A stretch of 64,000 nucleotides of DNA from Arenibacter echinorum (GTDB lineage: Bacteria > Bacteroidota > Bacteroidia > Flavobacteriales > Flavobacteriaceae), in NCBI RefSeq assembly GCF_003259375.1, contig NZ_QLLN01000004.1, positions 374,495 to 438,494 of the forward strand, written 5' to 3'. Positions 1 through 64,000 of this stretch are shown here, piece by piece. The position numbers were made by a program, and so were the translations under genes. How positions within the stretch are numbered: the stretch's first letter is position 1; the number at the start of each line of letters is the position of its first letter. The notes under the pieces were generated by a model. The model did no database searches. It saw nothing but the letters and a program-made list of their open reading frames with translations, and was not told the origin of the DNA.

Positions 1-95
1 TCCATACCTATGGGACAGAGCATATTTGTAGGTCTTGCGACAACCTCCCATAACGATGGGGTTCTAGCCGAGGCCGTTTACGAGAACGTACAGGT
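1..95 (+). repeat. Near-identical intragenic repeat, copy 1
   Basis: These bases match 880-974 with only two mismatches (bases 48 and 70). Both encode the end of a DUF1349-like domain (PMGQSIFVGLATTSHNDGVLA). They show recent duplication or gene conversion between domains of the same gene. Confidence 0.9.
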
Positions 96-1788
96 AATCG
101 GCACGGTGCAAGAAAACGAGGCTCCTACGGCAGTGGCCACAGCTACTCCGTTGAGCGGAACCGCACCTTTACAAGTAAACTTTAACGGCAGTGGATCTAG
201 CGACCCAGAAAACCCAAATGGACTTGTCTATGCTTGGGATTTCGGAAACGGCGATACCTCGTCTGCTACCAACCCGGTTTACACCTATACTACCGTTGGC
301 AACTATACGGCCATACTTACGGTAACCGACCCGGAAGGTCTTCAGGACACCGATTCTGTTCCCATACAAGTGGATGAGGATGTGGTTGTTGACTGTACTC
401 CGGTACCTTCTCCATGGACAAATTCCGATATCGGAAACGTTGCCGCAAATGGTGAGGCATGTTACGACAATGGCCGTTTCGAGATCAGCGCATCAGGAGC
501 GGATATCTTCGGAAGTGCAGACGAGTTCCACTATGTATATCAGGAACTGCAGGGAGACGGTGAGATCATAGCCCAGCTAATGAGCCTGGAACAGACCAAC
601 GCATGGGCCAAGGCAGGGGTGATGATGAGAGGAGATCTTACTAGCAATTCAGCCATGGCCATGATGATCATGGCCCCCAACCCCAATAATACAGGGGTGC
701 CAGCATATAGCTTCCAGTACAGGCCTACCAAAGGAGGGAACCTTGGCACTGGTAACTATACCGCCCCAGCACCGGCTCCCGGAGGGTTCCCACATTACCT
801 AAGACTGGTACGTTCGGGCAATACCTTTACTGCCTACGTATCCGAGACCAATGGAAGTTGGGTTCAGGTAGGAAACACCTCCATACCTATGGGACAGAGC
901 ATATTTGTAGGTCTTGCGACAACCTCACATAACGATGGGGTTCTAGCCCAGGCCGTTTACGAGAACGTACAGGTCATTGGTGCCGGTGAAGAAAATAACA
1001 ACTTTGCCCTAAGGATTAATGCAGGTGGTCCTGAATTGACCTTTGAAGGTAATGTATATGCCGCAGATCAGAATTTTGCCGGTGGCAAGGTGTACACAAA
1101 TACAAGTGCACAGGTACCAAGCTTGTACCAGACCGAACGTAGTGCTTCCCCGCCAACCTTCAGTTATAATATTCCTTTGGAGGATGGTGATTACAATGTG
1201 ACCCTTCATTTTGCTGAGATCTATTGGGGTGCTACGGGTGGCGGAGCAACAGGTACAGGAAAACGTGTTTTCGATGTAGTGATGGAAGGCACCACCGTAC
1301 TGAACAATTTTGATATCAATGCAGAAGTTGGTCCACAAACAGCAGTAACCAAAACCTTTGCGATTACCGTAGCAGATGGTGTACTGAATATGAATTTCAA
1401 TGCCAATGACGGCGTGGATCAACCAAAGATATCCGCTATAGAAATTTTAGCGGCTCCTGCATCAGCCCCATTAGGTCCTGTGACCGTGGAAGATTCAGAA
1501 GTAGGTATTCCAACAACACAGGCAACAGGCGCATCTAATAAATTTAGTATTACGCCCAACCCTACATCAGTGGAGACATCCCTAAGTTTTGAATTGCCGA
1601 CCACCATAGAAATCATACATATCTATGATTTGTCGGGAAGGATCGTACAAACAATCAATGGAGGTATTATCGACGATAATGGCAGACCCTTGAATGTACA
1701 GGAACTGCCGGTTGGTGTCTATATTGTGAAAGCTAAGGACGAAGATGGCACGGAATACCAACAGAAATTGCTAATTACCGGCAATTAA
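1..1788 (+). CDS. Secreted DUF1349/PKD/malectin protein with T9SS sorting domain (5' partial)
   Basis: The reading frame is open from the first base, so the start lies upstream. In order it shows the tail of one DUF1349-like (concanavalin-type) domain, a PKD domain (about residues 40-125, with YAWDFGNGDTSS), a complete DUF1349-like domain (about 135-330, with ADIFGSADEFHYVYQ and AWAKAGVMMR), a malectin-type carbohydrate-binding domain (about 335-485, FALRINAGGPE to KISAIEIL) and a C-terminal type A sorting domain (ITPNPTS...YDLSGRIV...GVYIVKA). The sorting domain implies export through the type IX secretion system. No catalytic domain lies in the visible part. Binding of plant or algal glycans is inferred from the domains. 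The two DUF1349 copies share almost identical DNA. A strong terminator follows the stop. Confidence 0.9.
   Translation, partial: SIPMGQSIFVGLATTSHNDGVLAEAVYENVQVIGTVQENEAPTAVATATPLSGTAPLQVNFNGSGSSDPENPNGLVYAWDFGNGDTSSATNPVYTYTTVGNYTAILTVTDPEGLQDTDSVPIQVDEDVVVDCTPVPSPWTNSDIGNVAANGEACYDNGRFEISASGADIFGSADEFHYVYQELQGDGEIIAQLMSLEQTNAWAKAGVMMRGDLTSNSAMAMMIMAPNPNNTGVPAYSFQYRPTKGGNLGTGNYTAPAPAPGGFPHYLRLVRSGNTFTAYVSETNGSWVQVGNTSIPMGQSIFVGLATTSHNDGVLAQAVYENVQVIGAGEENNNFALRINAGGPELTFEGNVYAADQNFAGGKVYTNTSAQVPSLYQTERSASPPTFSYNIPLEDGDYNVTLHFAEIYWGATGGGATGTGKRVFDVVMEGTTVLNNFDINAEVGPQTAVTKTFAITVADGVLNMNFNANDGVDQPKISAIEILAAPASAPLGPVTVEDSEVGIPTTQATGASNKFSITPNPTSVETSLSFELPTTIEIIHIYDLSGRIVQTINGGIIDDNGRPLNVQELPVGVYIVKAKDEDGTEYQQKLLITGN
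880..974 (+). repeat. Near-identical intragenic repeat, copy 2
   Basis: Second copy of the repeat at 1-95, offset by 879 bases (293 codons), so the reading frame is kept. How far the copies match upstream of base 1 cannot be seen in this window. Confidence 0.9.
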
Positions 1789-1808
1789 GTTTACATCTTG
1801 ATCATTCT

Positions 1809-1850
1809 AAAAAGGGCCGGCTGCAAAAAATGCAGCCGGCCCTTTTATTA
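1809..1850 (+). terminator. Rho-independent terminator of the T9SS gene
   Basis: A perfect 12-bp GC-rich stem (GGGCCGGCTGCA / TGCAGCCGGCCC) with a five-base A loop, preceded by an A run and followed by TTTT, starts about 20 bases after the stop codon at 1788. Confidence 0.93.
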
Positions 1851-1954
1851 TAAACCAAAGGATGACTTTATTCCTTCCGAAGGAATGCCAATAATTACTT
1901 GGGTCAAATTTATCTAAATACAAAAAGCCTCGAGGGATTATCTTAGCATGAATT

Positions 1955-1962
1955 TATATTTG
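1955..1962 (+). promoter_or_regulatory. Candidate Bacteroidota -7 element TATATTTG
   Basis: TATATTTG fits the Bacteroidota -7 consensus TAnnTTTG, giving a start near 1969 and a leader of about 92 bases before the ornithine cyclodeaminase ATG at 2061. A second match, TAACTTTG at 2048-2055, lies only five bases before that ATG and would give an almost leaderless transcript. No clear -33 TTG is paired with the first one. Confidence 0.45.
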
Positions 1963-2060
1963 CACGGTGAATTCCACTAAAGTTCCTTACAAATACTATC
2001 GGCTTGCATGGTATCTGCAAACCGACATTGACTTTCCGTTATTTTTATAACTTTGGAGGG

Positions 2061-3020
2061 ATGAATAATATAACCCAAATTCCGGCAAGTTTTATAGAGC
2101 AAAACACTAATTTTCTTAGCCTTATCAATGCATTAAGGGCTGCATTTTCCAATCAGGAAACCTTGGTTCCTATGAGACATCATCACGATTTCCCCAATCC
2201 CGAAGTACATGAGGATTCCACCTTGTTATTGATGCCTGCTTGGAAGCCCGGAAAACAGGCTGGCGTAAAAATTGCCACTGTGAGTCCCAAAAACGGTCAA
2301 TTTAACCTACCGGCCATTCAGGGTACGTATATTTATTTGGATGCCCTAAAGGGCAGCATCCTTGCACTTTTGGAGGCCAAGAGTTTAACCGTAAAAAGAA
2401 CTGCCGCTGCATCTGCTTTGGCATCACAATATTTATCGAGGGATAATTCCAGCTCCCTATTAATGATCGGCACTGGAGCCCTTGCTCCCAATTTAATAAT
2501 GGCCCATGCCAGTGTACGTCCAATTGAAACAGTCTATGTTTGGGGCAGGGATTATTCCAAGGCGGTTAAACTTTGCGAAGAACTAAAGAATGCACCCTTC
2601 CAGTTACAACCCATACAGGCAATTGAAGATACAATTTCTAAAGTCGATATTATATCTTCGGCCACCTTGTCCAAAACGCCCCTTGTTTTGGGAAAATATC
2701 TACAGCCTGGTCAACATGTTGATCTGGTAGGAGCTTACAAGGTGGATATGCGGGAGGCTGATGATGAAACAGTTAAAAGACCGGAAGTGTATGTTGACAC
2801 CTATCAAGGCGGATTAAAAGAAAGTGGGGATATCGTTATTCCTTTAAAAAATGGAGTTTTGAAGGAGACGGATATTAAGGCCGATTTGTTTGAACTAGCT
2901 TCCCAAAAGAAAACTGGAAGGAAGAACGACGAGGACATTTCAATGTTTAAGTCGGTCGGACATGCCTTGGAAGATCTGGCCGCCGCCACCTATTATTACA
3001 ATATGTACCAAAATAAATGA
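2061..3020 (+). CDS. Ornithine cyclodeaminase / mu-crystallin family protein
   Basis: A 319-residue protein of the ornithine cyclodeaminase/mu-crystallin family. These are NAD(P)-dependent Rossmann enzymes acting on amino acids or imino acids (ornithine to proline, alanine dehydrogenase, ketimine reductase). The sequence shows the early PMRHHHDF segment, GTYIYLDALKGSILALLEAKSLTVKRTAAASALA, and the Rossmann motif GTGALAPNLI. The frame is open from 2004, but family members begin near MNNITQIP, so the ATG at 2061 (preceded by GGAGGG) is chosen. The exact substrate cannot be told from sequence; a role in amino-acid catabolism is inferred. It appears monocistronic. Confidence 0.85.
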   Translation: MNNITQIPASFIEQNTNFLSLINALRAAFSNQETLVPMRHHHDFPNPEVHEDSTLLLMPAWKPGKQAGVKIATVSPKNGQFNLPAIQGTYIYLDALKGSILALLEAKSLTVKRTAAASALASQYLSRDNSSSLLMIGTGALAPNLIMAHASVRPIETVYVWGRDYSKAVKLCEELKNAPFQLQPIQAIEDTISKVDIISSATLSKTPLVLGKYLQPGQHVDLVGAYKVDMREADDETVKRPEVYVDTYQGGLKESGDIVIPLKNGVLKETDIKADLFELASQKKTGRKNDEDISMFKSVGHALEDLAAATYYYNMYQNK

Positions 3021-3137
3021 TAATCGTATAGGCAAGAAAGTACAGCCCAAATCAAGCAAAATTAAAATATGTACCACGTTGTTTAACAACCAAAAAAAAC
3101 GCGAAAAATACATTCGTAAATTAGGAACATCCAAAAA

Positions 3138-4007
3138 ATGAGTAAAACTTTTTATTCGGCATTAAATAAGTCAAACGTCGTGCTTTTACTTTTAGCAATG
3201 ACCGTCTCGGGGACACTGAAGGCCCAAAAATTACCTCTCCCTCCACGTGCAAATGATGCTATTTCCGGTAGCACTTTTAAAAATCAGATCGAAACCCTAA
3301 ATTTGGAAGACAGGGAAAAGCACATTTACCAACAAATTTTGAGCGGAAATGTGCCTAACTTTTTACGCGAGCTGACTCCCATTTCATTTTCAAAAACCAT
3401 CAAGGATTCCACATATGTTGTAACCTATTTTGTACTTCCAGATTATTTGGCTGTTGGCTCAGATGCCGATTATTTCCTTATGCCAATGACCCCTATTCTG
3501 GCCCAAAAAATAGCCGAGGCTATCGGTTTCACCCTCCCAACCAAGCAAATAGTAGATCAAATTTGGACCAACGCCCAAGTAAAACTGGCTCCCTCTCCCA
3601 TTCCTCCCACTGCCCAAATGACAACCATTCCGGTTATGTGGGAACACAATAATAGACTAAAAGGGCAAAGAAAAGTAACACTTAAACAGGCACCATTGAA
3701 TGTTTTGGTGGCCGGACAAAAAAAGGATGTTATAATCTCGAACAAAATCTATGAAAAATCGTCCAAGCCAGTTGTAATTTACGGCTGGCATTACCAAAAT
3801 GGAACCCCCATCCAACCCGTCTACTCCGGTCATAGTGATACTTACGCAGATTATAGTCACGGTATAAGATTAGTACAGGACAGTGTCTTGATCAATAACA
3901 AAGTCCATCTTATTACAAAGGTCCTTCAAGATATTCAGAAATCTTCCTTATTTAGTGATGAAGGGGTTATTGGGAAGCCATTTTATCCTTTAGACAAAGC
4001 ACAGTAG
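3138..4007 (+). CDS. Exported protein of unknown function
   Basis: A 289-residue protein with an N-terminal signal peptide (NVVLLLLAMTVSGTLKAQ, cleavage likely after the Ala before QKLPLPP). The mature part has no domain I can name. Distinct features are the segments DADYFLMPMTPILAQ, KPVVIYGWHYQNGTPIQP and SDTYADYSHGIRLV; the Tyr-Gly-Trp-His and Asp-Tyr-Ser-His-Gly motifs look like active-site or ligand-binding residues. Location is periplasm or cell surface by inference. It starts about 120 bases after the ornithine cyclodeaminase gene on the same strand. I cannot assign a function. Confidence 0.75.
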   Translation: MSKTFYSALNKSNVVLLLLAMTVSGTLKAQKLPLPPRANDAISGSTFKNQIETLNLEDREKHIYQQILSGNVPNFLRELTPISFSKTIKDSTYVVTYFVLPDYLAVGSDADYFLMPMTPILAQKIAEAIGFTLPTKQIVDQIWTNAQVKLAPSPIPPTAQMTTIPVMWEHNNRLKGQRKVTLKQAPLNVLVAGQKKDVIISNKIYEKSSKPVVIYGWHYQNGTPIQPVYSGHSDTYADYSHGIRLVQDSVLINNKVHLITKVLQDIQKSSLFSDEGVIGKPFYPLDKAQ

Positions 4008-4145
4008 CGACTTTCCCGAGTTTTTTTGATTGGATCAACTAGAATCTTTGCATAAACACACCAATTGGCCCGGATCCAAGATAATTTCGAACATATAAAA
4101 TTCAATCCAAGGTGCTTTTAGGCTCTAATTCCTTATTGAGATATG

Positions 4146-5129
4146 TTATTTATACGTTTTTAAGGCATTGGCACTATATACTTTATCAACTACAGAAACA
4201 GGCAACCCTAAACCTTTGAACTTTCCATTTACCTTCCGAACCGTCATCCATTCATTTTCTGTAAAATATTTCATGTGGTTTTGATATCTCTCATTCATGT
4301 ACTGGATCAGAACATCATCTGAGAGACTATTATCTACCACAATATCAGATCCATAAATAATACGGTCCTGATAAGTGATAAAAAAATCATATATCTTTTT
4401 CCAATGATCAATTGTCTGGTACTGCAAATGACATATCCTTTCGGCAAGGTCTACCATAGCATTAGGAAATTGATCTAAGAAAGCTCCTACTTCGTTGGTG
4501 TCCCATTCCTGACTTGCCAAATGCAACCCAACAAATCGTAAATTTGGATGTCTTTTTAGTAGATTATTCCTGGCCCTAAGTTGTGCTTCATAATTAGGTA
4601 TTTCAGGATGATGAAACATATGATATTCGGGATGAGCCATAAAATAAGCCTTGTCCGACTCCACTGTCATATCCTTCGTTGGCAACCAACAATTTTTAGG
4701 CTCTCCATTGTGCCCTAAAAGAAGTATATTGTTATCTTCTAAAAATTGAAAGATCGGCTCAAAGGATGGATGGTCGATCATTACATAATTACCTTTATCA
4801 TCTTTTAAGGACATTCCTATATTCTTCCAAACCTTGACTCCAACTGCCCCCAAATTCATGGATCTGTCTATGTTATCAAGGCTTTTTGAAAGCCAATCGG
4901 AACCTCCCCAATCTTTACATGAAAAAGTAGTAGCAAAATCAATTTGGCCCGGATAAATCTTCTTTATTTTTAATATGGTGGTAAGCTGATCTTTTACGGA
5001 AGGAAAAAACGGCATATCCGTAACAATGGATAGAAAGCGCATCTCATTCTCGATTCCATAATTGAGAAACGATTCATTTAAAGAATTGAAATGTACATGT
5101 GCATCAAATCTCATTTTAATAAAAAACAT
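4146..5129 (-). CDS. Amidohydrolase-superfamily metal-dependent hydrolase
   Basis: A 327-residue TIM-barrel hydrolase of the amidohydrolase_2 type. The opening motif FDAHVHF supplies the His-x-His metal ligands, RFVGLHLASQEWD carries a later metal-ligand His, and IIYGSD carries the C-terminal Asp expected near the active site. Homologues with this layout hydrolyse or decarboxylate cyclic or aromatic substrates; the substrate here is unknown. No signal peptide is seen, so it should be cytoplasmic. The start at 5129 gives MFFIKMRFDAHVHF; the ATG at 5114 (MRFDAHVHF) is an equally good or better start. It is alone on the minus strand. Confidence 0.8.
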   Translation of the reverse strand: MFFIKMRFDAHVHFNSLNESFLNYGIENEMRFLSIVTDMPFFPSVKDQLTTILKIKKIYPGQIDFATTFSCKDWGGSDWLSKSLDNIDRSMNLGAVGVKVWKNIGMSLKDDKGNYVMIDHPSFEPIFQFLEDNNILLLGHNGEPKNCWLPTKDMTVESDKAYFMAHPEYHMFHHPEIPNYEAQLRARNNLLKRHPNLRFVGLHLASQEWDTNEVGAFLDQFPNAMVDLAERICHLQYQTIDHWKKIYDFFITYQDRIIYGSDIVVDNSLSDDVLIQYMNERYQNHMKYFTENEWMTVRKVNGKFKGLGLPVSVVDKVYSANALKTYK

Positions 5130-5712
5130 TGGGATAAAATACTACGGCTAAATCGGAATGGTAGTCCAATAAACATTTATTTGAAAAATCTATCAATTCA
5201 ATATACAAATATTTCATCACATTGTAATGGCGCGTCTTAAATTGAGTATAATGATGGCTCAATCTCAAAAGTTGTGTGTGAATTGAAAAAGGAATCCCAA
5301 CTTTAAATGAACACGCGCGGTATTGGAATTATCTATACAAATTTAAAGAATATATAACCTACCCCGTTATTATAAACAGTTTAAAAAGCAATTGTTTTTT
5401 TGCCGTGAACTCCTCCCGTAAAGTGGCACCTTCCATGACCGGAAACAATGGGCTATTTTCATTTACCTCAGCTATTGATTATGGACATACCCCTTGATCG
5501 TACTGTGCGCTAATGTTCGAATTAAAACAGGTGCAATTCCGTTTCCAGGTATTAAATTTTTTGTATTTTTAGAAAGAAAGAATGCATCTATAATTAGGCA
5601 ATCGTTCTGAAAAAAGCCGCTGATACTTTCCAAATTAGGATTGTTAGACAGTTTAGATTTATTTGATCAAGTTCCTCCTTGATAATAACATTTTTCTTTT
5701 AATTCTAATTAG
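5130..5712. other. Intergenic region, no gene seen
   Basis: This 583-base AT-rich gap separates two divergent genes and must hold both promoters. I see no convincing open frame, repeat, RNA structure or clear pair of promoter elements. Confidence 0.5.
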
Positions 5713-6774
5713 ATGACACCATCATCCCAAGCCCATTTCAAAAAAGTATTTTTCTTGCTCGCCCTCTTATTGGTAATAAGTTCAATGTGTTTTGGACAGA
5801 TTAAAATCATTTATGAAACGGATATGGAAACTGACTGTGATGATGCAGGGGCTCTTGCCATGTTACATGCGCTTCAAGACAATGGTGAGGTAGATTTACT
5901 CGCCGTGATGCACAACACCTCCGACGATTTTAGTGTGGGCTATATCGATGCGGTAAACACATATTATGGTCACCCTGATTTGCCAATTGGATCATATAAA
6001 AAAGATGATACTTATTCTAGGGATATTGCTATCCTATTAAAATGTTGCACGGATTATACACAGCAAATTGTCAAGGATATTCGCTTCGTACATGATGTTG
6101 ACACAAGAAAGGATGTACCTGATGCTGTGGACCTGTACAAAGAAATATTACAACAACAACCCGACAGCTCGGTAGTTATCGTTTCCGTTGGTTATCTTCT
6201 AAATCTAAAAAATCTCATCAAAGATGATTGGGGGTTGCAATTGGTTAGAAAAAAAGTAAAGGAATTAATAATTATTGGTAGGACTTGGTTTCCCAAAGAC
6301 ACCATGTTACCGCTTAGCATGAACTTAGGCGGTCAGCAGATTAACCATACTGCCGGCATGGCTTCTATGGAAGTTTTTGAACATTGGCCTACGCCGATCC
6401 ATGTCGCCGGTAATTTTATCACTAAACCCTATCATAGGGGAAAGGAATTGATAAATACGCCTGAAAATAACCCTGTTAGGGAGGCGTATAGAATTTATCG
6501 GGAAAGATATGGAGATTGGGACCATCATCTAGCCGATTTGGAAACGGTGTACTATGCCATTTACAGGGATCAAAAAGCAGAATATTTTTCTTTGGGAACA
6601 GCAGGCACTCCAAAAATAGGGTTGCATAGTGAGCCGAACGGAATCCGGTATTTTTACAATCTATGGGATACCTCCGAAGATTCCCACCATGTATATTGGT
6701 TGACCAAAGAAGATAAATTCTCCGAAATTTCGGAGCGAATTGGTGAGTTGATGGTTCAAACTCCAAAACAATAA
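5713..6774 (+). CDS. Exported inosine-uridine-type nucleoside hydrolase
   Basis: A 353-residue protein of the nucleoside hydrolase (IUNH) superfamily, which cleaves the N-glycosidic bond of ribonucleosides. After a signal peptide (KVFFLLALLLVISSMCFG) the calcium-binding signature appears as ETDMETDCDDAGALAML, followed by VVIVSVGYLLNLKNLI and AGMASMEVFEHW. The signal peptide points to the periplasm or outer membrane, as in many Bacteroidota relatives of unknown specificity. The Asp cluster suggests an active enzyme, but the substrate is not determined. The gene lies just left of the integrated element and belongs to the host chromosome. Confidence 0.85.
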   Translation: MTPSSQAHFKKVFFLLALLLVISSMCFGQIKIIYETDMETDCDDAGALAMLHALQDNGEVDLLAVMHNTSDDFSVGYIDAVNTYYGHPDLPIGSYKKDDTYSRDIAILLKCCTDYTQQIVKDIRFVHDVDTRKDVPDAVDLYKEILQQQPDSSVVIVSVGYLLNLKNLIKDDWGLQLVRKKVKELIIIGRTWFPKDTMLPLSMNLGGQQINHTAGMASMEVFEHWPTPIHVAGNFITKPYHRGKELINTPENNPVREAYRIYRERYGDWDHHLADLETVYYAIYRDQKAEYFSLGTAGTPKIGLHSEPNGIRYFYNLWDTSEDSHHVYWLTKEDKFSEISERIGELMVQTPKQ

Positions 6775-6910
6775 GAACCGCACAGTGAACGACCTATTTC
6801 TGAAAGTATATACCTATCTCGGTTTAGTAATAGTTCAATGCATCTAAATCCCTATTAGACACTGAACTATTGGGGAAATTAATTCAATTATAAATCACTC
6901 TGCAGAAAAC

Positions 6911-6942
6911 GAAAAAAGCCCTCAACTTGCGTTGAAGGCTTT
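6911..6942 (-). terminator. Original tRNA-Asp terminator, now displaced
   Basis: Read on the minus strand, AAAGCCTTCAAC-GCAA-GTTGAGGGCTTTTTTC forms a stem with a GCAA tetraloop and a T run. It follows the displaced 3' half of tRNA-Asp. I infer that this was the chromosomal terminator of the tRNA before the element inserted; it is now about 19 kb from the functional gene. Confidence 0.8.
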
Positions 6943-6987
6943 AAGCGGTCCGGACGGGACTCGAACCCGCGACCCCCTGCGTGACAG
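6942..6987. repeat. Left attachment site (attL) with orphan tRNA-Asp 3' half
   Basis: This is identical over 46 bp to 25982-26027. Bases 6946-6987 are the last 42 bases of a minus-strand tRNA-Asp(GUC), from the anticodon loop to the discriminator base, without the 5' half. The match stops just past the anticodon loop, a usual crossover place for tyrosine recombinases in tRNA genes. It cannot give a working tRNA. Confidence 0.93.
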
Positions 6988-7100
6988 ACGATTAAAATCC
7001 ATTTTCATGTAGCGCTATTTATCGTCATATAGTCTGATTATCAACACTTTATGATTTTTTATTTTGCAGCAAACTTCTTTAATTATAACTTTAAGTGTCC

Positions 7101-7126
7101 ATTTGTTGTACCTATGTTGTACCCAT
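7101..7126. repeat. Left 26-bp repeat, candidate integrase arm-type sites
   Basis: These 26 bases recur perfectly at 25912-25937, just inside the other end, in the same orientation. Each copy holds two direct TGTTGTACC-like units (TTGTTGTACCTA and ATGTTGTACCCA) 10 bp apart, one helical turn. The position between the core site and the integrase gene suggests arm-type binding sites for the recombinase N-terminal domain. They also lie 12 bases before the integrase start and could autoregulate it. Confidence 0.75.
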
Positions 7127-7138
7127 TATTGAACTATT

Positions 7139-8347
7139 ATGTCAAGTATCAAAACAGTTTTAAGAAAAAAAGCATTTTCTGATGGCACTTATCCAGTTTG
7201 TTTGAGGGTGACCAAAAATAGAAAAACCAAATACTTTAATACCATATTTAGGACCGCTGAAAATGAGTGGAATTTTTCTTCCGGTTGTTTTAATAGAAAG
7301 AGTTCAAATTACATACAAAATAATAGGTTGTTGCTAAAATTTAAAGACCGTGCCTTAAAAATATACTCCGATCTTCAAATGGAAAAAGAGTATTTTAATC
7401 TTGACGATTTTAGTAAACGTTTCCGAGTAGACAACAATCCGACAAATGATTATGTATTTCCTTTCTGGGAAGAGATAATCTCAGAAATGAAACTAGGAGG
7501 TAGAATGGGAAATGCTACCATGTATGAAGAAACAATGAAGTCTATAAAACAGTTTTGCAAATTTAGAAAAATAAGATTTCAGGATATTACAAATACCTTC
7601 TTAAATAAATATGAGGCATGGCTCCGCTCTAGGGGTGGAACGGATGGTGGAATCAGTATTAAGCAGCGAACATTAAGAGCATTGTACAATAAAGCCATTG
7701 AGCGGAACATCATAAGAGACATCAACCATCCATTCAAGACGTATAAGATTTCAAAATTAAAAGGTCAGGGCATCAAAAAGGCATTGGATTTTGATCAGGT
7801 AACCAAAATCATCAACTTTGATATATCCGAATATCCACAATTAACGGATGCCAGAAATTATTTTGTGTTCAGCTTTTATACCAGGGGAATGAATTATACG
7901 GATATGATGGTTCTCAAATGGCAAGATGTTGATGCCTCCACCATTTCCTATATTCGAAATAAAACTAAGGGCAGGTTTGTAATTACTATTCTTCCGCCAG
8001 TGCGAGAAATCCTCAATTATTACAAGCAACATTCTTTACCTACTAAATACGTGTTTCCCATACTATTAAAGGATGGTCTAACTCCGGCCCAAATTGATAA
8101 TCGCAAAAAGAAGACCCTGGCCAAATATAATAGGGACTTAAAAGAAATAGCCCGCCTCTGTGACATAAACAAATCTTTGTCAAGTTATGTAGCACGACAT
8201 AGTTTTGCCAATTGCTTAAAACAAAAGGGAGTAGCTACAGATGTTATTGGTGAATCATTGGGGCATAAAGACTTAACTACTACTCAAGTCTATTTAAAGG
8301 AATTGGGGAGTACCGTACTTGACGATGCAGCGGCTTTGCTGCTTTGA
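7139..8347 (+). CDS. Tyrosine recombinase / phage-type integrase of the tRNA-Asp element
   Basis: A 402-residue site-specific recombinase of the usual Bacteroidota layout: N-terminal arm-binding domain (about 1-90), SAM-like core-binding domain (about 105-200) and C-terminal catalytic domain (about 215-390). Catalytic residues are visible: Arg249 in YTRGMNYTD, the YVARHSFA box (Arg353, with Tyr in place of the first His as is common in this group), His376 in SLGHKD and the nucleophile Tyr385 in TTTQVYLKEL. All key positions are kept, so it is probably active. It reads inward from attL and should integrate and excise the element at the tRNA-Asp anticodon region. Confidence 0.95.
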   Translation: MSSIKTVLRKKAFSDGTYPVCLRVTKNRKTKYFNTIFRTAENEWNFSSGCFNRKSSNYIQNNRLLLKFKDRALKIYSDLQMEKEYFNLDDFSKRFRVDNNPTNDYVFPFWEEIISEMKLGGRMGNATMYEETMKSIKQFCKFRKIRFQDITNTFLNKYEAWLRSRGGTDGGISIKQRTLRALYNKAIERNIIRDINHPFKTYKISKLKGQGIKKALDFDQVTKIINFDISEYPQLTDARNYFVFSFYTRGMNYTDMMVLKWQDVDASTISYIRNKTKGRFVITILPPVREILNYYKQHSLPTKYVFPILLKDGLTPAQIDNRKKKTLAKYNRDLKEIARLCDINKSLSSYVARHSFANCLKQKGVATDVIGESLGHKDLTTTQVYLKELGSTVLDDAAALLL

Positions 8348-8701
8348 CCGATTTTGATTATGTAGCTAGCAAAGTGAATTCAAAGACATGTATTAAAGTT
8401 GAAACGAATTGTCCCAAATCTTACCCTTAAACTTTGCGCATGGATCCTGTCCGATTTTTGTAGTGTTCGGGAAGATAATCGTAAAGCAAAAATCGGACAG
8501 GGCGCACTTGCTTAAGTAAATTTGGAACGGCATTTTTTTGATCCATGGCAATAACCGAGCGTTGGCAAGGATAAAGGCATGGGGCGTTTTTTCTAGGCCC
8601 CATGCTTTTATGAGCGGTTCCGAGGAGGTTGTAAAATCCAGAGGTTTTTCAACTTCCACAAGGATTGGATTTGTTTTACGGAATCATCCAATAGGGCAAT
8701 T
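8348..8701. other. Non-coding strip holding the oriT-like site
   Basis: About 350 bases lie between the convergent integrase and mobilisation genes. Frames here lack family-like features. The notable content is the inverted repeat at 8446-8501 with its GGGCGCACTT flank. The place where a relaxase gene would be expected downstream of the mobilisation protein contains no such gene. Confidence 0.55.
8446..8514. other. Candidate origin of transfer (oriT): inverted repeat plus GGGCGCACTT
   Basis: A perfect 15-bp inverted repeat (CCTGTCCGATTTTTG at 8446-8460, CAAAAATCGGACAGG at 8487-8501) with a 26-base loop is followed at once by GGCGCACTTGC. The minus strand there reads AAGTGCGCCCT, which equals the core of the nick region known for IncQ/pIP501-type (MOBQ) origins. 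It sits beside a BfmA/BtgA-type mobilisation gene. In IncQ origins the inverted repeat lies 5' of the nick on the cut strand, and here that order appears reversed, so the assignment stays a hypothesis. Confidence 0.5.
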
Positions 8702-9262
8702 CTATTGCAATTCTTTTTCTATTTTTATTTTAAGCTTTTCGAACTCTTCAGGGCTCATGTCCAATTGTAACCTGGGCTTCCCAAATCTGCTCTTCACCAA
8801 TTGTACCTTGTTCAAAAGGGCAATAAATTCTGCCCTGTTCTGCCTTAGGTCGCGTTTTAGATTGGTATATTCTCTTTCCATAACAAGCGCCTCCTCCACC
8901 TTTTTAAAAAACCTGTCCCTTTCTGGATCGTCTTCCCGACCCTCCAATAACAAGGGAGCTTGCCCCCGTTTCTTTCTTGGCGAGTGTTCAAATAAAAGTT
9001 CTATCATCGCCTTTGTCGGAAGTACTCCATTCTTTTCCATATTCTTCATCATGGCCGCCATCGCATCGAACCTTTTCTTTATCAGGTTAGTTATGGTCCT
9101 CCCGTTGGGACCAAGTGATTCCTTTGGGGAAATCTCGTTATAGATAAAGAAATCCAGCATTGTCTGCAAGGCCTCCGTATGGGTCTTGAAAGTCCTCCGC
9201 GAAAACGTCTGGAACTGCTTCGCTATATCTTTCTTAAAACGAATACCTATAAATGGTTTCAT
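8702..9262 (-). CDS. BfmA/BtgA-type mobilisation protein
   Basis: A 186-residue basic protein resembling the BfmA/BtgA (MobC-like) accessory proteins of Bacteroidota mobilisable elements, which bind oriT and help the relaxase. The N-terminus (KPFIGIRFKKDIAKQFQTFSR, THTEALQTMLDFF) looks like a ribbon-helix-helix DNA-binding region; the rest is helical and charged (EREYTNLKRDLRQNRAEF). The start at 9262 is supported by MKPFIGIRF. Two direct repeats lie 10-66 bases upstream. The relaxase that normally follows such a gene is missing here. The family call rests on recognised sequence style, not on a search. Confidence 0.7.
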   Translation of the reverse strand: MKPFIGIRFKKDIAKQFQTFSRRTFKTHTEALQTMLDFFIYNEISPKESLGPNGRTITNLIKKRFDAMAAMMKNMEKNGVLPTKAMIELLFEHSPRKKRGQAPLLLEGREDDPERDRFFKKVEEALVMEREYTNLKRDLRQNRAEFIALLNKVQLVKSRFGKPRLQLDMSPEEFEKLKIKIEKELQ

Positions 9263-9272
9263 AATTTTCTGT

Positions 9273-9327
9273 TTTGTCGCAAATTCTCCCCTTAAAATGG
9301 GCGTTTACATGCCGTTTGTCGCAAATT
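9273..9327. repeat. Paired 13-bp direct repeats upstream of the mobilisation gene
   Basis: TTTGTCGCAAATT occurs at 9273-9285 and 9315-9327, exactly 42 bp apart (four helical turns). Both lie in the leader of the minus-strand mobilisation gene that starts at 9262. The helical phasing suggests an operator or autoregulatory binding site. Confidence 0.6.
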
Positions 9328-9553
9328 TTTCCAGATTTAGAAGTAAAACAATTTTCAATTCATTGAAAATCAACAACTTAAAAATCGTAACGTGGCCTTG
9401 GCCCGTTACCCTCTTGCTATTCCTTTGCTCCGTTTTACTTCGCCGCGGAAGACCTTCCTTTAAACTTCTAAAAAGCTTCTCACTAGTTATGATTTTTTTA
9501 ATGTCCTTTCCAAACGGTACATCCACTCCAATAGGTGCTCTTTTTTCTTTCAC
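9305..9553 (-). CDS. Small basic ORF of doubtful status in the mobilisation module
   Basis: An 82-residue frame starting at a GTG in the same frame as, and four bases after, the TAG that closes the ATPase-like remnant at 9557. The product is basic (PRRSKTEQRNSKRVTGQG) with a hydrophobic C-terminal stretch. I recognise no domain. It could be a small gene, or the 3' end of a broken longer gene interrupted by the TAG. The direct repeat at 9315-9327 lies inside its 3' end, which weakens the case for coding. Confidence 0.3.
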   Translation of the reverse strand: MKEKRAPIGVDVPFGKDIKKIITSEKLFRSLKEGLPRRSKTEQRNSKRVTGQGHVTIFKLLIFNELKIVLLLNLEKFATNGM

Positions 9554-9556
9554 CAG

Positions 9557-9863
9557 CTATTTTCTTCGGCTCGGGCCATCCAACTTTAGCCGGTTGAACA
9601 TCCTTACGGACCTATCCGATATCTGTGTTCCATAGCGATTCCCAATCTGGGAAAGGCTCAAATTGGTGGTGATATGTGTTTTTGTCCAAAGGGTTTCAAA
9701 GTTCCGCTAGCATTTGATCCGGATCTGAAGTGAGCAACCCTTTTTTAAGCGATATGATCCATACATTTTTAAATTCGGGATCTTGGTTCCGATACCTGTA
9801 AAAATGCCCTAAGAAACTCTTATTCGTTGCGTTCACTTCGAAATCAAGATCGGCATAGGCAAC
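9557..9863 (-). pseudogene. Decayed reading frame, DnaC/IstB-ATPase-like C-terminal remnant
   Basis: Two overlapping minus-strand frames without good starts read like pieces of one gene. The first (9863 to the TGA at 9696) includes HFYRYRNQDPEFKNVWIISL. The second (9706 to the TAG at 9557) reads WTKTHITTNLSLSQIGNRYG then ISDRSVRMFNRLKLDGPSRRK. The second resembles the end of DnaC/IstB-like ATPases found in Bacteroidota mobilisable elements (TTNLS, RYG, SRR). A frameshift near 9700 and the missing Walker motifs mark it as broken. The ATPase identity is tentative. Confidence 0.45.
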
Positions 9864-10017
9864 CTATTCTTTGCCTACTTAAAAAATCTATTTTTAAAAG
9901 CTCTGGAGCGCGTAGCGGTTTTGGCCCTGTTTGCTTTTCAATACATTGATCTGACCATCCCTTTTCCATATCACCCCTTCCAATATTGAATTCAATTTTC
10001 TTTCTCTCTGTTTAGAG

Positions 10018-10099
10018 CTAAATTGTTTTTTTATCTTTTTTTATTACTTGTTTATTATGTTGGACACTTATGTCCATGCCGCCCGGTCAAAAGTGTCCA
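10018..10099. other. TGGACA/TGTCCA half-site cluster and in-frame stop downstream of the HTH gene
   Basis: TGGACACTT (10061-10069), TGTCCA (10071-10076) and AAGTGTCCA (10091-10099) form nested inverted repeats. They overlap the 3' end of the minus-strand helix-turn-helix gene. After the TGA at 10087-10089 the same frame stays open for 22 codons (ending VIKKDKKTI) to a TAG at 10018. The stop may therefore be a recent truncation, and the half-sites may be a binding site or iteron-like array. Confidence 0.4.
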
Positions 10100-10425
10100 G
10101 ACTGCCATGAAAGTATTGTCTGGTCAGGGTCGCCAGTGTCATATTCAAAATACAACATACTTCTCAGGTAGCGCTTTCTTCCATTAAAGGAGGTTTCCTC
10201 TATCCAGCCCAAGGACTTTAGTTGGGAAATGTACCTGCTTACCTGTCGTTCGGAAATATTTAGAAAGGAAGCAATGTACTTGTTGGACATGTAACACTCC
10301 ATACCGTTTTCGGTAAAACTGTGTATCTCCATGAACAAGATCTTGGCATACCAGTTCACCTCCGTGTTCAGATAGATCGATCTGGGTATCCAGATCCCCT
10401 GAAAATTTCTCTCAGTAGGTTTCAT
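10087..10425 (-). CDS. Helix-turn-helix protein, probably C-terminally truncated
   Basis: A 112-residue protein with a winged-helix/HTH_36-type domain: CYMSNKYIASFLNISERQVSRYISQLKSLGWIEE. Its opening (MKPTERNFQGIWIPRSIYLN) resembles the N-terminus of longer HTH proteins in Bacteroidota mobilisable elements, where it may act in replication or control of transfer. The frame ends at a TGA and would continue for 22 more codons. It lies 10 bases downstream of the excisionase-like gene on the same strand, so the two form an operon. Its role in this element is inferred from context. Confidence 0.65.
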   Translation of the reverse strand: MKPTERNFQGIWIPRSIYLNTEVNWYAKILFMEIHSFTENGMECYMSNKYIASFLNISERQVSRYISQLKSLGWIEETSFNGRKRYLRSMLYFEYDTGDPDQTILSWQSGHF

Positions 10426-10435
10426 GACAGAGCAG

Positions 10436-10726
10436 TTATCTCTTGTTCTTGACTAGTGAATCATTGAAACGGTGTTCCAAGGTCTCGTCCGATAGATCGG
10501 GTTCCCCCAACAACCAGGCATCAATGGTATCTTTGTCAAAGAATTTCTGGCGGATATGGGGATTGTTCCCCATGGGAATCAACTTTAGCTGGGTCAGCTT
10601 GTAGATCTTGCTTTTGGAGAGTCCGGTGTATGCGGCCAGATCTTCCACGTTCATTGTTTTCTTGGTGTGGGACAACAGACCCTTGATGTCGGATAGCAGC
10701 CCCACTACGTTTTCGTTTTCTTCCAT
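10436..10726 (-). CDS. Excisionase-family (HTH_17/MerR-like) DNA-binding protein
   Basis: A 96-residue protein with the HTH_17 excisionase-type helix-turn-helix: MNVEDLAAYTGLSKSKIYKLTQLKLIP, then a wing (NPHIRQKFFDKDTIDAWL). Proteins of this kind act as recombination directionality factors or as regulators of transfer genes in Bacteroidota elements. It is the first gene of the minus-strand left module and probably sets the expression of the genes after it. Whether it binds the att arms or a promoter cannot be decided here. Confidence 0.75.
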   Translation of the reverse strand: MEENENVVGLLSDIKGLLSHTKKTMNVEDLAAYTGLSKSKIYKLTQLKLIPMGNNPHIRQKFFDKDTIDAWLLGEPDLSDETLEHRFNDSLVKNKR

Positions 10727-11050
10727 GATATTTGCTTTAAGATTTTCCTCAAATTAGTAGTGCGTTTATCACTAAAAGAAATCGAAGGAAATTTTAACGT
10801 TTGTAAGTGGTGTTTTTTGAAGAATTGTTGGAAGTTCGAACGATTTACTAAAAATAATTGAATAAGTGGTTTTAAGCCAATATTACAAAGTCTTATAAAA
10901 CGTTGATTTTATGAAACTACCCCTTTCAATAGATTAATCAATCTAACTTCTTAAAGTCCAAACAGATGATTTTTGTCATTTGAATGCCATCACATATTCT
11001 CGATATTTGATACTAGTTTAAAACATTTTATACTAGTTTAAAACCTGAAG
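10727..11050. other. Divergent intergenic region between mobility module and cargo
   Basis: A 324-base AT-rich gap between the excisionase-like gene (minus) and the amidase (plus). It must hold promoters for both directions. The only clear structure is the tandem repeat at 11010-11044 directly before the amidase start. No small gene is seen. Confidence 0.5.
11010..11044. repeat. 15-bp tandem repeat with 20-bp period before the amidase
   Basis: ATACTAGTTTAAAAC occurs at 11010-11024 and 11030-11044, in phase on the helix at about two turns, ending six bases before the amidase ATG. Each unit contains ACTAGT, a palindrome. The placement over the start of the gene suggests an operator, though a chance AT-rich duplication is possible. 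Confidence 0.55.
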
Positions 11051-12496
11051 ATGTCTAGTAGTTTTATTTTTAAATCCGCCATACAACTTGCCGAGCTTAT
11101 TCGTAACGGAAAAGCTACTTCCACAGAGGTAGTACAAGAACACATCGCGCATATCAAAAAGCATAATCCCTCATTAAATGCTGTTATTCTGTTATTGGAA
11201 GAAGAAGCATTAAGAGAAGCACTGACTTGTGACGAGGAAGCAAAAAAAGGGCAATTTAGAGGCCCTCTGCATGGGGTACCCATGACCATCAAAGAACAAT
11301 TTTGGCTAAAAGGTTACAAATCAACATTGAATAGTAATCGCTTAAAGGACTGGATAGCCCCGGAAGATGCTTTGGTTGTTACCCGCTTAAAGGAAGCAGG
11401 TGCAATAATATTGGGGAAAACCAATATTTCCAAGGAGATGTTGGACTACCAAGTTGATGGGGACATCTATCCCACATGTGTTAACCCGTACAATGAAGCC
11501 TATTCTCCCGGTGGAAGTTCAGGGGGTTCCGCGGTCGCTTTGGCCACAGGAATGGTTCCTATTGAATTGGGCGGTGATCTGGGAGGTTCAGTTCGTATAC
11601 CTCCAAACTTTTGTGGTGTTTACGGTTTGAAGACCACTGAAAATACGATACCCACCCATGGGCTGATTCCGAAACCTGAAGCAGTCAAAGGTTTTCTGAA
11701 CGATATGGCAGTGGTGGGGCCTATGGCGAGAACACCCCAAGACCTGGAGTTGTCATGGAACATTCTGAAGGGTGCAGATAAAACGGATAGAAGAATTCCT
11801 TCGATCCATTGGAAGATACACAATCAAAGGAGAATAAGTGATTACAAAGTGGCATGGGTCAATGGATGGAAAGATTATGACACCAGTAAGCAGACCAAAC
11901 AAGTAATCGAGAAATTTATAAGGTTGATCAGGGACCAAGGCGGAAGTACTCGGCAATTAATCCCTAAGGAAAATCTTCATCGCCGAACACTTGAGTTGCA
12001 TCAAAGGTTGTCATTCATGACCATTATGCAAGATCTTCCCTGGTTTGTGAAACCTTTAATGATAAAAGAATTGAAGAACGGATATTTAAAAGGCATGGAA
12101 AATATCCCTTGGAAATTCAAAGATACATTTTCCGATTATTCACAGCTCATAGGGCTAAGGATGCAAATTATCAACGAATGGGAAACCTATTTCGAAGAAT
12201 TCGATTTTTTGGTATGCCCGTCCGGCTTTGGTCCTGCATATAAGCGATGTAAAATTGGAACACCAATTATTTATGAGGGAAAAACTATGAAATACATTGA
12301 TTATGTATATCCGTACAATGCTTGTTTCAATGCAAGCGGTCATCCGGCTATAAGTATCCCATTGGGTCTTGGTAAAGAAGGATTGCCTGTTGGAGTTCAA
12401 GTGGTTGGCCCCTATTGGAGTGAAACTAATCTGCTATATTTTGCAAAATTGGTATCCAGACATACCGAAGGTTTTATAAAACACCACAGTTATTAA
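11051..12496 (+). CDS. Amidase-signature-family hydrolase
   Basis: A 481-residue amidase of the amidase-signature family, which hydrolyses amide bonds with a Ser-Ser-Lys triad. All three are visible: Lys81 in HGVPMTIKEQF, Ser156 in the GGSSGGSA loop and nucleophile Ser180 in GGDLGGSVRIP. The length fits the family. The C-terminal half (NACFNASGHPAISIPLGLGKEGLPVGVQVVG) matches the usual closing motif. The architecture suggests a general or fatty-acid-amide-type amidase rather than GatA, which would sit with gatB/gatC. No signal peptide is seen. First cargo gene of the element. Confidence 0.9.
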   Translation: MSSSFIFKSAIQLAELIRNGKATSTEVVQEHIAHIKKHNPSLNAVILLLEEEALREALTCDEEAKKGQFRGPLHGVPMTIKEQFWLKGYKSTLNSNRLKDWIAPEDALVVTRLKEAGAIILGKTNISKEMLDYQVDGDIYPTCVNPYNEAYSPGGSSGGSAVALATGMVPIELGGDLGGSVRIPPNFCGVYGLKTTENTIPTHGLIPKPEAVKGFLNDMAVVGPMARTPQDLELSWNILKGADKTDRRIPSIHWKIHNQRRISDYKVAWVNGWKDYDTSKQTKQVIEKFIRLIRDQGGSTRQLIPKENLHRRTLELHQRLSFMTIMQDLPWFVKPLMIKELKNGYLKGMENIPWKFKDTFSDYSQLIGLRMQIINEWETYFEEFDFLVCPSGFGPAYKRCKIGTPIIYEGKTMKYIDYVYPYNACFNASGHPAISIPLGLGKEGLPVGVQVVGPYWSETNLLYFAKLVSRHTEGFIKHHSY

Positions 12497-12978
12497 ATAC
12501 ATTTTATTGACCCAACTTGTACTGTTTTAAGAGCTAGGTTTGTAACCAAACCGATACTACGGTGACTTCTATCGAATGGGCTACAAAAGGCTGATATCAT
12601 CCCCTAATATCCAAAGCGTCCTGCATGTAACGCAGAAATTCCTGTTCGTATCGCAATAAGTAGTAATCCAATCCATAAAACGACCGGTTGATAGGACGGA
12701 TTTGGAAATTGGAAGTGTCTTAAGAATATATCCTTTCCGGGAACTTTCTAAAAATTAAGATGTAATGGTTGAACGATGGCAAGTAGGGTTCCTCAAAAAA
12801 AGTTCATTAGACTGATATTCATCATTTTATAATTGATTTTTCGAAGTTATTTTAAACCTTAAAACTAACATATCACGGGAAAGTTCGTGCCATTCTTTTG
12901 TGTTTTCTTACAGGACATTATCTAGATTGCAACCGGATACCTACCTGCCCGTCTAATTAGCAATTAAACTGAACTAGT
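12497..12978. other. Intergenic gap with a possible gene remnant
   Basis: A 482-base gap. On the minus strand, about 12598-12720 reads an in-frame 40-codon stretch ending in a TGA (NRSFYGLDYYLLRYEQEF then YMQDALDIRG). It looks protein-like but has no start, so it may be the tail of a lost gene. Nothing else is recognisable. The promoter of the FAD oxidoreductase should lie in the last 150 bases. Confidence 0.4.
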
Positions 12979-14814
12979 ATGAAATACAATACTATTATCA
13001 TCGGAGGTGGCTTATCAGGATTAACTGCCGGAGCTACCCTTTCAAAATTCGGAAAAAAAGTTCTGTTACTAGAGCAACACCACAAGCCTGGTGGCTGTGC
13101 CACTACCTTCAAGCGAGGCGATTTCATCGTTGAAGTCGGTCTGCATGAAATGAGCGGCGTACTGGAGAATGGTACGATTCCACAAATATTCGAAATGCTT
13201 GATATCGATCAAGAGGTCGACCTACTGAAAGTACCCGAATTCTATGCTGCCTATTCAGATCGTGGAAAATTCGTGTTCCCGCACGGCTATGATGCAGCGA
13301 CCAAGGCGCTGATCGACAAATACCCCGAGGATGCAAAAGGCATCAAGCGCTTTTTGAAAGTGCTTGCAGGAATTCGAAAGGAAGGGACCAATCAACCGCG
13401 TTCTAAATTGGTAAAGAAGCTCATCTATCCATTGATGCCCTTGCTGTATCCGAATCTTGTCGAAGCCGATCGACATACCGTAGGATCTTGGTTGGATAAG
13501 TACATCACGAATGAAAATGCAAAGATCGATCTGGTAGCACACCTTGTGTATTGGGGCGACGATCCCTATACATTATCGATGTTCTACTATGGGCTACCCT
13601 TTTCTGGATTCATCGAGAATGGAGGTCATTTCATAAAAGGAGGGTCTCAACAGCTTTCCGACCATCTCGCAGCATACATTGAAAAGAAGGGTGGCACTGT
13701 TCTATTGGGAAAAAAGGCAGAGAAAATCGTCACTGAGAACGGCCGAGTGACGGGAGTCACCTTCCGGGATAGTTTCAATGAAAACCTGGATCCCGTCACT
13801 ATTTCTTGTGATAATGCAATCGCCAACTGCGCCATTCCCGTAGTACCAGCTTTGCTGGATGAGCCCTTTGCCAGCTCCTTGAAAAAAAGCATCGGTGACA
13901 AAATCAATTCTTGCTCGCTGTTGTGTATATACCTCGGTTTCAGTCAGGATTTGGAGGAATTCGGGGTAAAACATTATTCAAATGTCATCGAGGGTGAAGA
14001 CGTTAAATCATTAAAGGACGTGAAGCCCAACCACCAGGGCGATTGGTCGAAGCGCAGATTCATTTTCGTTGACTATGGCAAGGTAGATTCCCAACTGGCA
14101 CCACCTGATAAATCAGAGGGAGTTATCTGTACGGTCGACTATATCGAGGATTGGAAAGATTTGAACGAAGATGACTACAAGGCGAAGAAGGAAGAAGTGG
14201 CCCAGATACTATTACAGCGATTGGAGAAGCAGTTTCCTGGAATTCGGGACAGCATTGAATACTACGAGGTTTCTACCTCTAAAACGATCCAGCGATATAC
14301 CTCGAATCCCGGTGGATCGGTGTACGGTTATGCACAAACCAAGAAGCAAACAGGAGACAAGCGATTCAGAAACAATTTCTTGATTCCCAACTTGTATTTC
14401 GCATCTGCTTGGGCATTCCCTGGTGGCGGATTTGAAGGTTCCATCATGGCCGGCTTTTTGGCCGCTTTGCAAATGAACAAAGACAAAATATGGTCAGAAC
14501 GTGATGATTCGAAGTATGTTGACCAGCGGATTGTTCCACTCTTGGGGCGTAAAAAAATCGATGCCAAAACGCTCGCATTGAGTTTTGAAAAACCAGAAGG
14601 ATTCCAATATCAAAAAGGACAGTATGCCATTCTTAATCTCATGAATCCGAAAGTGACCGAATTGGATTTGCCCTATCGTTGGCTTCCTGTTGTTTCTTCT
14701 ACGGAGGAAGAGAGCATACGGTTTCATATTGAACTTGATGCCAGCAGCTTTTCTAAAAGTTGTGAGCTATTGGAGATGGGTGATAAGGCTATTGTATTTG
14801 GAACCATGGGATAG
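12979..14814 (+). CDS. CrtI/retinol-saturase-like FAD oxidoreductase with truncated FNR-like tail
   Basis: A 611-residue protein. Residues 1-500 are a flavin amine-oxidase/phytoene-desaturase-like oxidoreductase: dinucleotide-binding GGGLSGLTAGATLSKFG (8-24), LLEQHHKPGGCATTF, and the C-terminal FAD motif FASAWAFPGGGFEGSIMAG. Relatives act on carotenoids or retinoids (CrtI, all-trans-retinol 13,14-reductase). After about residue 520 a new segment begins (KIDAKTLALSFEKPEGFQYQKGQYAILNL) that resembles the FAD-binding barrel of ferredoxin-NADP reductases. It stops at FGTMG before any nicotinamide-binding half. The tail may be a truncated electron-transfer module. Substrate unknown. Confidence 0.8.
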   Translation: MKYNTIIIGGGLSGLTAGATLSKFGKKVLLLEQHHKPGGCATTFKRGDFIVEVGLHEMSGVLENGTIPQIFEMLDIDQEVDLLKVPEFYAAYSDRGKFVFPHGYDAATKALIDKYPEDAKGIKRFLKVLAGIRKEGTNQPRSKLVKKLIYPLMPLLYPNLVEADRHTVGSWLDKYITNENAKIDLVAHLVYWGDDPYTLSMFYYGLPFSGFIENGGHFIKGGSQQLSDHLAAYIEKKGGTVLLGKKAEKIVTENGRVTGVTFRDSFNENLDPVTISCDNAIANCAIPVVPALLDEPFASSLKKSIGDKINSCSLLCIYLGFSQDLEEFGVKHYSNVIEGEDVKSLKDVKPNHQGDWSKRRFIFVDYGKVDSQLAPPDKSEGVICTVDYIEDWKDLNEDDYKAKKEEVAQILLQRLEKQFPGIRDSIEYYEVSTSKTIQRYTSNPGGSVYGYAQTKKQTGDKRFRNNFLIPNLYFASAWAFPGGGFEGSIMAGFLAALQMNKDKIWSERDDSKYVDQRIVPLLGRKKIDAKTLALSFEKPEGFQYQKGQYAILNLMNPKVTELDLPYRWLPVVSSTEEESIRFHIELDASSFSKSCELLEMGDKAIVFGTMG

Positions 14815-14850
14815 TACAATTATGATTTTTAGGTCAAAAAAAGAGATATC

Positions 14851-15543
14851 ATGCAATCTAATAAACTAATTGCTAGAATTGTCGGAATATTATTTATAGC
14901 AGCTACGGCTACTTCATCACTGAGCATTTGGATTACCGAACCCATTCTTGAAGCAACGAATGTACTTGAGGCATTTTCAGATAAATCAAATCAAATTTCA
15001 GGAGCAGCCATTCTCATGTTTATAGATGCTATTTCAGTGGTATTTATCGCGATACTCTTATTTCCTATTCTTAAAATGAAAAGTGAAAGGTTGGCGCTAG
15101 GATATGTTGGAATGCGAATTATGGAAGGTCTCCTATTCGCAGCTTATGTCGCTTTATTGCTAGCTGTTTTGTATATAAGCAAAGACTACTCAGCCAGTAA
15201 TGTTCAAAAGGCAAGTAACTTCAACCAAATAGGTGAATCGTTTTTGATCTTAGCAGAATGGACATTCGACATCGGACTAGGCATCGTTTTTACTATTTCT
15301 GCCATGATATTGAATTATATGTTATATCGATTTTCACTCGTACCCAGATGGTTGTCAGCTTGGGGGTTTCTTGGTGCTCTTGTATCAATGATTATAGTAC
15401 TCTTGAAATTTTATGATATTCAAGTAACTGAAGCCCTTGATTCTATAATAGGAATACAGGAAATGGTATTTGCAGTATGGTTGATTGTTAAAGGATTCAA
15501 AGAATCTGCAATGGTTTCGGAGCCTACCCTAACAGATAATTAA
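14851..15543 (+). CDS. DUF4386 membrane protein (copy 1)
   Basis: A 230-residue integral membrane protein of the DUF4386 type with about six hydrophobic segments. It opens with LIARIVGILFIAATATSSLS and carries family-like stretches IGESFLILAEWTFDIGLGIVF and SLVPRWLSAWGFLGALVSM. Function of the family is unknown. It lies 36 bases after the oxidoreductase and 9 bases before a second DUF4386 gene, so the three are probably cotranscribed. The region from here to about 18.5 kb is clearly more AT-rich than its flanks. Confidence 0.8.
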   Translation: MQSNKLIARIVGILFIAATATSSLSIWITEPILEATNVLEAFSDKSNQISGAAILMFIDAISVVFIAILLFPILKMKSERLALGYVGMRIMEGLLFAAYVALLLAVLYISKDYSASNVQKASNFNQIGESFLILAEWTFDIGLGIVFTISAMILNYMLYRFSLVPRWLSAWGFLGALVSMIIVLLKFYDIQVTEALDSIIGIQEMVFAVWLIVKGFKESAMVSEPTLTDN

Positions 15544-15552
15544 TTCTGAAAA

Positions 15553-16269
15553 ATGAAAAATGTAACCTCAAATATATTACATCATAGATCTGCAAGAATT
15601 GCGGGTTTTATGTTCCTATTTATTTTAACTACTATTTTGCTAAACTCATTTGTATTCTCAAAACTTATTGTCACAGAAAATGCCTTGGCAACTGCTGATA
15701 CTATATTAACCAACACTTGGTTATTCCGTTTGGGAATTATAAACGAACTCATACTGTCGGTCTGTGCGATACTATTGGCACTTGCTTTATATATAACGCT
15801 TAAACAAGTAAATCGGCATCTAGCGTTATTGGCACTTTATTTAAAGTTGGTAGAAGGGATTCTATCGGCAGTAATTGCACTACTTAATTTTATTGGCTTA
15901 CAGGTTTTACTTGGAAAGGACCAAATAACTACAATATCAGAACAATCTCGGGCATTGGTCGGATTATTTCTCAATATGCATGATACGCTTTATGCTATTC
16001 CGATGGTATTTCTAGGTTTGAACTTGGTACTGTTTTCTTATTTGTTTTTGAAATCGAGATATGTCCCAAAGAGTTTGGCTGTTTTTGGAATGGTTTCGTA
16101 TGCATTGGTACTCGGATTCGCTTTAGTGAGTATTTTATTCCCTAAACTCTCCGCTTTGGCCTTAACAGTTCCGAGCATTCTTTTTGAACTAATAATTGGT
16201 GTTTGGCTGCTGACAAAAGGAATAAAGGAACCTGATATCATTTCAGAAGCTAATCAGACAAAGCATTAA
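15553..16269 (+). CDS. DUF4386 membrane protein (copy 2)
   Basis: A 238-residue DUF4386 integral membrane protein with about six transmembrane segments. It opens with SARIAGFMFLFILTTILLNSF and has LVGLFLNMHDTLYAIPMVFLG and SRYVPKSLAVFGMVSYALVLG near the C-terminus. It differs clearly from its neighbour, so this is an old duplication or independent capture rather than a recent copy. No function is known. The spacing of nine bases from the previous gene suggests translational coupling. Confidence 0.8.
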   Translation: MKNVTSNILHHRSARIAGFMFLFILTTILLNSFVFSKLIVTENALATADTILTNTWLFRLGIINELILSVCAILLALALYITLKQVNRHLALLALYLKLVEGILSAVIALLNFIGLQVLLGKDQITTISEQSRALVGLFLNMHDTLYAIPMVFLGLNLVLFSYLFLKSRYVPKSLAVFGMVSYALVLGFALVSILFPKLSALALTVPSILFELIIGVWLLTKGIKEPDIISEANQTKH

Positions 16270-16301
16270 TAAAAAAACACGGTAAACAATTAAATATAAC
16301 T

Positions 16302-16787
16302 ATGGAAGCGCTTGAAGAATTTCTCGTTCCCTATGTAATTTCACAAATTGTAAGTATTGTGATACTCATTGTGGCATTAAAAAATACAAGAACCGCAAGA
16401 GGTATACTTTCAGTATTGTTTTTATGGGCTTCGGCAACCAATATGTATTATGGTTTATCAAAACCAGAAATTTATCTGGAATATGGGGATATGGCCTTAC
16501 CATTTTACCGGGATTTTATTGAAGGTTGGTTTAGTCATAATAAACATATTCTAATCCCATTAATTGCTTTTGGGCAATTCTTTATTGGAATAGGGATGCT
16601 TCTGAAAGGTTGGTTCGTGAAATTGGCTTGCTTTGGAGCAATCATTTTTTTTATTGCCATATCACCACTTATGGTAGGATCCGCGTTTCCATTCTCAATT
16701 ACAGTTTCCATCGCAGTCTATATAGTTTTAAAAAAAGATGGTCTTAATTATTTATGGCGCAAAAAAAGTACTACTAAAGTTAATTGA
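16302..16787 (+). CDS. Small integral membrane protein of unknown function
   Basis: A 161-residue protein with about four hydrophobic helices (for example VISQIVSIVILIVALKN, LACFGAIIFFIAISPLMVG, ITVSIAVYIVLKKDG). The first loop contains WASATNMYYGLSKPEIYLEYGDMALPFYRDFI, a pattern seen in DoxX-like small membrane proteins. I cannot name the family with confidence. It follows the DUF4386 gene by 32 bases on the same strand and probably belongs to the same transcript. Confidence 0.65.
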   Translation: MEALEEFLVPYVISQIVSIVILIVALKNTRTARGILSVLFLWASATNMYYGLSKPEIYLEYGDMALPFYRDFIEGWFSHNKHILIPLIAFGQFFIGIGMLLKGWFVKLACFGAIIFFIAISPLMVGSAFPFSITVSIAVYIVLKKDGLNYLWRKKSTTKVN

Positions 16788-16814
16788 TACCCATGAAAAT
16801 AAAACATTTATAAG

Positions 16815-17033
16815 ATGAAAAAATGTTTCAATTGCGATAAAAATGGTAAAAACATGTATGGCTATTCCATATGTGATTCATGCAGGTCCAAATTACGATT
16901 ATTTACAAAGGACACCATAAAAAAATATTCTGAAAATCCTGAAAATTTCCCCAAGGAAATTCAAAGAAGATTAGATTTTTTAGATAAAAATTATATCAAA
17001 AAAAGAATTAAACTTCTTCATATTCAAGAATAA
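16815..17033 (+). CDS. Small zinc-ribbon-like protein
   Basis: A 72-residue protein that starts MKKCFNCDKNG and continues YGYSICDSCRSKLRLF, giving two Cys-x-x-Cys knuckles 17 residues apart, the spacing of a small zinc ribbon. The rest is lysine-rich and helical. Metal binding is inferred from the cysteines; the function is not known. It lies 28 bases after the previous gene. Confidence 0.6.
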   Translation: MKKCFNCDKNGKNMYGYSICDSCRSKLRLFTKDTIKKYSENPENFPKEIQRRLDFLDKNYIKKRIKLLHIQE

Positions 17034-17181
17034 ATGAAAACATTTTAAAGATTGTGAAACTTGAAGAAAAGAACAGTACTCTTCAAAACTATTTTAAATA
17101 AAAAGAGCTCAAATACCAATAAGTATGAATAATTATAGCAGATAAATTGAACAAAAAAAATAACGTATAACAATTTAAGGG

Positions 17182-17739
17182 ATGAAAACTATAAAAATTA
17201 TTCTAGTAGTATTAGCAATCCTAGTAATTGCTCTGGCTGGGTTTTATGCATATTATGGCGGATTTAAGAAGATTAACATTTCAGTTTCTAAAACCGGCGG
17301 AGACATCTTGATTTATGAAGAAATACAAGGAGATTATAAGCAAAGTGGTGTAATTATGGATAAGATTTATTATGCGCTGTTGAATGAAGACAACATTGAA
17401 ACTTTTAAAGGTTTTGGTCTTTATTTTGATAATCCTCAGAAAGTTGAAAAGAGCAAGTTACGCTCTGAAGCAGGTTGTATACTTGAAAAAAAGGACATTG
17501 ATAAGCTTCCAATTCTTGAAAACAAATATACTGTTCGAACATTTCCCGAAAAGGAATACCTAATAACAGAATTTCCATACAAGGGGAAAATGTCAATATT
17601 TTTAGGCATTATGAAAGTTTACCCTGCACTGAATAAATTCTCAAAGCTAAATGGATACAAAGAAGATAGTCCTGTAATGGAATTATATGATGTTCCAAAT
17701 AACAAAATTTTATATCGAAAAGAAATGATTAAGGAATGA
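17182..17739 (+). CDS. Membrane-anchored GyrI-like (small-molecule-binding) protein
   Basis: A 185-residue protein with one N-terminal transmembrane helix (IILVVLAILVIALAGFYAYYGGF) followed by a soluble GyrI/SOUL-like domain. Visible features are INISVSKTGGDILIYEEIQGDY, FKGFGLYFDNP, SEAGCILEKKD and the end ELYDVPNNKILYRKEM. GyrI-like domains bind small molecules or inhibit proteins; the role of membrane-bound versions in Bacteroidota is not established. The anchor implies that the domain faces the periplasm or hangs at the inner membrane. Confidence 0.7.
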   Translation: MKTIKIILVVLAILVIALAGFYAYYGGFKKINISVSKTGGDILIYEEIQGDYKQSGVIMDKIYYALLNEDNIETFKGFGLYFDNPQKVEKSKLRSEAGCILEKKDIDKLPILENKYTVRTFPEKEYLITEFPYKGKMSIFLGIMKVYPALNKFSKLNGYKEDSPVMELYDVPNNKILYRKEMIKE

Positions 17740-17783
17740 GGAAACAAGAACATCAAACAAAACCGTACTAAAGAAAAGACCAC

Positions 17784-18458
17784 ATGGGATACTATATTGA
17801 TTTAAAAAGCATAAGTATTGATGCTTATAAAGACATTCTAAAAAATAAAACACTTATCCCCAGTTGGAAAGTTTTAGAAAATGATATTGATGAAAATCTG
17901 AGCATTCTAAAAACACACAACATTAATAATCTTGATGAATTATTAATAACACTAAAGGAAAAAACTAAAATTCAGGAATTTTCAAGACAAAGTGGTTTGC
18001 CAGAGAATTATTTAGCGGTTCTTAAAAGAGTTGTAAAAGGGTATCGACCAAAACCCAATAGAATAAAGGATTTCGCATGTATTGGTAAAGATATCGTTCT
18101 TAAACTTGAAAAAATAGGAATCAAAAACACATTAAAATTATATGATGAAATTCTGACTAATGAAAAAAGGAATCAACTTTCACGAAAATCAGGAATTAAT
18201 GATAACGAAATAATGAAACTTACTAAACTAACGGACCTTTCTAGGATAAGATGGGTAAATCACACATTCGCTTATGTATTATTAAAAGCGGGGTATGATA
18301 CTGTTGAAAAAGTTGCAAATGCGGATTACAAGGAGATGTATGATACAATAAAGAAACTTAATGAAGAAAGAAAAATATATAAAGCTCATATCGGAGCAAA
18401 TGATATGAAAATGGTTATTGAATCTGCTCAAAATTTGGAACTTGAAATCGAATATTGA
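17784..18458 (+). CDS. DUF4332-like helix-hairpin-helix protein
   Basis: A 224-residue soluble protein with repeated helix-hairpin-helix-like units, as in DUF4332 proteins: IQEFSRQSGLPENYLAVLKR, RNQLSRKSGINDNEIMKLTKLTDLSRI, and the later GYDTVEKVANADYKEMY. Such units often bind DNA or other macromolecules non-specifically. I infer nucleic-acid or protein binding but no specific process. It is strongly AT-rich and lies 44 bases after the GyrI-like gene on the same strand. Confidence 0.65.
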   Translation: MGYYIDLKSISIDAYKDILKNKTLIPSWKVLENDIDENLSILKTHNINNLDELLITLKEKTKIQEFSRQSGLPENYLAVLKRVVKGYRPKPNRIKDFACIGKDIVLKLEKIGIKNTLKLYDEILTNEKRNQLSRKSGINDNEIMKLTKLTDLSRIRWVNHTFAYVLLKAGYDTVEKVANADYKEMYDTIKKLNEERKIYKAHIGANDMKMVIESAQNLELEIEY

Positions 18459-18512
18459 AGTTTTTACAGAAAACACAAAGACACAACAATGTAAATAGGA
18501 AACAGCATTAAC

Positions 18513-19529
18513 ATGAAAAAATATAATATCCCGGATACGATGACAGTGGTTGTTTTGAATTCTTATTCTGGTGCTGATGCCTTGAGTATCGAGCAACGAC
18601 CGGTACCAACTCCAGGAAGGAACGAAGTTTTGGTCAAAGTTGCCTTCGCTCCGATAAATCCTTCAGATTTGGCAACTTTGACGGGTTATTATGGCTTTAA
18701 GGACCCCACGCCTATTGTTCCTGGTGGAGAAGGTTCTGGAGAAGTTGTTTCTTCCGGATCCGGATTTATGGCAAGGTATTTCCTCGGTAAAAGAGTTGCC
18801 TGTACGGGTTGGGGAACAGGCGGAGGCGTATGGTCGGAGTATGTGGTTAAAAGTGTTAAAGGAGGTGTATTGTCGTTGAATAAATCATTGAGTTTAGAGC
18901 AAGGATCAATGTCCTTTATTAACCCACTTACGGCCAGTGCATTTATAGACATTTCAAAGAAAGGTGGACATAAAGCAATTTTATTGACAGCCGCGGCAAG
19001 CTCATTGGGCCAAAAGGTGAACCGTCTGGGGCGAAGGGAAGGAATTCAAATCGTAAATGTTGTTCGCAGGGATGCACAAGTAGAACTTCTCAAAGCTCAA
19101 GGTGCTGACATTGTGCTGAATAGCAATGATGAAAGATTTGAACAACAACTGCATGAGGTATGTCATCAAACGAAGACACATCTAGCATTTGATGCGGTTG
19201 CAGGTCCATTAACGAATCAGCTATTAAAAGCTATGCCCCCAAACAGCAAGGTTACCGTTTTTAGCGCGCTGTCTCGTCAATCTGTTCAAGCGAGTCCTGA
19301 CCTTTTAATATTTGAGAATAAGAGGATTGACAATTTCTGGCTTGGCCCTTGGATGAGCCAACAAAATTTATTAAAAACGATGCTGATGTGGAAACGTACA
19401 CAAAAACAAATTCCAAACCATCTAAAAAGTGACATCAGAAAGATCTATCCGCTTCAAGAAGTGAAAGAAGCTATACACGATTATAGGAGCCAAATGACTG
19501 GAGGAAAAATTTTGTTAAGAATGTCTTGA
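18513..19529 (+). CDS. MDR-family zinc-free oxidoreductase (quinone oxidoreductase/enoyl reductase-like)
   Basis: A 338-residue medium-chain dehydrogenase/reductase. The GroES-like N-domain (FAPINPSDLATLTGYYG, PGGEGSGEVVSSG) is followed by a Rossmann domain (LTAAASSLGQKVNRLGRREG) that binds NADPH, and ends SQMTGGKILLRMS. The usual catalytic zinc ligands are absent, as in quinone oxidoreductases and mitochondrial-type trans-2-enoyl-CoA reductases. Substrate unknown. GC content rises again relative to the genes before it, hinting that the cargo was assembled from several sources. Confidence 0.8.
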   Translation: MKKYNIPDTMTVVVLNSYSGADALSIEQRPVPTPGRNEVLVKVAFAPINPSDLATLTGYYGFKDPTPIVPGGEGSGEVVSSGSGFMARYFLGKRVACTGWGTGGGVWSEYVVKSVKGGVLSLNKSLSLEQGSMSFINPLTASAFIDISKKGGHKAILLTAAASSLGQKVNRLGRREGIQIVNVVRRDAQVELLKAQGADIVLNSNDERFEQQLHEVCHQTKTHLAFDAVAGPLTNQLLKAMPPNSKVTVFSALSRQSVQASPDLLIFENKRIDNFWLGPWMSQQNLLKTMLMWKRTQKQIPNHLKSDIRKIYPLQEVKEAIHDYRSQMTGGKILLRMS

Positions 19530-19574
19530 TGAAAATAGATGAGAAAATGGGAGTTAAGTCAACTAGAGTAAAAA

Positions 19575-20405
19575 ATGAAATCTATCTTTTCTAAACATCC
19601 AGTACTTATTTACTTTGCGCTAGTATTTATCATTTCTTGGTCAATGGTTGTTCTATTGTTCGGGACTAAAGGTATTCCAGCTACAGGAGAACTTCAAGAA
19701 TCAATTGGTATGACCATTTTATTGGGACCTAGCATTTCAGGCATTCTTCTAACATTGATCTATGATAAACGGAAAGGATTACAAATTATGTTCTCCAAAC
19801 TGCTTAAATGGAAGATTGGATTAAAATGGTACTTCATTGCATTATTAACAGCACCGCTCACAACATTATTAGGAATTCTGCTTTTTTCATTTTTTTCAGA
19901 AAATTATAGTCCAAATTTCGTTACATCTGACGACTTATTCAGTCTGATTTCCTTAGGAATCATTGGAGGTGTATTTGTTGCAATTTTCGAAGAGTTAGGA
20001 TGGACTGGATTTGCCATACCAAAATTAAAGAGTCGTTTTGGTGTTTTTAATACTGGAATGATTGTAGGGATTCTTTGGGGAGCATGGCACTTTATTCTCT
20101 TTTGGGAAAAGGACAGTTTTTCAAAAACGCTGCCTTTTTTATTATTGATTCTTCGTCTCTTTATATGGTTGCCCGCATATAGAATTATCATGGTTTGGCT
20201 TTATGATAACACCAGTAGCCTTCTAATTATAGTTTTAATGCATACAAGTCTAGTCGCAAGTTTAGTAATTATTGACCCTACGCTATCAAACACTGAACTT
20301 ATGATTTATATTCTGATTAGGGCAATTATTCTGTGGGCTATTGTAGGATCTATTTTCCTTTGGAAACCAATTAAAAATAAAAAAACAATGAGTGAAATGG
20401 GCTAG
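19575..20405 (+). CDS. CPBP-family intramembrane metalloprotease
   Basis: A 276-residue membrane protein with about eight hydrophobic helices and the CPBP (Abi/CaaX-protease-like) signature: EELGWTGFAIPKL provides the paired glutamates, WGAWHFILF the first histidine and LMHTSLVAS the second. Family members process prenylated proteins or protect against bacteriocins, and some lie in phage-defence loci; the role here is open. All key residues are kept. It is followed by a flavodoxin gene 37 bases downstream. Confidence 0.85.
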   Translation: MKSIFSKHPVLIYFALVFIISWSMVVLLFGTKGIPATGELQESIGMTILLGPSISGILLTLIYDKRKGLQIMFSKLLKWKIGLKWYFIALLTAPLTTLLGILLFSFFSENYSPNFVTSDDLFSLISLGIIGGVFVAIFEELGWTGFAIPKLKSRFGVFNTGMIVGILWGAWHFILFWEKDSFSKTLPFLLLILRLFIWLPAYRIIMVWLYDNTSSLLIIVLMHTSLVASLVIIDPTLSNTELMIYILIRAIILWAIVGSIFLWKPIKNKKTMSEMG

Positions 20406-20442
20406 CAAAATTTTGAAAAATCAATAACTAAAGCAAAACATT

Positions 20443-20961
20443 ATGAAAGGTGCAATTTTCTTCTCAGGTAAGTACGGCAGTACGGAACAATACGCCAATT
20501 GGATCGGCAAGGCTACAGGATTGCCGGTATTCGACATTAAAGATGCCCATGCCGCCGATTTATCAGAATACGATTTTTTAGTATTGGGTAGTTCAATTGT
20601 CTATTTTAAGCTTACTATCCGAAAATGGGCAAGTGCAAATTTATCTAAACTTAATGGCAGATCAAAAATCTTATTCTCGGTCTCCGGTGCAGGACCCAGC
20701 GACAAACTCGAAAGATGGGTTGCCGCTTCCTTTCCTAGTCAATTATTGACACAAATGGAACATGTGGCACTTCGTGGCAAGTTAGACCATTCAAAACTCA
20801 GTTGGTGGCTTCGAAAAATCTTGTGGATGGGTTCGCTCTTTAACCCCGACCCTCAAGCCAGAAAGGAAGAACGTGGTGGATTTGACTATATGGACAAATC
20901 TAGTATTGAACCAATTCTAAAAATTATTGAGCAATTTCAATACAGTGGGCATAACACATGA
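20443..20961 (+). CDS. Flavodoxin-domain protein (HemG-like)
   Basis: A 172-residue flavodoxin-like protein. The FMN phosphate-binding loop is FFSGKYGSTEQYANWI, then YDFLVLGSSIVYFKLTIRKWA and FSVSGAGPSD, the order seen in menaquinone-dependent protoporphyrinogen oxidase HemG and related flavodoxins. The C-terminus has a long LSWWLRKILWMGSLF segment, which may touch the membrane. It probably carries out two-electron reduction with FMN; partner unknown. Last plus-strand gene of this block; it converges with the next gene across seven bases. Confidence 0.75.
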   Translation: MKGAIFFSGKYGSTEQYANWIGKATGLPVFDIKDAHAADLSEYDFLVLGSSIVYFKLTIRKWASANLSKLNGRSKILFSVSGAGPSDKLERWVAASFPSQLLTQMEHVALRGKLDHSKLSWWLRKILWMGSLFNPDPQARKEERGGFDYMDKSSIEPILKIIEQFQYSGHNT

Positions 20962-20968
20962 ATTTTAG

Positions 20969-21673
20969 CTAAAAAAGTACATCTAGTCTGATGCTGCCCC
21001 AGATTATATGCCAAAAAAGGTAATATACCAAACGAAGTGTCAACATCAATATAAAACCATACTGCTTAAAAGCTACTAACTGGACCCAATTGAATAGATA
21101 CAAGTTCATCCAAACAACCATGGCTGCCCACAGGGGATAGTCATCCATAAACACTTGATAAGAAGGTTCGAGGAGCGCCACAATGCCCAGTACGATCCAA
21201 ACTGGTTTTAGAAGTCCTATGGCCGGTAAGAACCTGTTAAGAACAATCATCAACACGGCCAAGGGCACTACATGAAATAACATTTCGACCAAAAAGGCGA
21301 TGGCAGGATAGAACAAGAGAGATTCAGGAAGTAGGATGTTCATCCCTTGTGGAAATACAATGGCCAAGTCTACAAAAATTGCAATGGTTACGAATAGAAG
21401 CACAGTCAGGGAAAATTTTATGAAAATCTGAGGCTTTACTTTCCGGTGGATGTCAAACCATTTGTTGTAGAACAAGAAAGTCAAGGCCAAGCTTCCGGAA
21501 ACTGCAGTGACCCCAAAAAGTGTCAATGGATTAAAATTTTTGAAAAACCTGGAAAATATATCATCGTTGAGATGGTACAAAGTGACCGTAATGATTGTAG
21601 ATACAAACAAAAGAGTAAGAAGGATCACAAATTGTTTGCTTTGGGAAGCAAAGAGGGTCTTAAAATCTTTCAT
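20969..21673 (-). CDS. Multi-pass membrane protein, possibly a divergent CPBP protease
   Basis: A 234-residue protein with about seven hydrophobic segments. VEMLFHVVPLAVLM and RLVYYLFWHIIWGSIR place a glutamate and two histidines in helices in a pattern like degenerate CPBP proteases, but the paired Glu motif is not clear. The name is therefore tentative. It follows directly on the next upstream membrane gene (one base between stop and start region), so the two are cotranscribed. Confidence 0.55.
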   Translation of the reverse strand: MKDFKTLFASQSKQFVILLTLLFVSTIITVTLYHLNDDIFSRFFKNFNPLTLFGVTAVSGSLALTFLFYNKWFDIHRKVKPQIFIKFSLTVLLFVTIAIFVDLAIVFPQGMNILLPESLLFYPAIAFLVEMLFHVVPLAVLMIVLNRFLPAIGLLKPVWIVLGIVALLEPSYQVFMDDYPLWAAMVVWMNLYLFNWVQLVAFKQYGFILMLTLRLVYYLFWHIIWGSIRLDVLF

Positions 21674-22135
21674 TTATTGACTTCCTTTGCGAGTTTTTAA
21701 ATGACGTCTGGCTATCCAGACCACGATAACCCCGATTACTCCCAATATTGACATAATCGCTGCAAAATATATCCAAGTTCGGTCAGAATATTGCAACGGC
21801 CTGTATTCAGGTCGATAATCAAAGTCAATCCAAGGTCCAACTCGTCCCAATATAAAAATCAGTACCCGTATTGCGTGTAGTATAATCGCTGTAGCCGCGA
21901 GGCGCAATGTTATTTTAAGCCACTTTCTTTTATTGGATATCCACCATAGTATGGAGGAGAACAACCAGCCCAAATCAAAAAGAAACTCCATGAAGAGCAA
22001 AGCTGCCACCCAGCCTACCATGGATATCATTGAATTTTGCGATAACATAATGATAGTTCGGACAAGTAGGATGCTAGCTCCGGCGACGAAGAAAAAGGCG
22101 TCTAACCTATGCTTGAATGAAAAATTATCTTTCAT
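21674..22135 (-). CDS. Four-helix membrane protein of unknown function
   Basis: A 153-residue membrane protein starting MKDNFSFKHRLDAFFFVAG. The frame is open upstream to 22198, but the ATG at 22135 overlaps the TGA of the preceding gene as ATGA, a common translational-coupling signal, and is chosen. Hydrophobic segments include LDAFFFVAGASILLVRTII and FAAIMSILGVIGVIVVWIARR. No family recognised. It sits between a cysteine-rich soluble protein and another membrane protein in a minus-strand operon. Confidence 0.6.
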   Translation of the reverse strand: MKDNFSFKHRLDAFFFVAGASILLVRTIIMLSQNSMISMVGWVAALLFMEFLFDLGWLFSSILWWISNKRKWLKITLRLAATAIILHAIRVLIFILGRVGPWIDFDYRPEYRPLQYSDRTWIYFAAIMSILGVIGVIVVWIARRHLKTRKGSQ

Positions 22136-22644
22136 GTTGCCAACTCTCCAAACAGCACCATATAATTTTGTCCCCTTTCCTTGGCACATTTTGGGCAATA
22201 AGCATAGTGTACATAGAAGTCTTTGACCTCTTTGCCCTCTTCGGCCAAATCTGCTTCCAATTGTTTCATGAACTTAGGTGTGTCCTTAAAGGGGCCATCA
22301 AATACGCGACTCTTGAATGTTCCTGAAAGGGTTATGTTTTGGGCATCGGGGACTATATCGGAGACTGATAGGTACATCTCAGTTTTGAAAGCTGTTGGAT
22401 CCCTGAACAGCAGTAGTATTTCCTCCTTATTTTCAGCGAGTTTATTGGCAACTTCTGCTAAATTCATCATTTTGGTTACCCTTTTGCCTATCATGGGTGG
22501 CAAAGGAATATGAAACAGTGTGGGCACCGATGCTTTTATAAATTTTTTTCGATTCCAATTTAAGGTTTTGTTCTCCCACTTTTCAGGATAGAATGTGGGA
22601 CAACATTCCTCTGTTACTTTTTTTGCATTTTGTATTTGTCTCAT
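22132..22644 (-). CDS. Conserved soluble protein with CC and CPKC motifs
   Basis: A 170-residue protein with an early Cys-Cys pair (EECCPTFYPEKW) and a late Cys-x-x-Cys (AYCPKCAKERGQNY). The middle has SDIVPDAQNITLSGTFKSRV and FDGPFKDTPKFMKQ. The four cysteines could bind a metal or be redox active; this is inference. I recognise the pattern from uncharacterised proteins but cannot name a function. Its stop overlaps the next start by ATGA, so at least the two genes are coupled. Confidence 0.65.
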   Translation of the reverse strand: MRQIQNAKKVTEECCPTFYPEKWENKTLNWNRKKFIKASVPTLFHIPLPPMIGKRVTKMMNLAEVANKLAENKEEILLLFRDPTAFKTEMYLSVSDIVPDAQNITLSGTFKSRVFDGPFKDTPKFMKQLEADLAEEGKEVKDFYVHYAYCPKCAKERGQNYMVLFGELAT

Positions 22645-22665
22645 AGCAATAACTTTTTTGAATTT

Positions 22666-23427
22666 CTAAATCTTACTATTTATTTGTTCTTTCAAGATAT
22701 TCCGAAAACGGGTGGCGCTGAGATAATGGTCTTCCAACAATTTACCATTGTGTAACAGACTGAACACGCCAAAACCAGAAGGTGCCATTTTTGCTTCTTT
22801 TACGGTATTTATTTTTGAAACTTTCAAATCAACATTATAATCCATCGCAACATTTAGTATAGCAGCAACAGACTTCTCGTTCCAAGGACACTGGTCAGCA
22901 TAAAGTAGATGCCAGCCTTTGTAGTTTTTTTGTTGGTCCGTCCAATTGTAAAATTTAGGATAACCAGCATTGCTGTTCCATGTTTTCGATAAAAGTTCGA
23001 ACCTGTCTTTAGTTTCAATTTGTTCAAACCCATTTTTCTCAAAAATGTTTTTATTGGCAAGCCAACCACCTTTACTTGTTATAACACATACACCATCCAT
23101 ACATTTGGCTTTTCCTTCTTTTTCCGCTTCTTCAATAAGTATAGAGCCATACCCTTTACTCCGATCATTTTTAGAGTAGATATAGGTACAATGAATAAAC
23201 ATATAATTATCGGCATCTATTGGTCGCCAAGCATTTTTGGCCGGAACATATTCAATAAAGCCGATCATCTTGTCTTCTTCGCTTTTCAAGATTTTGATTC
23301 TTAACCCTTCTTTATGACGTTTTATAAACCAGTTTAATTTATCCTTAAATCCTTGTCTTTTGGTATCCTTTATACAAAAGAAAGTTTCCTTGATTGCATT
23401 CTCCGGCGTAACCTCGACTATTTTCAT
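22666..23427 (-). CDS. GNAT N-acetyltransferase with C-terminal YoaP-like domain
   Basis: A 253-residue protein. Residues 1-150 form a GNAT acetyltransferase domain, with acetyl-CoA loop NDRSKGYGSILIEEAEKEG. Residues 165-250 resemble the YoaP domain (GWHLLYADQCPWNEKSVAAIL, GFGVFSLLHNGKLLEDHYLSATRF). The substrate is unknown; related proteins occur next to stress or antibiotic-resistance genes. The GWHLLYADQCPW stretch has a thioredoxin-like placement of a single Cys. Its start ATG overlaps the stop of the NTF2-like gene (ATGA), so the two are translated together. Confidence 0.75.
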   Translation of the reverse strand: MKIVEVTPENAIKETFFCIKDTKRQGFKDKLNWFIKRHKEGLRIKILKSEEDKMIGFIEYVPAKNAWRPIDADNYMFIHCTYIYSKNDRSKGYGSILIEEAEKEGKAKCMDGVCVITSKGGWLANKNIFEKNGFEQIETKDRFELLSKTWNSNAGYPKFYNWTDQQKNYKGWHLLYADQCPWNEKSVAAILNVAMDYNVDLKVSKINTVKEAKMAPSGFGVFSLLHNGKLLEDHYLSATRFRNILKEQINSKI

Positions 23428-23828
23428 TGTTTTTCTTTAACAGTTGTTATAATTTTCGCTGTATGAGCAATAGGTATATCCCAAGCTTCTTTAATCATAC
23501 CGTCGATAATACACCACACAACAACTGCATCAATCTCGATTGGTTTACTTTCTAATGACAAAGAATCTATAACATGTGTAATAATTAGTTCATCTCCTAT
23601 AGGCATTATGGATATGGGATTTACTTTAAAAGAACCCTTGGTGAGATCTTTTATTTTTTGGAAGAAATCCGTTAAACCAGAGAGTCCGAAATAGTCTCCT
23701 TCTAACTCGGATAGCTTAGGATTAATATAGTGCCAAACGAAATCTTCGGCTAACACCTCAGCCAAAGAATTAGGGTCTTCAGGGTTGAACCTCTTTAAAA
23801 TACTGATATTCAAATGTTGTTTATTCAC
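23424..23828 (-). CDS. NTF2/SnoaL-like protein
   Basis: A 134-residue protein of the NTF2-like/SnoaL cone fold: LAEDFVWHYINPKLSELEGDYFGLSGLTDFFQKIKDLT is the helical front part and VVVWCIIDGMIKEAWDIP the closing strand pair. Members bind or turn over small hydrophobic molecules. It is the first gene of a minus-strand operon of five and overlaps the GNAT gene by four bases. Function is not predicted further. Confidence 0.7.
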   Translation of the reverse strand: MNKQHLNISILKRFNPEDPNSLAEVLAEDFVWHYINPKLSELEGDYFGLSGLTDFFQKIKDLTKGSFKVNPISIMPIGDELIITHVIDSLSLESKPIEIDAVVVWCIIDGMIKEAWDIPIAHTAKIITTVKEKQ

Positions 23829-24396
23829 GATGTCAACTTATAACTAGCTGTTTTTTTAGACTAAATTACCTTCATTCTCCTTTAGGCAAAAAGAGACTAT
23901 TGAGCAAAGTCACCTAAATTAAATTGCTATAGTTTTAACTTTACACTTTTAAGCTTCTAACACTAAATATACTGACCATCAATTACTTAAGAAATGACAT
24001 AAATCACTAAAGATTTCTTATTTCGGTTACTTGCCAATCGCATTCACTGTTTTCACCTATTGAACATGCGAAATTATTAATGCACGTATAAAGAAAGTGT
24101 TTATCAGATTTATGTTCTGATCGATGATAACCCCATTTTCAATCAATTTCTCATCTGGAAAACCTATAGCACATCTTTTCATAACCATGCTTAACCTGAT
24201 GAATATCATTGATTCGTTTTTATTTGAGAGATACATTTACTTAAGGACCATATAGTTAGAAAATTTTAAAGCGTTAGCGTCGTAGATATGAATGTGAATA
24301 CTACTATAAGAAGGGCTAAGAAGAAAGTATAGATAAGGCTTGGTATAAAACTCATTTAGCGGTTTGCATTTCACTATATAACAGTAGAATATAATC
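23829..24396. other. Intergenic region, nothing recognised
   Basis: A 568-base AT-rich gap between divergent genes. I find no protein-like frame, no perfect repeat and no tRNA. It must contain promoters in both directions. Confidence 0.5.
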
Positions 24397-24819
24397 ATGT
24401 TGGAAAATCTAAAAATTAATGTGAAAATCAAGCTTGCTTTGTATTGGATAGCTCTGATGTTCTTATATATCTATAACGATATATTGTCTTTGTATCAGCC
24501 TGGTCATGTTGCAGAACTCGCAGAAGGCCACTCGCAAGGGGTGCAATTTACCCCGCCAATCTTGATTGGTGCGGCCGTGCTCATGGCTCTTCCAGGCATA
24601 ATGGTATTACTTTCAGTAACGATAAAGGCGCGAGCAAATCGCTTGGTGAACATTATTATGGCCATATTTCATATTCTTGTGCTAATCGCCACACAATTTA
24701 TTGGCGAGGGGGAAACCTGGTTGTATTGGCGGTTATATGAGATATTGGAATTGACACTTTTATTGCTGATTATCAGATTGGCCTGGAAGTGGCCACACAC
24801 TACAAAGAACCTTGAATAA
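24397..24819 (+). CDS. DUF6326-like four-helix membrane protein
   Basis: A 140-residue membrane protein: LALYWIALMFLYIYNDILSLYQPGHV, then PPILIGAAVLMALPGIMVLLS, a third helix and LYEILELTLLLLIIRLAWKWP. The layout (YIYNDIL, PG near the first loop, four helices) is that of small DUF6326-type proteins of Bacteroidota. No function is known. It is followed about 100 bases on by a DUF4386 gene on the same strand. Confidence 0.65.
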   Translation: MLENLKINVKIKLALYWIALMFLYIYNDILSLYQPGHVAELAEGHSQGVQFTPPILIGAAVLMALPGIMVLLSVTIKARANRLVNIIMAIFHILVLIATQFIGEGETWLYWRLYEILELTLLLLIIRLAWKWPHTTKNLE

Positions 24820-24921
24820 AAATGGCTCAAATTGAAATATATTTTATTCAATCGGAAAAGGGAAAAAAGTAAAGGTGAAAAAGCTATTATAGTGTGAAGC
24901 CCACAAGTAAAAATATGAAAT

Positions 24922-25548
24922 ATGAAAATTGGTATTCTAAATCTATCACTAAGAAAAGCAGCTGTAATCGTTGGCATTGCCTTCATCACTTCAGTTTTTA
25001 TCGTAACTATAGTTGATGATTTTCTTTTAGCCAATTTTGTAGTCCCGGGCGATACCGAAGCATTAGCCCAAGATATTGAGGGTAATGGAAGACTATTTGG
25101 TTTTGCTGTTATAGGTTATCTACTAGTACTTACCCTTGATGCTATTATTGGTCTCGCCCTATATGTAGTTCTGAAACCGGCCAATAAGGATCTTGCGTCG
25201 CTAACGGCAGTTCTAAGGTTGCTCTACGCCTTTACTGTGATCATTGGAGTGTTTGCCCTGGCATTTCAAACAATCGATGTTTACGGCTATGCATCCCTAA
25301 AACTTGTAGGATACATATTTTTTACCTTACATATCCTTGTTCTTGGTTATACGGTTCTCAAGTCGGGCTATATCCCAAAAAGCCTTGGCATTTTGTTGGT
25401 TGTTGCATCGTTTACATATATTGTGTTTTTTGTAGATCTTCATCTACCTGAAACACTTAATTTAACAATAATGTTAATGATGTTTATGGCGGAACTTTCA
25501 CTAAGCATCTGGCTTATAGTGAAAAGAAAAAGACTCCCTGAAAATTAA
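24922..25548 (+). CDS. DUF4386 membrane protein (copy 3)
   Basis: A 208-residue DUF4386 protein with about six membrane helices: KAAVIVGIAFITSVFIVTIVDDFLL, LTLDAIIGLALYVVLKPANKDLAS, LHILVLGYTVLKSGYIPKSLGILLVVASF. The SGYIPKSLG stretch matches SRYVPKSLA of copy 2. It is the last clear cargo gene before the right end. Three members of one little-studied family in a single element is unusual. Confidence 0.8.
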   Translation: MKIGILNLSLRKAAVIVGIAFITSVFIVTIVDDFLLANFVVPGDTEALAQDIEGNGRLFGFAVIGYLLVLTLDAIIGLALYVVLKPANKDLASLTAVLRLLYAFTVIIGVFALAFQTIDVYGYASLKLVGYIFFTLHILVLGYTVLKSGYIPKSLGILLVVASFTYIVFFVDLHLPETLNLTIMLMMFMAELSLSIWLIVKRKRLPEN

Positions 25549-25615
25549 TTTTAGTGAAATTACAATTAGAGCCTCGAGGTATTGTTAATTAGGAATGAAA
25601 AAAAACTTGATTGGT

Positions 25616-25843
25616 TTAAGTGAAAGTATGAAAAATCAAGAAAATAGCAGTTATCGATGAATAGGAGATATCTTTAAAGAAAAGCAAACGACATATAACA
25701 CAGGCTTTTATGAAAAGCCTTATGTCAGTACCGTAAAACGGCCGTTTTCTGATACACTTTTCCCAGAGCGGAGCATCTTGGATGAGAGTGTCCCATTTCT
25801 GGTCTTTTTTAGTAGTCTCCTTAATTAGCATTTTATGGGACAA
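25616..25843 (-). CDS. Doubtful small ORF near the right end
   Basis: A 75-residue frame (MSHKMLIKETTKKDQKWDT, LWEKCIRKRPFYGTD) on the minus strand, reading away from attR. It has no recognised domain; the C-terminal third is hydrophobic and AT-coded. It may be a real small gene or the eroded end of an element gene. Confidence 0.25.
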   Translation of the reverse strand: MSHKMLIKETTKKDQKWDTLIQDAPLWEKCIRKRPFYGTDIRLFIKACVICRLLFFKDISYSSITAIFLIFHTFT

Positions 25844-25911
25844 CTATTTAATCAAGAAAGTGACAAAAGAAGTTATTCAACTAAGAAATTATCGTAATTA
25901 AAAAAATGAAA

Positions 25912-25937
25912 ATTTGTTGTACCTATGTTGTACCCAT
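25912..25937. repeat. Right 26-bp repeat, candidate integrase arm-type sites
   Basis: This is identical to 7101-7126 and in the same orientation, 44 bases inside attR. It contains the same two TGTTGTACC-like units one helical turn apart. Two such copies, one per end, fit the P and P' arm sites of a tyrosine recombinase. Confidence 0.75.
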
Positions 25938-25940
25938 CTG

Positions 25941-25980
25941 AAAACAAAAAGGCCTCCAATCTCTTGAAGGCCTTTGTTTA
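25941..25980 (-). terminator. Terminator of tRNA-Asp supplied by the element
   Basis: On the minus strand AAAGGCCTTCAA-GAGA-TTGGAGGCCTTTTTG forms a stem with a GAGA tetraloop and T run directly after the tRNA 3' end. It differs in sequence from the displaced host terminator at 6911-6942, which fits an element that restores both the tRNA 3' end and a terminator. Confidence 0.85.
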
Positions 25981-25981
25981 C

Positions 25982-26027
25982 TAAGCGGTCCGGACGGGAC
26001 TCGAACCCGCGACCCCCTGCGTGACAG
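25982..26027. repeat. Right attachment site (attR) inside tRNA-Asp
   Basis: This is the second copy of the 46-bp core repeat, here part of the full tRNA-Asp gene. The identity with the left copy ends at 26027, in the 5' side of the anticodon stem. The element thus rebuilds the tRNA on insertion. Confidence 0.93.
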
Positions 26028-26059
26028 GCAGGTATTCTAACCAACTGAACTACCGAACC
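25986..26059 (-). tRNA. tRNA-Asp (anticodon GUC)
   Basis: A 74-base minus-strand tRNA. The acceptor stem GGTTCGG pairs with CCGGACC, with G as discriminator. The D arm (GTTCAGTTGGTTAGAA), anticodon loop CTGTCAC with GTC, and T arm (GGGTTCGAGTCCC) are clear and close to bacterial tRNA-Asp. CCA is not encoded. The 3' half comes from the integrated element. Confidence 0.97.
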
Positions 26060-26133
26060 GTGGCGTTTAGCGAGTGCAAATATACACCCCTTATTTAATT
26101 GCACAAACAAATTTTTAAAAATAATGCAAGTTT

Positions 26134-27063
26134 CTACATAAATTTTTGGCGCTCCACCATAAAGGTGTTCATTATCAGGGAGAAACTATCCTTTACATCT
26201 ACCTCCACATATTTAATTTTATATTGGGCACATTTTAGTCGCAATTCTGAAAAATAGGATCCTACTTCTTTTTCATAGGCCTCTTTTACCGAATCGGCAT
26301 AAAGATCAATATGATTCCCTGTTTCCACATCCAGAAAACGCTTGGGAGTATTTTCAAAATCAAAGGAGTATTCGGTTTCCTTGTCCATGATATGGAAAAG
26401 AATAACCTCATGTTTATTGTACTTTAAATGCCGTAAGGCATCGAACAATTGTCCGTCATCCCCAGAAGATTGAAACATGTCGGTAAAAAGTACAATTAAA
26501 CTCCTTCTTTTTATCTTTTCGGCAATCTGGTGCAAATAGGTATAGGTCTCGGTCTGCTGAGCCGGTTTTGTTTCCTGACTAATCTCGCTTAATTTTGCCA
26601 ACAACATTTGGTGATGCCTTTCACTACTCTTTTCCGAAGAATAGAAATTATATTGGTCGCTATAAACACTTAAGCCCACAGCATCGCGCTGTCTTTTAAG
26701 TATGTTCATCAATGAGGCAATGGCCAGGACCCCAAAACCAATTTTATTAAGGTTTTCAAGACTTAACTTACCAACCTCCGGGTAATACATAGAGGCCGAA
26801 TTGTCCAAGATCATATGACATCGCAAATTGGTCTCCTCCTCGTAACGCTTTGTATATAGCTTATCCGTCTTGGCATACAGCTTCCAATCTATATGCTTGG
26901 TGCTTTCCCCATTATTATAGATTTTGTGCTCTGCAAATTCTGCGGAAAATCCATGAAAGGGACTTTTGTGAATACCACTGATAAATCCTTCCACCACTTG
27001 GCCTGCCAATAATTCCAGATTCTGGAACAAACTCGCCTTATGTAGTTCGGATTGTAGGTTCAT
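26134..27063 (-). CDS. DUF58 domain protein (MoxR-associated, vWA-like)
   Basis: A 309-residue DUF58 protein. The N-terminal part has GFISGIHKSPFHGFSAEFAEHKIYNNGESTKHIDWKLYAKTDKLYTKRYEEETN, of which HIDWKLYAKTD is the hallmark. A von Willebrand A-like fold follows (MILDNSASMYYPE with the MIDAS DxSxS, and IVLFTDMFQSSGDDGQ). Such proteins usually stand with a MoxR ATPase that is not in this window, and may serve in assembling or maturing surface protein complexes. No signal peptide is seen. Confidence 0.88.
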   Translation of the reverse strand: MNLQSELHKASLFQNLELLAGQVVEGFISGIHKSPFHGFSAEFAEHKIYNNGESTKHIDWKLYAKTDKLYTKRYEEETNLRCHMILDNSASMYYPEVGKLSLENLNKIGFGVLAIASLMNILKRQRDAVGLSVYSDQYNFYSSEKSSERHHQMLLAKLSEISQETKPAQQTETYTYLHQIAEKIKRRSLIVLFTDMFQSSGDDGQLFDALRHLKYNKHEVILFHIMDKETEYSFDFENTPKRFLDVETGNHIDLYADSVKEAYEKEVGSYFSELRLKCAQYKIKYVEVDVKDSFSLIMNTFMVERQKFM

Positions 27064-27196
27064 TTAGCTAAGATAATGAAGATATCGACTTATTGGAAAA
27101 TAGAAGCCCTCAAAAAAAGGCAGGCCATATAAAATAAGCTATAGTGAACTCCAATTTTCTGGAGTTTCAAACATTTTTTCGTTAGAAATTAGACAT

Positions 27197-27227
27197 AAAA
27201 AAATCCCGCTAAAAGCAGGATTTTTTT
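27197..27227 (-). terminator. Terminator downstream of trxA
   Basis: The hairpin AAATCCCGCT / AGCAGGATTT (one mismatch) is flanked by A and T runs on both sides. On the minus strand it ends in a T run 35 bases after the trxA stop; it could also work in the other direction. Confidence 0.8.
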
Positions 27228-27261
27228 ATCATTTATATTCCCCTTCGGGAATCAGTGAAGA

Positions 27262-27579
27262 CTAAAGTAATGCATCAATAGCATCGGTATATACCTTTTT
27301 AGGGGAAACACCAACCTGTCTGTTAACGATTTCACCATTTTTAAATACCAATACCGTAGGAATATTTCTTACCCCGTATTTCGCGGCAAATTCTTGGTTG
27401 GCATCCACATCTACCTTACCAACAACGGCCTTACCATCATACTCGGTACTTACCTCATCGATTATTGGACCTACCATTCTACAAGGACCACACCACGCTG
27501 CCCAAAAATCCACTACTACTGGTTTATCACTTTTTAAAACTACCTCATCAAAAGTAGCATCTGTTATTTCTAATGCCAT
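27262..27579 (-). CDS. trxA: Thioredoxin
   Basis: A 105-residue thioredoxin, a cytoplasmic disulfide reductase kept reduced by thioredoxin reductase. It has the active site WCGPC (residues 29-33) in VVDFWAAWCGPCRM, the cis-Pro loop VRNIPTVLVF and the closing GVSPKKVYTDAIDALL. Length and motifs are those of canonical TrxA. It lies downstream of dnaE on the same strand with its own -7 element (27604-27611) and a terminator. Confidence 0.96.
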   Translation of the reverse strand: MALEITDATFDEVVLKSDKPVVVDFWAAWCGPCRMVGPIIDEVSTEYDGKAVVGKVDVDANQEFAAKYGVRNIPTVLVFKNGEIVNRQVGVSPKKVYTDAIDALL

Positions 27580-27603
27580 GTTTCGTTGTTTTTAAATATT
27601 ATA

Positions 27604-27611
27604 CAAATTTA
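27604..27611 (-). promoter_or_regulatory. trxA -7 element TAAATTTG
   Basis: On the minus strand TAAATTTG fits the Bacteroidota consensus TAnnTTTG and lies 25 bases before the trxA start codon. No good -33 TTG is seen at the expected distance. Confidence 0.55.
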
Positions 27612-27741
27612 GACAATTATTTTGCCTTTTCCTTACTAAGACTATATTCGTTTTGACTATGGTTAAATTGATAAAACCTATTGTTTTTTAACATATTGGA
27701 CTTTAGTGCAATTTCCAACCCTTACATCAGCTTTAAAACCT

Positions 27742-30700
27742 TTAGTTCAACTTGTAATGTACGTCTTTTTCATTGAGCTGAAGGAGTAATTCACTCGATA
27801 TTTGAATTTTTTGTTTTCTACAGGTCATGTTTACTTTTATCTGCTCCTCCATCTCATATACCACAAAACTTAAGGGATGATCGCCCTTATGCGATACCAA
27901 AGTATCCTTAAGGTCCAATATGCTTTCCTCCTTCAATTGGGAAATATCCAACTTAATGGTGAGTTTTTTGGCAAAGGTTTCCATAACGTCCTGCAGCATC
28001 ATAATCATATTAAACTGCATCCTGGGATCTCCTTTTTTTCCGGTATCACGGTTCATCCAGCCTTCGCGTACAAACACCTTGACGTATGCAAAAGAATTGA
28101 TCATCAGGAAATGGCGATACTTCAAGTACTCTTCCCCGAACATTCTAAATTCAAAAGTGTCAGTATAATCCTCCATGGTGAACATGGCCCATCCTTTTCC
28201 ATTTTTGGAAACCCTATGCTGCACATCGGTAATTACCCCAGCAAAGGACACCTCTCTATTTATTATCGTCTCCAAATCATTTAAAGCGGAAAGACTCGCA
28301 TTGCAGAAGGCCTTTATCTCTGCATTATAATCGTCCAAGGGGTGACCGGAAATATAGATTCCTACTACTTCTTTTTCCCTTCGTAATTTTCCCATGGTAC
28401 CCCATTCCTCACAGGGTGGCACCACAGGTTCTGGAATCTGAACGTCACTGGCCTCTCCAAAAAGACTTACTTGTGAAGAATTCTCATTCTCTTGAAATTT
28501 GGCCCCATACTTCACGGCCTTTTCCAAAAAGGTTATGCCGTCCCCCTCATCATAAAAATATTGTGCCCTATGGGTGTCCCCAAAGGAATCGAAACCTCCT
28601 GCAACCGCAAGATTCTCAAAAGCCTTTTTGTTGGCTGCCCTTAAATCGATGCGTTTGGCCAAATCAAAGACAGATTTATATGGTCCGTCTTTCTTTCTAT
28701 TCTCTACGATGGTTTCCACCGCTCCACGGCCAACCCCTTTTACGGCCCCCATACCAAAACGGACAGCCCCGGCATCGTTCACCGCAAACTTATAGTAGGA
28801 TTCATTCACATCTGGACCCAATACTTCCAGCCCCATGCGCTTACACTCTTCCATAAAGAAGGTAACCTGCTTTATATCGTTCATGTTGTTGGAAAGTACC
28901 GCTGCCATGTATTCCGCAGGGTAATGCGCCTTACAGTATGCGGTCTGATAGGCAATCCAGGCGTAACAGGTAGAGTGCGACTTGTTAAATGCATAGGCTG
29001 CAAATGCCTCCCAATCCTTCCAAATTTTCTCTAATTTGTCAACGGCATGACCTTTTTCAGAAGCCTGCTTTATAAACTGAGGCTTCATTTTATCCAGTAC
29101 ATACTTCTGCTTTTTCCCCATCGCCTTACGCAAAACATCGGCCTCACCCTTGGTGAAATCTGCCAGCTTCTGCGAAAGGAGCATCACCTGCTCCTGGTAG
29201 ACCGTAATCCCGTATGTTTCCGCTAAATACTCTTCACAGGCATCCAGGTCATATATAATTTCTTCGGTACCATGTTTACGGGCAATAAAACTGGGAATAT
29301 ATTCCATGGGACCGGGACGGTACAAAGCATTCATGGCGATAAGATCCGCAAAAACGGTAGGTTTTAACGCCCGCAGGTGTTTTTGCATCCCGGGAGATTC
29401 ATACTGGAACACCCCAACGGTTTCCCCACGCTGGAAAAGCTCGTAAGTCTTTTCATCGTCCAAGGGAAAATTCTCTGGATCCAATTCTATACCGTGTTTG
29501 GCCTTTACTATTTTAACGGTATCCTTGATCAGGGTCAAAGTTTTTAACCCCAAGAAATCCATTTTTAGCAAGCCGGCACTTTCTACCACAGAGTTGTCGA
29601 ACTGGGTACAATACATTTCGGAATCTTTTGCCAAGGCTACCGGAACGAACTTGGTAATGTCATCAGGCGTAATTATTACCCCACAGGCATGTATACCGGT
29701 GTTACGCACGGAGCCTTCCAAAATATAAGCCTGGTTAAGTGTTTCCGATTCCAGACCATCACCTTCGGAAATAGCTAGCAGCTCATTGATCTTGATCAGT
29801 TCCTCGCTATTGAATTTTTCTTTTAAGGTTTTTTCATCGACCCCAATAATCTTTTTCAACTTGGACATATTGGGAATAAGCTTGGCCATACGATCCGCAT
29901 CCCCAAGCGGCAGATCCAATGCCCGTGCCGTATCCCTGATAGATGACTTTGCCGCCATGGTACCATAGGTGATGATCTGGGCCACCTGATTGGCACCGTA
30001 TTTATCGATTACATAATCCATTACCCTACCACGGCCTTCATCATCAAAATCAATATCGATATCGGGCATGGATACACGATCCGGATTTAAGAATCTCTCA
30101 AAAAGTAGATCGTACTTAATAGGATCCAAATTGGTTATCCATAGGCAATAAGCAACTGCGGAACCCGCTGCGGAACCCCGACCGGGACCAACGGACACAT
30201 CCATTCTACGTGCGGCCCTAATAAAATCTTCCACAATCAAGAAATAACCCGGATATCCGGTCTTCTCAATTACCTTAAGCTCAAAATCGAGTCGCTCATC
30301 AATTTCAGGGGTAATTTCACCATATCTCTTTTTGGCCCCTTCATAGGTTATATGACGCAGATATTTATTCTCTCCACGTTTTCCTCCATCCAATTTATCC
30401 TCTTCGAACCTAAACTCCTCGGGAATATCAAAAGCAGGTAACAACACGTCGCGGGCAAGGGTAAATGTTTCTACTTTATCTATAACCTCCTGAATATTGG
30501 TAATCGCCTCAGGAATATCCTTGAACAGGTCCTTCATTTCATCGGAGGACTTAAAGTAATATTCCTTATTGGGCAAGCCATATCGGTAACCGCGACCGCG
30601 ACCTATAGGCGTGGCCTGTTTTTCACCATCTTTTACACAAAGTAGAATATCATGCGCATGCGCATTCTCCTTTTCCTGATAATAGGTATTGTTGGTGGCA

Positions 30701-32178
30701 ACCAATTTAACATTGTGCTTTTGCGCAAACTGTATCAATACCTGGTTTACGCGGTCTTCATCCTCCTGACCGTGACGCATAATTTCCATATACAGGTCAT
30801 CCCCAAAAGTCTCCTTCCACCAAAGCAAGGCTTCCTCTGCCTGATTCTCCCCAACGTTCAACACCTTACTGGGCACTTCACCGTAAAGGTTTCCCGTTAG
30901 TACAATGATATCCTCTTTGTATTGCTCTATCACCTTCTTATCTATTCGCGGAACATAATACTTCCCATCTACAAAGGCAATAGATGACATTTTTGCCAAA
31001 TTTAAATACCCATTTTTGTTTTTGGCAAGCATTACAATTTGATACCCATTATCCTTCTGGGATTTGTTGGTGTGATCTTCACAAACCTGAAATTCACAAC
31101 CTATAATCGGCGTAATCTCCACCTCTGGTTCCGGAAGTTCCTGCAAGGGCTCTTGGCCTTCTTCCAAGGTTCCGTTTACAGTGGCTTCATAGCGCTTTAA
31201 ATTTTCTTCGTTTCTAGCAACAACTCCCTTGTTATGGTTAATGACCCCATTAACAAAATGAAAGGCCCCCATCATATTCGCGTGGTCCGTCATCGCCACC
31301 GCTGGCATTTTAGCTTTTGCAGTTGCCGAGATCAAAGCGGGAATACTAATGGTAGATTGCAGAATGGAAAACTGGGTATGGTTATGGAGATGGGCAAAGT
31401 TTGCCGTTTCCAAAGTGGCCAAATTTTCCTTTATTTCTTCCTTGGATATTCCACCTGTATCCTTTTCCCATAGGGCATCGGCTATTTTTTTTGATGCCTT
31501 TTTTAGGTTGATGTGCTTTAAACCTATTAATTGTATTTCTTGCGGATTGGCCTCGGAGAAATTTTTAAAATAATCGGGCTTAACATCCAATTGCTCGGCC
31601 GTGAATTCCTTTTTACGAACCAATTCCAAGAAGCAACGGGTAGTTGCCTCCACATCCGCGGTGGCATTGTGCGCTTCTCCAAAAGGTTCTCCAAACAAGT
31701 ATTGATGCAGTTCTGTTAAGGTCGGTAATTTAAACTTACCACCCCTTCCACCGGGAATCTGGCATAATTGCGCCGTATGCTCTGTACAGGTATCCAACAC
31801 TGGCAATTCCTGCAAAGAGTTCTCTACCTGGTACCTGTGGAACTCGGCCCCCATAATGTTAAGGTCGAATCCCACATTCTGGCCTACAACAAACTTTGTT
31901 TTGGAAAGCGCCGTATTAAATTTTTCCAATACCTCCCCGATAGGAACCCCTTGTTGCTGGGCCAACTCCGTAGAAATCCCATGAATTTGTTCCGCATCAT
32001 AGGGAATATTAAATCCATCCGGCTGCACCAAATAATCCTGGCTCTCCACCAAATTGCCCATGGCATCGTGCAATTGCCAAGCAATTTGTATACAACGCGG
32101 CCAATTGTCGGTGTCCGTGTAAGGGGCATCCCAACGTTTGGGTAATCCTGTGGTTTCCGTATCAAAAATAAGGTACAT
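27742..32178 (-). CDS. dnaE: DNA polymerase III alpha subunit with fused N-terminal exonuclease
   Basis: A 1478-residue replicative polymerase. Residues 1-190 are a DEDDh proofreading exonuclease like DnaQ (Asp6, Glu8 in DTETTG, Asp105, His170, Asp175). A PHP domain starts near residue 260 (HLHNHTQFS...AMTDHANMMG). The palm carries GPGRGSAAGSAVAY and the catalytic MPDIDIDFDD (706-710). Finger, helix-hairpin-helix (KGVGRGAVETIVENRK) and OB fold (EVSFAGVITDVQHRVSKNGK) follow. The exonuclease fusion is the known Bacteroidota form, so polymerase and proofreading are in one chain. All catalytic residues are present. Confidence 0.97.
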   Translation of the reverse strand: MYLIFDTETTGLPKRWDAPYTDTDNWPRCIQIAWQLHDAMGNLVESQDYLVQPDGFNIPYDAEQIHGISTELAQQQGVPIGEVLEKFNTALSKTKFVVGQNVGFDLNIMGAEFHRYQVENSLQELPVLDTCTEHTAQLCQIPGGRGGKFKLPTLTELHQYLFGEPFGEAHNATADVEATTRCFLELVRKKEFTAEQLDVKPDYFKNFSEANPQEIQLIGLKHINLKKASKKIADALWEKDTGGISKEEIKENLATLETANFAHLHNHTQFSILQSTISIPALISATAKAKMPAVAMTDHANMMGAFHFVNGVINHNKGVVARNEENLKRYEATVNGTLEEGQEPLQELPEPEVEITPIIGCEFQVCEDHTNKSQKDNGYQIVMLAKNKNGYLNLAKMSSIAFVDGKYYVPRIDKKVIEQYKEDIIVLTGNLYGEVPSKVLNVGENQAEEALLWWKETFGDDLYMEIMRHGQEDEDRVNQVLIQFAQKHNVKLVATNNTYYQEKENAHAHDILLCVKDGEKQATPIGRGRGYRYGLPNKEYYFKSSDEMKDLFKDIPEAITNIQEVIDKVETFTLARDVLLPAFDIPEEFRFEEDKLDGGKRGENKYLRHITYEGAKKRYGEITPEIDERLDFELKVIEKTGYPGYFLIVEDFIRAARRMDVSVGPGRGSAAGSAVAYCLWITNLDPIKYDLLFERFLNPDRVSMPDIDIDFDDEGRGRVMDYVIDKYGANQVAQIITYGTMAAKSSIRDTARALDLPLGDADRMAKLIPNMSKLKKIIGVDEKTLKEKFNSEELIKINELLAISEGDGLESETLNQAYILEGSVRNTGIHACGVIITPDDITKFVPVALAKDSEMYCTQFDNSVVESAGLLKMDFLGLKTLTLIKDTVKIVKAKHGIELDPENFPLDDEKTYELFQRGETVGVFQYESPGMQKHLRALKPTVFADLIAMNALYRPGPMEYIPSFIARKHGTEEIIYDLDACEEYLAETYGITVYQEQVMLLSQKLADFTKGEADVLRKAMGKKQKYVLDKMKPQFIKQASEKGHAVDKLEKIWKDWEAFAAYAFNKSHSTCYAWIAYQTAYCKAHYPAEYMAAVLSNNMNDIKQVTFFMEECKRMGLEVLGPDVNESYYKFAVNDAGAVRFGMGAVKGVGRGAVETIVENRKKDGPYKSVFDLAKRIDLRAANKKAFENLAVAGGFDSFGDTHRAQYFYDEGDGITFLEKAVKYGAKFQENENSSQVSLFGEASDVQIPEPVVPPCEEWGTMGKLRREKEVVGIYISGHPLDDYNAEIKAFCNASLSALNDLETIINREVSFAGVITDVQHRVSKNGKGWAMFTMEDYTDTFEFRMFGEEYLKYRHFLMINSFAYVKVFVREGWMNRDTGKKGDPRMQFNMIMMLQDVMETFAKKLTIKLDISQLKEESILDLKDTLVSHKGDHPLSFVVYEMEEQIKVNMTCRKQKIQISSELLLQLNEKDVHYKLN

Positions 32179-32263
32179 AGAGTGGGTTTATGTGATGGGA
32201 TTGGAAGTGGTAAAAATAAGGAAATAGCCCATAAAGGGAAAGGGCATTTATCAGGAGTTATCA

Positions 32264-32301
32264 ACGTTACAAAAAGCAAAGAACCAGATGTTTCCATCTG
32301 G
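32264..32301 (-). terminator. Terminator of the DUF2383 gene
   Basis: The stem GAACCAGATG / CATCTGGTTC with a GAAA-type loop is followed on the minus strand by TTTGCTTTTTG. It lies 32 bases after the DUF2383 stop and separates it from dnaE. Confidence 0.85.
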
Positions 32302-32332
32302 TTCCTCTATATTAACTTTAAACTCTTGGATC

Positions 32333-32785
32333 TTATGCTATTCGTTCATGAATATTGGCCACGGTCAAGGAAGATCTTATGGCGTCCCTCTGCCTTATCA
32401 ACATACTTTCCGTGGATGGCGGAAGTACAACTCCCTTATCATATAAAATCTCGTTATATTCCTCAAGACTTGCCTTTTCCCCACGCTCTACTTCTTCCAG
32501 TAGCTGTTCTTTTTCATTGGAGGCCACGGCCGCTTTAAGATTCATCCACGCTCTGTGCATGTCCCCTTTTATGCTTCCGTCCTCTTCCGGCAATTCCCCA
32601 TATTGCAAAATTTCATTTTTAAGCTCTTGGGCAAATTCTCCACGTTGTGCCGCCCTGTCCTTTAAGAATGTATGGATCGTTGGATTGTCTATTTTATCCA
32701 TTGCCAATTTAAATCCTTTTTCGGCATCATAATTTTTTACCAATAGATTATTTAATCCGTCTGAAATTTTTTCTGAATACTTCAT
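32333..32785 (-). CDS. DUF2383/PA2169-family four-helix-bundle protein
   Basis: A 150-residue ferritin-like helical bundle of the DUF2383 type: ISDGLNNLLVKNYDAEKGFKLAM, HTFLKDRAAQRGEFAQELKNEI, HRAWMNLKAAVASNEKEQLLEEVERGEKASLEEYNEIL. Relatives are stress-induced and may bind metal, but no reaction is proven. The frame is also open from 32800 (MKRDNMKYSEK); the ATG at 32785 is chosen because GAGAGATAAT precedes it and relatives begin near MKYSEK. Monocistronic, with its own terminator. Confidence 0.8.
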   Translation of the reverse strand: MKYSEKISDGLNNLLVKNYDAEKGFKLAMDKIDNPTIHTFLKDRAAQRGEFAQELKNEILQYGELPEEDGSIKGDMHRAWMNLKAAVASNEKEQLLEEVERGEKASLEEYNEILYDKGVVLPPSTESMLIRQRDAIRSSLTVANIHERIA

Positions 32786-32964
32786 ATTATCTCTCTTCAT
32801 TTTTAATTAGTTATTATGGGTAGCGACTTTCGCCAACCCATGTAATAAACTATAAAAATTGCAAACAACGCCAAATCTGAATGTAGCTTTAGCCCAAGTT
32901 TAACAGCTTTTCTTAAGAAATGTTAAACTATTTGCGGACAATAATTGAATTTTAGCCCAAATTT

Positions 32965-32997
32965 TTGATAACCACATAAAAAGAAATATTATATTTG
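32965..32997 (+). promoter_or_regulatory. rpsP promoter (TTTTTG...TATATTTG)
   Basis: TTG at 32965-32967 within TTTTTG and TATATTTG at 32990-32997 are separated by 22 bases and match the Bacteroidota -33/-7 pattern. The expected start is near 33004, giving a leader of about 67 bases before rpsP. This is the best two-part promoter in the window. Confidence 0.8.
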
Positions 32998-33001
32998 CAC
33001 C

Positions 33002-33055
33002 CGCTTAGGAAGAACCTAGCGAAAAAAGAATTAATAACCAAGGGTCGGGCACCCT
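33002..33055 (+). ncRNA. Structured 5' leader of rpsP, candidate autoregulatory RNA
   Basis: Two short hairpins fill the leader: CGCTTAGG-AAGAA-CCTAGCG (33002-33021, one bulged base) and AGGGT-CGGGC-ACCCT (33041-33055). They lie between the predicted transcription start and the rpsP ATG at 33071, where ribosomal-protein operons often carry a protein-binding leader. Regulation by S16 is inferred only. Confidence 0.5.
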
Positions 33056-33070
33056 ACAAATTAATGTGAT

Positions 33071-33661
33071 ATGCCAGTTAGAATTAGACTACAAAGACAC
33101 GGAAAAAAAGGAAAACCTTTTTATTGGGTAGTAGCTGCGGATTCCCGCGCTAAAAGAGACGGTAAATACTTGGAAAAATTAGGTATTTACAACCCAAACA
33201 CAAACCCTGCAACCATTGAATTGGATGTTGATGGTTCTGTGAAATGGCTACAGAACGGTGCACAACCTTCTGAAACTGCAAAGAGAATTTTGTCTTACAA
33301 AGGAGTACTTTTAAAACATCATTTATTGGGTGGTGTTCGTAAAGGTGCCCTGACCGAAGAGCAAGTTGAAGAAAAATTCAATGCTTGGTTGGAAGAAAAA
33401 GCAAACATAGTTGGCTCTAAGGTAGATGGTTTGGCAAAAGCGGAAGCCGATGCTAGAGCCAAGGCCTTAAAAGCTGAGAAAGAGGTTAACGAAAAACGTA
33501 TGGCCGCTGCTGCAGAAGCAGAAGCCCCAGCTGCTGAAGAAGTAATTGAAGAAGCTGCTCCTGTAGTAGAAGAAGTTGCTGAAGTGGCTGCTCCTGAAGT
33601 AGTATCCGAAGATACTGCTGCACCGGCTGAAGCTCCAGAAGAGACAAAAGAAACAGAATAG
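33071..33661 (+). CDS. rpsP: 30S ribosomal protein S16
   Basis: A 196-residue S16. The first 85 residues are the core protein (MPVRIRLQRHGKKGKPFYWVV, VADSRAKRDGKYLEKLGIYNP, KRILSYKGVLLKHHL). The rest is a long Ala/Glu/Lys-rich extension (EAEAPAAEEVIEEAAPVVEE), as seen in Bacteroidota S16, where it is likely disordered. S16 is needed for 30S assembly. rimM follows 13 bases later, the usual partner, so both form an operon under the promoter at 32965-32997. Confidence 0.97.
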   Translation: MPVRIRLQRHGKKGKPFYWVVAADSRAKRDGKYLEKLGIYNPNTNPATIELDVDGSVKWLQNGAQPSETAKRILSYKGVLLKHHLLGGVRKGALTEEQVEEKFNAWLEEKANIVGSKVDGLAKAEADARAKALKAEKEVNEKRMAAAAEAEAPAAEEVIEEAAPVVEEVAEVAAPEVVSEDTAAPAEAPEETKETE

Positions 33662-33674
33662 CTAATAGCAAACG

Positions 33675-34202
33675 ATGACAAAGGAAGAGTGTTTCTACCT
33701 CGGTAAAATCGTTTCTAAACATAGCTTTAAGGGAGAGGTACTCATTAAATTGGATACCGACGAACCCGAATTGTACGAAAAACTGGAATCAGTATTCGTT
33801 TCCCTCGGAAGCAATCTGGTTCCTTTTTTTATTGAAAAAAGTCAACTTCACAAATCCAGCCTATTGCGCGTGCGATTTGAGGAGGTTGCCGATGAATCGG
33901 ACGCAGATAAGGTAATGGGCTCCGAAATATATCTCCCCCTTAAATTTTTGCCCAAACTAAAAGGCAATAAGTTCTATTACCACGAGGTAATTGGCTTTGC
34001 CATGGAAGACAAGGTCCATGGAAATATAGGAAATATCCAAAGCATTAACGACACCACGTCCCAAGCCCTATTTGAGGTTGAAAAAGGGGACAAACAATTA
34101 CTTATTCCGGTAAGGGATGAGATAATAGTTAAAGTGGACCGTGAAAACAAGACTATTTTTATTGACACCCCGGAAGGATTGGTCGACCTTTATTTATCCT
34201 AA
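33675..34202 (+). CDS. rimM: Ribosome maturation factor RimM
   Basis: A 175-residue RimM, which binds S19 in the 30S head and helps 16S rRNA processing. The N-terminal barrel starts FYLGKIVSKHSFKGEVLIKLDTDEPE, and the C-terminal PRC-type barrel has KFYYHEVIGFAMEDKVHGNIG and LIPVRDEIIVKVDRENKTIFIDTPEGL. Length and motifs fit the family. It lies directly after rpsP, as in most bacteria. Confidence 0.95.
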   Translation: MTKEECFYLGKIVSKHSFKGEVLIKLDTDEPELYEKLESVFVSLGSNLVPFFIEKSQLHKSSLLRVRFEEVADESDADKVMGSEIYLPLKFLPKLKGNKFYYHEVIGFAMEDKVHGNIGNIQSINDTTSQALFEVEKGDKQLLIPVRDEIIVKVDRENKTIFIDTPEGLVDLYLS

Positions 34203-34419
34203 ACTACCCCCCATTTTAATTTTTCTCCCGCTATAAAACGAATGATAATTTTACCTATCTTTCTTTATTGCATTACTGATTGATCGGGCCAAATCCAAAA
34301 ATATTTTACTATTTGGATTTAGCTAGTCAAATTGTTTATAGGAGGAAACTCTTTAAGGCATTATGATATGTAAATGGAAATAATTATTCAGTATTCACGA
34401 GATTATTTTATGCGTTAAA

Positions 34420-35007
34420 ATGATTCATCCTAAAACAGAATTACAATTCATCAATAAGGAAATTGGCTATGGAGTAGTAGCCACAGAATTTATTCCAGCC
34501 GGAACCATAACCTGGGTATTGGATAAGCTGGACCGCGAATTTGCCCCGGCCGAATTGGAATCCTTGGAACCCCTTTATCAGTCCATTTTGGATACTTACA
34601 CCTTTAGGGACAATAAGGGAAGATATATACTTTGCTGGGACAATGCCAGATACGTAAACCACAGCTTTAATTCCAACTGCCTTACTACGGCCTATGATTT
34701 TGAGGTGGCCATAAGGGATATCCATGTAGGGGAACAACTAACGGATGATTACGGATATTTGAACATTCCACAACCCTTTAGGGGAATTGATGAGGGAACA
34801 AAACGAAAGGTTGTATATCCGGATGACCTATTAAAATATTACAAAGTATGGGACAAAAAACTACAACTCGTGTTTCCGAAAATCCCAAAGCTGGACCAAC
34901 CCTTAAAGCCCCTGATTACAGAAAATCTCTGGAATTTGATAAGCTCTATTTCCGAAGGCAAAAAAATGATGGACTCCATTAAAAACAACTATTACAACGG
35001 GGATTAG
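34420..35007 (+). CDS. SET-domain protein (putative protein lysine methyltransferase)
   Basis: A 195-residue protein with a SET domain: NKEIGYGVVATEFIPAGTITWV opens it, WDNARYVNHSFNSNCLTT is the NHS cofactor-binding pseudoknot motif, and GEQLTDDYGYLNI carries the catalytic Tyr region. SET enzymes transfer methyl from S-adenosylmethionine to lysines; bacterial targets are mostly unknown. A post-SET cysteine cluster is absent. The 217 bases before it hold no other gene. It stands alone between rimM and the sulfatase. Confidence 0.82.
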   Translation: MIHPKTELQFINKEIGYGVVATEFIPAGTITWVLDKLDREFAPAELESLEPLYQSILDTYTFRDNKGRYILCWDNARYVNHSFNSNCLTTAYDFEVAIRDIHVGEQLTDDYGYLNIPQPFRGIDEGTKRKVVYPDDLLKYYKVWDKKLQLVFPKIPKLDQPLKPLITENLWNLISSISEGKKMMDSIKNNYYNGD

Positions 35008-35144
35008 CGATAACTACGACCTCCCCTATACTGCACCGTTAAATGTTTGGTTTCGGCACTTTCAGCTATTAGGGCATAACATTTCAAAATATTATTTTAG
35101 CTTTATCAAATCTGTACTACAGACATTCATTTAAAACTAAAATA

Positions 35145-36572
35145 ATGCACAAGAATCTACACTTGCTTATACTTTCTTTGGTTTTATTTTCCTGTACGGA
35201 AAAGAAAAAAGAATCGCAACCCAAAGTTCCACCCAATGTAATTTTGATTTTTACCGATGATCAAGGGTATCAGGATATAGGTACTTTTGGTTCGCCCAAT
35301 ATTGAAACCCCGCATTTGGACCAAATGGCAAAAGAAGGGGTAAAACTTACCAGCTTTTACTCCGCACAACCCATTTGTTCCGCTTCAAGGGCAGGAATAT
35401 TGACCGGCTGCTACCCCAACCGTATTGGCATACACAATGCCTTGGGACCAGGTAGCCCCATAGGAATAAATGCATCGGAGATGACCATAGCGGAAATGTT
35501 GAAAAACATTGGATATAAAACCGCCATTTTTGGAAAATGGCATTTGGGCGATAGCCCTAAATTCTTGCCTACAAGACATGGTTTTGATGAATTTTTCGGC
35601 ATCCCCTACTCCAATGATATGTGGCCCTACCACCCACAGCAGGGCACCGTATTCAATTTTGGGCCGCTTCAATTATTTGAAAATGAAACCGTACTGGACA
35701 CGCTTACAGATCAGTCTCAACTTACAACCCAAATAACAGAAAAAAGTGTCGATTTTATCAACAGAAATAAAAACAATCCTTTCTTTCTATATGTGCCCCA
35801 TCCACAGCCGCATGTACCGCTTTTTGTCTCCGACAAATTCAAAGGGAAATCTAAAAGGGGACTATACGGTGATGTCATTATGGAGATCGACTGGTCTGTG
35901 GGTGAAATACTGGCTGCTTTAAAAGAGAATGGACTGGAAGATAATACTTTAGTAATCTTTACTTCGGACAATGGACCCTGGTTGTCCTATGGCAATCATG
36001 CCGGAAGTGCATTGCCGTTTAGGGAGGGCAAAGGTACGGCTTGGGAAGGTGCACAGCGAGAGCCCTTTATTATGCGATACCCCAAAAAGTTAGCTCCTGG
36101 AAAAACCATAGACGTACCAGTAATGGCTATAGATATTTTACCTACCATTGCAGAAATTACCGGTGCCCGACTGCCAAATTTAACTATCGACGGAAAAAGC
36201 GCCTTGACCGTGTTCACAGGGGAAAGCCAAGAGAGTCCGCAAGAAGCTTATTTCTTTTACTATAGAATAAACGAACTAATGGGGGTCCGCTATGATAAAT
36301 GGAAAATGTATTTCCCCCATACTTACAGGACCATGGATAGACAAGAGCCGGGCAAGGACGGACTTCCGGGAGAGTACCGAATGATAGAGATGGAAGAAAT
36401 AGAACTTTATGACGTTACAACGGATATAGGCGAGACCAACAACGTGGCCGAAGAATACCCCGAAGTGGTAGATAAAATTAAGATCCTTGCGAATGACATA
36501 CGCCACGAATTAGGCGATTCACTTCTCGATCTGGAAGGCACCAAAAACAGGGAGGCAGGAAAAGCAGAGTAA
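35145..36572 (+). CDS. Sulfatase lipoprotein (arylsulfatase family S1)
   Basis: A 475-residue sulfatase with a lipoprotein signal (LHLLILSLVLFSC, acylated Cys17), so it is anchored in the periplasm or at the surface. It has the metal-binding FTDDQG (Asp38, Asp39), the formylglycine signature CSASRAGILTG with Cys78 as the residue to be matured, FGKWHLG and TSDNGPW. The family hydrolyses sulfate esters, in marine Flavobacteriaceae often of algal polysaccharides; no SusCD pair or glycosidase is adjacent, so the substrate is open. The Cys-type needs an anaerobic sulfatase-maturing enzyme or FGE elsewhere. Confidence 0.93.
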   Translation: MHKNLHLLILSLVLFSCTEKKKESQPKVPPNVILIFTDDQGYQDIGTFGSPNIETPHLDQMAKEGVKLTSFYSAQPICSASRAGILTGCYPNRIGIHNALGPGSPIGINASEMTIAEMLKNIGYKTAIFGKWHLGDSPKFLPTRHGFDEFFGIPYSNDMWPYHPQQGTVFNFGPLQLFENETVLDTLTDQSQLTTQITEKSVDFINRNKNNPFFLYVPHPQPHVPLFVSDKFKGKSKRGLYGDVIMEIDWSVGEILAALKENGLEDNTLVIFTSDNGPWLSYGNHAGSALPFREGKGTAWEGAQREPFIMRYPKKLAPGKTIDVPVMAIDILPTIAEITGARLPNLTIDGKSALTVFTGESQESPQEAYFFYYRINELMGVRYDKWKMYFPHTYRTMDRQEPGKDGLPGEYRMIEMEEIELYDVTTDIGETNNVAEEYPEVVDKIKILANDIRHELGDSLLDLEGTKNREAGKAE

Positions 36573-36623
36573 ACAAACCCATCTTCCAACAGCTAACTAG
36601 AAATCCAAAATAAAAGAATTTTT

Positions 36624-37337
36624 ATGGCCAAGCCCTTCCTATTTAAACAATTCCAAATACATCAGGATCGCTGTGCCATGAAAATAGGAACCGATGGAGT
36701 TTTGTTGGGAGCCTGGACCTCCCTACAGCAGCAACCGCAGTCTATTTTGGATATAGGTGCTGGGACTGGGCTTATTGCTTTGATGTTGGCACAAAGAAGC
36801 CATGCAGAAACCATTGACGCTATAGAGATCAATGAAGATGCCTATGAGCAATGTGTGGACAATTTTGAAAGCTCCGAATGGGCCGATCGCCTATTCTGTT
36901 ACCACGCCTCCCTGGGTGAGTTTGTTGATGAAATGGACGACAAATACGACCTTATTGTTTCCAATCCACCTTTCTATTCGGAAATGGTTTCTAGTGGAGA
37001 TGAATCCCGGGATATGGCAAGACAGAATCAATCCCTCCCTTTTGATGGTCTTCTGGGCGGAGTTGCCCAACTAATGTCCCTCAACGGAACCTTTTCAACT
37101 ATTATCCCTTACAAGGAAGAGGAGGGCTTTTTGGAAATGGCCCAAAAGCTCGACCTTTTTCCAAAACGGGTAACAAGGGTGAAAGGAAATCCTAAATCAG
37201 AAATAAAACGCAGTTTAATTGAATTCCAGTTTGGGGATATAGCAGGTACTACTAGCGATCTAACTATAGAATTGGAGCGACATAAGTACACCCAGGATTA
37301 CATTGATTTGACCAAAGATTTTTATTTAAAAATGTAA
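36624..37337 (+). CDS. trmN6: tRNA1(Val) (adenine-37-N6)-methyltransferase
   Basis: A 237-residue class I methyltransferase of the TrmN6/YfiC type. It begins FLFKQFQIHQDRCAMKIGTDGVLLGAW, a segment typical of the family, then the SAM-binding LDIGAGTGLIALMLAQR and the catalytic VSNPPFYSE for N6-adenine methylation. These enzymes modify A37 of tRNA1-Val. The start at 36624 is supported by MAKPFLFKQF. It follows the sulfatase by 51 bases but is functionally unrelated. Confidence 0.9.
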   Translation: MAKPFLFKQFQIHQDRCAMKIGTDGVLLGAWTSLQQQPQSILDIGAGTGLIALMLAQRSHAETIDAIEINEDAYEQCVDNFESSEWADRLFCYHASLGEFVDEMDDKYDLIVSNPPFYSEMVSSGDESRDMARQNQSLPFDGLLGGVAQLMSLNGTFSTIIPYKEEEGFLEMAQKLDLFPKRVTRVKGNPKSEIKRSLIEFQFGDIAGTTSDLTIELERHKYTQDYIDLTKDFYLKM

Positions 37338-37385
37338 CAACTATAGTTTCTGGTGTTATATTTTTAAATAAATCCTTTAATTGTT

Positions 37386-37393
37386 TATTTTTG
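37386..37393 (+). promoter_or_regulatory. Candidate -7 element TATTTTTG of the acyl-CoA dehydrogenase
   Basis: TATTTTTG fits TAnnTTTG and lies 17 bases before the chosen ATG at 37411, giving a start near 37400. The area is AT-rich, so a chance match is possible. Confidence 0.4.
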
Positions 37394-37410
37394 ATTCTAA
37401 AATTTATTCT

Positions 37411-38589
37411 ATGCGACCCGATTTGTTTGAAGCTCCTGACTATTACAACTTAGACGACCTTTTATCCGAAGAACATAAATTGGTGCGCGATGCTGCCAGA
37501 CAGTGGGTTAAAAGGGATATTTCCCCCATCATAGAAGAATATGCCCAAAAAGCAGAATTCCCTAAGCAAATTATTAAGGGCTTATCCGAAATTGGTGCTT
37601 TCGGACCCTATATCCCAGAAGAATATGGAGGTGCCGGTCTGGACCAAATTAGCTACGGGTTAATAATGCAGGAAATAGAACGAGGCGATAGTGGGGTACG
37701 TTCTACTGCCTCGGTACAATCTTCTTTAGTGATGTATCCTATTTTCGCATATGGCAACGAGGAACAGCGCCAAAAATACTTGCCTAAACTGGCCTCTGGG
37801 GAATATATGGGTTGTTTTGGATTAACGGAACCCAACCATGGTTCCAACCCTAGTGGCATGGAAACAAGGTTTAAGGATAAAGGCGATCATTATCTGTTGA
37901 ACGGTGCCAAACTTTGGATTTCAAATTCTCCTTTTGCGGACATTGCCGTAGTATGGGCCAAAAATGAAGAAGGGCGTATCCATGGACTAATTGTAGAGCG
38001 GGGCATGGAAGGTTTTTCCACACCCGAAACCCACAATAAATGGTCATTACGTGCTTCTGCTACGGGAGAATTAATTTTTGACAACGTAAAAGTCCCTAAG
38101 AAAAATCTCTTGGCTGGAAAAAGTGGACTTGGCGCACCACTTGGTTGTCTGGATTCTGCCCGTTACGGAATTGCCTGGGGAGCCATTGGTGCTGCGATGG
38201 ATTGCTATGACACCGCTTTGAGATACGCCAAGGAACGTATCCAGTTTGGAAAACCTATAGCTGCCACCCAATTGCAACAAAAAAAATTGGCCGAGATGAT
38301 TACAGAAATCACCAAAGCACAATTATTGGCCTTCCGATTGGGGCAATTGAAAAATGAAGGAAGGGCCACCACGGCACAAATCTCAATGGCCAAGCGCAAT
38401 AACGTGGAAATGGCGATCAAGATAGCCCGGGAAGCCCGACAGGTTTTGGGAGGCATGGGCATAACTGGTGAATATAGTATTATGCGCCATATGATGAATC
38501 TTGAAAGTGTCATCACCTATGAGGGCACACATGACATCCACCTACTGATTACAGGTGCGGACATTACCGGATTACCAGCTTTTCAATAG
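37411..38589 (+). CDS. gcdH: Glutaryl-CoA dehydrogenase-type acyl-CoA dehydrogenase
   Basis: A 392-residue acyl-CoA dehydrogenase. Features close to glutaryl-CoA dehydrogenase are GVRSTASVQSSLVMYPIFAYG, with the Arg that binds the glutaryl carboxylate, and CFGLTEPNHGSNP. Further on are AREARQVLGGMGITGEYSIMRH and the catalytic base Glu in VITYEGTHDIHLL (residue 371). It oxidises and decarboxylates glutaryl-CoA to crotonyl-CoA in lysine and tryptophan breakdown, using FAD. The frame opens at a TTG at 37381, but the ATG at 37411 fits family starts and the promoter. Specificity is likely but not certain. Confidence 0.85.
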   Translation: MRPDLFEAPDYYNLDDLLSEEHKLVRDAARQWVKRDISPIIEEYAQKAEFPKQIIKGLSEIGAFGPYIPEEYGGAGLDQISYGLIMQEIERGDSGVRSTASVQSSLVMYPIFAYGNEEQRQKYLPKLASGEYMGCFGLTEPNHGSNPSGMETRFKDKGDHYLLNGAKLWISNSPFADIAVVWAKNEEGRIHGLIVERGMEGFSTPETHNKWSLRASATGELIFDNVKVPKKNLLAGKSGLGAPLGCLDSARYGIAWGAIGAAMDCYDTALRYAKERIQFGKPIAATQLQQKKLAEMITEITKAQLLAFRLGQLKNEGRATTAQISMAKRNNVEMAIKIAREARQVLGGMGITGEYSIMRHMMNLESVITYEGTHDIHLLITGADITGLPAFQ

Positions 38590-38675
38590 GCATGTTATGC
38601 CCCAATACAATAATTAAATTGGAAGCTCTGAGAAATCCCTTTACCCAGCTATGTAAATTTAGTTGTTGCTATACC

Positions 38676-39176
38676 CTATTTTGTTGGCCTAGGCTTCCTT
38701 ACCAAACTATCCGCAGGATAAGTAGTCTTTAAATATGCCATTTGCGCCTTGGACCAATCCAAAATTTTATCCCGTTGTTCAGGGGTGAGCTTAGCCTCTG
38801 GATGAAGTCCAAAATAAGTATATGAGGGTATTGGCATTTCTTTTTCATCCACCATTTCTACAATTTCTTCGAATTTGTGGTATTGAATGGCCAAAGGTAA
38901 CTTTGTGAAATTGGAAAAATTCAAATGTCTTTTACCGTCTACAACATGACTGTTTAAGAACCAAGCTGCTGGCTGAAAGTTGGAATACCAAGGATATTCT
39001 GTTTTATTGGAATGACAATCATTACAGGAAACTTTCAACAAATGGTTTACATCCCCAGGAACCTGGTAGTTCTTGGAAATGTCATAAGCATTGTCGTTCG
39101 ATTCATTTTTTTCGGGTCGGATAAACTGGATCAGGATCAATACTACTCCCAGCCCTATCAAAATTTTTTTAAGCAT
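38676..39176 (-). CDS. Haem-binding domain protein (single CxxCH, membrane-anchored)
   Basis: A 166-residue protein with an N-terminal membrane anchor (KILIGLGVVLILIQFI) and a haem-binding domain built around VSCNDCHSNKTEYPWYSN, where Cys-x-x-Cys-His attaches one c-type haem. WFLNSHVVDGKRHLNFSNF and the later PSYTYFGLHPEAKLT match the domain. It should face the periplasm and may carry electrons or sense redox; its partner is not adjacent. Upstream lies a 361-base gap before GH1. Confidence 0.87.
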   Translation of the reverse strand: MLKKILIGLGVVLILIQFIRPEKNESNDNAYDISKNYQVPGDVNHLLKVSCNDCHSNKTEYPWYSNFQPAAWFLNSHVVDGKRHLNFSNFTKLPLAIQYHKFEEIVEMVDEKEMPIPSYTYFGLHPEAKLTPEQRDKILDWSKAQMAYLKTTYPADSLVRKPRPTK

Positions 39177-39537
39177 AATAAAAAATATTGGTTAATGATT
39201 AATAAAGTAAATTATAAGTTGTAGGCCGTGTACTAAGGTAATATATTTTTGGTATTGACGCTCATTTCAGAAAATGGTTTAATAATTAATATTAAACTAA
39301 CTAATTGAATATCTTATGATAACATCTTCAATAACATTAAAACTTAATTTTACCCTAACCTAATAAAGGATACGTTCTTATAATTTGATTTGAGTTAGCT
39401 ACTCTAAACCGATGGTCTCATCGGTTTTTTTGTTTCCCAAAGTCAAGCTCTTTTTCTGGTCGAAAAATTCCGATGTAGTCATAAAACCTTTTCCAAAAAA
39501 AATGAAATCTGCTGAGCATTATTTAGAAGAAGACCTT
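39177..39537. other. Intergenic region with an orphan plus-strand terminator
   Basis: A 361-base AT-rich gap between two minus-strand genes. Its one clear structure is the hairpin with T run at 39406-39431, pointing along the plus strand although no plus-strand gene lies within 800 bases upstream. A weak TATAATTTG at about 39379-39387 precedes it. No protein-coding frame of note is seen. Confidence 0.5.
39406..39431 (+). terminator. Orphan rho-independent terminator
   Basis: AACCGATG-GTCT-CATCGGTT forms a perfect 8-bp stem with a four-base loop, preceded by A residues and followed by a run of seven or more T. On the minus strand no T run follows, so the direction is plus. It may end a small RNA. 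Confidence 0.75.
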
Positions 39538-40911
39538 TTAATACAAAATCTTTATGGAAGCCAGAAAATCGCTAAACCATTGTCCCGAAGACTTTATAAT
39601 TCTTTTCTGATTTTCAAAATCGATATAAACCAGCCCAAATCTTGGGTGATACCCTTCGGCCCATTCAAAATTGTCCGTAAACGTCCATACAAAATATCCG
39701 TCTACCCTAAGTCCTTCCCTTTGTGCTTTGTGCACCTGCTTCAAATAAGCCTGTAGATAGGCAAGCCTTTCTTTGTCGTGTACCCCACCTTTGTAGATTT
39801 CATCTGCAAAGGCAGCTCCGTTTTCAGTAATTACTATTTTTTTTACTCCTTCATAGCCATTAAATCGTTTTATCATTTTAAAAATACTGGGCGGATAGAC
39901 TTCCCAGTCCATTAGGGTAGCCCTAACCTTGCGCTTACTCGCCTTTACTATTTTAGCCCTGATATAGGGAACAAAATAGGAATGCTTTACTTTTTCGCGG
40001 GTGTAATTTTGGACCCCTACAAAATCGAAATCAAATACGGAATTTTCAGCGTCCCCCGGCAATATATATGGCTGTATACGTTTTAAAACTGGGATCGTAT
40101 CCCAAGGGTACCCCATTCCCAAAGAAGGTTCTATAAAGAGTCGGTTGAGCATGGCATCTGCCCTTTCTGCCGCCTTAAGATCCCTGCTATTGTTCCTATA
40201 AGGTGATATTTGGGAACAGGAGAAGGTAGTGCCAATATTGGCATTGGCCACCAAATTGCGTAAAATCCTACCTCCTGCAGCCTGACATAATACAGCGTGG
40301 TGAACCGAGGGCAAAAAATTTCTTAAGCCTTTCCTACCCGGCGCATGTACCCCTAGAAAATACCCAGCACCCGTAAAAACCATAGGTTCGTTCAATACCA
40401 TCCAATTCTTGACCCTATCCCCAAAGCTGTTGGCGCAGACGGTTGCATATTCCTGGAACCACCCCAGAATTTCACGATTGGTCCACCCCCCTTTTTTCTC
40501 CAGCGCAAGGGGCAGATCCCAGTGATATAAAGTCACCCAAGGCGTTATACCACATTCCAGACAAAAGTTGATAACATCATTATAAAACTGAATTCCTTTT
40601 GAACTTATGGTTCCTGTTCCATTTGGCAGTATCCGGGACCAGGACAAGGAGAACCTAAAGTGGTCAATATTCATTTTTCTCATCAAGAGGATATCCTCTT
40701 GAAACTTGTGATAAAATTCACAGGCATCATTACCGTGCTGATTTTGGTAGGTATTCCCTTTCTTTGAGGTAAAATCGTCCCAAATGGAGGGCCCTTTGTC
40801 ATGAACATCATGTGCCCCCTCTATCTGATATGCCGCCGTAGCTACGCCCCAAATAAAATCTTCTCCAAAGTCATTTGCTTGTAAATCAAAATAATCTGAA
40901 TTTTTCGACAT
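39538..40911 (-). CDS. GH1 family beta-glucosidase-like glycoside hydrolase
   Basis: A 457-residue family 1 glycosidase. The acid/base is Glu175 in WMVLNEPMVF and the nucleophile Glu363 in IVITENGAAFADE. The N-terminal FIWGVATAAYQIEGA and C-terminal YFVWTFTDNFEWAEGYHPRFGLVYID signatures are present. GH1 enzymes hydrolyse beta-glucosides and beta-galactosides with retention. There is no signal peptide, so it should act in the cytoplasm on imported oligosaccharides or glycolipid-like molecules. It lies 17 bases downstream of a glycosyltransferase, so the two are probably cotranscribed. Confidence 0.93.
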   Translation of the reverse strand: MSKNSDYFDLQANDFGEDFIWGVATAAYQIEGAHDVHDKGPSIWDDFTSKKGNTYQNQHGNDACEFYHKFQEDILLMRKMNIDHFRFSLSWSRILPNGTGTISSKGIQFYNDVINFCLECGITPWVTLYHWDLPLALEKKGGWTNREILGWFQEYATVCANSFGDRVKNWMVLNEPMVFTGAGYFLGVHAPGRKGLRNFLPSVHHAVLCQAAGGRILRNLVANANIGTTFSCSQISPYRNNSRDLKAAERADAMLNRLFIEPSLGMGYPWDTIPVLKRIQPYILPGDAENSVFDFDFVGVQNYTREKVKHSYFVPYIRAKIVKASKRKVRATLMDWEVYPPSIFKMIKRFNGYEGVKKIVITENGAAFADEIYKGGVHDKERLAYLQAYLKQVHKAQREGLRVDGYFVWTFTDNFEWAEGYHPRFGLVYIDFENQKRIIKSSGQWFSDFLASIKILY

Positions 40912-40928
40912 AATATAGCTAAGATTGC

Positions 40929-41924
40929 TTAACCAAGAACGGCCTCTTCAAGCAACTGGTCAATAATCTGTTCTGTGATATCCGGATAGTCTACCTCTAT
41001 TTTAGCCTCGCTATCTACCCACTCTCTTAATTTGTCCACATGCTTATTTTTTAGGGATTTGATTACGGGAATCCCCAATTCTTTCAAGGCAGCGGAATTG
41101 CACTGCTGTTCATATTGTCCCTTCATGGGGATTACCATCAACTTCTTGCCCAGGTACAAAGCCTCGGCAGGGGTTTCAAAACCTGCACCGCACAATATGC
41201 CCTTGGCCGTGACCATGCTATTCACAAATGCTTCGTTGGTTATTGGCCTAATACTTATATTCTTGCCAAAAAATTCTACCTTATTGTGTTTGGAAAAAAC
41301 TTCCCATTTAATATTGGAAATCTCTGAAAGGGTTTTCAATATCCTACCATCGCTGTAAGACGGCAGATACACGGTATAATGATTCCCCTCCTTAGCCTCG
41401 GCCGTTCTAATATCCTGTCTTATGATAGGGGTATAGATCCTATCCCCATAGGCTCTAAAATGCAGACCATACTGTTGGGTTGTGGGCGCATAGTTTTTTA
41501 GGATAAATTTCCCCATTAAGTCATTTTTGTCCGGCTTAGGGGAATTGGGTGAAAGTACCGCCGCCTGATGGCTAAAACTTATGGAAGGCTTATTTTTCAG
41601 TTTACATGCCCAGGCAGAAACGGGCTCAAAATCATTTATGACCAAGTCATAATCCTCTATAGGTACACTCTTTATCTCTCGCTGCAATCTAGCGGCATTG
41701 GACTTGAGATAGGTCCTCCATAAATTAACATTTCCTTGTTTGCCAAAAATAAAACTAAGTCCTTGAAGCTGATACTTCACCGAATGGGGAATCTGAATAT
41801 CTGCTTGTATTCCACTTACGAGTATATCCAATTCCAATCCTTTTTTCTGTAGTGCGGGAATAACATCGCGCGCCCTACTTAAATGACCATTGCCAGTTCC
41901 CTGGATGGCATATAGTACTTTCAT
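40929..41924 (-). CDS. MurG-like glycosyltransferase (GT-B fold)
   Basis: A 331-residue GT-B glycosyltransferase. It opens MKVLYAIQGTGNGHLSRARDVIPAL, the Gly-rich loop seen in MurG/UGT-like enzymes, and closes with the donor-binding segment GILCGAGFETPAEALYLGKKLMVIPMKGQYEQQCNSAAL. Glycosyl transfer from a nucleotide sugar to a lipid or other acceptor is inferred. The upstream neighbour is an LpxH-like phosphoesterase (about 40 to 60 bases away), which points to envelope glycolipid synthesis, but the acceptor is not known. Confidence 0.82.
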   Translation of the reverse strand: MKVLYAIQGTGNGHLSRARDVIPALQKKGLELDILVSGIQADIQIPHSVKYQLQGLSFIFGKQGNVNLWRTYLKSNAARLQREIKSVPIEDYDLVINDFEPVSAWACKLKNKPSISFSHQAAVLSPNSPKPDKNDLMGKFILKNYAPTTQQYGLHFRAYGDRIYTPIIRQDIRTAEAKEGNHYTVYLPSYSDGRILKTLSEISNIKWEVFSKHNKVEFFGKNISIRPITNEAFVNSMVTAKGILCGAGFETPAEALYLGKKLMVIPMKGQYEQQCNSAALKELGIPVIKSLKNKHVDKLREWVDSEAKIEVDYPDITEQIIDQLLEEAVLG

Positions 41925-41961
41925 ATTATTAGTGTTTTAAGAGATCAAATGAAGAGGACCA

Positions 41962-42822
41962 TCATTTGTTCTCGGCGGAAGTCAAAAATTGAAATTCCCT
42001 CACCAAATTTTGAAAAAGTTGGTTTTTATCCAGGATCTCCATTGGCTCCATCATATTTTCATCATCATTGATAACCAAAACATCCTCCATGTAGTGGTAT
42101 AACTTCCACTCCCCATTATTATATTCCAAACTAGTTAAATTCTCTATCCAATCCCCTGAATTAAGGTACATAACAGAACCCTTGGAAGTAGATATTTCCC
42201 TCATTTCTGGCTGGTGAATATGCCCACAAACCACATAATCATATTCATTTTCTATGGCGATATCGGCCGCAATCTGTTCAAAATCATTAATAAACTTAAT
42301 GGCCGATTTAACACTGTTTTTTATCTTCTTGGACATGGAAACCGGTCCTTTTCCCATTTTTTTACTGCAATAATTTATGGCACTGTTCAACAAAATCAAC
42401 ATATCATAACCTGTAGCGCCCAACCTTGCGATCCATTTGGAATGTTGCATGGTAACATCAAAAACATCCCCATGAAACATCCAGGCCTTGCTACCATTGA
42501 TCTCTAAAACCACTTTGTTGACAATACTAAAAGAGCCCAACTTAAAGCCTAGAAATTTCCTTAGCATTTCATCATGGTTGCCCGCTACATAGTGCACGGG
42601 GATTCCTTCCGCCACCCATTGCATAATGATCTTTACCACCTTCATGTGCGATTTTGGCCAGTAGCGCTTGCTAAATTGCCATATATCAATAATATCGCCG
42701 TTCAAAACCACTTCTTTTGGTTTTATCGACTTTAGATATTTTACCAATTCCTTGGCATGGCATCCGTAGGTACCCAAATGCACATCGGACAAAACCACTA
42801 GTTCCACAGGTCTTTTTTTCAT
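41962..42822 (-). CDS. LpxH-like metallophosphoesterase (UDP-2,3-diacylglucosamine diphosphatase family)
   Basis: A 286-residue calcineurin-like phosphoesterase with all metal motifs: SDVHLG, NGDIIDIW, AGNHDEM and CGHIHQPE. This layout fits the LpxH-type family that cleaves UDP-2,3-diacylglucosamine to lipid X in lipid A synthesis. Bacteroidota carry several paralogues, so the exact substrate is uncertain. The frame is open from 42870, but the ATG at 42822 (MKKRPVELVVLSDVHLG) fits family starts. It probably heads an operon with the glycosyltransferase and GH1 genes. Confidence 0.82.
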   Translation of the reverse strand: MKKRPVELVVLSDVHLGTYGCHAKELVKYLKSIKPKEVVLNGDIIDIWQFSKRYWPKSHMKVVKIIMQWVAEGIPVHYVAGNHDEMLRKFLGFKLGSFSIVNKVVLEINGSKAWMFHGDVFDVTMQHSKWIARLGATGYDMLILLNSAINYCSKKMGKGPVSMSKKIKNSVKSAIKFINDFEQIAADIAIENEYDYVVCGHIHQPEMREISTSKGSVMYLNSGDWIENLTSLEYNNGEWKLYHYMEDVLVINDDENMMEPMEILDKNQLFQNLVREFQFLTSAENK

Positions 42823-43175
42823 GAAGTAATATTTGGTCGGTTTATTATTCGAAACTTGAAAGGAGAGCAAAAGGACCTGGATCCCGCGTTTAATAATTGG
42901 ACCATGGTGGTCAATAATGAATCAGAAATAATTTTCATGCACAGAAAATCAATATAAATTCAAAGATTGCCATTTCAGGCTGATAATAAACTAAATATGA
43001 CTTTAAAATTAGGTTATATGATTGTTAACAGACTGTTTTTCAAAGAGGCTGAAAGTACAATTAAGCTCCGCAATTATCACAAAAAGTAGCATAATGGAAG
43101 TTGTAAAGAAGAGTAAACAACTAAAGTTCAAGATTAGGAAATAGGCCTCAGGACAAAAAAATGGGGCTAAGGATA
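42823..43175. other. Intergenic region, nothing recognised
   Basis: About 350 bases between two minus-strand genes. It must hold the promoter of the phosphoesterase operon. No repeat, RNA or convincing frame was seen. Confidence 0.45.
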
Positions 43176-45218
43176 CTAAACCCGAACAAGATATTTGGAC
43201 AAATTCTGTCTAAGTTTATCAAATGTTATTGGCTTGGTATAATAATCGTTCATCCCAACCTCTTTGGCTCCTTGGATTGTTTCCTTGGTAACATCAGCCG
43301 AGAAACCAATAATAATAAGGTCTTTTTGGGTTTTTCTTATTTCCTCCGTAGCCTCAAAACCATCCATTTCGGGCATATGGATATCCATGAAGACCAAATC
43401 GTATTGGTTTTCGGCCACCGCCGTTACGGCCTCTTTACCATTGCCCACCCAATAGGTGTTTATACCAAAAGCATCCAAGGTCTTTTTGAGTACCATTACA
43501 TTTATCTTGTTGTCGTCCACGATCAAAACCTTAAACCCGGTCAAATCTATACTATTGGAAATGGGCGCATTTGTTTCTGGTTGCATCTCGGTAATAGGGA
43601 AGGTAAGCGAAATCTTAAATTCCGTACCAACACTTTCTGTGCTGTCCACCTCAATATGACCCTCCAGTAGTTCTATGAGCAGATAAGTAATATACAGGCC
43701 TAGACCACTACCCTCATGTCTTTTGGTTATACCGGAATCTATTTGTGTAAATCTATCAAAAATGGTTTTTAGTTTACTTTTCGGAATTCCGATTCCAGTA
43801 TCCCTAATGCCTATACTTATGTTTAAGTCACTATTTAGTATGGTCTCTTCGTACGTAATATCTATTCCACCCTTCTCTGTAAACTTTAGGGCATTTCTTA
43901 AAAGATTGGTGAGAATCTGATCAAACTTACCTATGTCCGCAATAACGTGGGTCTTGGAATCCGAGACGACATCCAAATTAGCGTAAAGCCCCTTAGCCTC
44001 AATACTGGGCTTATAAATACTAATAATATTCTGCAACTCTTCCGATGGGGAAAAGATGTCCTTTTTAAAGCTTATTTGGCCCGATTCTATTTTATCTATT
44101 TCCAGTATATCGTTCACCAGTAGAAGCAATTTTTTGGAAGAAACGTCCATCAAAGAAAGATATTCATGTAGGGAACTATCTATTTTGGACTCCTTTAGCA
44201 CCTCAATAAAACCCATAATAGCATTTAAAGGAGTTCTAATTTCATGGCTCATATTGGAGACAAACTCGGTTTTTGCCTTGGAAGCTTTCTCCGCCTTGGT
44301 TCGTTCTTCCCTCAAGCTTCTATTGGCTACACGGAGCTTAATATTTAAATCCCTAAAACGTGTGTTTTCATTTCTGGAAGTTTGATAAAAATATGTCAAC
44401 AAACTCATAAGTAGGGATATTAGGATCCCAAAAATTAAAATACTGGAAGAAGACTTATTTCTTTCGGCCAAAACGTCCTTATTGCGGGGCATTAAGTAAA
44501 AGGTCCATACCTGTTTATCATCCTGGTCCACCTCATAAGACCTAACATAGACCAAATCATCGCTAAAGTCGCTGGGTGAGGGGTCATTGAGACTATAAAA
44601 AGTGGTTCCCTTATCATCCTTTATTTCAATGGCATAATTATCCATTCCAGCGGACAACTTATCAAACGTATTCGTAAAATCCATTCCAGCGGTTATGGTT
44701 CCCTGAAATTTACCCTCAAAAAAAACAGGTACATCGAGTAATATGGAACTTCCGCCCTGTATCAAAGGTATCCAAGAGGTTAAGTTGGTCGTGGTATCAC
44801 GCACATGCCTTAACCATTCATCACGTCGCGGATGGTTGGATAAAGTTCTGCCTACCACGGCCTCGTTACCCTTATTTGGTACAATCCTTTTGATAACCAG
44901 AGAACTATCGATCCATTCTACGAATTTAAAAGATTGATCTTCTTTTAGGATAAGTCTGGCGTCCTCTTCCCAATACTCAAAATAATCACCATTGGTCATC
45001 TCCAGCCTCTCCATAAGATTCTCCAGGACTATAATGCTTTTTTGGCCCGAAGACAAAAATCCCTGTGATTGGATATTCCCATTCACCTCTATGTCTTTCT
45101 TGAGCAGTTCCCTATTGGAATCCAAAGAGTTCTTCCAAAGTGCAATTACCACAATCATCAATAGGACAAAAACAGAAAAAGGATATATTATTTCTTTCTT
45201 TGGAATCTTAATGGACAT
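43176..45218 (-). CDS. CHASE-type hybrid sensor histidine kinase
   Basis: A 680-residue membrane hybrid kinase: first transmembrane helix (12-28), a periplasmic sensor of CHASE type (about 50-250, with GNEAVVGRTLSNHPRRDEW and QGGSSILLDVPVFFEGKFQG), second helix (257-278), a coiled-coil linker, HisKA with His325 in SNMSHEIRTPLNAI, HATPase with NLLRNALKFTEKGG and RDTGIGIP, and a receiver with Asp612 in FMDIHMPEMDG. There is no separate output domain, so it probably acts through a phosphorelay to an Hpt or other regulator outside this window. It is monocistronic. The ligand is unknown. Confidence 0.92.
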   Translation of the reverse strand: MSIKIPKKEIIYPFSVFVLLMIVVIALWKNSLDSNRELLKKDIEVNGNIQSQGFLSSGQKSIIVLENLMERLEMTNGDYFEYWEEDARLILKEDQSFKFVEWIDSSLVIKRIVPNKGNEAVVGRTLSNHPRRDEWLRHVRDTTTNLTSWIPLIQGGSSILLDVPVFFEGKFQGTITAGMDFTNTFDKLSAGMDNYAIEIKDDKGTTFYSLNDPSPSDFSDDLVYVRSYEVDQDDKQVWTFYLMPRNKDVLAERNKSSSSILIFGILISLLMSLLTYFYQTSRNENTRFRDLNIKLRVANRSLREERTKAEKASKAKTEFVSNMSHEIRTPLNAIMGFIEVLKESKIDSSLHEYLSLMDVSSKKLLLLVNDILEIDKIESGQISFKKDIFSPSEELQNIISIYKPSIEAKGLYANLDVVSDSKTHVIADIGKFDQILTNLLRNALKFTEKGGIDITYEETILNSDLNISIGIRDTGIGIPKSKLKTIFDRFTQIDSGITKRHEGSGLGLYITYLLIELLEGHIEVDSTESVGTEFKISLTFPITEMQPETNAPISNSIDLTGFKVLIVDDNKINVMVLKKTLDAFGINTYWVGNGKEAVTAVAENQYDLVFMDIHMPEMDGFEATEEIRKTQKDLIIIGFSADVTKETIQGAKEVGMNDYYTKPITFDKLRQNLSKYLVRV

Positions 45219-45642
45219 ATTAGGGGTGCTCTAAAGCTTAATTAATACAATTAGCAGTTGATATAGTCAAAGATATCACAATAAATAAAAAACACGTCTT
45301 TTTATTCGGCTTATAATATAAGGGTATTTAAAAAAGGCTTACCCCGCAAAAATTTAATAATGGAAATCGGCCAATTACGTACTAAATCCTGTTAATTAGA
45401 TATTTACAACTATCTGTTGAAAGAAAATTCCATTTTACCAAGGTTTTGGGCCATCAGGTAGTACCAACCTCAAGGCAAAAAAATACATGTCGGCAAGTTA
45501 AATATACTTACCCTTGAATGGCTTGGGCAAACTGCTCTTTTTGACCAAAATTCCTAACACTTAGCCCCATGGCCGCAAGCTTCGGGAATGAAACCCCAAT
45601 GAAATAATTAAAGAAATTCATAAATAAACTTTTCTAAAAATT
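45219..45642. other. Intergenic region between hybrid kinase and TerB gene
   Basis: A gap of about 420 bases between divergent genes, AT-rich. No coding frame, tRNA or long repeat is visible. It holds the kinase promoter (not identified) and the upstream part of the TerB promoter. Confidence 0.45.
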
Positions 45643-45650
45643 TATATTTG
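45643..45650 (+). promoter_or_regulatory. -7 element TATATTTG of the TerB-like gene
   Basis: TATATTTG matches TAnnTTTG and lies 16 bases before the ATG at 45666. The expected start near 45657 leaves only a very short leader. No strong -33 TTG is seen. Confidence 0.55.
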
Positions 45651-45665
45651 TTGTAAATAAATATT

Positions 45666-46094
45666 ATGAATATGTCTTATGTTGATTTATATAGTAGTGG
45701 TGCGCACAGAAGAAATTTAGCGCATTTTGCATCCATTGCTACTTTGGCCGCCATTGACGGCGAAATAAACTCCAAGGAAAAGGAATTATTGGACCGTTTT
45801 GCCAATAAGCTTGATATTACGGAGGATGAATATAAAGAGGTAATGAAATCGGATAACAAATATCCTATTAATCCACCTGCCAGTTCTGAAGAGCGTTTGG
45901 AAAGGTTATTCGATTTGTTCAGAATTATTTTCGTTGACAATGTAATTGATGAAGAGGAAAGAGCCCTAATCACCAAATACGCCATAGGTTTGGGGTACAG
46001 GTCGGAAAGTGCCAATCTCATTATTAAAAGATCTATAGATATTTTTACTGGAAAAATAGATTTCGAGGATTATTTGTACCTTTTGAAACACTAG
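45666..46094 (+). CDS. TerB-like tellurite-resistance-family protein
   Basis: A 142-residue all-helical TerB-like protein: FASIATLAAIDGEINSKEKELLDRFANKL, then LFDLFRIIFVDNVIDEEERALITKYAIGLG. The paired acidic loops (DGEI, DNVIDEEE) are the family's metal-binding sites. TerB-like proteins stand at the membrane side in stress or tellurite responses; no other ter genes lie here, so tellurite resistance itself is not claimed. It has its own promoter and a strong terminator. Confidence 0.85.
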   Translation: MNMSYVDLYSSGAHRRNLAHFASIATLAAIDGEINSKEKELLDRFANKLDITEDEYKEVMKSDNKYPINPPASSEERLERLFDLFRIIFVDNVIDEEERALITKYAIGLGYRSESANLIIKRSIDIFTGKIDFEDYLYLLKH

Positions 46095-46118
46095 GGTATT
46101 CCGATTGATATAATTTAG

Positions 46119-46146
46119 AAAAGGAGCTTTTGGCTCCTTTTCCTAT
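46119..46146 (+). terminator. Terminator of the TerB-like gene, possibly bidirectional
   Basis: AAAAGGAGC-TTTTG-GCTCCTTTT forms a 9-bp stem 25 bases after the TerB stop. It touches the 3' end of fbp, which converges from the other side, so it may end both transcripts. Confidence 0.85.
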
Positions 46147-47150
46147 TTTGTAGCCTGCATAAACTCCTCGGCCTTTTCTACCATTTTTTTGCTTCCACAG
46201 AAAAAGGGCACCCTTTGATGCAGTTCGGTAGGTTTAATGTCCATAATGGCGCCAAACCCATTACTGGCCTTCCCTTTGGCCTGCTCGGCAATAAACGCCA
46301 TTGGATTACATTCGTAGAGCAAACGCAATTTACCTTCGGCTGCAACACTGCTCTTTGGATATAAATAAATTCCGCCCTTGATCATATTTCTATGGAAATC
46401 AGAAACCAGGGAACCAATGTATCTTGAGGTATACGGCCTATCCCCTTCCTCCTTTTGGCAATATTTTATGTAATCCTTTACACCTTGGGGGAAATGCACA
46501 TAATTACCTTCGTTCACAGAGTAAATTTTGCCTGTTTCGGGAAACTCCATATTGGGATGCGAAAGATAAAAAGTTCCCAGGGCCGGATTTAAGGTAAATC
46601 CGTTTACCCCATCCCCAGTGGTATATACCAACATAGTGGAAGTTCCATAAACAATATAACCGGCCGCTATTTGTGCCCTGCCAGGTTGCAAAAAATCCTC
46701 AAGGGCAACAGGGGTACCAATAGGGGTAACCCTTCTATAGATGGAGAAAATAGTTCCTACCGAAACATTCACATCTATATTGGAAGACCCATCCAAGGGA
46801 TCTATCAACACAATGTATTTATTTTGGTGCTGGTTATCACTACTATTAATACTGATAAAATCATCTTCTTCCTCAGAGGCGATCCCGCAGACAATTTCAC
46901 GATTAATCAAAGTCTGAATAAATTTTTCGTTGGCCAAAACATCCAATTTTTGTTGGTCCTCGCCCTGAATATTGGTATCCCCTGCGGCCCCAATAATATC
47001 TACCAGTCCCGCCTTATTTACCTCGTGGTTTACTACTTTTGCCGCCAATCTAATAGCGTTTATAAGTTTGGAAAGTTCTCCGGAAGAATATTGGAAAGAA
47101 GTTTGGTTTTCAATAATGAATTCACCCAGGGTGGTATTTTTTCTATGCAT
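46143..47150 (-). CDS. fbp: Class I fructose-1,6-bisphosphatase
   Basis: A 335-residue class I fructose-bisphosphatase, the gluconeogenic enzyme that releases phosphate from fructose-1,6-bisphosphate. Metal-binding SEEEDDF and the signature [23 protein letters not shown] are present, followed by ALYECNP-like [22 protein letters not shown]. Length is normal. It is transcribed away from a GNAT gene; promoter elements are at 47176-47204. Confidence 0.96.
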
Positions 47151-47175
47151 TACAAAAGCTTTGTTTATTTGAGCA

Positions 47176-47204
47176 CAAATATCGGTTAATTTGTGAAACT
47201 ACAA
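47176..47204 (-). promoter_or_regulatory. fbp promoter
   Basis: On the minus strand TTG (47202-47204) and GATATTTG (47176-47183) are 18 bases apart, close to the Bacteroidota pattern with one mismatch in the -7 box. The -7 box is 25 bases before the fbp ATG. Confidence 0.6.
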
Positions 47205-47236
47205 CGTTTTCGTAAAATATTGATTTTTTAAATTTA

Positions 47237-47244
47237 TAACTTTG
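47237..47244 (+). promoter_or_regulatory. -7 element TAACTTTG of the GNAT-aspartokinase operon
   Basis: TAACTTTG matches the consensus TAnnTTTG and lies 19 bases before the GNAT ATG at 47264. The same octamer lies before the response-regulator gene at 58213. It is back to back with the fbp promoter. Confidence 0.65.
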
Positions 47245-47263
47245 TGTTTTATTTGTAACAATT

Positions 47264-47743
47264 ATGAAATACATTATTCGAGATGCCGAAGCTAAGGACA
47301 TGGCCCAGGTACATAAACTGATCAAGGAGTTGGCCGTTTTCGAAAAAGAGGACAATGCCGTAGAGGTTACGGTCGAGGATTTAAAAAGAGATGGATTTGG
47401 CACTGATAAATTGTTTCATTGCTATGTTGCGGAAGCTGGCGGGGATGTGGTAGGGATGGCCCTTTTGTACAGCAGGTACTCCACTTGGAAAGGCCCCATT
47501 ATACACTTGGAAGATCTGATAGTTACCGAAGCTATGAGAGGTAGCGGTCTCGGTGCGGCCTTGTTGGCAAAAGTAGTGGAGCACGGATACCAACTTGGCG
47601 TTAAGCGTATTAGCTGGGAGGTCTTGGACTGGAACGAACCGGCCATTTCATTTTACGAAGGTAATGGCGCCAAAGTTTTAAGGGATTGGAATGTAGTTCA
47701 TTTGGACGAAAAAGGAATAAAAACATTTTTAAATAAGTTATGA
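47264..47743 (+). CDS. GNAT-family N-acetyltransferase
   Basis: A 159-residue GNAT acetyltransferase similar to the spermidine/diamine acetyltransferase group: IIRDAEAKDMAQVHKLIKELAVFEK, HLEDLIVTEAMRGSGLGAALLAKVVEHG (acetyl-CoA loop) and WEVLDWNEPAISFYEGNGAK, the typical end of the group. The substrate is probably a small amine, by inference. Its stop overlaps the aspartokinase start as ATGA, giving a coupled pair. Confidence 0.88.
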   Translation: MKYIIRDAEAKDMAQVHKLIKELAVFEKEDNAVEVTVEDLKRDGFGTDKLFHCYVAEAGGDVVGMALLYSRYSTWKGPIIHLEDLIVTEAMRGSGLGAALLAKVVEHGYQLGVKRISWEVLDWNEPAISFYEGNGAKVLRDWNVVHLDEKGIKTFLNKL

Positions 47744-48990
47744 GGGTTTTTAAATTTGGAGGAGCATCGGTAAAAGATGCAAGCAGTGTAAAAAACGTTG
47801 TTAGGGTTTTAGAGGAAGTTGGTCACGACAACACCCTTTTGGTCGTTTCGGCCATGGGAAAGACGACCAATGCCATGGAAGATATTGTAAACGCCTATTT
47901 CAAGGATAAGTCCTTATTACCGGCAGCTGTGCATGAAGTTGTTCAATATCACAACAATATTCTGCACGACTTGTTTCCCAATGACCAGCATCCGGTTTTT
48001 ACTAAGGTAAAAACACTTTTTGATGAAGTACAGGGGTTTTTAGTCTGGAACAAATCCCCCAAACACGGATTTGTTTATGATCAGGTTGTAGGATATGGCG
48101 AATTGGTTTCCACCACCATTCTAAGTGCCTATTTAAATGAAATTGGAATAGCCAATCAATGGCTGGACGTGCGCACTCTGATCAAGACCAACGATGATTA
48201 TCGTGATGCCATTGTAAACTGGGAGAAAACACAAAAAAACGTTACTGAAAAAGTAGACAAGAGCAAGCTCAATATTACCCAAGGCTTTTTAGGTAGTGAT
48301 GACAACAACTTTACCACTACTTTAGGACGAGAGGGTTCCGACTATACCGCGGCCATTTTAGCCTATTGTCTAAATGCAGAGGAGGTTACTATATGGAAGG
48401 ATGTTCCAGGGGTTTTGAACGCGGATCCCAGATATTTTGAAAAAACGGAATTGTTGAACAAAATTTCATATCGCGAAGCCATTGAACTGGCCTTTTATGG
48501 GGCTTCCGTAATTCACCCAAAAACTTTGCAGCCTTTACAGAGAAAGGAAATACCATTACACGTAAAATCCTTCATCAACCCTAAGGATAAAGGTACCACA
48601 GTTGGAAAAGGCATAGGGATAGAGCCAAAGGTTCCCTGTTTTATTGTAAAAAAGAACCTGGTGCTAATGAAACTTTCTTCCCTGGATTTTTCTTTCATCG
48701 TGGAAGATAGTATTAGCGAACTATTTAAATTGTTGCACGATCATCAGATGAAAGTAGATCTGATCCAAAATTCCGCCATTAGTTTTTCTGTATGTGTTGA
48801 TAATAAATTTGACAAATTACAGGAGCTTTTAAACCTATTAAAAAGCAGGTTCAAGGTAGTGCATCAGGAAGGCGTTTCCCTTTATACCATAAGGCATTTT
48901 GATACAGAAGCCTTAACAAGTCTACAAAATGGCAAGGAAATCCTGCTTGAACAACGCGGCAAGGAAACAGTGCAATTGGTAGTACAATAA
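47740..48990 (+). CDS. lysC: Aspartate kinase (monofunctional)
   Basis: A 416-residue aspartokinase, first step of the lysine, threonine and methionine pathway. It has the N-terminal MRVFKFGGASVKDASSVKNV, the DQVVGYGELVSTTI region, TTLGREGSDYTAAILA for nucleotide and aspartate binding, and ACT-like regulatory repeats after about residue 300 (LVLMKLSSLDFSFIVEDSI). It lacks a homoserine dehydrogenase part. The ACT region suggests feedback control. It overlaps the GNAT gene by four bases. Confidence 0.92.
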   Translation: MRVFKFGGASVKDASSVKNVVRVLEEVGHDNTLLVVSAMGKTTNAMEDIVNAYFKDKSLLPAAVHEVVQYHNNILHDLFPNDQHPVFTKVKTLFDEVQGFLVWNKSPKHGFVYDQVVGYGELVSTTILSAYLNEIGIANQWLDVRTLIKTNDDYRDAIVNWEKTQKNVTEKVDKSKLNITQGFLGSDDNNFTTTLGREGSDYTAAILAYCLNAEEVTIWKDVPGVLNADPRYFEKTELLNKISYREAIELAFYGASVIHPKTLQPLQRKEIPLHVKSFINPKDKGTTVGKGIGIEPKVPCFIVKKNLVLMKLSSLDFSFIVEDSISELFKLLHDHQMKVDLIQNSAISFSVCVDNKFDKLQELLNLLKSRFKVVHQEGVSLYTIRHFDTEALTSLQNGKEILLEQRGKETVQLVVQ

Positions 48991-49076
48991 GGAAATGAAA
49001 TAATTTGTTGGAAACTATAAATAAGGTTAGCTGTAGCGATTTTCCTATCTTAGCGGTTACCAAATTACACTAAGGC

Positions 49077-50900
49077 ATGGGTTTAGTAACCGCAAAGGAA
49101 GTAGCGCAGGCTATTAACTTGGATAAATACGGCTTTCTGGGAACGTTCATTGGATGGGTGCTTATGAAAGTAACCAAAATTTCCAGCATTAACCACTTTT
49201 ACGACCAACACAAGCATTTGGACGGACTGGCCTTTTTGGATGCCATTTTGGACCATTACGAAATTAAATTCGAGATTCCCGAGGAAGATTTTAAACGTTT
49301 GCCCAAACAAGGTTGCTACATTACCATTTCCAATCATCCACTCGGCGGAATAGATGGCGTGCTCCTATTAAAATTACTATTACACCATAGATCCGATTTT
49401 AAGATAATCGCCAACTTCCTGTTGAACAGGATAGAACCTATGTCGCCCTATATACTGCCCGTAAATCCTTTTGAGACCCACAAGGATGCCAAGAGCAGTA
49501 TTTCCGGGTTCAAGAGTGCCATGAAGCATTTACAGGAAGGCCACCCCTTGGGAATTTTTCCAGCCGGGGAAGTTTCTACCTATAGGGATGGAAAATTAAT
49601 TGTGGACAAACCTTGGGAGGAAGCTGCCCTAAAACTAATACGACGGGCAGAGGTACCCGTGGTACCTATCTATTTTCACGCTAAAAACAGTAGGTTGTTT
49701 TATCGTCTATCCAAGATAAGCGACATATTCCGCACGGCCAAACTACCTTCTGAAGTAACCACTCAAAAGAACAGAATTATTAAGGTACGTATTGGGCAAC
49801 CTATTTCCGTCCAAACCCAGAACGAACAGGAAAATTTAGCAGAATTTGCGGACCTTTTAAGGCGCAAGACTTATATGCTTTCCAATGCCTATGAGAAGGA
49901 AAGGCTATTGGACCAGATTCCAACCAGTTTAAAAATACCTAAAGCCCCAAGAAAAATAGCCACAGCCGTACGCACTGAAGTTATACAGGAGGAAATTGAA
50001 CGTTTAAGGGAAAAAGACTGCAGGCTGTTGCAAAGCAAAAATTATGAGGTCTTTTTGGCCAAGGCTGGGGACATGCCCTTTATTTTAAAGGAAATAGGCA
50101 GACAGCGGGAAGTTACTTTTAGGGCCATAGGGGAAGGCACCAATAATGCTATTGATCTTGATAAGTTTGATAATTATTACCGACACCTCTTCCTATGGGA
50201 CGACGAGGATAAAGTAATCGTTGGGGCCTACCGTATGGGTATGGGTTCGGAAATATTCGAAGAATACGGAATAGACGGGTTTTACTTGCAGGACCTATTT
50301 AGATTTGAGCCTGAACTTTACGGCATGATGTCCCAATCAATAGAAATGGGCAGGGCCTACATCATTAAGGAATATCAACAGAAACCAATGCCACTATTTC
50401 TTTTATGGAAAGGCATTGTTCATACTACCTTGCGATTCCCGGACCACAAATTTTTAATTGGAGGGGTAAGTATCAGTAATCAGTTTTCCAACTTTTCCAA
50501 GTCATTGATGATAGAGTTTATGAAAAGTAATTATTGGGATCCCTATGTGGCCCAATACATCAGGCCCAAAAAAGAATTTAAGGTGAAGCTAAACGATGCT
50601 GACAAAGACTTTATTTTTGATGAAACCGAAGCCGATCTTAACAAATTCGACAGGCTTATTGAAGAAGTGGAGCCAGGAAGTTTAAGACTACCCGTATTGA
50701 TCAAAAAATATATTAAACAGAATGCCAAAGTAGTGGCCTTTAACGTGGACCCTTTATTCAATAACTCAGTGGATGGTTTAATGTACATTAAAATAGCCGA
50801 CTTACCTGAAAGCACGGTAAAACCGGTTATGGAAGAGTTTCAGGCGGAATTGGAACGAAAATTGGCCGAGGGACAACAGGATGAAGGAAACCCAGCTTAA
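49077..50900 (+). CDS. olsF: OlsF-type bifunctional acyltransferase (aminolipid synthesis)
   Basis: A 607-residue fusion. The N-terminal half is a PlsC/LPLAT-type O-acyltransferase (NHPLGGIDGVLLLK, FPAGEVSTYRDG, VPVVPIYFHAKNS). The C-terminal half, from about residue 320, is an OlsB-like GNAT N-acyltransferase (EIGRQREVTFRAIGEGTNN, HLFLWDDEDKVIVGAYRMG). This is the architecture of OlsF, shown for Serratia and Flavobacterium johnsoniae to make ornithine lipids with one protein. It should N-acylate an amino acid with a 3-hydroxy fatty acid and then O-acylate it. Whether the head group is ornithine or glycine is not visible. Confidence 0.87.
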   Translation: MGLVTAKEVAQAINLDKYGFLGTFIGWVLMKVTKISSINHFYDQHKHLDGLAFLDAILDHYEIKFEIPEEDFKRLPKQGCYITISNHPLGGIDGVLLLKLLLHHRSDFKIIANFLLNRIEPMSPYILPVNPFETHKDAKSSISGFKSAMKHLQEGHPLGIFPAGEVSTYRDGKLIVDKPWEEAALKLIRRAEVPVVPIYFHAKNSRLFYRLSKISDIFRTAKLPSEVTTQKNRIIKVRIGQPISVQTQNEQENLAEFADLLRRKTYMLSNAYEKERLLDQIPTSLKIPKAPRKIATAVRTEVIQEEIERLREKDCRLLQSKNYEVFLAKAGDMPFILKEIGRQREVTFRAIGEGTNNAIDLDKFDNYYRHLFLWDDEDKVIVGAYRMGMGSEIFEEYGIDGFYLQDLFRFEPELYGMMSQSIEMGRAYIIKEYQQKPMPLFLLWKGIVHTTLRFPDHKFLIGGVSISNQFSNFSKSLMIEFMKSNYWDPYVAQYIRPKKEFKVKLNDADKDFIFDETEADLNKFDRLIEEVEPGSLRLPVLIKKYIKQNAKVVAFNVDPLFNNSVDGLMYIKIADLPESTVKPVMEEFQAELERKLAEGQQDEGNPA

Positions 50901-50941
50901 GGTTCTCTCCCTTAGGCAATCATTAAAGCGGCCGCACAGGC

Positions 50942-51433
50942 TTAATCCACGCCTACAACAGTACTTCTTCTCTCAAAAAGAAGATTATCCTTCCAGACAT
51001 TATCCCGTTTGCCAACGCGCTCCCTTTTACCAATAAAACGGAACCCCATTTTGAGATGTAACTCCACACTCCCCTCATTTTCCGGAAATATTCCCGATTG
51101 CAGGGTCCATAGACCCGCTTTTTCACTTTCAACAATCAACTCCTGCATAAGCATTTTCCCTACACCTTGGCCTCTACTGCCCTGTCCTATATAAACACTC
51201 ACCTCCGCCACTCCACCGTAAACACATCGGCTTGATACAGGAGAAAGAGCAGCCCAGCCCAAAATGCTATCCCCTTTGGCAGCCACCAATCTTCCTATCT
51301 GTAGATGACCTGCATCCCAAACCTCAAAGGAAGGGACCACTTTCTCGAAGGTAGCAAAACCAGTATCCATTCCCTGCTGGTATATTTGGGCTACCGATGG
51401 CCAATCGCTATTTTCCATTTTCCGAATCTCCAT
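50942..51433 (-). CDS. GNAT acetyltransferase, phosphinothricin-acetyltransferase-like
   Basis: A 163-residue GNAT enzyme of the Pat/Bar-like group: MENSDWPSVAQIYQQGMDTGFATFE, AEVSVYIGQGSRGQGVGKMLMQELI and GIFPENEGSVELHLKMGFRFIGKRERVGK, then VWKDNLLFERR. The group acetylates phosphinothricin-like or methionine-sulfoximine-like amino acids. Actual substrate unknown. A 24-bp perfect palindrome lies 58-81 bases upstream of its start and could be its operator. Confidence 0.85.
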   Translation of the reverse strand: MEIRKMENSDWPSVAQIYQQGMDTGFATFEKVVPSFEVWDAGHLQIGRLVAAKGDSILGWAALSPVSSRCVYGGVAEVSVYIGQGSRGQGVGKMLMQELIVESEKAGLWTLQSGIFPENEGSVELHLKMGFRFIGKRERVGKRDNVWKDNLLFERRSTVVGVD

Positions 51434-51490
51434 GAAAATACTTTTTAGAACAAACCTAAGTTGTATACAGACCCTTGGATTACCCTTTCA

Positions 51491-51514
51491 ATTTATCGTA
51501 ATATTACGATAAAT
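51491..51514. promoter_or_regulatory. 24-bp perfect palindrome, candidate operator
   Basis: ATTTATCGTAAT followed by its exact reverse complement ATTACGATAAAT. It lies upstream of the minus-strand GNAT gene and just past the terminator of the TM2 gene. It has no loop and no T run, so it fits a dimer binding site better than a terminator. Confidence 0.6.
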
Positions 51515-51521
51515 ATTGATA

Positions 51522-51552
51522 AAAATAAAGTCAGACCATAAAAATCTGACTT
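51522..51552 (-). terminator. Terminator of the TM2 gene
   Basis: On the minus strand AAGTCAGA, a nine-base loop and TCTGACTT are followed by TATTTTTATC. It starts 11 bases after the TM2 gene stop. Confidence 0.75.
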
Positions 51553-51562
51553 CATATTATTC

Positions 51563-52063
51563 TTAGAACCAAGGTTTCTTTCCTACCTGATAGGTATTGT
51601 AAAAATCCTCATCGCTTTTGGTAAGATAAATAATGCCTTCTATAACTCCAACTATAAATGTTGCCATAACAATAAAACTGCCAATTATAAAACACATAGT
51701 AGCGTAACCGACTACGGTTGCCACCAACATGATGATACCTTCTTTTTGATACCCAAGGATAAACTTATGGACGCCAAATTGCCCAAAAAGTATAGCCAGG
51801 ACCCCTACCAATATCTTCTTATTTTCCCCTCCGGCACTCGCCAAACCTTCTTTAAATTCACTAGCTGACTTCTTGGCTTCCTCTTTAAAATCCTTGGCAG
51901 CTTCCTTAGTGTCTTCGGTAAATTCTTTGGCAGCCTCTTTGGTATCATCCGCAAATTCCTTTGCAGATTCCTTAGCTTCTTTGGCAAACTCTTTGGCAGA
52001 TTCTTTGGCCCCTTTAGCAGCGTCTTTGGCCTTATCTCCTAAATCTTTATTTTCTTCTGACAT
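51563..52063 (-). CDS. TM2-domain protein with N-terminal 11-residue repeats
   Basis: A 166-residue protein. The first 70 residues are five imperfect 11-residue repeats of the type AKESAKEFAKE / TKEAAKEFTED, an amphipathic helix pattern like LEA or apolipoprotein helices, which can lie on a membrane. Residues 78-150 form a TM2 domain with two helices (ILVGVLAILFGQFGVHKFILGYQKEGI...IVMATFIVGVIEGIIYL). TM2 proteins have no proven biochemical role. The repeats suggest membrane surface or stress protection, by inference. It has its own terminator. Confidence 0.8.
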   Translation of the reverse strand: MSEENKDLGDKAKDAAKGAKESAKEFAKEAKESAKEFADDTKEAAKEFTEDTKEAAKDFKEEAKKSASEFKEGLASAGGENKKILVGVLAILFGQFGVHKFILGYQKEGIIMLVATVVGYATMCFIIGSFIVMATFIVGVIEGIIYLTKSDEDFYNTYQVGKKPWF

Positions 52064-52116
52064 GGTTGTATTTTAGTTGATTAATAATAGTACTAAATGT
52101 AATAATTATTTCTTAA

Positions 52117-52503
52117 TCAAAGAAACGCTTTATCAATGGGTTCCCACAACTCCAGCTTGTTACCATCAGGGTCCAAAATCCAGCCGAATTTACCGTAATT
52201 GTACTCCTCGATTTCGCCTACAATGGTAACCCCTTCTTGCTCTAAAACTTTGAGGAGTTCTTCCAAATTTTCTACCCGGAAGTTCATCATAAAAGGGGAT
52301 TCACTAGGCTTAAAATAATTGGTATCCTCTTTCATAGGGCTCCATTGGGTAGAGCAGTCCTGTCCTTCCTTGTCTTTCCACCAAAAAGTACAGCCAAATT
52401 GATCCGTATTAAGTCCTAGATGTTTATTGTACCATTGCTTAATTGCGTTGGGGTCTTTGGTCTTAAAGAAAAACCCACCCAATCCTGTAACTCTATTTTT
52501 CAT
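52117..52503 (-). CDS. VOC-family (glyoxalase/bleomycin-resistance-like) protein
   Basis: A 128-residue vicinal-oxygen-chelate protein: GLGGFFFKTKDPNAIKQWYNKHLGL, MNFRVENLEELLKVLEQEGVTIVGE and the closing GKFGWILDPDGNKLELWEP. The two half-domains and the Glu in KLELWEP fit metal-dependent VOC enzymes. The group includes lyases, dioxygenases and drug-binding proteins; the activity here is not predictable. It is monocistronic. Confidence 0.85.
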   Translation of the reverse strand: MKNRVTGLGGFFFKTKDPNAIKQWYNKHLGLNTDQFGCTFWWKDKEGQDCSTQWSPMKEDTNYFKPSESPFMMNFRVENLEELLKVLEQEGVTIVGEIEEYNYGKFGWILDPDGNKLELWEPIDKAFL

Positions 52504-52606
52504 GATCTTCTATTTTTGATACCTCAACTCCACTGGCAATTACCTGGAACAATAACAAAATGCCATTGTAGTTTAAAAGACCATTATCTGCGTTTACAGT
52601 CCTTGC

Positions 52607-53545
52607 TTAGCAGAATTTTTCCTTGATCTTGTCTACCACCGTCTGTGCTAATTTTATTTTACTCTCCACCGTCCATCCTGCCACGTGAGGAGTAAGCAGT
52701 ACATTATTGGCCTTGATCAAATAGGTAAAGGCCTCTGGCAATTCTGACCCGCTGAACATATCTTCAAAAGATTTTTTTTCATATTCAAGTACATCCAAAC
52801 CGGCACCGAGCACCTTGCCCTCTTTCATTGCAGAAACAAGGTCTTCCGTAACCACGCATTTCCCCCTTGCGGTGTTGATCAACCAAAGGGGATTCTTGAA
52901 ATCTTTTAGAAAATCGGCATTGATCATATTAATGGTTGCAGGAGTTTGGGGTACGTGAAGACTAATAACTTGGGACCTTTGTTTAAATTCCATTATCCCA
53001 ACCTGTCTGGCGTTCTCATCCCCTACACCACCAACAATGTCGTAGCATATAACTTCCACATCAAAGCCCTTTAATTTTTTGGCAAAGGCCTTGCCCATAT
53101 TTCCATAGCCAATGATGCCTACCGTTTTGCCTTCCAGCTCTGTACCACGGTTACCTTCCCGGTCCCATTTCCCATTTCTTACCTCTATGTCCGCCTTGTT
53201 CAATTTATTAAAGAGCGACAATAGCATTCCCAGGGCGTGTTCCCCTACAGCATTGCGATTGCCTTCTGGGGCAGCCGCTAAAAAGATTCCCAGTTGCTTG
53301 GCATGATCGGTATCTATATTTTCCAAACCGGCACCTAAACGGCCAATAAACTTAAGGTTGACGGCCTTATCCAAAAAGGCCTCATCAATAGTGAACCTAC
53401 TTCTGATGATGACGCCCTCATAATCCCCTATTTTCTTTTCAATTTCCTCCTTGGAGGAGGTATAATCTTCATCATTCTGAAACCCCAAGGCATTAAACTG
53501 TTCAATGATCAAGGGATGATTTACATCTAAATGGAGAACTTTCAT
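52607..53545 (-). CDS. D-isomer-specific 2-hydroxyacid dehydrogenase (phosphoglycerate-dehydrogenase-like)
   Basis: A 312-residue NAD-dependent dehydrogenase. Substrate-domain motif FIGRLGAGLENID, NAD-binding VGIIGYGNMGKAFAKKL, ISLHVPQTPATINMI, LINTARGKCVV with the catalytic Arg, and VLLTPHVAGWT with the catalytic His are present. The length is that of short PGDH-type enzymes without an ACT domain. It could make 3-phosphohydroxypyruvate for serine synthesis or reduce another 2-ketoacid; no serC is adjacent. Its promoter -7 box is at 53564-53571. Confidence 0.88.
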   Translation of the reverse strand: MKVLHLDVNHPLIIEQFNALGFQNDEDYTSSKEEIEKKIGDYEGVIIRSRFTIDEAFLDKAVNLKFIGRLGAGLENIDTDHAKQLGIFLAAAPEGNRNAVGEHALGMLLSLFNKLNKADIEVRNGKWDREGNRGTELEGKTVGIIGYGNMGKAFAKKLKGFDVEVICYDIVGGVGDENARQVGIMEFKQRSQVISLHVPQTPATINMINADFLKDFKNPLWLINTARGKCVVTEDLVSAMKEGKVLGAGLDVLEYEKKSFEDMFSGSELPEAFTYLIKANNVLLTPHVAGWTVESKIKLAQTVVDKIKEKFC

Positions 53546-53563
53546 AAACTAAATATTAAAAGA

Positions 53564-53571
53564 CAAAGATA
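53564..53571 (-). promoter_or_regulatory. -7 element TATCTTTG of the hydroxyacid dehydrogenase
   Basis: On the minus strand TATCTTTG matches TAnnTTTG, 18 bases before the ATG at 53545. A TTG lies 23 bases further upstream, in range for a -33 box. Confidence 0.6.
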
Positions 53572-53650
53572 CAAGTCCGCTTGGCTACTGGAAACAAGAA
53601 ACCGGACTATTTTCAGGTTTAAATATAAAACTTTAGGACGTATTTGCACT

Positions 53651-53717
53651 AGGGATTGCAGCTGGCTACCGTGTAGCGCGGAAAGCCCGCCGCCGCCAAA
53701 GAAGGCGGAGTGCCCTA
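53651..53717. repeat. Dispersed extragenic repeat of Flavobacteriia type
   Basis: This GC-rich strip (AGGGATTGCAGCTGGCTACC, then GCGGAAAGCCCGCC, GCCAAAGAAGGCGGAGTGCCC) stands out from its AT-rich surroundings. It resembles a family of short extragenic repeats I recall from flavobacterial genomes with AGGGATTG, AGCGGAAAGCCCG and AGTGCCC blocks. It overlaps the mgtE stop by three bases. It has only one copy in this window, so the family assignment rests on memory. Confidence 0.5.
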
Positions 53718-55067
53718 AATGCCCAAAATAACCTTGGCGATAGAAAAATATATCAAAATCCCGAAAATATCGTTGCTTGTGGTAATAAACGGTCCCGTAG
53801 CAATGGCGGGATCTATACCCCTTTTGTGCAGAAACAGCGGTATAAAGGTCCCTATAATCCCTGCCACCACCGTTACGGTGATCAAGGAAATGGAAATTGC
53901 CAGGGAGGTAAGAAAACTTCCTTTCCACAGCCAGGTAAAAAATAATAGTATGGACGCCAAAACGGTCCCATTTAACAAGGCTAGCAACATTTCCTTTATA
54001 AGTCTTCCACTAATACTTCCTTTTAGGTCGTCATTGGCCAATCCCTGCACCATAATAGCACTGGATTGCACCCCTACGTTCCCGGCCATGGCAGCTATTA
54101 GCGGGGTGAAAAAGAATAGCACTCCATAATCGCTCATCAGGGTCTCGAAGCCGCCCATGATAGCCGCAGCCCCTACACCTCCCAAAAGGCCCAAAAACAA
54201 CCAGGGCAATCTGGCACGGGTCAGGTCCCAAATACTGTCGTCTGCCTCCACATCTTGGGAAATACCGGCAGCCAATTGATAATCCTTTTCTGCCTCTTCC
54301 CTAATAACATCCACAATATCGTCTATGGTAATACGGCCAACCAGCCTGCCAATTTCATCCACTACTGGAATGGCTTCCAAATCATATTTGGACATTATTT
54401 TGGCTACTTCCTCTGGTTTTTCATTTACGTTAACGGCATCTACCTTGGGAATATATACTTCACTGATATGGGTCTTGGTGGAGGTGGTAAGCAAATCCTT
54501 TAGGGAAAGTCGCCCTTTAAGTTTACCTTCATCATCTACCACATAAATGGAATGCACCCTAGTAACATTTTCCGCCTGTGCCCTCATTTCCTTTACGCAG
54601 GTAAGTACGTTCCAATTCTCATTGACTTTCACCAACTCCTTGGCCATTAATCCACCCGCCGAATTTTCATCATAGCGCAACAGGTCAACAATATGCTTGG
54701 CATGCTCCCTGTCCTCTAATTCGGAAATTACCTCCTGGACCATATTTTTTGGTAGTTCCCCAATGATGTCGGCGGCATCATCCGTATCCAACTCGTCCAA
54801 TTCCCCGGCAATTTCCTTGGCAGAAAGATTGGCAAGAATAGCCTCCCTAACATCAACATCCAGCTCCGTAAGGGTTTCCGATGTTTTTTCGCTATCCAGA
54901 AGTTTAATTAGATAGGTGGCATGGTCCTCGTCCAATTCGTTGATGATCTCCGCCACATCCGCATAATGCACCTCAGCCAACAAGGCCGACAATTGCCCGT
55001 CCTGATGGCTGTCTATTAGCTGTTCTATTTCAGCTAAATATTCCTCGGTGAGTTTAAATGGTATCAT
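53715..55067 (-). CDS. mgtE: Magnesium transporter MgtE
   Basis: A 450-residue MgtE channel. The cytoplasmic N domain (about 1-130, with [16 protein letters not shown] and [14 protein letters not shown]) and two CBS domains (about 130-255) sense magnesium. The membrane part has five helices with [18 protein letters not shown], the pore motif [18 protein letters not shown] and [33 protein letters not shown]. It admits magnesium and closes when cytoplasmic magnesium is high. Its first 14 bases overlap the rsmA 3' end, so the two are cotranscribed. Confidence 0.95.
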
Positions 55068-55926
55068 TTGCTATCTTCTGTGTCAACGAAATGAAGTCCG
55101 CAACGCTTAATTGCTCCGGACGCAGGCCAAATATAGCATCTTCTCTGAGAACATCTGAAAGATTGAATGTTTTTAAACTGTTACGAATGGTCTTTCTGCG
55201 CTGGTTAAACGCTGCCTTGACCACCTGTTTGAACAATCTTTCATCTACGCCCAAATGAAAATTTTCCTTTCTGGTTAGTCGCAACACTCCGGACTGCACT
55301 TTAGGAGGCGGATCAAAAACTTGGGGCGAAACTGTAAATAAATATTCCGCATCATAAAATGCCTGTACCAAAACTGACAGTATCCCATATGCCTTGCTGC
55401 CTTCCTTTTCACATATCCTTTCGGCCACCTCTTTTTGGAACATTCCGCTGAATTCCGGAATCTGATCCTTAAATTCCAACATCTTAAAAACAATCTGGGT
55501 GGAAATGTTATAGGGAAAATTCCCGGTTATAGCGAATTGCTCTTCCCCAAAAAGGGTCCATAGATCAAACTTTAAAAAATCGGCCTCCAAAACCTTGAAC
55601 TCCCCCTTGCGCTGCATTAAATTATTGTGCTCCAAAGGAAAGCTGTGATTAAGATAAATGATAGATTCCTCATCCAGATCCATAGCCACCAAATCGATAT
55701 CCCTTTCCAACAAATATTTGGTGAGCACCCCGGTACCAGGCCCTATCTCTATAACATTGCGATATCCGTTCAACTTTAGTGTTTCCCCAATTTTTTGAGC
55801 AACGGCCTCATCTTTCAAAAAATGTTGGCCTAAATGTTTTTTTGCTTTTACCGGACTTTCCTCCTGCCAAGGTCTACTGAACTTTTCCTTCTTGGAATGA
55901 AAGGTTTTTTTCCCTTTTTTGCTCAT
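55054..55926 (-). CDS. rsmA: 16S rRNA dimethyladenosine transferase RsmA (KsgA)
   Basis: A 290-residue rRNA methyltransferase that dimethylates two adjacent adenines in helix 45 of 16S rRNA. Motifs are [18 protein letters not shown], the SAM-binding [27 protein letters not shown] with the catalytic NFPY, and [16 protein letters not shown] lysine-rich extension of about 30 residues precedes the core. It overlaps mgtE by 14 bases and follows a DUF4286 gene by 16, forming a three-gene operon. Confidence 0.96.
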
Positions 55927-55942
55927 AGCGCTGCGTATTTAA

Positions 55943-56254
55943 TTAATGTTCGCTAATGATCGCCAACTCTGTCCTAAAGGCAACAAACTTGCCTGCAAAG
56001 AGTTCCATCACTTTTTTACGCAGTCTTTCTGCATCTTCGGCGTAATATTTTTGAAGGGTTTCTTTGGAATCGGTGGTATATTGAATGGAATAAGTAATTC
56101 CTCCCATCTCCTCCTCCACCAAAACCTGGGACATTAGAGCCTTGGTAAACTTTCCGGTTTCCAACATCTCGGGGATATGTATCTCCTTCATCCAGGACAG
56201 CCACTGTCCTTGGATCGATTCTTCAATATTCATGGTAACATTGTAAATATACAT
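55943..56254 (-). CDS. DUF4286 family protein
   Basis: A 103-residue protein of the DUF4286 family: MYIYNVTMNIEESIQGQWLSWMKEIHIPEML, then LVEEEMGGITYSIQY and FAGKFVAFRTELAII. Members are small ferredoxin-like-fold proteins of unknown role, found next to rsmA in many Bacteroidota, as here. The association suggests a role linked to ribosome maturation, but nothing more is visible. Confidence 0.85.
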   Translation of the reverse strand: MYIYNVTMNIEESIQGQWLSWMKEIHIPEMLETGKFTKALMSQVLVEEEMGGITYSIQYTTDSKETLQKYYAEDAERLRKKVMELFAGKFVAFRTELAIISEH

Positions 56255-56321
56255 GCTTCGTCATTGCATTCCCAAACGGGAATATTTATATTCATTTATG
56301 GATGGGCCAGGGCATTAAACA

Positions 56322-58106
56322 CTAATTAATACTGTCTCCCCGCAACATCCTAAAATTCCTTCTTGCCAGTGGAAAAAAATAACTATCCTGATAATTATAG
56401 ATAATTTTCTCGTAATGCGCCTTGGCCTTTTCAGGCTGATCCAGGATGTTCCGATACAATTCCGCCAGGGCAAAATTGGCATCATCGGCCAAAATATCGT
56501 TGGCATAGAATTCCACTATTTTAAGGTAGTTAAATTCCGCCTTTTCATAATCCTTTAATTCGATTAAAATTTCGGCCTGTTTCAAAAGTGCCTCATCCTC
56601 AATTTTTTCCCCTTTATGATTTTGGAGTATGTCTTCCAATAGCTCCACTGCCTCCTTTTTTTTATTTTGATAGGCCAAAAAATCGGCACGGGCGTACTTC
56701 TTTAAAGCTGTTTGGGTAGAATCTTCCAAGGAGTTATCGGAAATTAACAGACTTAATTGCATGGCATCATTGGCAATCAATTGCGAGGTAGATCCCCGTA
56801 GTATCTTTAATTGCGTTAAAGCCCAATCGAAATCGCCTTTATAGAAACTAGTTTGCGCCACTTTAAAACGCGCATCCTGACCAAGGACATCATTTTTTAA
56901 ATCTTTCTGGATCTGGGAAAAATAGATCAAGGCCTGATTAAACTGCCGATCATAGACCAAAATATCGCCCAAAGTACTTTTAATATAGGATTTGCTGTAA
57001 TTATTTAGAGGCAGCTCCAAACTTTGACCTAATATCTTAATAGCGGGCTCGGGGTTATTCTTATTGAAGGTTAAAAATTTGGCGTAGGCTATCTGAAGCT
57101 GCAAGGTTTCCATTTCGTAACCGTAGACGCCCAATAATTCATCAAATTTCTTTTGGACCTTCTCCAGGACCTTATCATCGGCTTCCAACAAATCTATTTC
57201 AATAAGATTTAGCTGGGCATCCAGGGCCACTACGGCGTCTGCACTATTTTCGGATATATACATAAACACCTCTTTTGCCGTATCTACATCCTGTTCCTCC
57301 ATGGCCATTTTTCCCAATCCTTGCAAACGTTGCAAAGAGGTCTCCCCGCCCCTTTTGTAAATAGCCTTTTCTTGGTTAAAGGCACTCTTAAATTGCTTTT
57401 GTTGAACAAAAAGCCAACTCAACAATTCGTTCCATAGTATATCCGGGCTTCTTTGCGCATTCTGAAGCAATACCTTTTTAAATTTAATGTTATTTGGGTT
57501 CTCCGCTTCCGAACTAATAAAATCGTTAATATTGCGCAGCACATTTGCCTGGGAAGCCTTGCCTTCACTTATTAATTTTAAATAGGATTCGTACATCTGC
57601 TCTATGTTGCCCTGCTCCCCATAGATCCTGGCTTTTTGAAAATTATAATCCAATCGGGGATTTAGCTCCATTGCGATGGAGTAAGCCTTTATGGCATAAT
57701 CCAGCAAGGCATATTTCTGAAACCTATATCCAAGACCATAGCCAAAATTAGGGTTCTCGCTTATTTTTTGAAGCGCCGCATTGTAATACTCGGTCGCCTT
57801 TTCAGCTTGATCCTGTAAGGTATAATTGTACCCCAGCTCAATGAGCATAGTAGGATAAATATTTTGCTCGTTCACCGCCTTCAACAAGAATTCTTCGGCC
57901 TTATCATATTGTTCCAATTGCTGGTAACAGGCCACTAGACCTTCCCCATAATCTGTCCGCATCGGATTTTTGGCGACCAACTTTTCATAGAACACTACGG
58001 CCTTATCAAAAGCACCATCCTCAAAATACTGTTTCGCCAAAAAGTCTTCCTGGGAAAGCAACAGTTGGGAACAAGAAAAAATAAGTATGAATATAAGTAG
58101 TCGCAA
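56322..58106 (-). CDS. Exported tetratricopeptide-repeat protein
   Basis: A 594-residue protein with a signal peptide (LRLLIFILIFSCSQLLLSQ) followed by TPR units from end to end, such as AKQYFEDGAFDKAVVFYEKLVAKNP, AEEFLLKAVNEQNIYPTMLIELG and AEFNYLKIVEFYANDILADDANFALAELY. It is probably periplasmic or surface-bound and binds other proteins. The frame is open to 58184, but that start lies upstream of the -7 box TATCTTTG (58121-58128). The TTG at 58106 gives a clean signal peptide and is preferred. Partner unknown; it is divergent from the response regulator. Confidence 0.82.
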   Translation of the reverse strand: MRLLIFILIFSCSQLLLSQEDFLAKQYFEDGAFDKAVVFYEKLVAKNPMRTDYGEGLVACYQQLEQYDKAEEFLLKAVNEQNIYPTMLIELGYNYTLQDQAEKATEYYNAALQKISENPNFGYGLGYRFQKYALLDYAIKAYSIAMELNPRLDYNFQKARIYGEQGNIEQMYESYLKLISEGKASQANVLRNINDFISSEAENPNNIKFKKVLLQNAQRSPDILWNELLSWLFVQQKQFKSAFNQEKAIYKRGGETSLQRLQGLGKMAMEEQDVDTAKEVFMYISENSADAVVALDAQLNLIEIDLLEADDKVLEKVQKKFDELLGVYGYEMETLQLQIAYAKFLTFNKNNPEPAIKILGQSLELPLNNYSKSYIKSTLGDILVYDRQFNQALIYFSQIQKDLKNDVLGQDARFKVAQTSFYKGDFDWALTQLKILRGSTSQLIANDAMQLSLLISDNSLEDSTQTALKKYARADFLAYQNKKKEAVELLEDILQNHKGEKIEDEALLKQAEILIELKDYEKAEFNYLKIVEFYANDILADDANFALAELYRNILDQPEKAKAHYEKIIYNYQDSYFFPLARRNFRMLRGDSIN

Positions 58107-58120
58107 AGATTCTTTTTTTT

Positions 58121-58128
58121 CAAAGATA
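58121..58128 (-). promoter_or_regulatory. -7 element TATCTTTG of the TPR gene
   Basis: On the minus strand TATCTTTG matches TAnnTTTG, 15 bases before the proposed TTG start at 58106. It lies within the longer open frame, which argues against the upstream ATG. Confidence 0.5.
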
Positions 58129-58212
58129 CATAGAATGTACAAAGTGGGTGTTAAGGCCAATATAAAGAATTTTAAGTAGGACAAACTTTAAATTCAGCTT
58201 AGATTTAAGGTG

Positions 58213-58220
58213 TAACTTTG
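58213..58220 (+). promoter_or_regulatory. -7 element TAACTTTG of the response-regulator operon
   Basis: TAACTTTG is an exact consensus match 17 bases before the response-regulator ATG at 58238 and is divergent from the TPR promoter. It probably drives the regulator and the kinase. Confidence 0.65.
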
Positions 58221-58237
58221 TGTATTATTTTTTTTGG

Positions 58238-58912
58238 ATGAAACTATTAATTGCAGAGGACGAAATTTCGTTACAACAATCCATTGTCACCTATTTGGAA
58301 AGGGATGGGAATGTTTGCGAATGTGCTTCCAATTATGAAGAGGCCATTTACAAAGTATCCCTATACGATTATGACGTAATTATCCTGGATGTTAATTTAG
58401 TCACCGGAAGCGGTCTGGAAGTCCTAAAGCAATTAAAAAAGGAAAAGAAAAAAGCGGGTGTAATCATTATTTCGGCCAATAATTCCTTGAACGATAAACT
58501 TGAAGGACTGGATTTGGGAGCAGATGATTACATAACCAAGCCTTTTCATTTGGCAGAGCTTAATTCGCGCATTAAAGCTGTTTTGAGAAGGGGCAAATTT
58601 GGCGGTGATGAAAACATTGTATTTAATGAAATAAGGGTAGATACAGGAGCAAAATCAGCCTATGTCCTGGACAAACCTTTGACCCTGACCCGCAAGGAAT
58701 ACGATTTATTGCTTTTCTTTATTACCAATAAAAACAGGATCCTCTCCAAAGAAATTATAGCAGAACATCTCTGGGGGGACAATAGCGATCTGGCAGATAA
58801 TTTCGATTTTATATATGTCCATATCAACAACCTACGAAAAAAATTAACGTCTGAAGGCGCAAAATACATCAAGACAGCCTACGGAAGTGGTTATAAATTC
58901 ACAGAAGAATAA
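58238..58912 (+). CDS. OmpR-family response regulator
   Basis: A 224-residue regulator: receiver domain with Asp51 in VIILDVNL, acidic pocket AEDE and the conserved Lys in DDYITKPFHLAEL, then a winged-helix DNA-binding domain (LTRKEYDLLLFFITNKNRILSKEIIAEHLWG, VHINNLRKKL, GSGYKF). The frame opens at a GTG at 58220, but the ATG at 58238 (MKLLIAEDE) is the natural start. The kinase follows after three bases. Likely targets include the beta-barrel receptor gene downstream. Confidence 0.93.
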   Translation: MKLLIAEDEISLQQSIVTYLERDGNVCECASNYEEAIYKVSLYDYDVIILDVNLVTGSGLEVLKQLKKEKKKAGVIIISANNSLNDKLEGLDLGADDYITKPFHLAELNSRIKAVLRRGKFGGDENIVFNEIRVDTGAKSAYVLDKPLTLTRKEYDLLLFFITNKNRILSKEIIAEHLWGDNSDLADNFDFIYVHINNLRKKLTSEGAKYIKTAYGSGYKFTEE

Positions 58913-58915
58913 AAT

Positions 58916-60202
58916 TTGGCCAAAAAGAACATAAAAATACCTTTATTGCGAAAAGCGTCCAAATCATTTCTTTGGGCCAGCATGCTATTGATGGTCCTTA
59001 GTACCATTGCCCTATTCTTTTATGTACGATGGTTGCTTGAACAAGAAGTAGAAGAGGAATTGTTTTCAGCAGAAGCTAGAATAGAAAGTGCACTATCGGC
59101 AGGGCAACACCCCAGTTCTTTGGCCCCCATAATAGAGATTAATGAAGTAGACGAATTAAAAACACCTTTTACCAAGGATACGGTTATCTACGACCCTTCC
59201 CAAGATGAAATGGAATTGTTCCGGGAACTTTCTACCTATAAAAGAATCAACAATAAATCGTATAAGATATCTGTGCGCGTTCTTGTTGTGGAAACCAACC
59301 AAATTTTATGGGCCATAATTCTTTCCTATATAGTCATAATATTCCTGGTCTTTGTTTTCCAATTCTACCTTAACAAATCCAGTAACAAGAAAATATGGAA
59401 TCCGTTCTTTCATAATTTGGAACAAATGAAAAAGTTTTCATTGTTGTCCAAGGAACCGATACAGCTATTGGACAGTGAAATCCTGGAGTTTTCCGAACTA
59501 AACAAAGAGATTGCCTTATTAACGGGCAAAGTCCGTGACGATTATGAAAACTTAAAGCAATATACAGAGGATGTTTCCCATGAACTACAGACCCCTCTGG
59601 CCATTATACAGGCCAAAATTGAAAATATAATTAACGACCAAACGGTAACGGAGGTACAATTTAACCAGTTGGCGTCCATACAAAAAGACATACAGCGACT
59701 AACACAATTAAATAAACGCTTGGCATTGTTGACCAAGTTGGAGAACCACCAATTCACGCACAGGGCGAATATTGATATCACCGATTTAATAGCCCAAATC
59801 ATTTCCAATTTTAATGAGATTTCCACGATTAGCTTAACCTTCGAAAAAGCCAGTAACATCATGGCCAATATTGACCCCTATTTGGCGGAAATATTATGTA
59901 ATAACATCATTTCCAATGCCATAAAACACAGCTCCCATAGAAAACCCATAAACATAGAAGCGAAAGACATGGTTCTTTCCGTCTACAATTACGGCCCCAC
60001 TCCCATTGTCAATCCGCAATATCTTTTTACAAGGTTTTACAGGGAAAACAAGGAATTTAAATCGACCGGACTGGGTCTTGCCATAGTTAAGAAAATATGT
60101 GAACTTTACGGTTACGAAATTACTTACGCCTACATAAACGAGCATCACTGTTTTTCTATAGATTTTGGCTCCACCAAGTCTACAAGGAAATTGTCGAGCT
60201 AA
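58916..60202 (+). CDS. Sensor histidine kinase with degenerate G box
   Basis: A 428-residue kinase with two transmembrane helices (about 18-38 and 130-150), a short periplasmic loop, a HAMP-like linker, and HisKA with His222 in DVSHELQTPLAII. The HATPase domain has N box NNIISNAIKHSS and GLGLAIVKKICELYG, but the G1 box reads YNYGPTPI instead of DxGxG. It starts at a TTG three bases after the regulator stop, and no nearby ATG replaces it. It should phosphorylate the upstream regulator. The loop is too short to suggest a ligand. Confidence 0.9.
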   Translation: MAKKNIKIPLLRKASKSFLWASMLLMVLSTIALFFYVRWLLEQEVEEELFSAEARIESALSAGQHPSSLAPIIEINEVDELKTPFTKDTVIYDPSQDEMELFRELSTYKRINNKSYKISVRVLVVETNQILWAIILSYIVIIFLVFVFQFYLNKSSNKKIWNPFFHNLEQMKKFSLLSKEPIQLLDSEILEFSELNKEIALLTGKVRDDYENLKQYTEDVSHELQTPLAIIQAKIENIINDQTVTEVQFNQLASIQKDIQRLTQLNKRLALLTKLENHQFTHRANIDITDLIAQIISNFNEISTISLTFEKASNIMANIDPYLAEILCNNIISNAIKHSSHRKPINIEAKDMVLSVYNYGPTPIVNPQYLFTRFYRENKEFKSTGLGLAIVKKICELYGYEITYAYINEHHCFSIDFGSTKSTRKLSS

Positions 60203-60273
60203 GTTATCGGGCTTTAAATTCTCTTTAGATTGCTCCCTTACTTTTCGGGCAAAATTGAATTCTGACTACCAAA

Positions 60274-62697
60274 ATGAACAAGAATATCACCTTCTTACTA
60301 ACATTTATACTTTTCAGCCTTTCTATGGTTTCCGCCCAAAAATCCATTAGTATCACCGGGCAATTGCTAGACGCCTCCACCAATGAACCGATGCCTTTTG
60401 CCAATGTAGCTGTTAACCAGTTTCCGGATAATTCTTTGGTAACCGGAGGTATAACGGAAGAAGATGGAAAATTTTTTATTGAAAATATCCCTGTAGGCAC
60501 CTACACCATTTATTTTACCTACATAGGATTTGCCTCCACCTCACAAAAAATTACCACCAGTGGTCTTAACACCGTTTTCGATCTAGGTCGGATAGAATTA
60601 TCCCCGGACGCCGAAATGCTGAATGAAATAGAAGTAACGGGAAAACAGGCAACCACCAATTCTGAATTGAATAAAAAATCCTTTAATCTAAGCGATAATA
60701 TTGCCCAATCTGGGGGCTCTGTCCTGGATGCTATGAAAACTATGCCCGGGGTAACCTTTGATCAGGACGGAAAGGTAATACTTCGGGGAAGTGACAAGGT
60801 AGTTATTTTAATAGACGGAAAACAATCCAGTCTCACAGGATTTGGCAATCAGAAGGGATTGGGCAATATCCCCGCGGCCAATATTGAAAAAATAGAGATA
60901 ATTAATAATCCATCGGCCAAATATGACGCCAATGGTTTCGCTGGAATCGTAAATATCATTTATAAAAAGGAAAAAAAGACAGGATTTAATGGCGATGCCG
61001 GACTCTCCTTTGGTTTGGGGGCTTTGGGCAAAAAGAAGGAAGATACCAGAACCGATCTTGGGTCCTACTCCCTTAACCCCAAACTTATTCCCAGTCTAAA
61101 TTTCAATTACAAGGCCAATAAATTGAACTATTTTTTACTGTCGGAATTTATTTTGCAGGAGGCCCTACCGAATAACGAATTTACCACGAGACACTATGAC
61201 GACGGTAAAAATACCTTATCACAGGTGCCGGAAAACCGCAGGCAGTTCCGCGCCATTATAAATGGGGGCATAGACTGGGAATTAAATAACAATGATGCCA
61301 TTACGGTTTCAGGTATGTACGACCGTGAAAAGCATATAGACACTTCACAGGTTGCCTTTATAAATTTGAACACCAATAGCCGGGAAAGGTATTACAATTG
61401 GCAGGAGGAAGAAGTTACAAGTTATATAAATGTGGCTGTAAATTACAAGCATAAATTTTCGAAGATAGGCCACACCCTTAGCGCAAATGCCCAATATACA
61501 AGGGGACTGGAAGATGAAAGCTATTTCCTGAACGACAGTTCTGCCATAAGGGTCGGACGGGATGCTACCAATATTTTGGCCATTGAGCATACAACCAGCC
61601 TATCTGCAGACTACTCCAGAGCCCTTAAGCATGGGAAAATAGAATTGGGATCCAAAGTAAGAATTAGAAGGTTGCCGGTAGAGTACACTATAACTCCGGG
61701 AAACAATAGTATTATATATCCCGATATGGGTACCTATTCCGACTGGGGCGAAAACCTCTACGCCCTTTATACCAACTATTTGCTTGAGAAAGAAAAATTT
61801 GACATAGAAGCAGGCCTGCGAGCAGAACATACCGATGTATTTTATGACATAGATCCGGCTAACAACTATTACCAGAACAACGACGCCTACAATTATTTTG
61901 AACTTTTCCCCAGTTTGCGCTTCACCTATAAATTAAATGATTACAATAGGCTATCCATGTTTTACAATAGACGGGTAGACAGACCAGGCGAACCCGAACT
62001 GCGTATTTTTCCCAAATATGATGATCCGGAACTCTTAAAAGTGGGCAATCCGTATTTACGCCCGCAATTTACGGACGCCGTGGAGGTTGCACATAAATAC
62101 AGCTGGGGGACCGGTTCCCTTTTTTCTGCCCTTTATCACAGAATGATAAAAGATCAATATATGCGTATTTTTAGCATAGACGATTCCAATCCTGACTATG
62201 ATATTGTAAACAAAATATATCAGAATACAGGTAATGCTACCAATACCGGTATTGAATTACTGATGAGTCAGGATATTACCAGAAATTGGAAACTATCCGC
62301 AAGTATAAATTGGTATGTAAACAGCATAGACAATTATACCGGCACTTTGTTATTCCCTTATGTACGGCCATTCTATATTGAAAAATCATCCGATAATGCT
62401 GGCGATTTTAAAATTAATAATGAATTTACCCTGCCCAAAAACTGGGCACTGCAGCTTACGGGTCTTTATTACTCGGACAAGAATATTCCCCAAGGCAAAC
62501 AACTATCTCGATCCTCGATTGATGCCGGTATAAAGAAAATAGTTTGGGATGGCCATGGAGAGTTTACCCTCTCCGCCTCGGACATTTTTAACACCTTTGG
62601 CCTGCGGCAAGAAGTTGTAAGTGACGGCTTTACCGCTATGTATGAAAACTATTTTGAAACGCAGATAATAAGGGCCGGATTTAAGTATAAGTTTTAA
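60274..62697 (+). CDS. Outer-membrane beta-barrel (TonB-receptor-like) protein
   Basis: An 807-residue outer-membrane protein. A signal peptide (LTFILFSLSMVSAQ) is followed by a carboxypeptidase-regulatory-like domain (about 25-110, ITGQLLDASTNEPMPFANVAV), a plug domain (VLDAMKTMPGVTFDQDGKVILRG, VVILIDGKQSSLTG, NPSAKYDANGFAGIVNI) and a large barrel ending in FETQIIRAGFKYKF. No TonB box is clear. It fits the outer-membrane-beta family often placed with two-component systems in Flavobacteriia. It lies 71 bases after the kinase, so shared control is likely. Cargo unknown. Confidence 0.9.
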   Translation: MNKNITFLLTFILFSLSMVSAQKSISITGQLLDASTNEPMPFANVAVNQFPDNSLVTGGITEEDGKFFIENIPVGTYTIYFTYIGFASTSQKITTSGLNTVFDLGRIELSPDAEMLNEIEVTGKQATTNSELNKKSFNLSDNIAQSGGSVLDAMKTMPGVTFDQDGKVILRGSDKVVILIDGKQSSLTGFGNQKGLGNIPAANIEKIEIINNPSAKYDANGFAGIVNIIYKKEKKTGFNGDAGLSFGLGALGKKKEDTRTDLGSYSLNPKLIPSLNFNYKANKLNYFLLSEFILQEALPNNEFTTRHYDDGKNTLSQVPENRRQFRAIINGGIDWELNNNDAITVSGMYDREKHIDTSQVAFINLNTNSRERYYNWQEEEVTSYINVAVNYKHKFSKIGHTLSANAQYTRGLEDESYFLNDSSAIRVGRDATNILAIEHTTSLSADYSRALKHGKIELGSKVRIRRLPVEYTITPGNNSIIYPDMGTYSDWGENLYALYTNYLLEKEKFDIEAGLRAEHTDVFYDIDPANNYYQNNDAYNYFELFPSLRFTYKLNDYNRLSMFYNRRVDRPGEPELRIFPKYDDPELLKVGNPYLRPQFTDAVEVAHKYSWGTGSLFSALYHRMIKDQYMRIFSIDDSNPDYDIVNKIYQNTGNATNTGIELLMSQDITRNWKLSASINWYVNSIDNYTGTLLFPYVRPFYIEKSSDNAGDFKINNEFTLPKNWALQLTGLYYSDKNIPQGKQLSRSSIDAGIKKIVWDGHGEFTLSASDIFNTFGLRQEVVSDGFTAMYENYFETQIIRAGFKYKF

Positions 62698-62780
62698 CTG
62701 GTGCAAAGACCCAAGTCCTTGATACTTTAAAATTTCTTTAGAATGTTATCCTAATATTGATTTATAATTATACATTTAAA

Positions 62781-64000
62781 ATGTGGCAAAAACTTTTCCC
62801 CGACCGATTTGCACTGCTAAAAACCTTTATCTGCATTTTCCTAATACTGTCCTTCTTAGTTAGGACCGTATTTTTATTTTGGAGCTTTGGGGAAATTGAC
62901 ACCTCGATCACAACACTACTCTCCACCTTTGGTATCGGGTTTTTATTCGATGTAGGCACTGTTTCCTTCTTTGCTCTGCCCTACTCTTTATATTTACTGC
63001 TGATGCCCCAAAAATTTTACGGAAGTATCGTAGACAAATCAATCACCTATTTTGCTTATACCATAGGCCTAATAATATTCCTGTTTTCGTTCTTTGCAGA
63101 AATCACTTTTTGGGACGAATTTAAAAATAGGTTCAATTTTATTGCGGTAGATTATTTGGTCTATTCCTACGAGGTGGTCAAAAATATAAACGAATCCTAC
63201 CCCATCCCCTATTTGGTCGGCCTGATTTTAATCGCAGTTGGGGTATTGATATTTATTACCTACAAAAAAGCGGCATTCAACAAAACATTTAAAAGCACCA
63301 CCCCCTTTAAAGCCAAGTTATTACCCTTCCTTGCCGTTATATTTATTGCTATTATTTCTGGATTATTTATTAAGAACAAACAGGCAGAACAGTTTGCCAA
63401 CAGGTACAACAACGAATTGTCCAAGGCCGGAATCTATTCCTTTTTTGCCGCCTTCAGGAACAACGAACTTTCTTTCGACGATTTTTATAAGACTATAAAT
63501 ACCGATAAGGCTTTTGATCTGGTGAAAGCATCCTACAAAAATGAAAAGGCAACTTTCCTAAAACCAAAAGACCATTCCATACTTAGAACAATTCAAAATA
63601 CAGATTCATTAGCCAAGTCCATTAAGCCGAACATTATTTTCATTTGTATAGAAAGCTTGAGCGGCAAATATTTGAACACCCTTGGTGGCGATTACAACAT
63701 TACCCCGACCCTGGACAGTTTGGCATCTAACGGCATATTTTTCACCAATCTGTATGCCACTGGAACAAGAACAGTCCGTGGTATGGAAGCCATAACCCTA
63801 TCCATTCCTCCTACACAGGGAAGAAGTATTGTGAAAAGAACAGACAATATAGGACTATTTACTATTGGGGAAGTATTTAAAAACATGGGGTATAGCCGTA
63901 ATTTCTTTTACGGGGGAGATGGTTATTTCGATAATATGAACACCTACTTTGGTGGCAACGGATTTAATATCGTAGACCGTGGCAGAGGTTTTCTACTGGA
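62781..64000 (+). CDS. LTA-synthase-like membrane sulfatase (3' partial)
   Basis: The open frame starts at the ATG 62781 (MWQKLFPDRFALLK) and runs off the window, so at least 406 residues are visible. The first 220 or so hold about five transmembrane helices (FICIFLILSFLVRTVFLFW, GFLFDVGTVSFFALPYSLYLLLM, AYTIGLIIFLFSFFAE). The alkaline-phosphatase-fold domain then begins with PNIIFICIESLSGKYL, with metal-binding Glu, and continues with NLYATGTRTVRGMEA, where Thr is the likely catalytic residue. The family transfers phosphoglycerol or phosphoethanolamine to envelope glycans or lipids in the periplasm. The acceptor is unknown. Confidence 0.9.
   Translation, partial: MWQKLFPDRFALLKTFICIFLILSFLVRTVFLFWSFGEIDTSITTLLSTFGIGFLFDVGTVSFFALPYSLYLLLMPQKFYGSIVDKSITYFAYTIGLIIFLFSFFAEITFWDEFKNRFNFIAVDYLVYSYEVVKNINESYPIPYLVGLILIAVGVLIFITYKKAAFNKTFKSTTPFKAKLLPFLAVIFIAIISGLFIKNKQAEQFANRYNNELSKAGIYSFFAAFRNNELSFDDFYKTINTDKAFDLVKASYKNEKATFLKPKDHSILRTIQNTDSLAKSIKPNIIFICIESLSGKYLNTLGGDYNITPTLDSLASNGIFFTNLYATGTRTVRGMEAITLSIPPTQGRSIVKRTDNIGLFTIGEVFKNMGYSRNFFYGGDGYFDNMNTYFGGNGFNIVDRGRGFLL

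Follow-up and report, generated by a model that had tools for sequence, protein, structure and literature searches.

How does an integrated genomic island pass from one cell to another when it carries an integrase but no recognisable conjugation enzyme of its own? This question is raised by a 19-kb element in the marine bacterium Arenibacter echinorum (Flavobacteriaceae), which we studied in a stretch of 64,000 nucleotides (contig NZ_QLLN01000004.1, positions 374,495 to 438,494; hereafter the window, to which all coordinates refer). A conserved signal resembling a start site of conjugation, present without its own enzyme, suggests that the island travels on the machinery of other elements, and we hold it to be fairly likely that this is an integrative, conjugation-mobilisable island of 19 kb without a relaxase, i.e. 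of the iOriT class, which combines an integrase, an oriT and an accessory mobilisation protein.

The element occupies positions 6942-26027, with a unit length of 19,040 bp. An initial annotation had described it as bracketed by a perfect 46-bp direct repeat, the right copy lying within tRNA-Asp and the left one being the orphan 3' half of that gene, and this description stands: exact copies were found at 6942-6987 (left att core) and 25982-26027 (right att core), and the sole tRNA predicted by ARAGORN in the window is an intact tRNA-Asp(GTC) on the minus strand (25985-26059; Rfam tRNA, 67.5 bits), whose 3' part is formed by the right copy, with no tRNA at the left. Of all exact direct repeats in the 64-kb window whose copies are separated by over 8 kb, this one is the longest; in 30 mononucleotide shuffles the maximum was 17 bp. 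That both ends are intact can be put more strongly than it was, owing to a 26-bp repeat inside each end and to a natural empty site in a relative. The left arm-type repeat (7101-7126, plus strand), a candidate arm-binding site of the integrase, is identical in 26 of 26 bases to the right one (25912-25937, plus strand), and each is made up of two 11-bp near-copies; a similar repeat adjoins the core at other occupied tRNA-Asp sites, and the 26-bp repeats are likely to be integrase arm sites. The empty site, of the kind that the initial annotation had proposed to look for, is present in the congener G015, where a terminator hairpin abuts the intact tRNA-Asp. The same sequence, which also abuts tRNA-Asp in G003, lies displaced by the insertion at 6915-6942 of the window, and its place in G015 is taken here by an element-borne substitute, a 12-bp inverted repeat at 25948-25975. 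The patterns used for native and element terminators were loose, and where both fired, a site was assigned by visual inspection and with reference to its arm repeat. The features of a tRNA-targeting element are thus found together, namely direct repeats at the tRNA 3' end, an integrase beside the border and an empty site in a relative, and at the level of sequence they demonstrate that a tyrosine recombinase put the element site-specifically at the 3' end of tRNA-Asp, with the tRNA rebuilt and a new terminator supplied.

This tyrosine recombinase of 402 aa (7139-8347, plus strand) matches the Pfam families Arm-DNA-bind_5, Phage_int_SAM_5 and Phage_integrase and has congener orthologues of 84-98%. 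Its catalytic residues had been called intact, and an alignment of six integrases agrees, with the Arg (YTRG), Lys (TKG/TKV), ARH, GH and Tyr motifs kept. In all six the first His of the HxxR box is replaced by Tyr, which is common among Bacteroidota integrases. Of the seven congener integrase loci fetched, five lie directly at the tRNA-Asp core, the exceptions being L066 and L070. Repeats, arm sites, integrase, the G015 empty site and orthologous integrases at the same core bear out the earlier view of a precise, integrase-driven element. At this core the orthologues of other Arenibacter genomes carry different cargo; in G016 a stretch of 63 kb, with sulfatases, GH127 and SusC/SusD-type proteins, is attached to the same integrase and site, and the capacity to degrade marine polysaccharides may thus spread by this vehicle.

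The cargo of the present island is for the most part metabolic-looking or uncharacterised. On the plus strand it begins with an amidase (11051-12496; PF01425, E=2e-83) and an FAD amine-oxidase/carotenoid-desaturase-like protein (12979-14814; PF01593, with CrtD/CrtI models below cut-off), followed by two DUF4386 proteins with another small protein that matches no Pfam family (14851-16787), and by a group in which family scans recognise a GyrI-like protein (below cut-off), DUF4332, a quinone-oxidoreductase-like ADH, an Rce1-like CPBP protease and a flavodoxin (17182-20961). Two uncharacterised proteins, a Bact_hydrolase (PF20603), a GNAT/YoaP and a SnoaL-like protein lie on the minus strand (20969-23828), and DUF6326 and a third DUF4386 protein on the plus strand (24397-25548). 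The family scans named no resistance gene, in keeping with the initial annotation, which had seen no known resistance set; a defence role is not indicated either, PADLOC having returned only a short desaturase match for the three cargo proteins submitted. The idea of an ancestral block, named earlier as what would refute the element, finds no backing in synteny: in a loose first look, with few candidates scored per genome, none of 39 relatives showed the cargo (10950-25900) as one block; the longest pieces came from G009 and measured 3.9 kb (~20.4-24.3 kb of the window; 87%) and 0.8 kb (83%). This absence from congeners suggests a recent gain.

A Pfam scan of the 23 element ORFs found no relaxase family, no family of a type IV secretion system (T4SS) or coupling protein, and no phage structural or packaging gene. 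The island is accordingly neither an ICE, nor a canonical IME with its own relaxase (iMOB), nor a prophage or satellite, as far as the scanned ORFs are concerned. The earlier reading was right about the element and passed over its mobilisation module, an oriT-like motif with a BfmA gene, which probably tells how the element moves. The candidate oriT is a noncoding motif of 99 bp (8413-8511, plus strand) with a nic-like ATCCTG box at 8444-8449 and a hairpin whose arms (8446-8460 and 8487-8501; match 12/12) enclose a 26-nt loop. Beyond it, on the minus strand, lie a BfmA/BtgA-family mobilisation protein of 186 aa (8702-9262; NF041200, E=7e-19, 67.8 bits against a cut-off of 24), the remnant of an ATPase gene, of which some sister elements have an intact copy (9560-9805; tblastn 57% over 84 aa, full copies at least 175 aa), an HTH_36 protein resembling phage replication initiators (10087-10425; PF13730, phrog_270) and an HTH_17 protein, a candidate excisionase (10436-10726; PF12728, excise TIGR01764 below cut-off). 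PHROGs, applied to five left-end ORFs only, gave integrase, replication-like and excisionase-like matches. Values of dN/dS between 0.09 and 0.18 in 11 of 11 homologue comparisons demonstrate purifying selection on the predicted BfmA gene.

The hairpin is conserved well beyond the window. Across its copies 95.2% of cells are paired, compared with 42-57% in slid versions, and 37 cells show double changes against 13.3 in shuffles, two of five covariation measures being not clearly above shuffles. Under stricter filters, by which weak sites may be missed, 111 sites were counted in 25 of 100 related genomes, including 18 of 18 Arenibacter genomes; a wider sample of Flavobacteriaceae has it in 45 of 397 genomes and 34 of 237 genera. 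No record matching it on plasmids or phages was found. Rfam (E up to 1) has no match over the motif, which speaks against a known RNA family; its matches were the tRNA, two below gathering threshold over the left att core and terminator, and one over a cargo ORF. For the comparison with MbpB-like relaxases 35 of 47 rows were counted, one 49-residue fragment and 11 matches at no more than 29% identity being dropped. Thirty-one of these 35 close relatives lie within 3 kb of a motif, on the opposite strand in 30 of the 31 cases and at a distance of 473-502 bp in 26, which demonstrates that a conserved noncoding, predicted hairpin stands beside MbpB-like relaxases elsewhere; because of this proximity the 99-bp motif is probably the oriT of one type of MbpB-like relaxase.

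Eighty motif sites have no close MbpB-like relaxase, a figure that is an upper bound for relaxase-less sites, since seven lie 2.3-10.2 kb from an MbpB-like relaxase, three adjoin a larger relaxase-like ORF (same cluster) and three adjoin a relaxase fragment, all in one stretch of G003. Of the 108 sites read, 18 have BfmA immediately 3' of the motif, against none of the 28 relaxase-linked sites read; at these 18 sites BfmA stands where the relaxase operon is otherwise placed. The 18 exclude two sites of another arrangement (G050:C11, G024:C5) and include six whose flank is shorter than 9 kb on one side, ended by the contig or locus end, and one (G013:C7) with a larger relaxase-like match within the flanks read. 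In 12 of them BfmA is at least 76% identical to that of the window; the rest are more diverged, two truncated and one with a stop. Conversely, among the 15 BfmA matches that are closest (at least 75%), three (on G011:C23, G006:C30 and G015:C9) have no motif nearby in the stricter-filter list.

A second island of like build is present in the same genome at tRNA-Asn, with an exact 43-bp repeat, a 22-bp arm repeat, the motif, and an integrase and BfmA 54% and 86% identical to those of the tRNA-Asp island. The host genome also has predicted genes of each helper type: a single PF03432 relaxase, MbpB-like and with a motif beside it, on a contig other than the island's; neighbouring genes for BfmA, the relaxase MobB and a coupling protein on contig C5; and a TraG gene, likewise on C5. 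For the relaxase-bearing element on C1 no long border repeat was found, the best being 15 bp. The hairpin arms of the tRNA-Asp island read GTCCGATTTTTG and are unlike those of the resident MbpB-linked motif, AATTCGATTTTA, to which the arms of the tRNA-Asn island are close. A strict pairing code in the arms is unsupported as it stands, given that relaxases 93% identical can differ in arms.

We infer transfer of the island from cell to cell along the following lines. Excision of the island as a circle would be the work of the integrase with help from the HTH_17 protein; BfmA would bind near the hairpin, and a relaxase acting in trans would nick at the ATCCTG box, after which the nicked strand would exit via the coupling protein and T4SS of a conjugative element. 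The relaxase would most likely be MbpB-like and supplied by a relaxase-bearing mobilisable element, or alternatively the MobB of the conjugative element. That the latter's own relaxosome is the helper, island BfmA working with MobB and the MbpB-like enzyme being unneeded, is a variant of the same explanation rather than its opposite, and one we regard as possible, if doubtful. It draws on the neighbourhood of host BfmA (53% identical to the island's), MobB and coupling protein; on five of 18 Arenibacter genomes (G001, G002, G008, G010, G012) with motifs and no close MbpB-like relaxase; on G016:C11, where roughly 3 kb separate a strong motif (103 bits) from a coupling protein that shares 65% identity with the host's; on G024:C5 and G017:C115, where weak motifs (50 and 57 bits, respectively) have MobB-like and coupling genes close by; and on BtgA of pBFTM10, which is said to bind its own oriT in the relevant part of PMC10865816. 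However, the 15 kb surrounding the resident MobB yielded no motif, and the tightest and commonest partner of the motif is the MbpB-like relaxase.

The island might instead be a decaying integrative element, inserted by its integrase, deprived since of relaxase and ATPase, and immobile except perhaps for excision, with motif and BfmA as leftovers. Since the ATPase gene that separates BfmA from HTH_36 is a relic here, the module could be decaying, and the missing relaxase and the arms unlike those of the resident motif fit such a course; yet the BfmA frame is open and under purifying selection, the arms match throughout, the cargo seems a recent gain, and 18 sites, spread over different genomes, repeat the arrangement with BfmA and no MbpB-like relaxase close by, which points to a lineage rather than a single wreck, so that we consider decay unlikely. 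Less probable still, and in our view improbable, is that the motif, rather than an oriT, is for instance an origin of replication or serves the mobilisation operon in regulation or termination, and that the island moves otherwise, e.g. by phage packaging or natural uptake. It does lie at the 3' end of the mobilisation operon, the usual place of a terminator, and near replication-like genes in many elements, and our literature search found no experimental oriT of its family; but the long conserved loop and the ATCCTG box beyond the stem are unlike a terminator, distance and orientation to one relaxase type are near-constant, the motif elsewhere adjoins an integrase without a mobilisation operon, and no Rfam family matches.

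Returning to the mobilisable island, we tentatively propose, with more doubt than confidence, a three-tier network in Arenibacter and other Flavobacteriaceae, in which BfmA-marked oriT-only islands would use the relaxase of MbpB-like mobilisable elements and these the MobB-type T4SS, the variable arms of a shared oriT serving as a pairing code and polysaccharide-utilisation, defence-like and metabolic sets being swapped behind the same integrase through the same tRNA gene. The 99-bp hairpin with BfmA and no relaxase offers a searchable signature for islands otherwise without an evident way of moving, and the use of a relaxase from a second, non-conjugative element by an oriT-only island is testable in one strain.

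A close system for comparison, a 13-kb element of G011 at the same tRNA-Asp, shares the att core, arm sites and the motif with near-identical arms, and its integrase is 87% identical; instead of the island's BfmA and cargo it carries primase-like, mobC-like and PF03432 relaxase genes and a C5-methylase/HATPase cargo. In the parts of a 2017 review that treat them (PMC5704250), the Bacteroidetes IMEs listed are all relaxase-bearing and the iOriT type is placed only in Firmicutes and Proteobacteria. The MobP IMEs NBU1, NBU2, Tn4399 and Tn4555 are described there as chromosomal, like the island, and as dependent on a Bacteroidetes conjugative element, as the island would be, and NBU1 likewise combines a tyrosine recombinase with a tRNA 3' end as target; these four, however, encode their own relaxase. 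A BfmA/BtgA-family accessory protein is shared with BtgA/BtgB of pBFTM10, according to the pertinent part of PMC10865816, and with the host BfmA-MobB pair; in both it goes with a second mobilisation gene or relaxase, whereas the island has BfmA alone beside the motif. Close counterparts in organisation are relaxase-less islands of Gammaproteobacteria, as outlined in the same sections of the review (PMC5704250): MGIVflInd1 also has a tyrosine integrase and no relaxase, its oriT being related to that of its helper, and MGIVmi1/MGIVchHai6 carry one relaxosome accessory gene, MobI, of which BfmA would be the counterpart. The present island differs from them in phylum, oriT-like sequence and accessory protein, in its target (tRNA-Asp instead of yicC or trmE), and in that its best-matching relaxase resides on mobilisable elements rather than on a conjugative element.

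The window corresponds to G000:C4:374495-438494. The initial annotation had claimed a precise 19-kb insertion in tRNA-Asp (window 6942-26027), and this insertion is real: the two copies of the 46-bp direct repeat (6942-6987 and 25982-26027) are identical, the right one belongs to tRNA-Asp (25985-26059), and the longest comparable direct repeat in 30 mononucleotide shuffles of the window reached only 17 bp. A second exact repeat, of 26 bp, lies inside both ends (113 bp from the left core and 44 bp from the right core) and is composed of two 11-bp near-copies, TGTTGTACCYA, which would fit integrase arm sites. The comparison with relatives lacking the insert, which that annotation had proposed, yielded an empty site in the congener G015, where the native terminator AAAGCCCTCAACTTGCGTTGAAGGCTTT directly follows an intact tRNA-Asp; some 0.9 kb farther on, a flank matches window 3206-3992 with 76% identity. 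In the window, this native terminator (AAAGCCCTCAACTTGCGTTGAAGGCTTT) stands at the island's left end next to the orphan tRNA half, and tRNA-Asp is now followed by another, element-supplied hairpin (25948-25975).

Downstream of tRNA-Asp, 18 Arenibacter genomes (L009-L021, L023-L027) were compared. The arm repeat of the island family adjoins the tRNA in seven of them (the source genome G000, G006, G011, G013, G014, G016 and G017), while a native-type terminator without the arm repeat is present in G003, G015 and G012 (the last with two tRNA-Asp copies). Other tandem repeats, judged by eye, follow it in G001, G005, G007, G009 and G010, a different terminator in G002 and G004, and the sequence of G008 reads N at this place. 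Given this variety of arm repeats, other repeats and terminators, the tRNA-Asp site is a hotspot. The several differing tandem repeats look like arm sites that belong to unrelated integrases, and a terminator hairpin accompanies each of them; insertions at tRNA-Asp seem to swap its terminator. The stretch that separates the orphan att core from the shared left flank (4080-6776) holds two genes, named by eye as amidohydrolase-like (4146-5129) and nucleoside-hydrolase-like (5713-6774); the pair is missing at that place in G016 and its order is swapped in G017 (L077, G017:C110, 7183-9582), and the latter gene has a 99% identical copy in G004. Window 1-95 and 880-974 share near-identical duplications of 47, 21 and 25 bp in register, probably a repeated domain.

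Adjoining the integrase (7139-8347) is a 99-bp noncoding motif (8413-8511), first recognised as a conserved stretch among related loci. Its long hairpin arms enclose a conserved loop of 26 nt, and it carries an ATCCTG box similar to the IncP-type nic site. A 156-base single strand carrying the motif folds better than its shuffles (z -2.9; 2 of 200 equally good). In an alignment of 19 sequences (18 distinct), 95.2% of cells are paired, a value reached by none of 500 shuffles and to be compared with 42-57% in slid versions; double-change cells number 37 vs 13.3 in shuffles, and the covariation score is 0.388 vs 0.140. Two weak measures are pairs changed on both sides (7 vs 5.2; reached by 50 of 500 shuffles) and further pair types (14 vs 12.9; 192 of 500). 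At E ≤0.001, the covariance model detects 111 sites, spread over 25 of 100 genomes; the 18 Arenibacter genomes account for 93 of these sites. At E ≤1e-5, it matches 45 of 397 Flavobacteriaceae genomes from 34 of 237 genera.

The source genome has one PF03432 relaxase, which is MbpB-like (NF041420, E=4e-27, under the equivalog cut-off) and adjoins an MbpA protein scoring above its cut-off; the motif occurs directly past this operon. Used as query against the same 100 genomes, this relaxase gave 47 rows, from which the 35 at ≥43% identity were used. The motif lies within 3 kb of 31 of these, on the opposite strand in 30 pairs and at a distance of 473-502 bp in 26; the other four relaxases (G045, G053, G062, G065) lack it, and the covariance model is without a match in those genomes. 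Because of this proximity and the mostly constant distance and orientation, an origin of transfer (oriT) is the likeliest meaning of the motif. Motif copies with other arms at G003:C1:837954 (L285), G012:C23:27666 (L282) and G017:C33:101587 (L251), scoring 41, 50 and 89 bits, adjoin a ~770-aa relaxase-like ORF and a small neighbour, which suggests a second type of relaxase acting at a related site.

On the island, the motif is accompanied by the mobilisation protein gene BfmA (8702-9262, minus strand). Neighbourhoods were covered for 108 of the 111 motif sites, the three left out being relaxase-linked, and at 18 of the 108 BfmA takes the place of the relaxase: it is the immediate 3' neighbour of the motif, in the opposite orientation, ~290-875 bp from the motif start at 13 sites and ~130-680 bp at five. 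Behind BfmA there usually follow ATPase and HTH_36 or primase-like and DUF5906-type genes, then an HTH_17 gene. BfmA occurs at none of the 28 relaxase-linked motif sites examined; conversely, the available flanks of the 18 BfmA sites contain no MbpB-like or MobB relaxase, and one has a larger relaxase-like match. Copies at 11 sites, compared with that of the window, give dN/dS values of 0.09-0.18. Among 15 BfmA matches of at least 75%, 12 are at motif-BfmA sites and three have no listed motif nearby, which counts against the pairing.

The same genome holds a second island (C4:630974-663402), delimited by an exact 43-bp repeat ending in tRNA-Asn, with 22-bp arm repeats TGTTGTCCCTATGTTGTCCCCA inside both ends, an integrase 54% identical to that of the tRNA-Asp island, and both a motif (660691) and BfmA (86%; 661006) near the tRNA end. 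On contig C5, TraG scores above cut-off, and ~34-37 kb away lies a cluster of a coupling protein, a MobB relaxase (NF041495, E=6e-115) and BfmA (53%); together they presumably belong to one conjugative element. The 15-kb stretch around the MobB cluster contains no motif; in G016:C11, a similar coupling protein has a strong motif at a distance of ~3 kb. In the tRNA-Asn island, the arms of the hairpin (GATTCGATTTTA/AATTCGATTTTA) agree with those of the resident MbpB-linked site (AATTCGATTTTA); those of the tRNA-Asp island (GTCCGATTTTTG) do not, but are close to those of the relaxase-bearing element of G011 at the same tRNA (GTCCGGTTTTTG). Accordingly, the arms may or may not act as a pairing code.

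Cargo differs between elements with an orthologous integrase. Their span between tRNA-Asp cores, computed from the coordinates of the element ends, ranges from 13.3 kb (G011) through 19.0 kb (window) and 63.4 kb (G016) to 101.8 kb (G013). The integrase is not bound to tRNA-Asp everywhere, as orthologues (84-88%) in G011:C21 and G004:C22 do not adjoin the core. The larger elements may be composites, because the right end in G016 resembles the G011 type and its left end that of the window, and because ~27 kb separate the integrase of G013 from the motif/BfmA module. The G016 cargo includes three sulfatases, GH127, a TonB-plug/SusC-like protein and a SusD protein. The G011 element encodes primase-like and mobC-like proteins and a PF03432 relaxase. 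As cargo (L065, 7362-12536), this sister element carries a C5-cytosine methylase, a two-HATPase protein of 907 aa and another two proteins of no known family. In PADLOC the methylase matches defence-type methylase models and the other three proteins give no match; the cargo is possibly a defence set. The 15-kb window cargo (an amidase, a FAD desaturase-like protein, three DUF4386 proteins, a CPBP protease, a flavodoxin, a quinone-oxidoreductase-like protein and others) was not found as a single unit in a loose search of 39 relatives. Near the right end, a stretch of up to ~115 bp (25727-25841) has whole or partial copies (75-88%) at 10 places in seven other Arenibacter, some of them <10 kb from an oriT-like motif.

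The best explanation of the tRNA-Asp island is an oriT-only hitchhiker that carries BfmA as accessory gene and presumably moves between cells. Our literature search for earlier reports from this phylum or genus yielded no title on an island of this kind in Flavobacteriaceae; as most subscription papers fall outside the literature searched, this absence is weak evidence. In the accessible portion of PMC10865816, btgA and btgB of pBFTM10 are cited as required for transfer, and btgA as oriT-binding. According to the sections available of PMC5704250, all Bacteroidetes integrative and mobilizable elements (IMEs) then known encoded a relaxase, and relaxase-less IMEs were known from Firmicutes and Proteobacteria. 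An excerpt of PMC11389934 uses the terms iMOB and iOriT, and gives cases in which an iOriT relies on a relaxase from an ICE or an iMOB.
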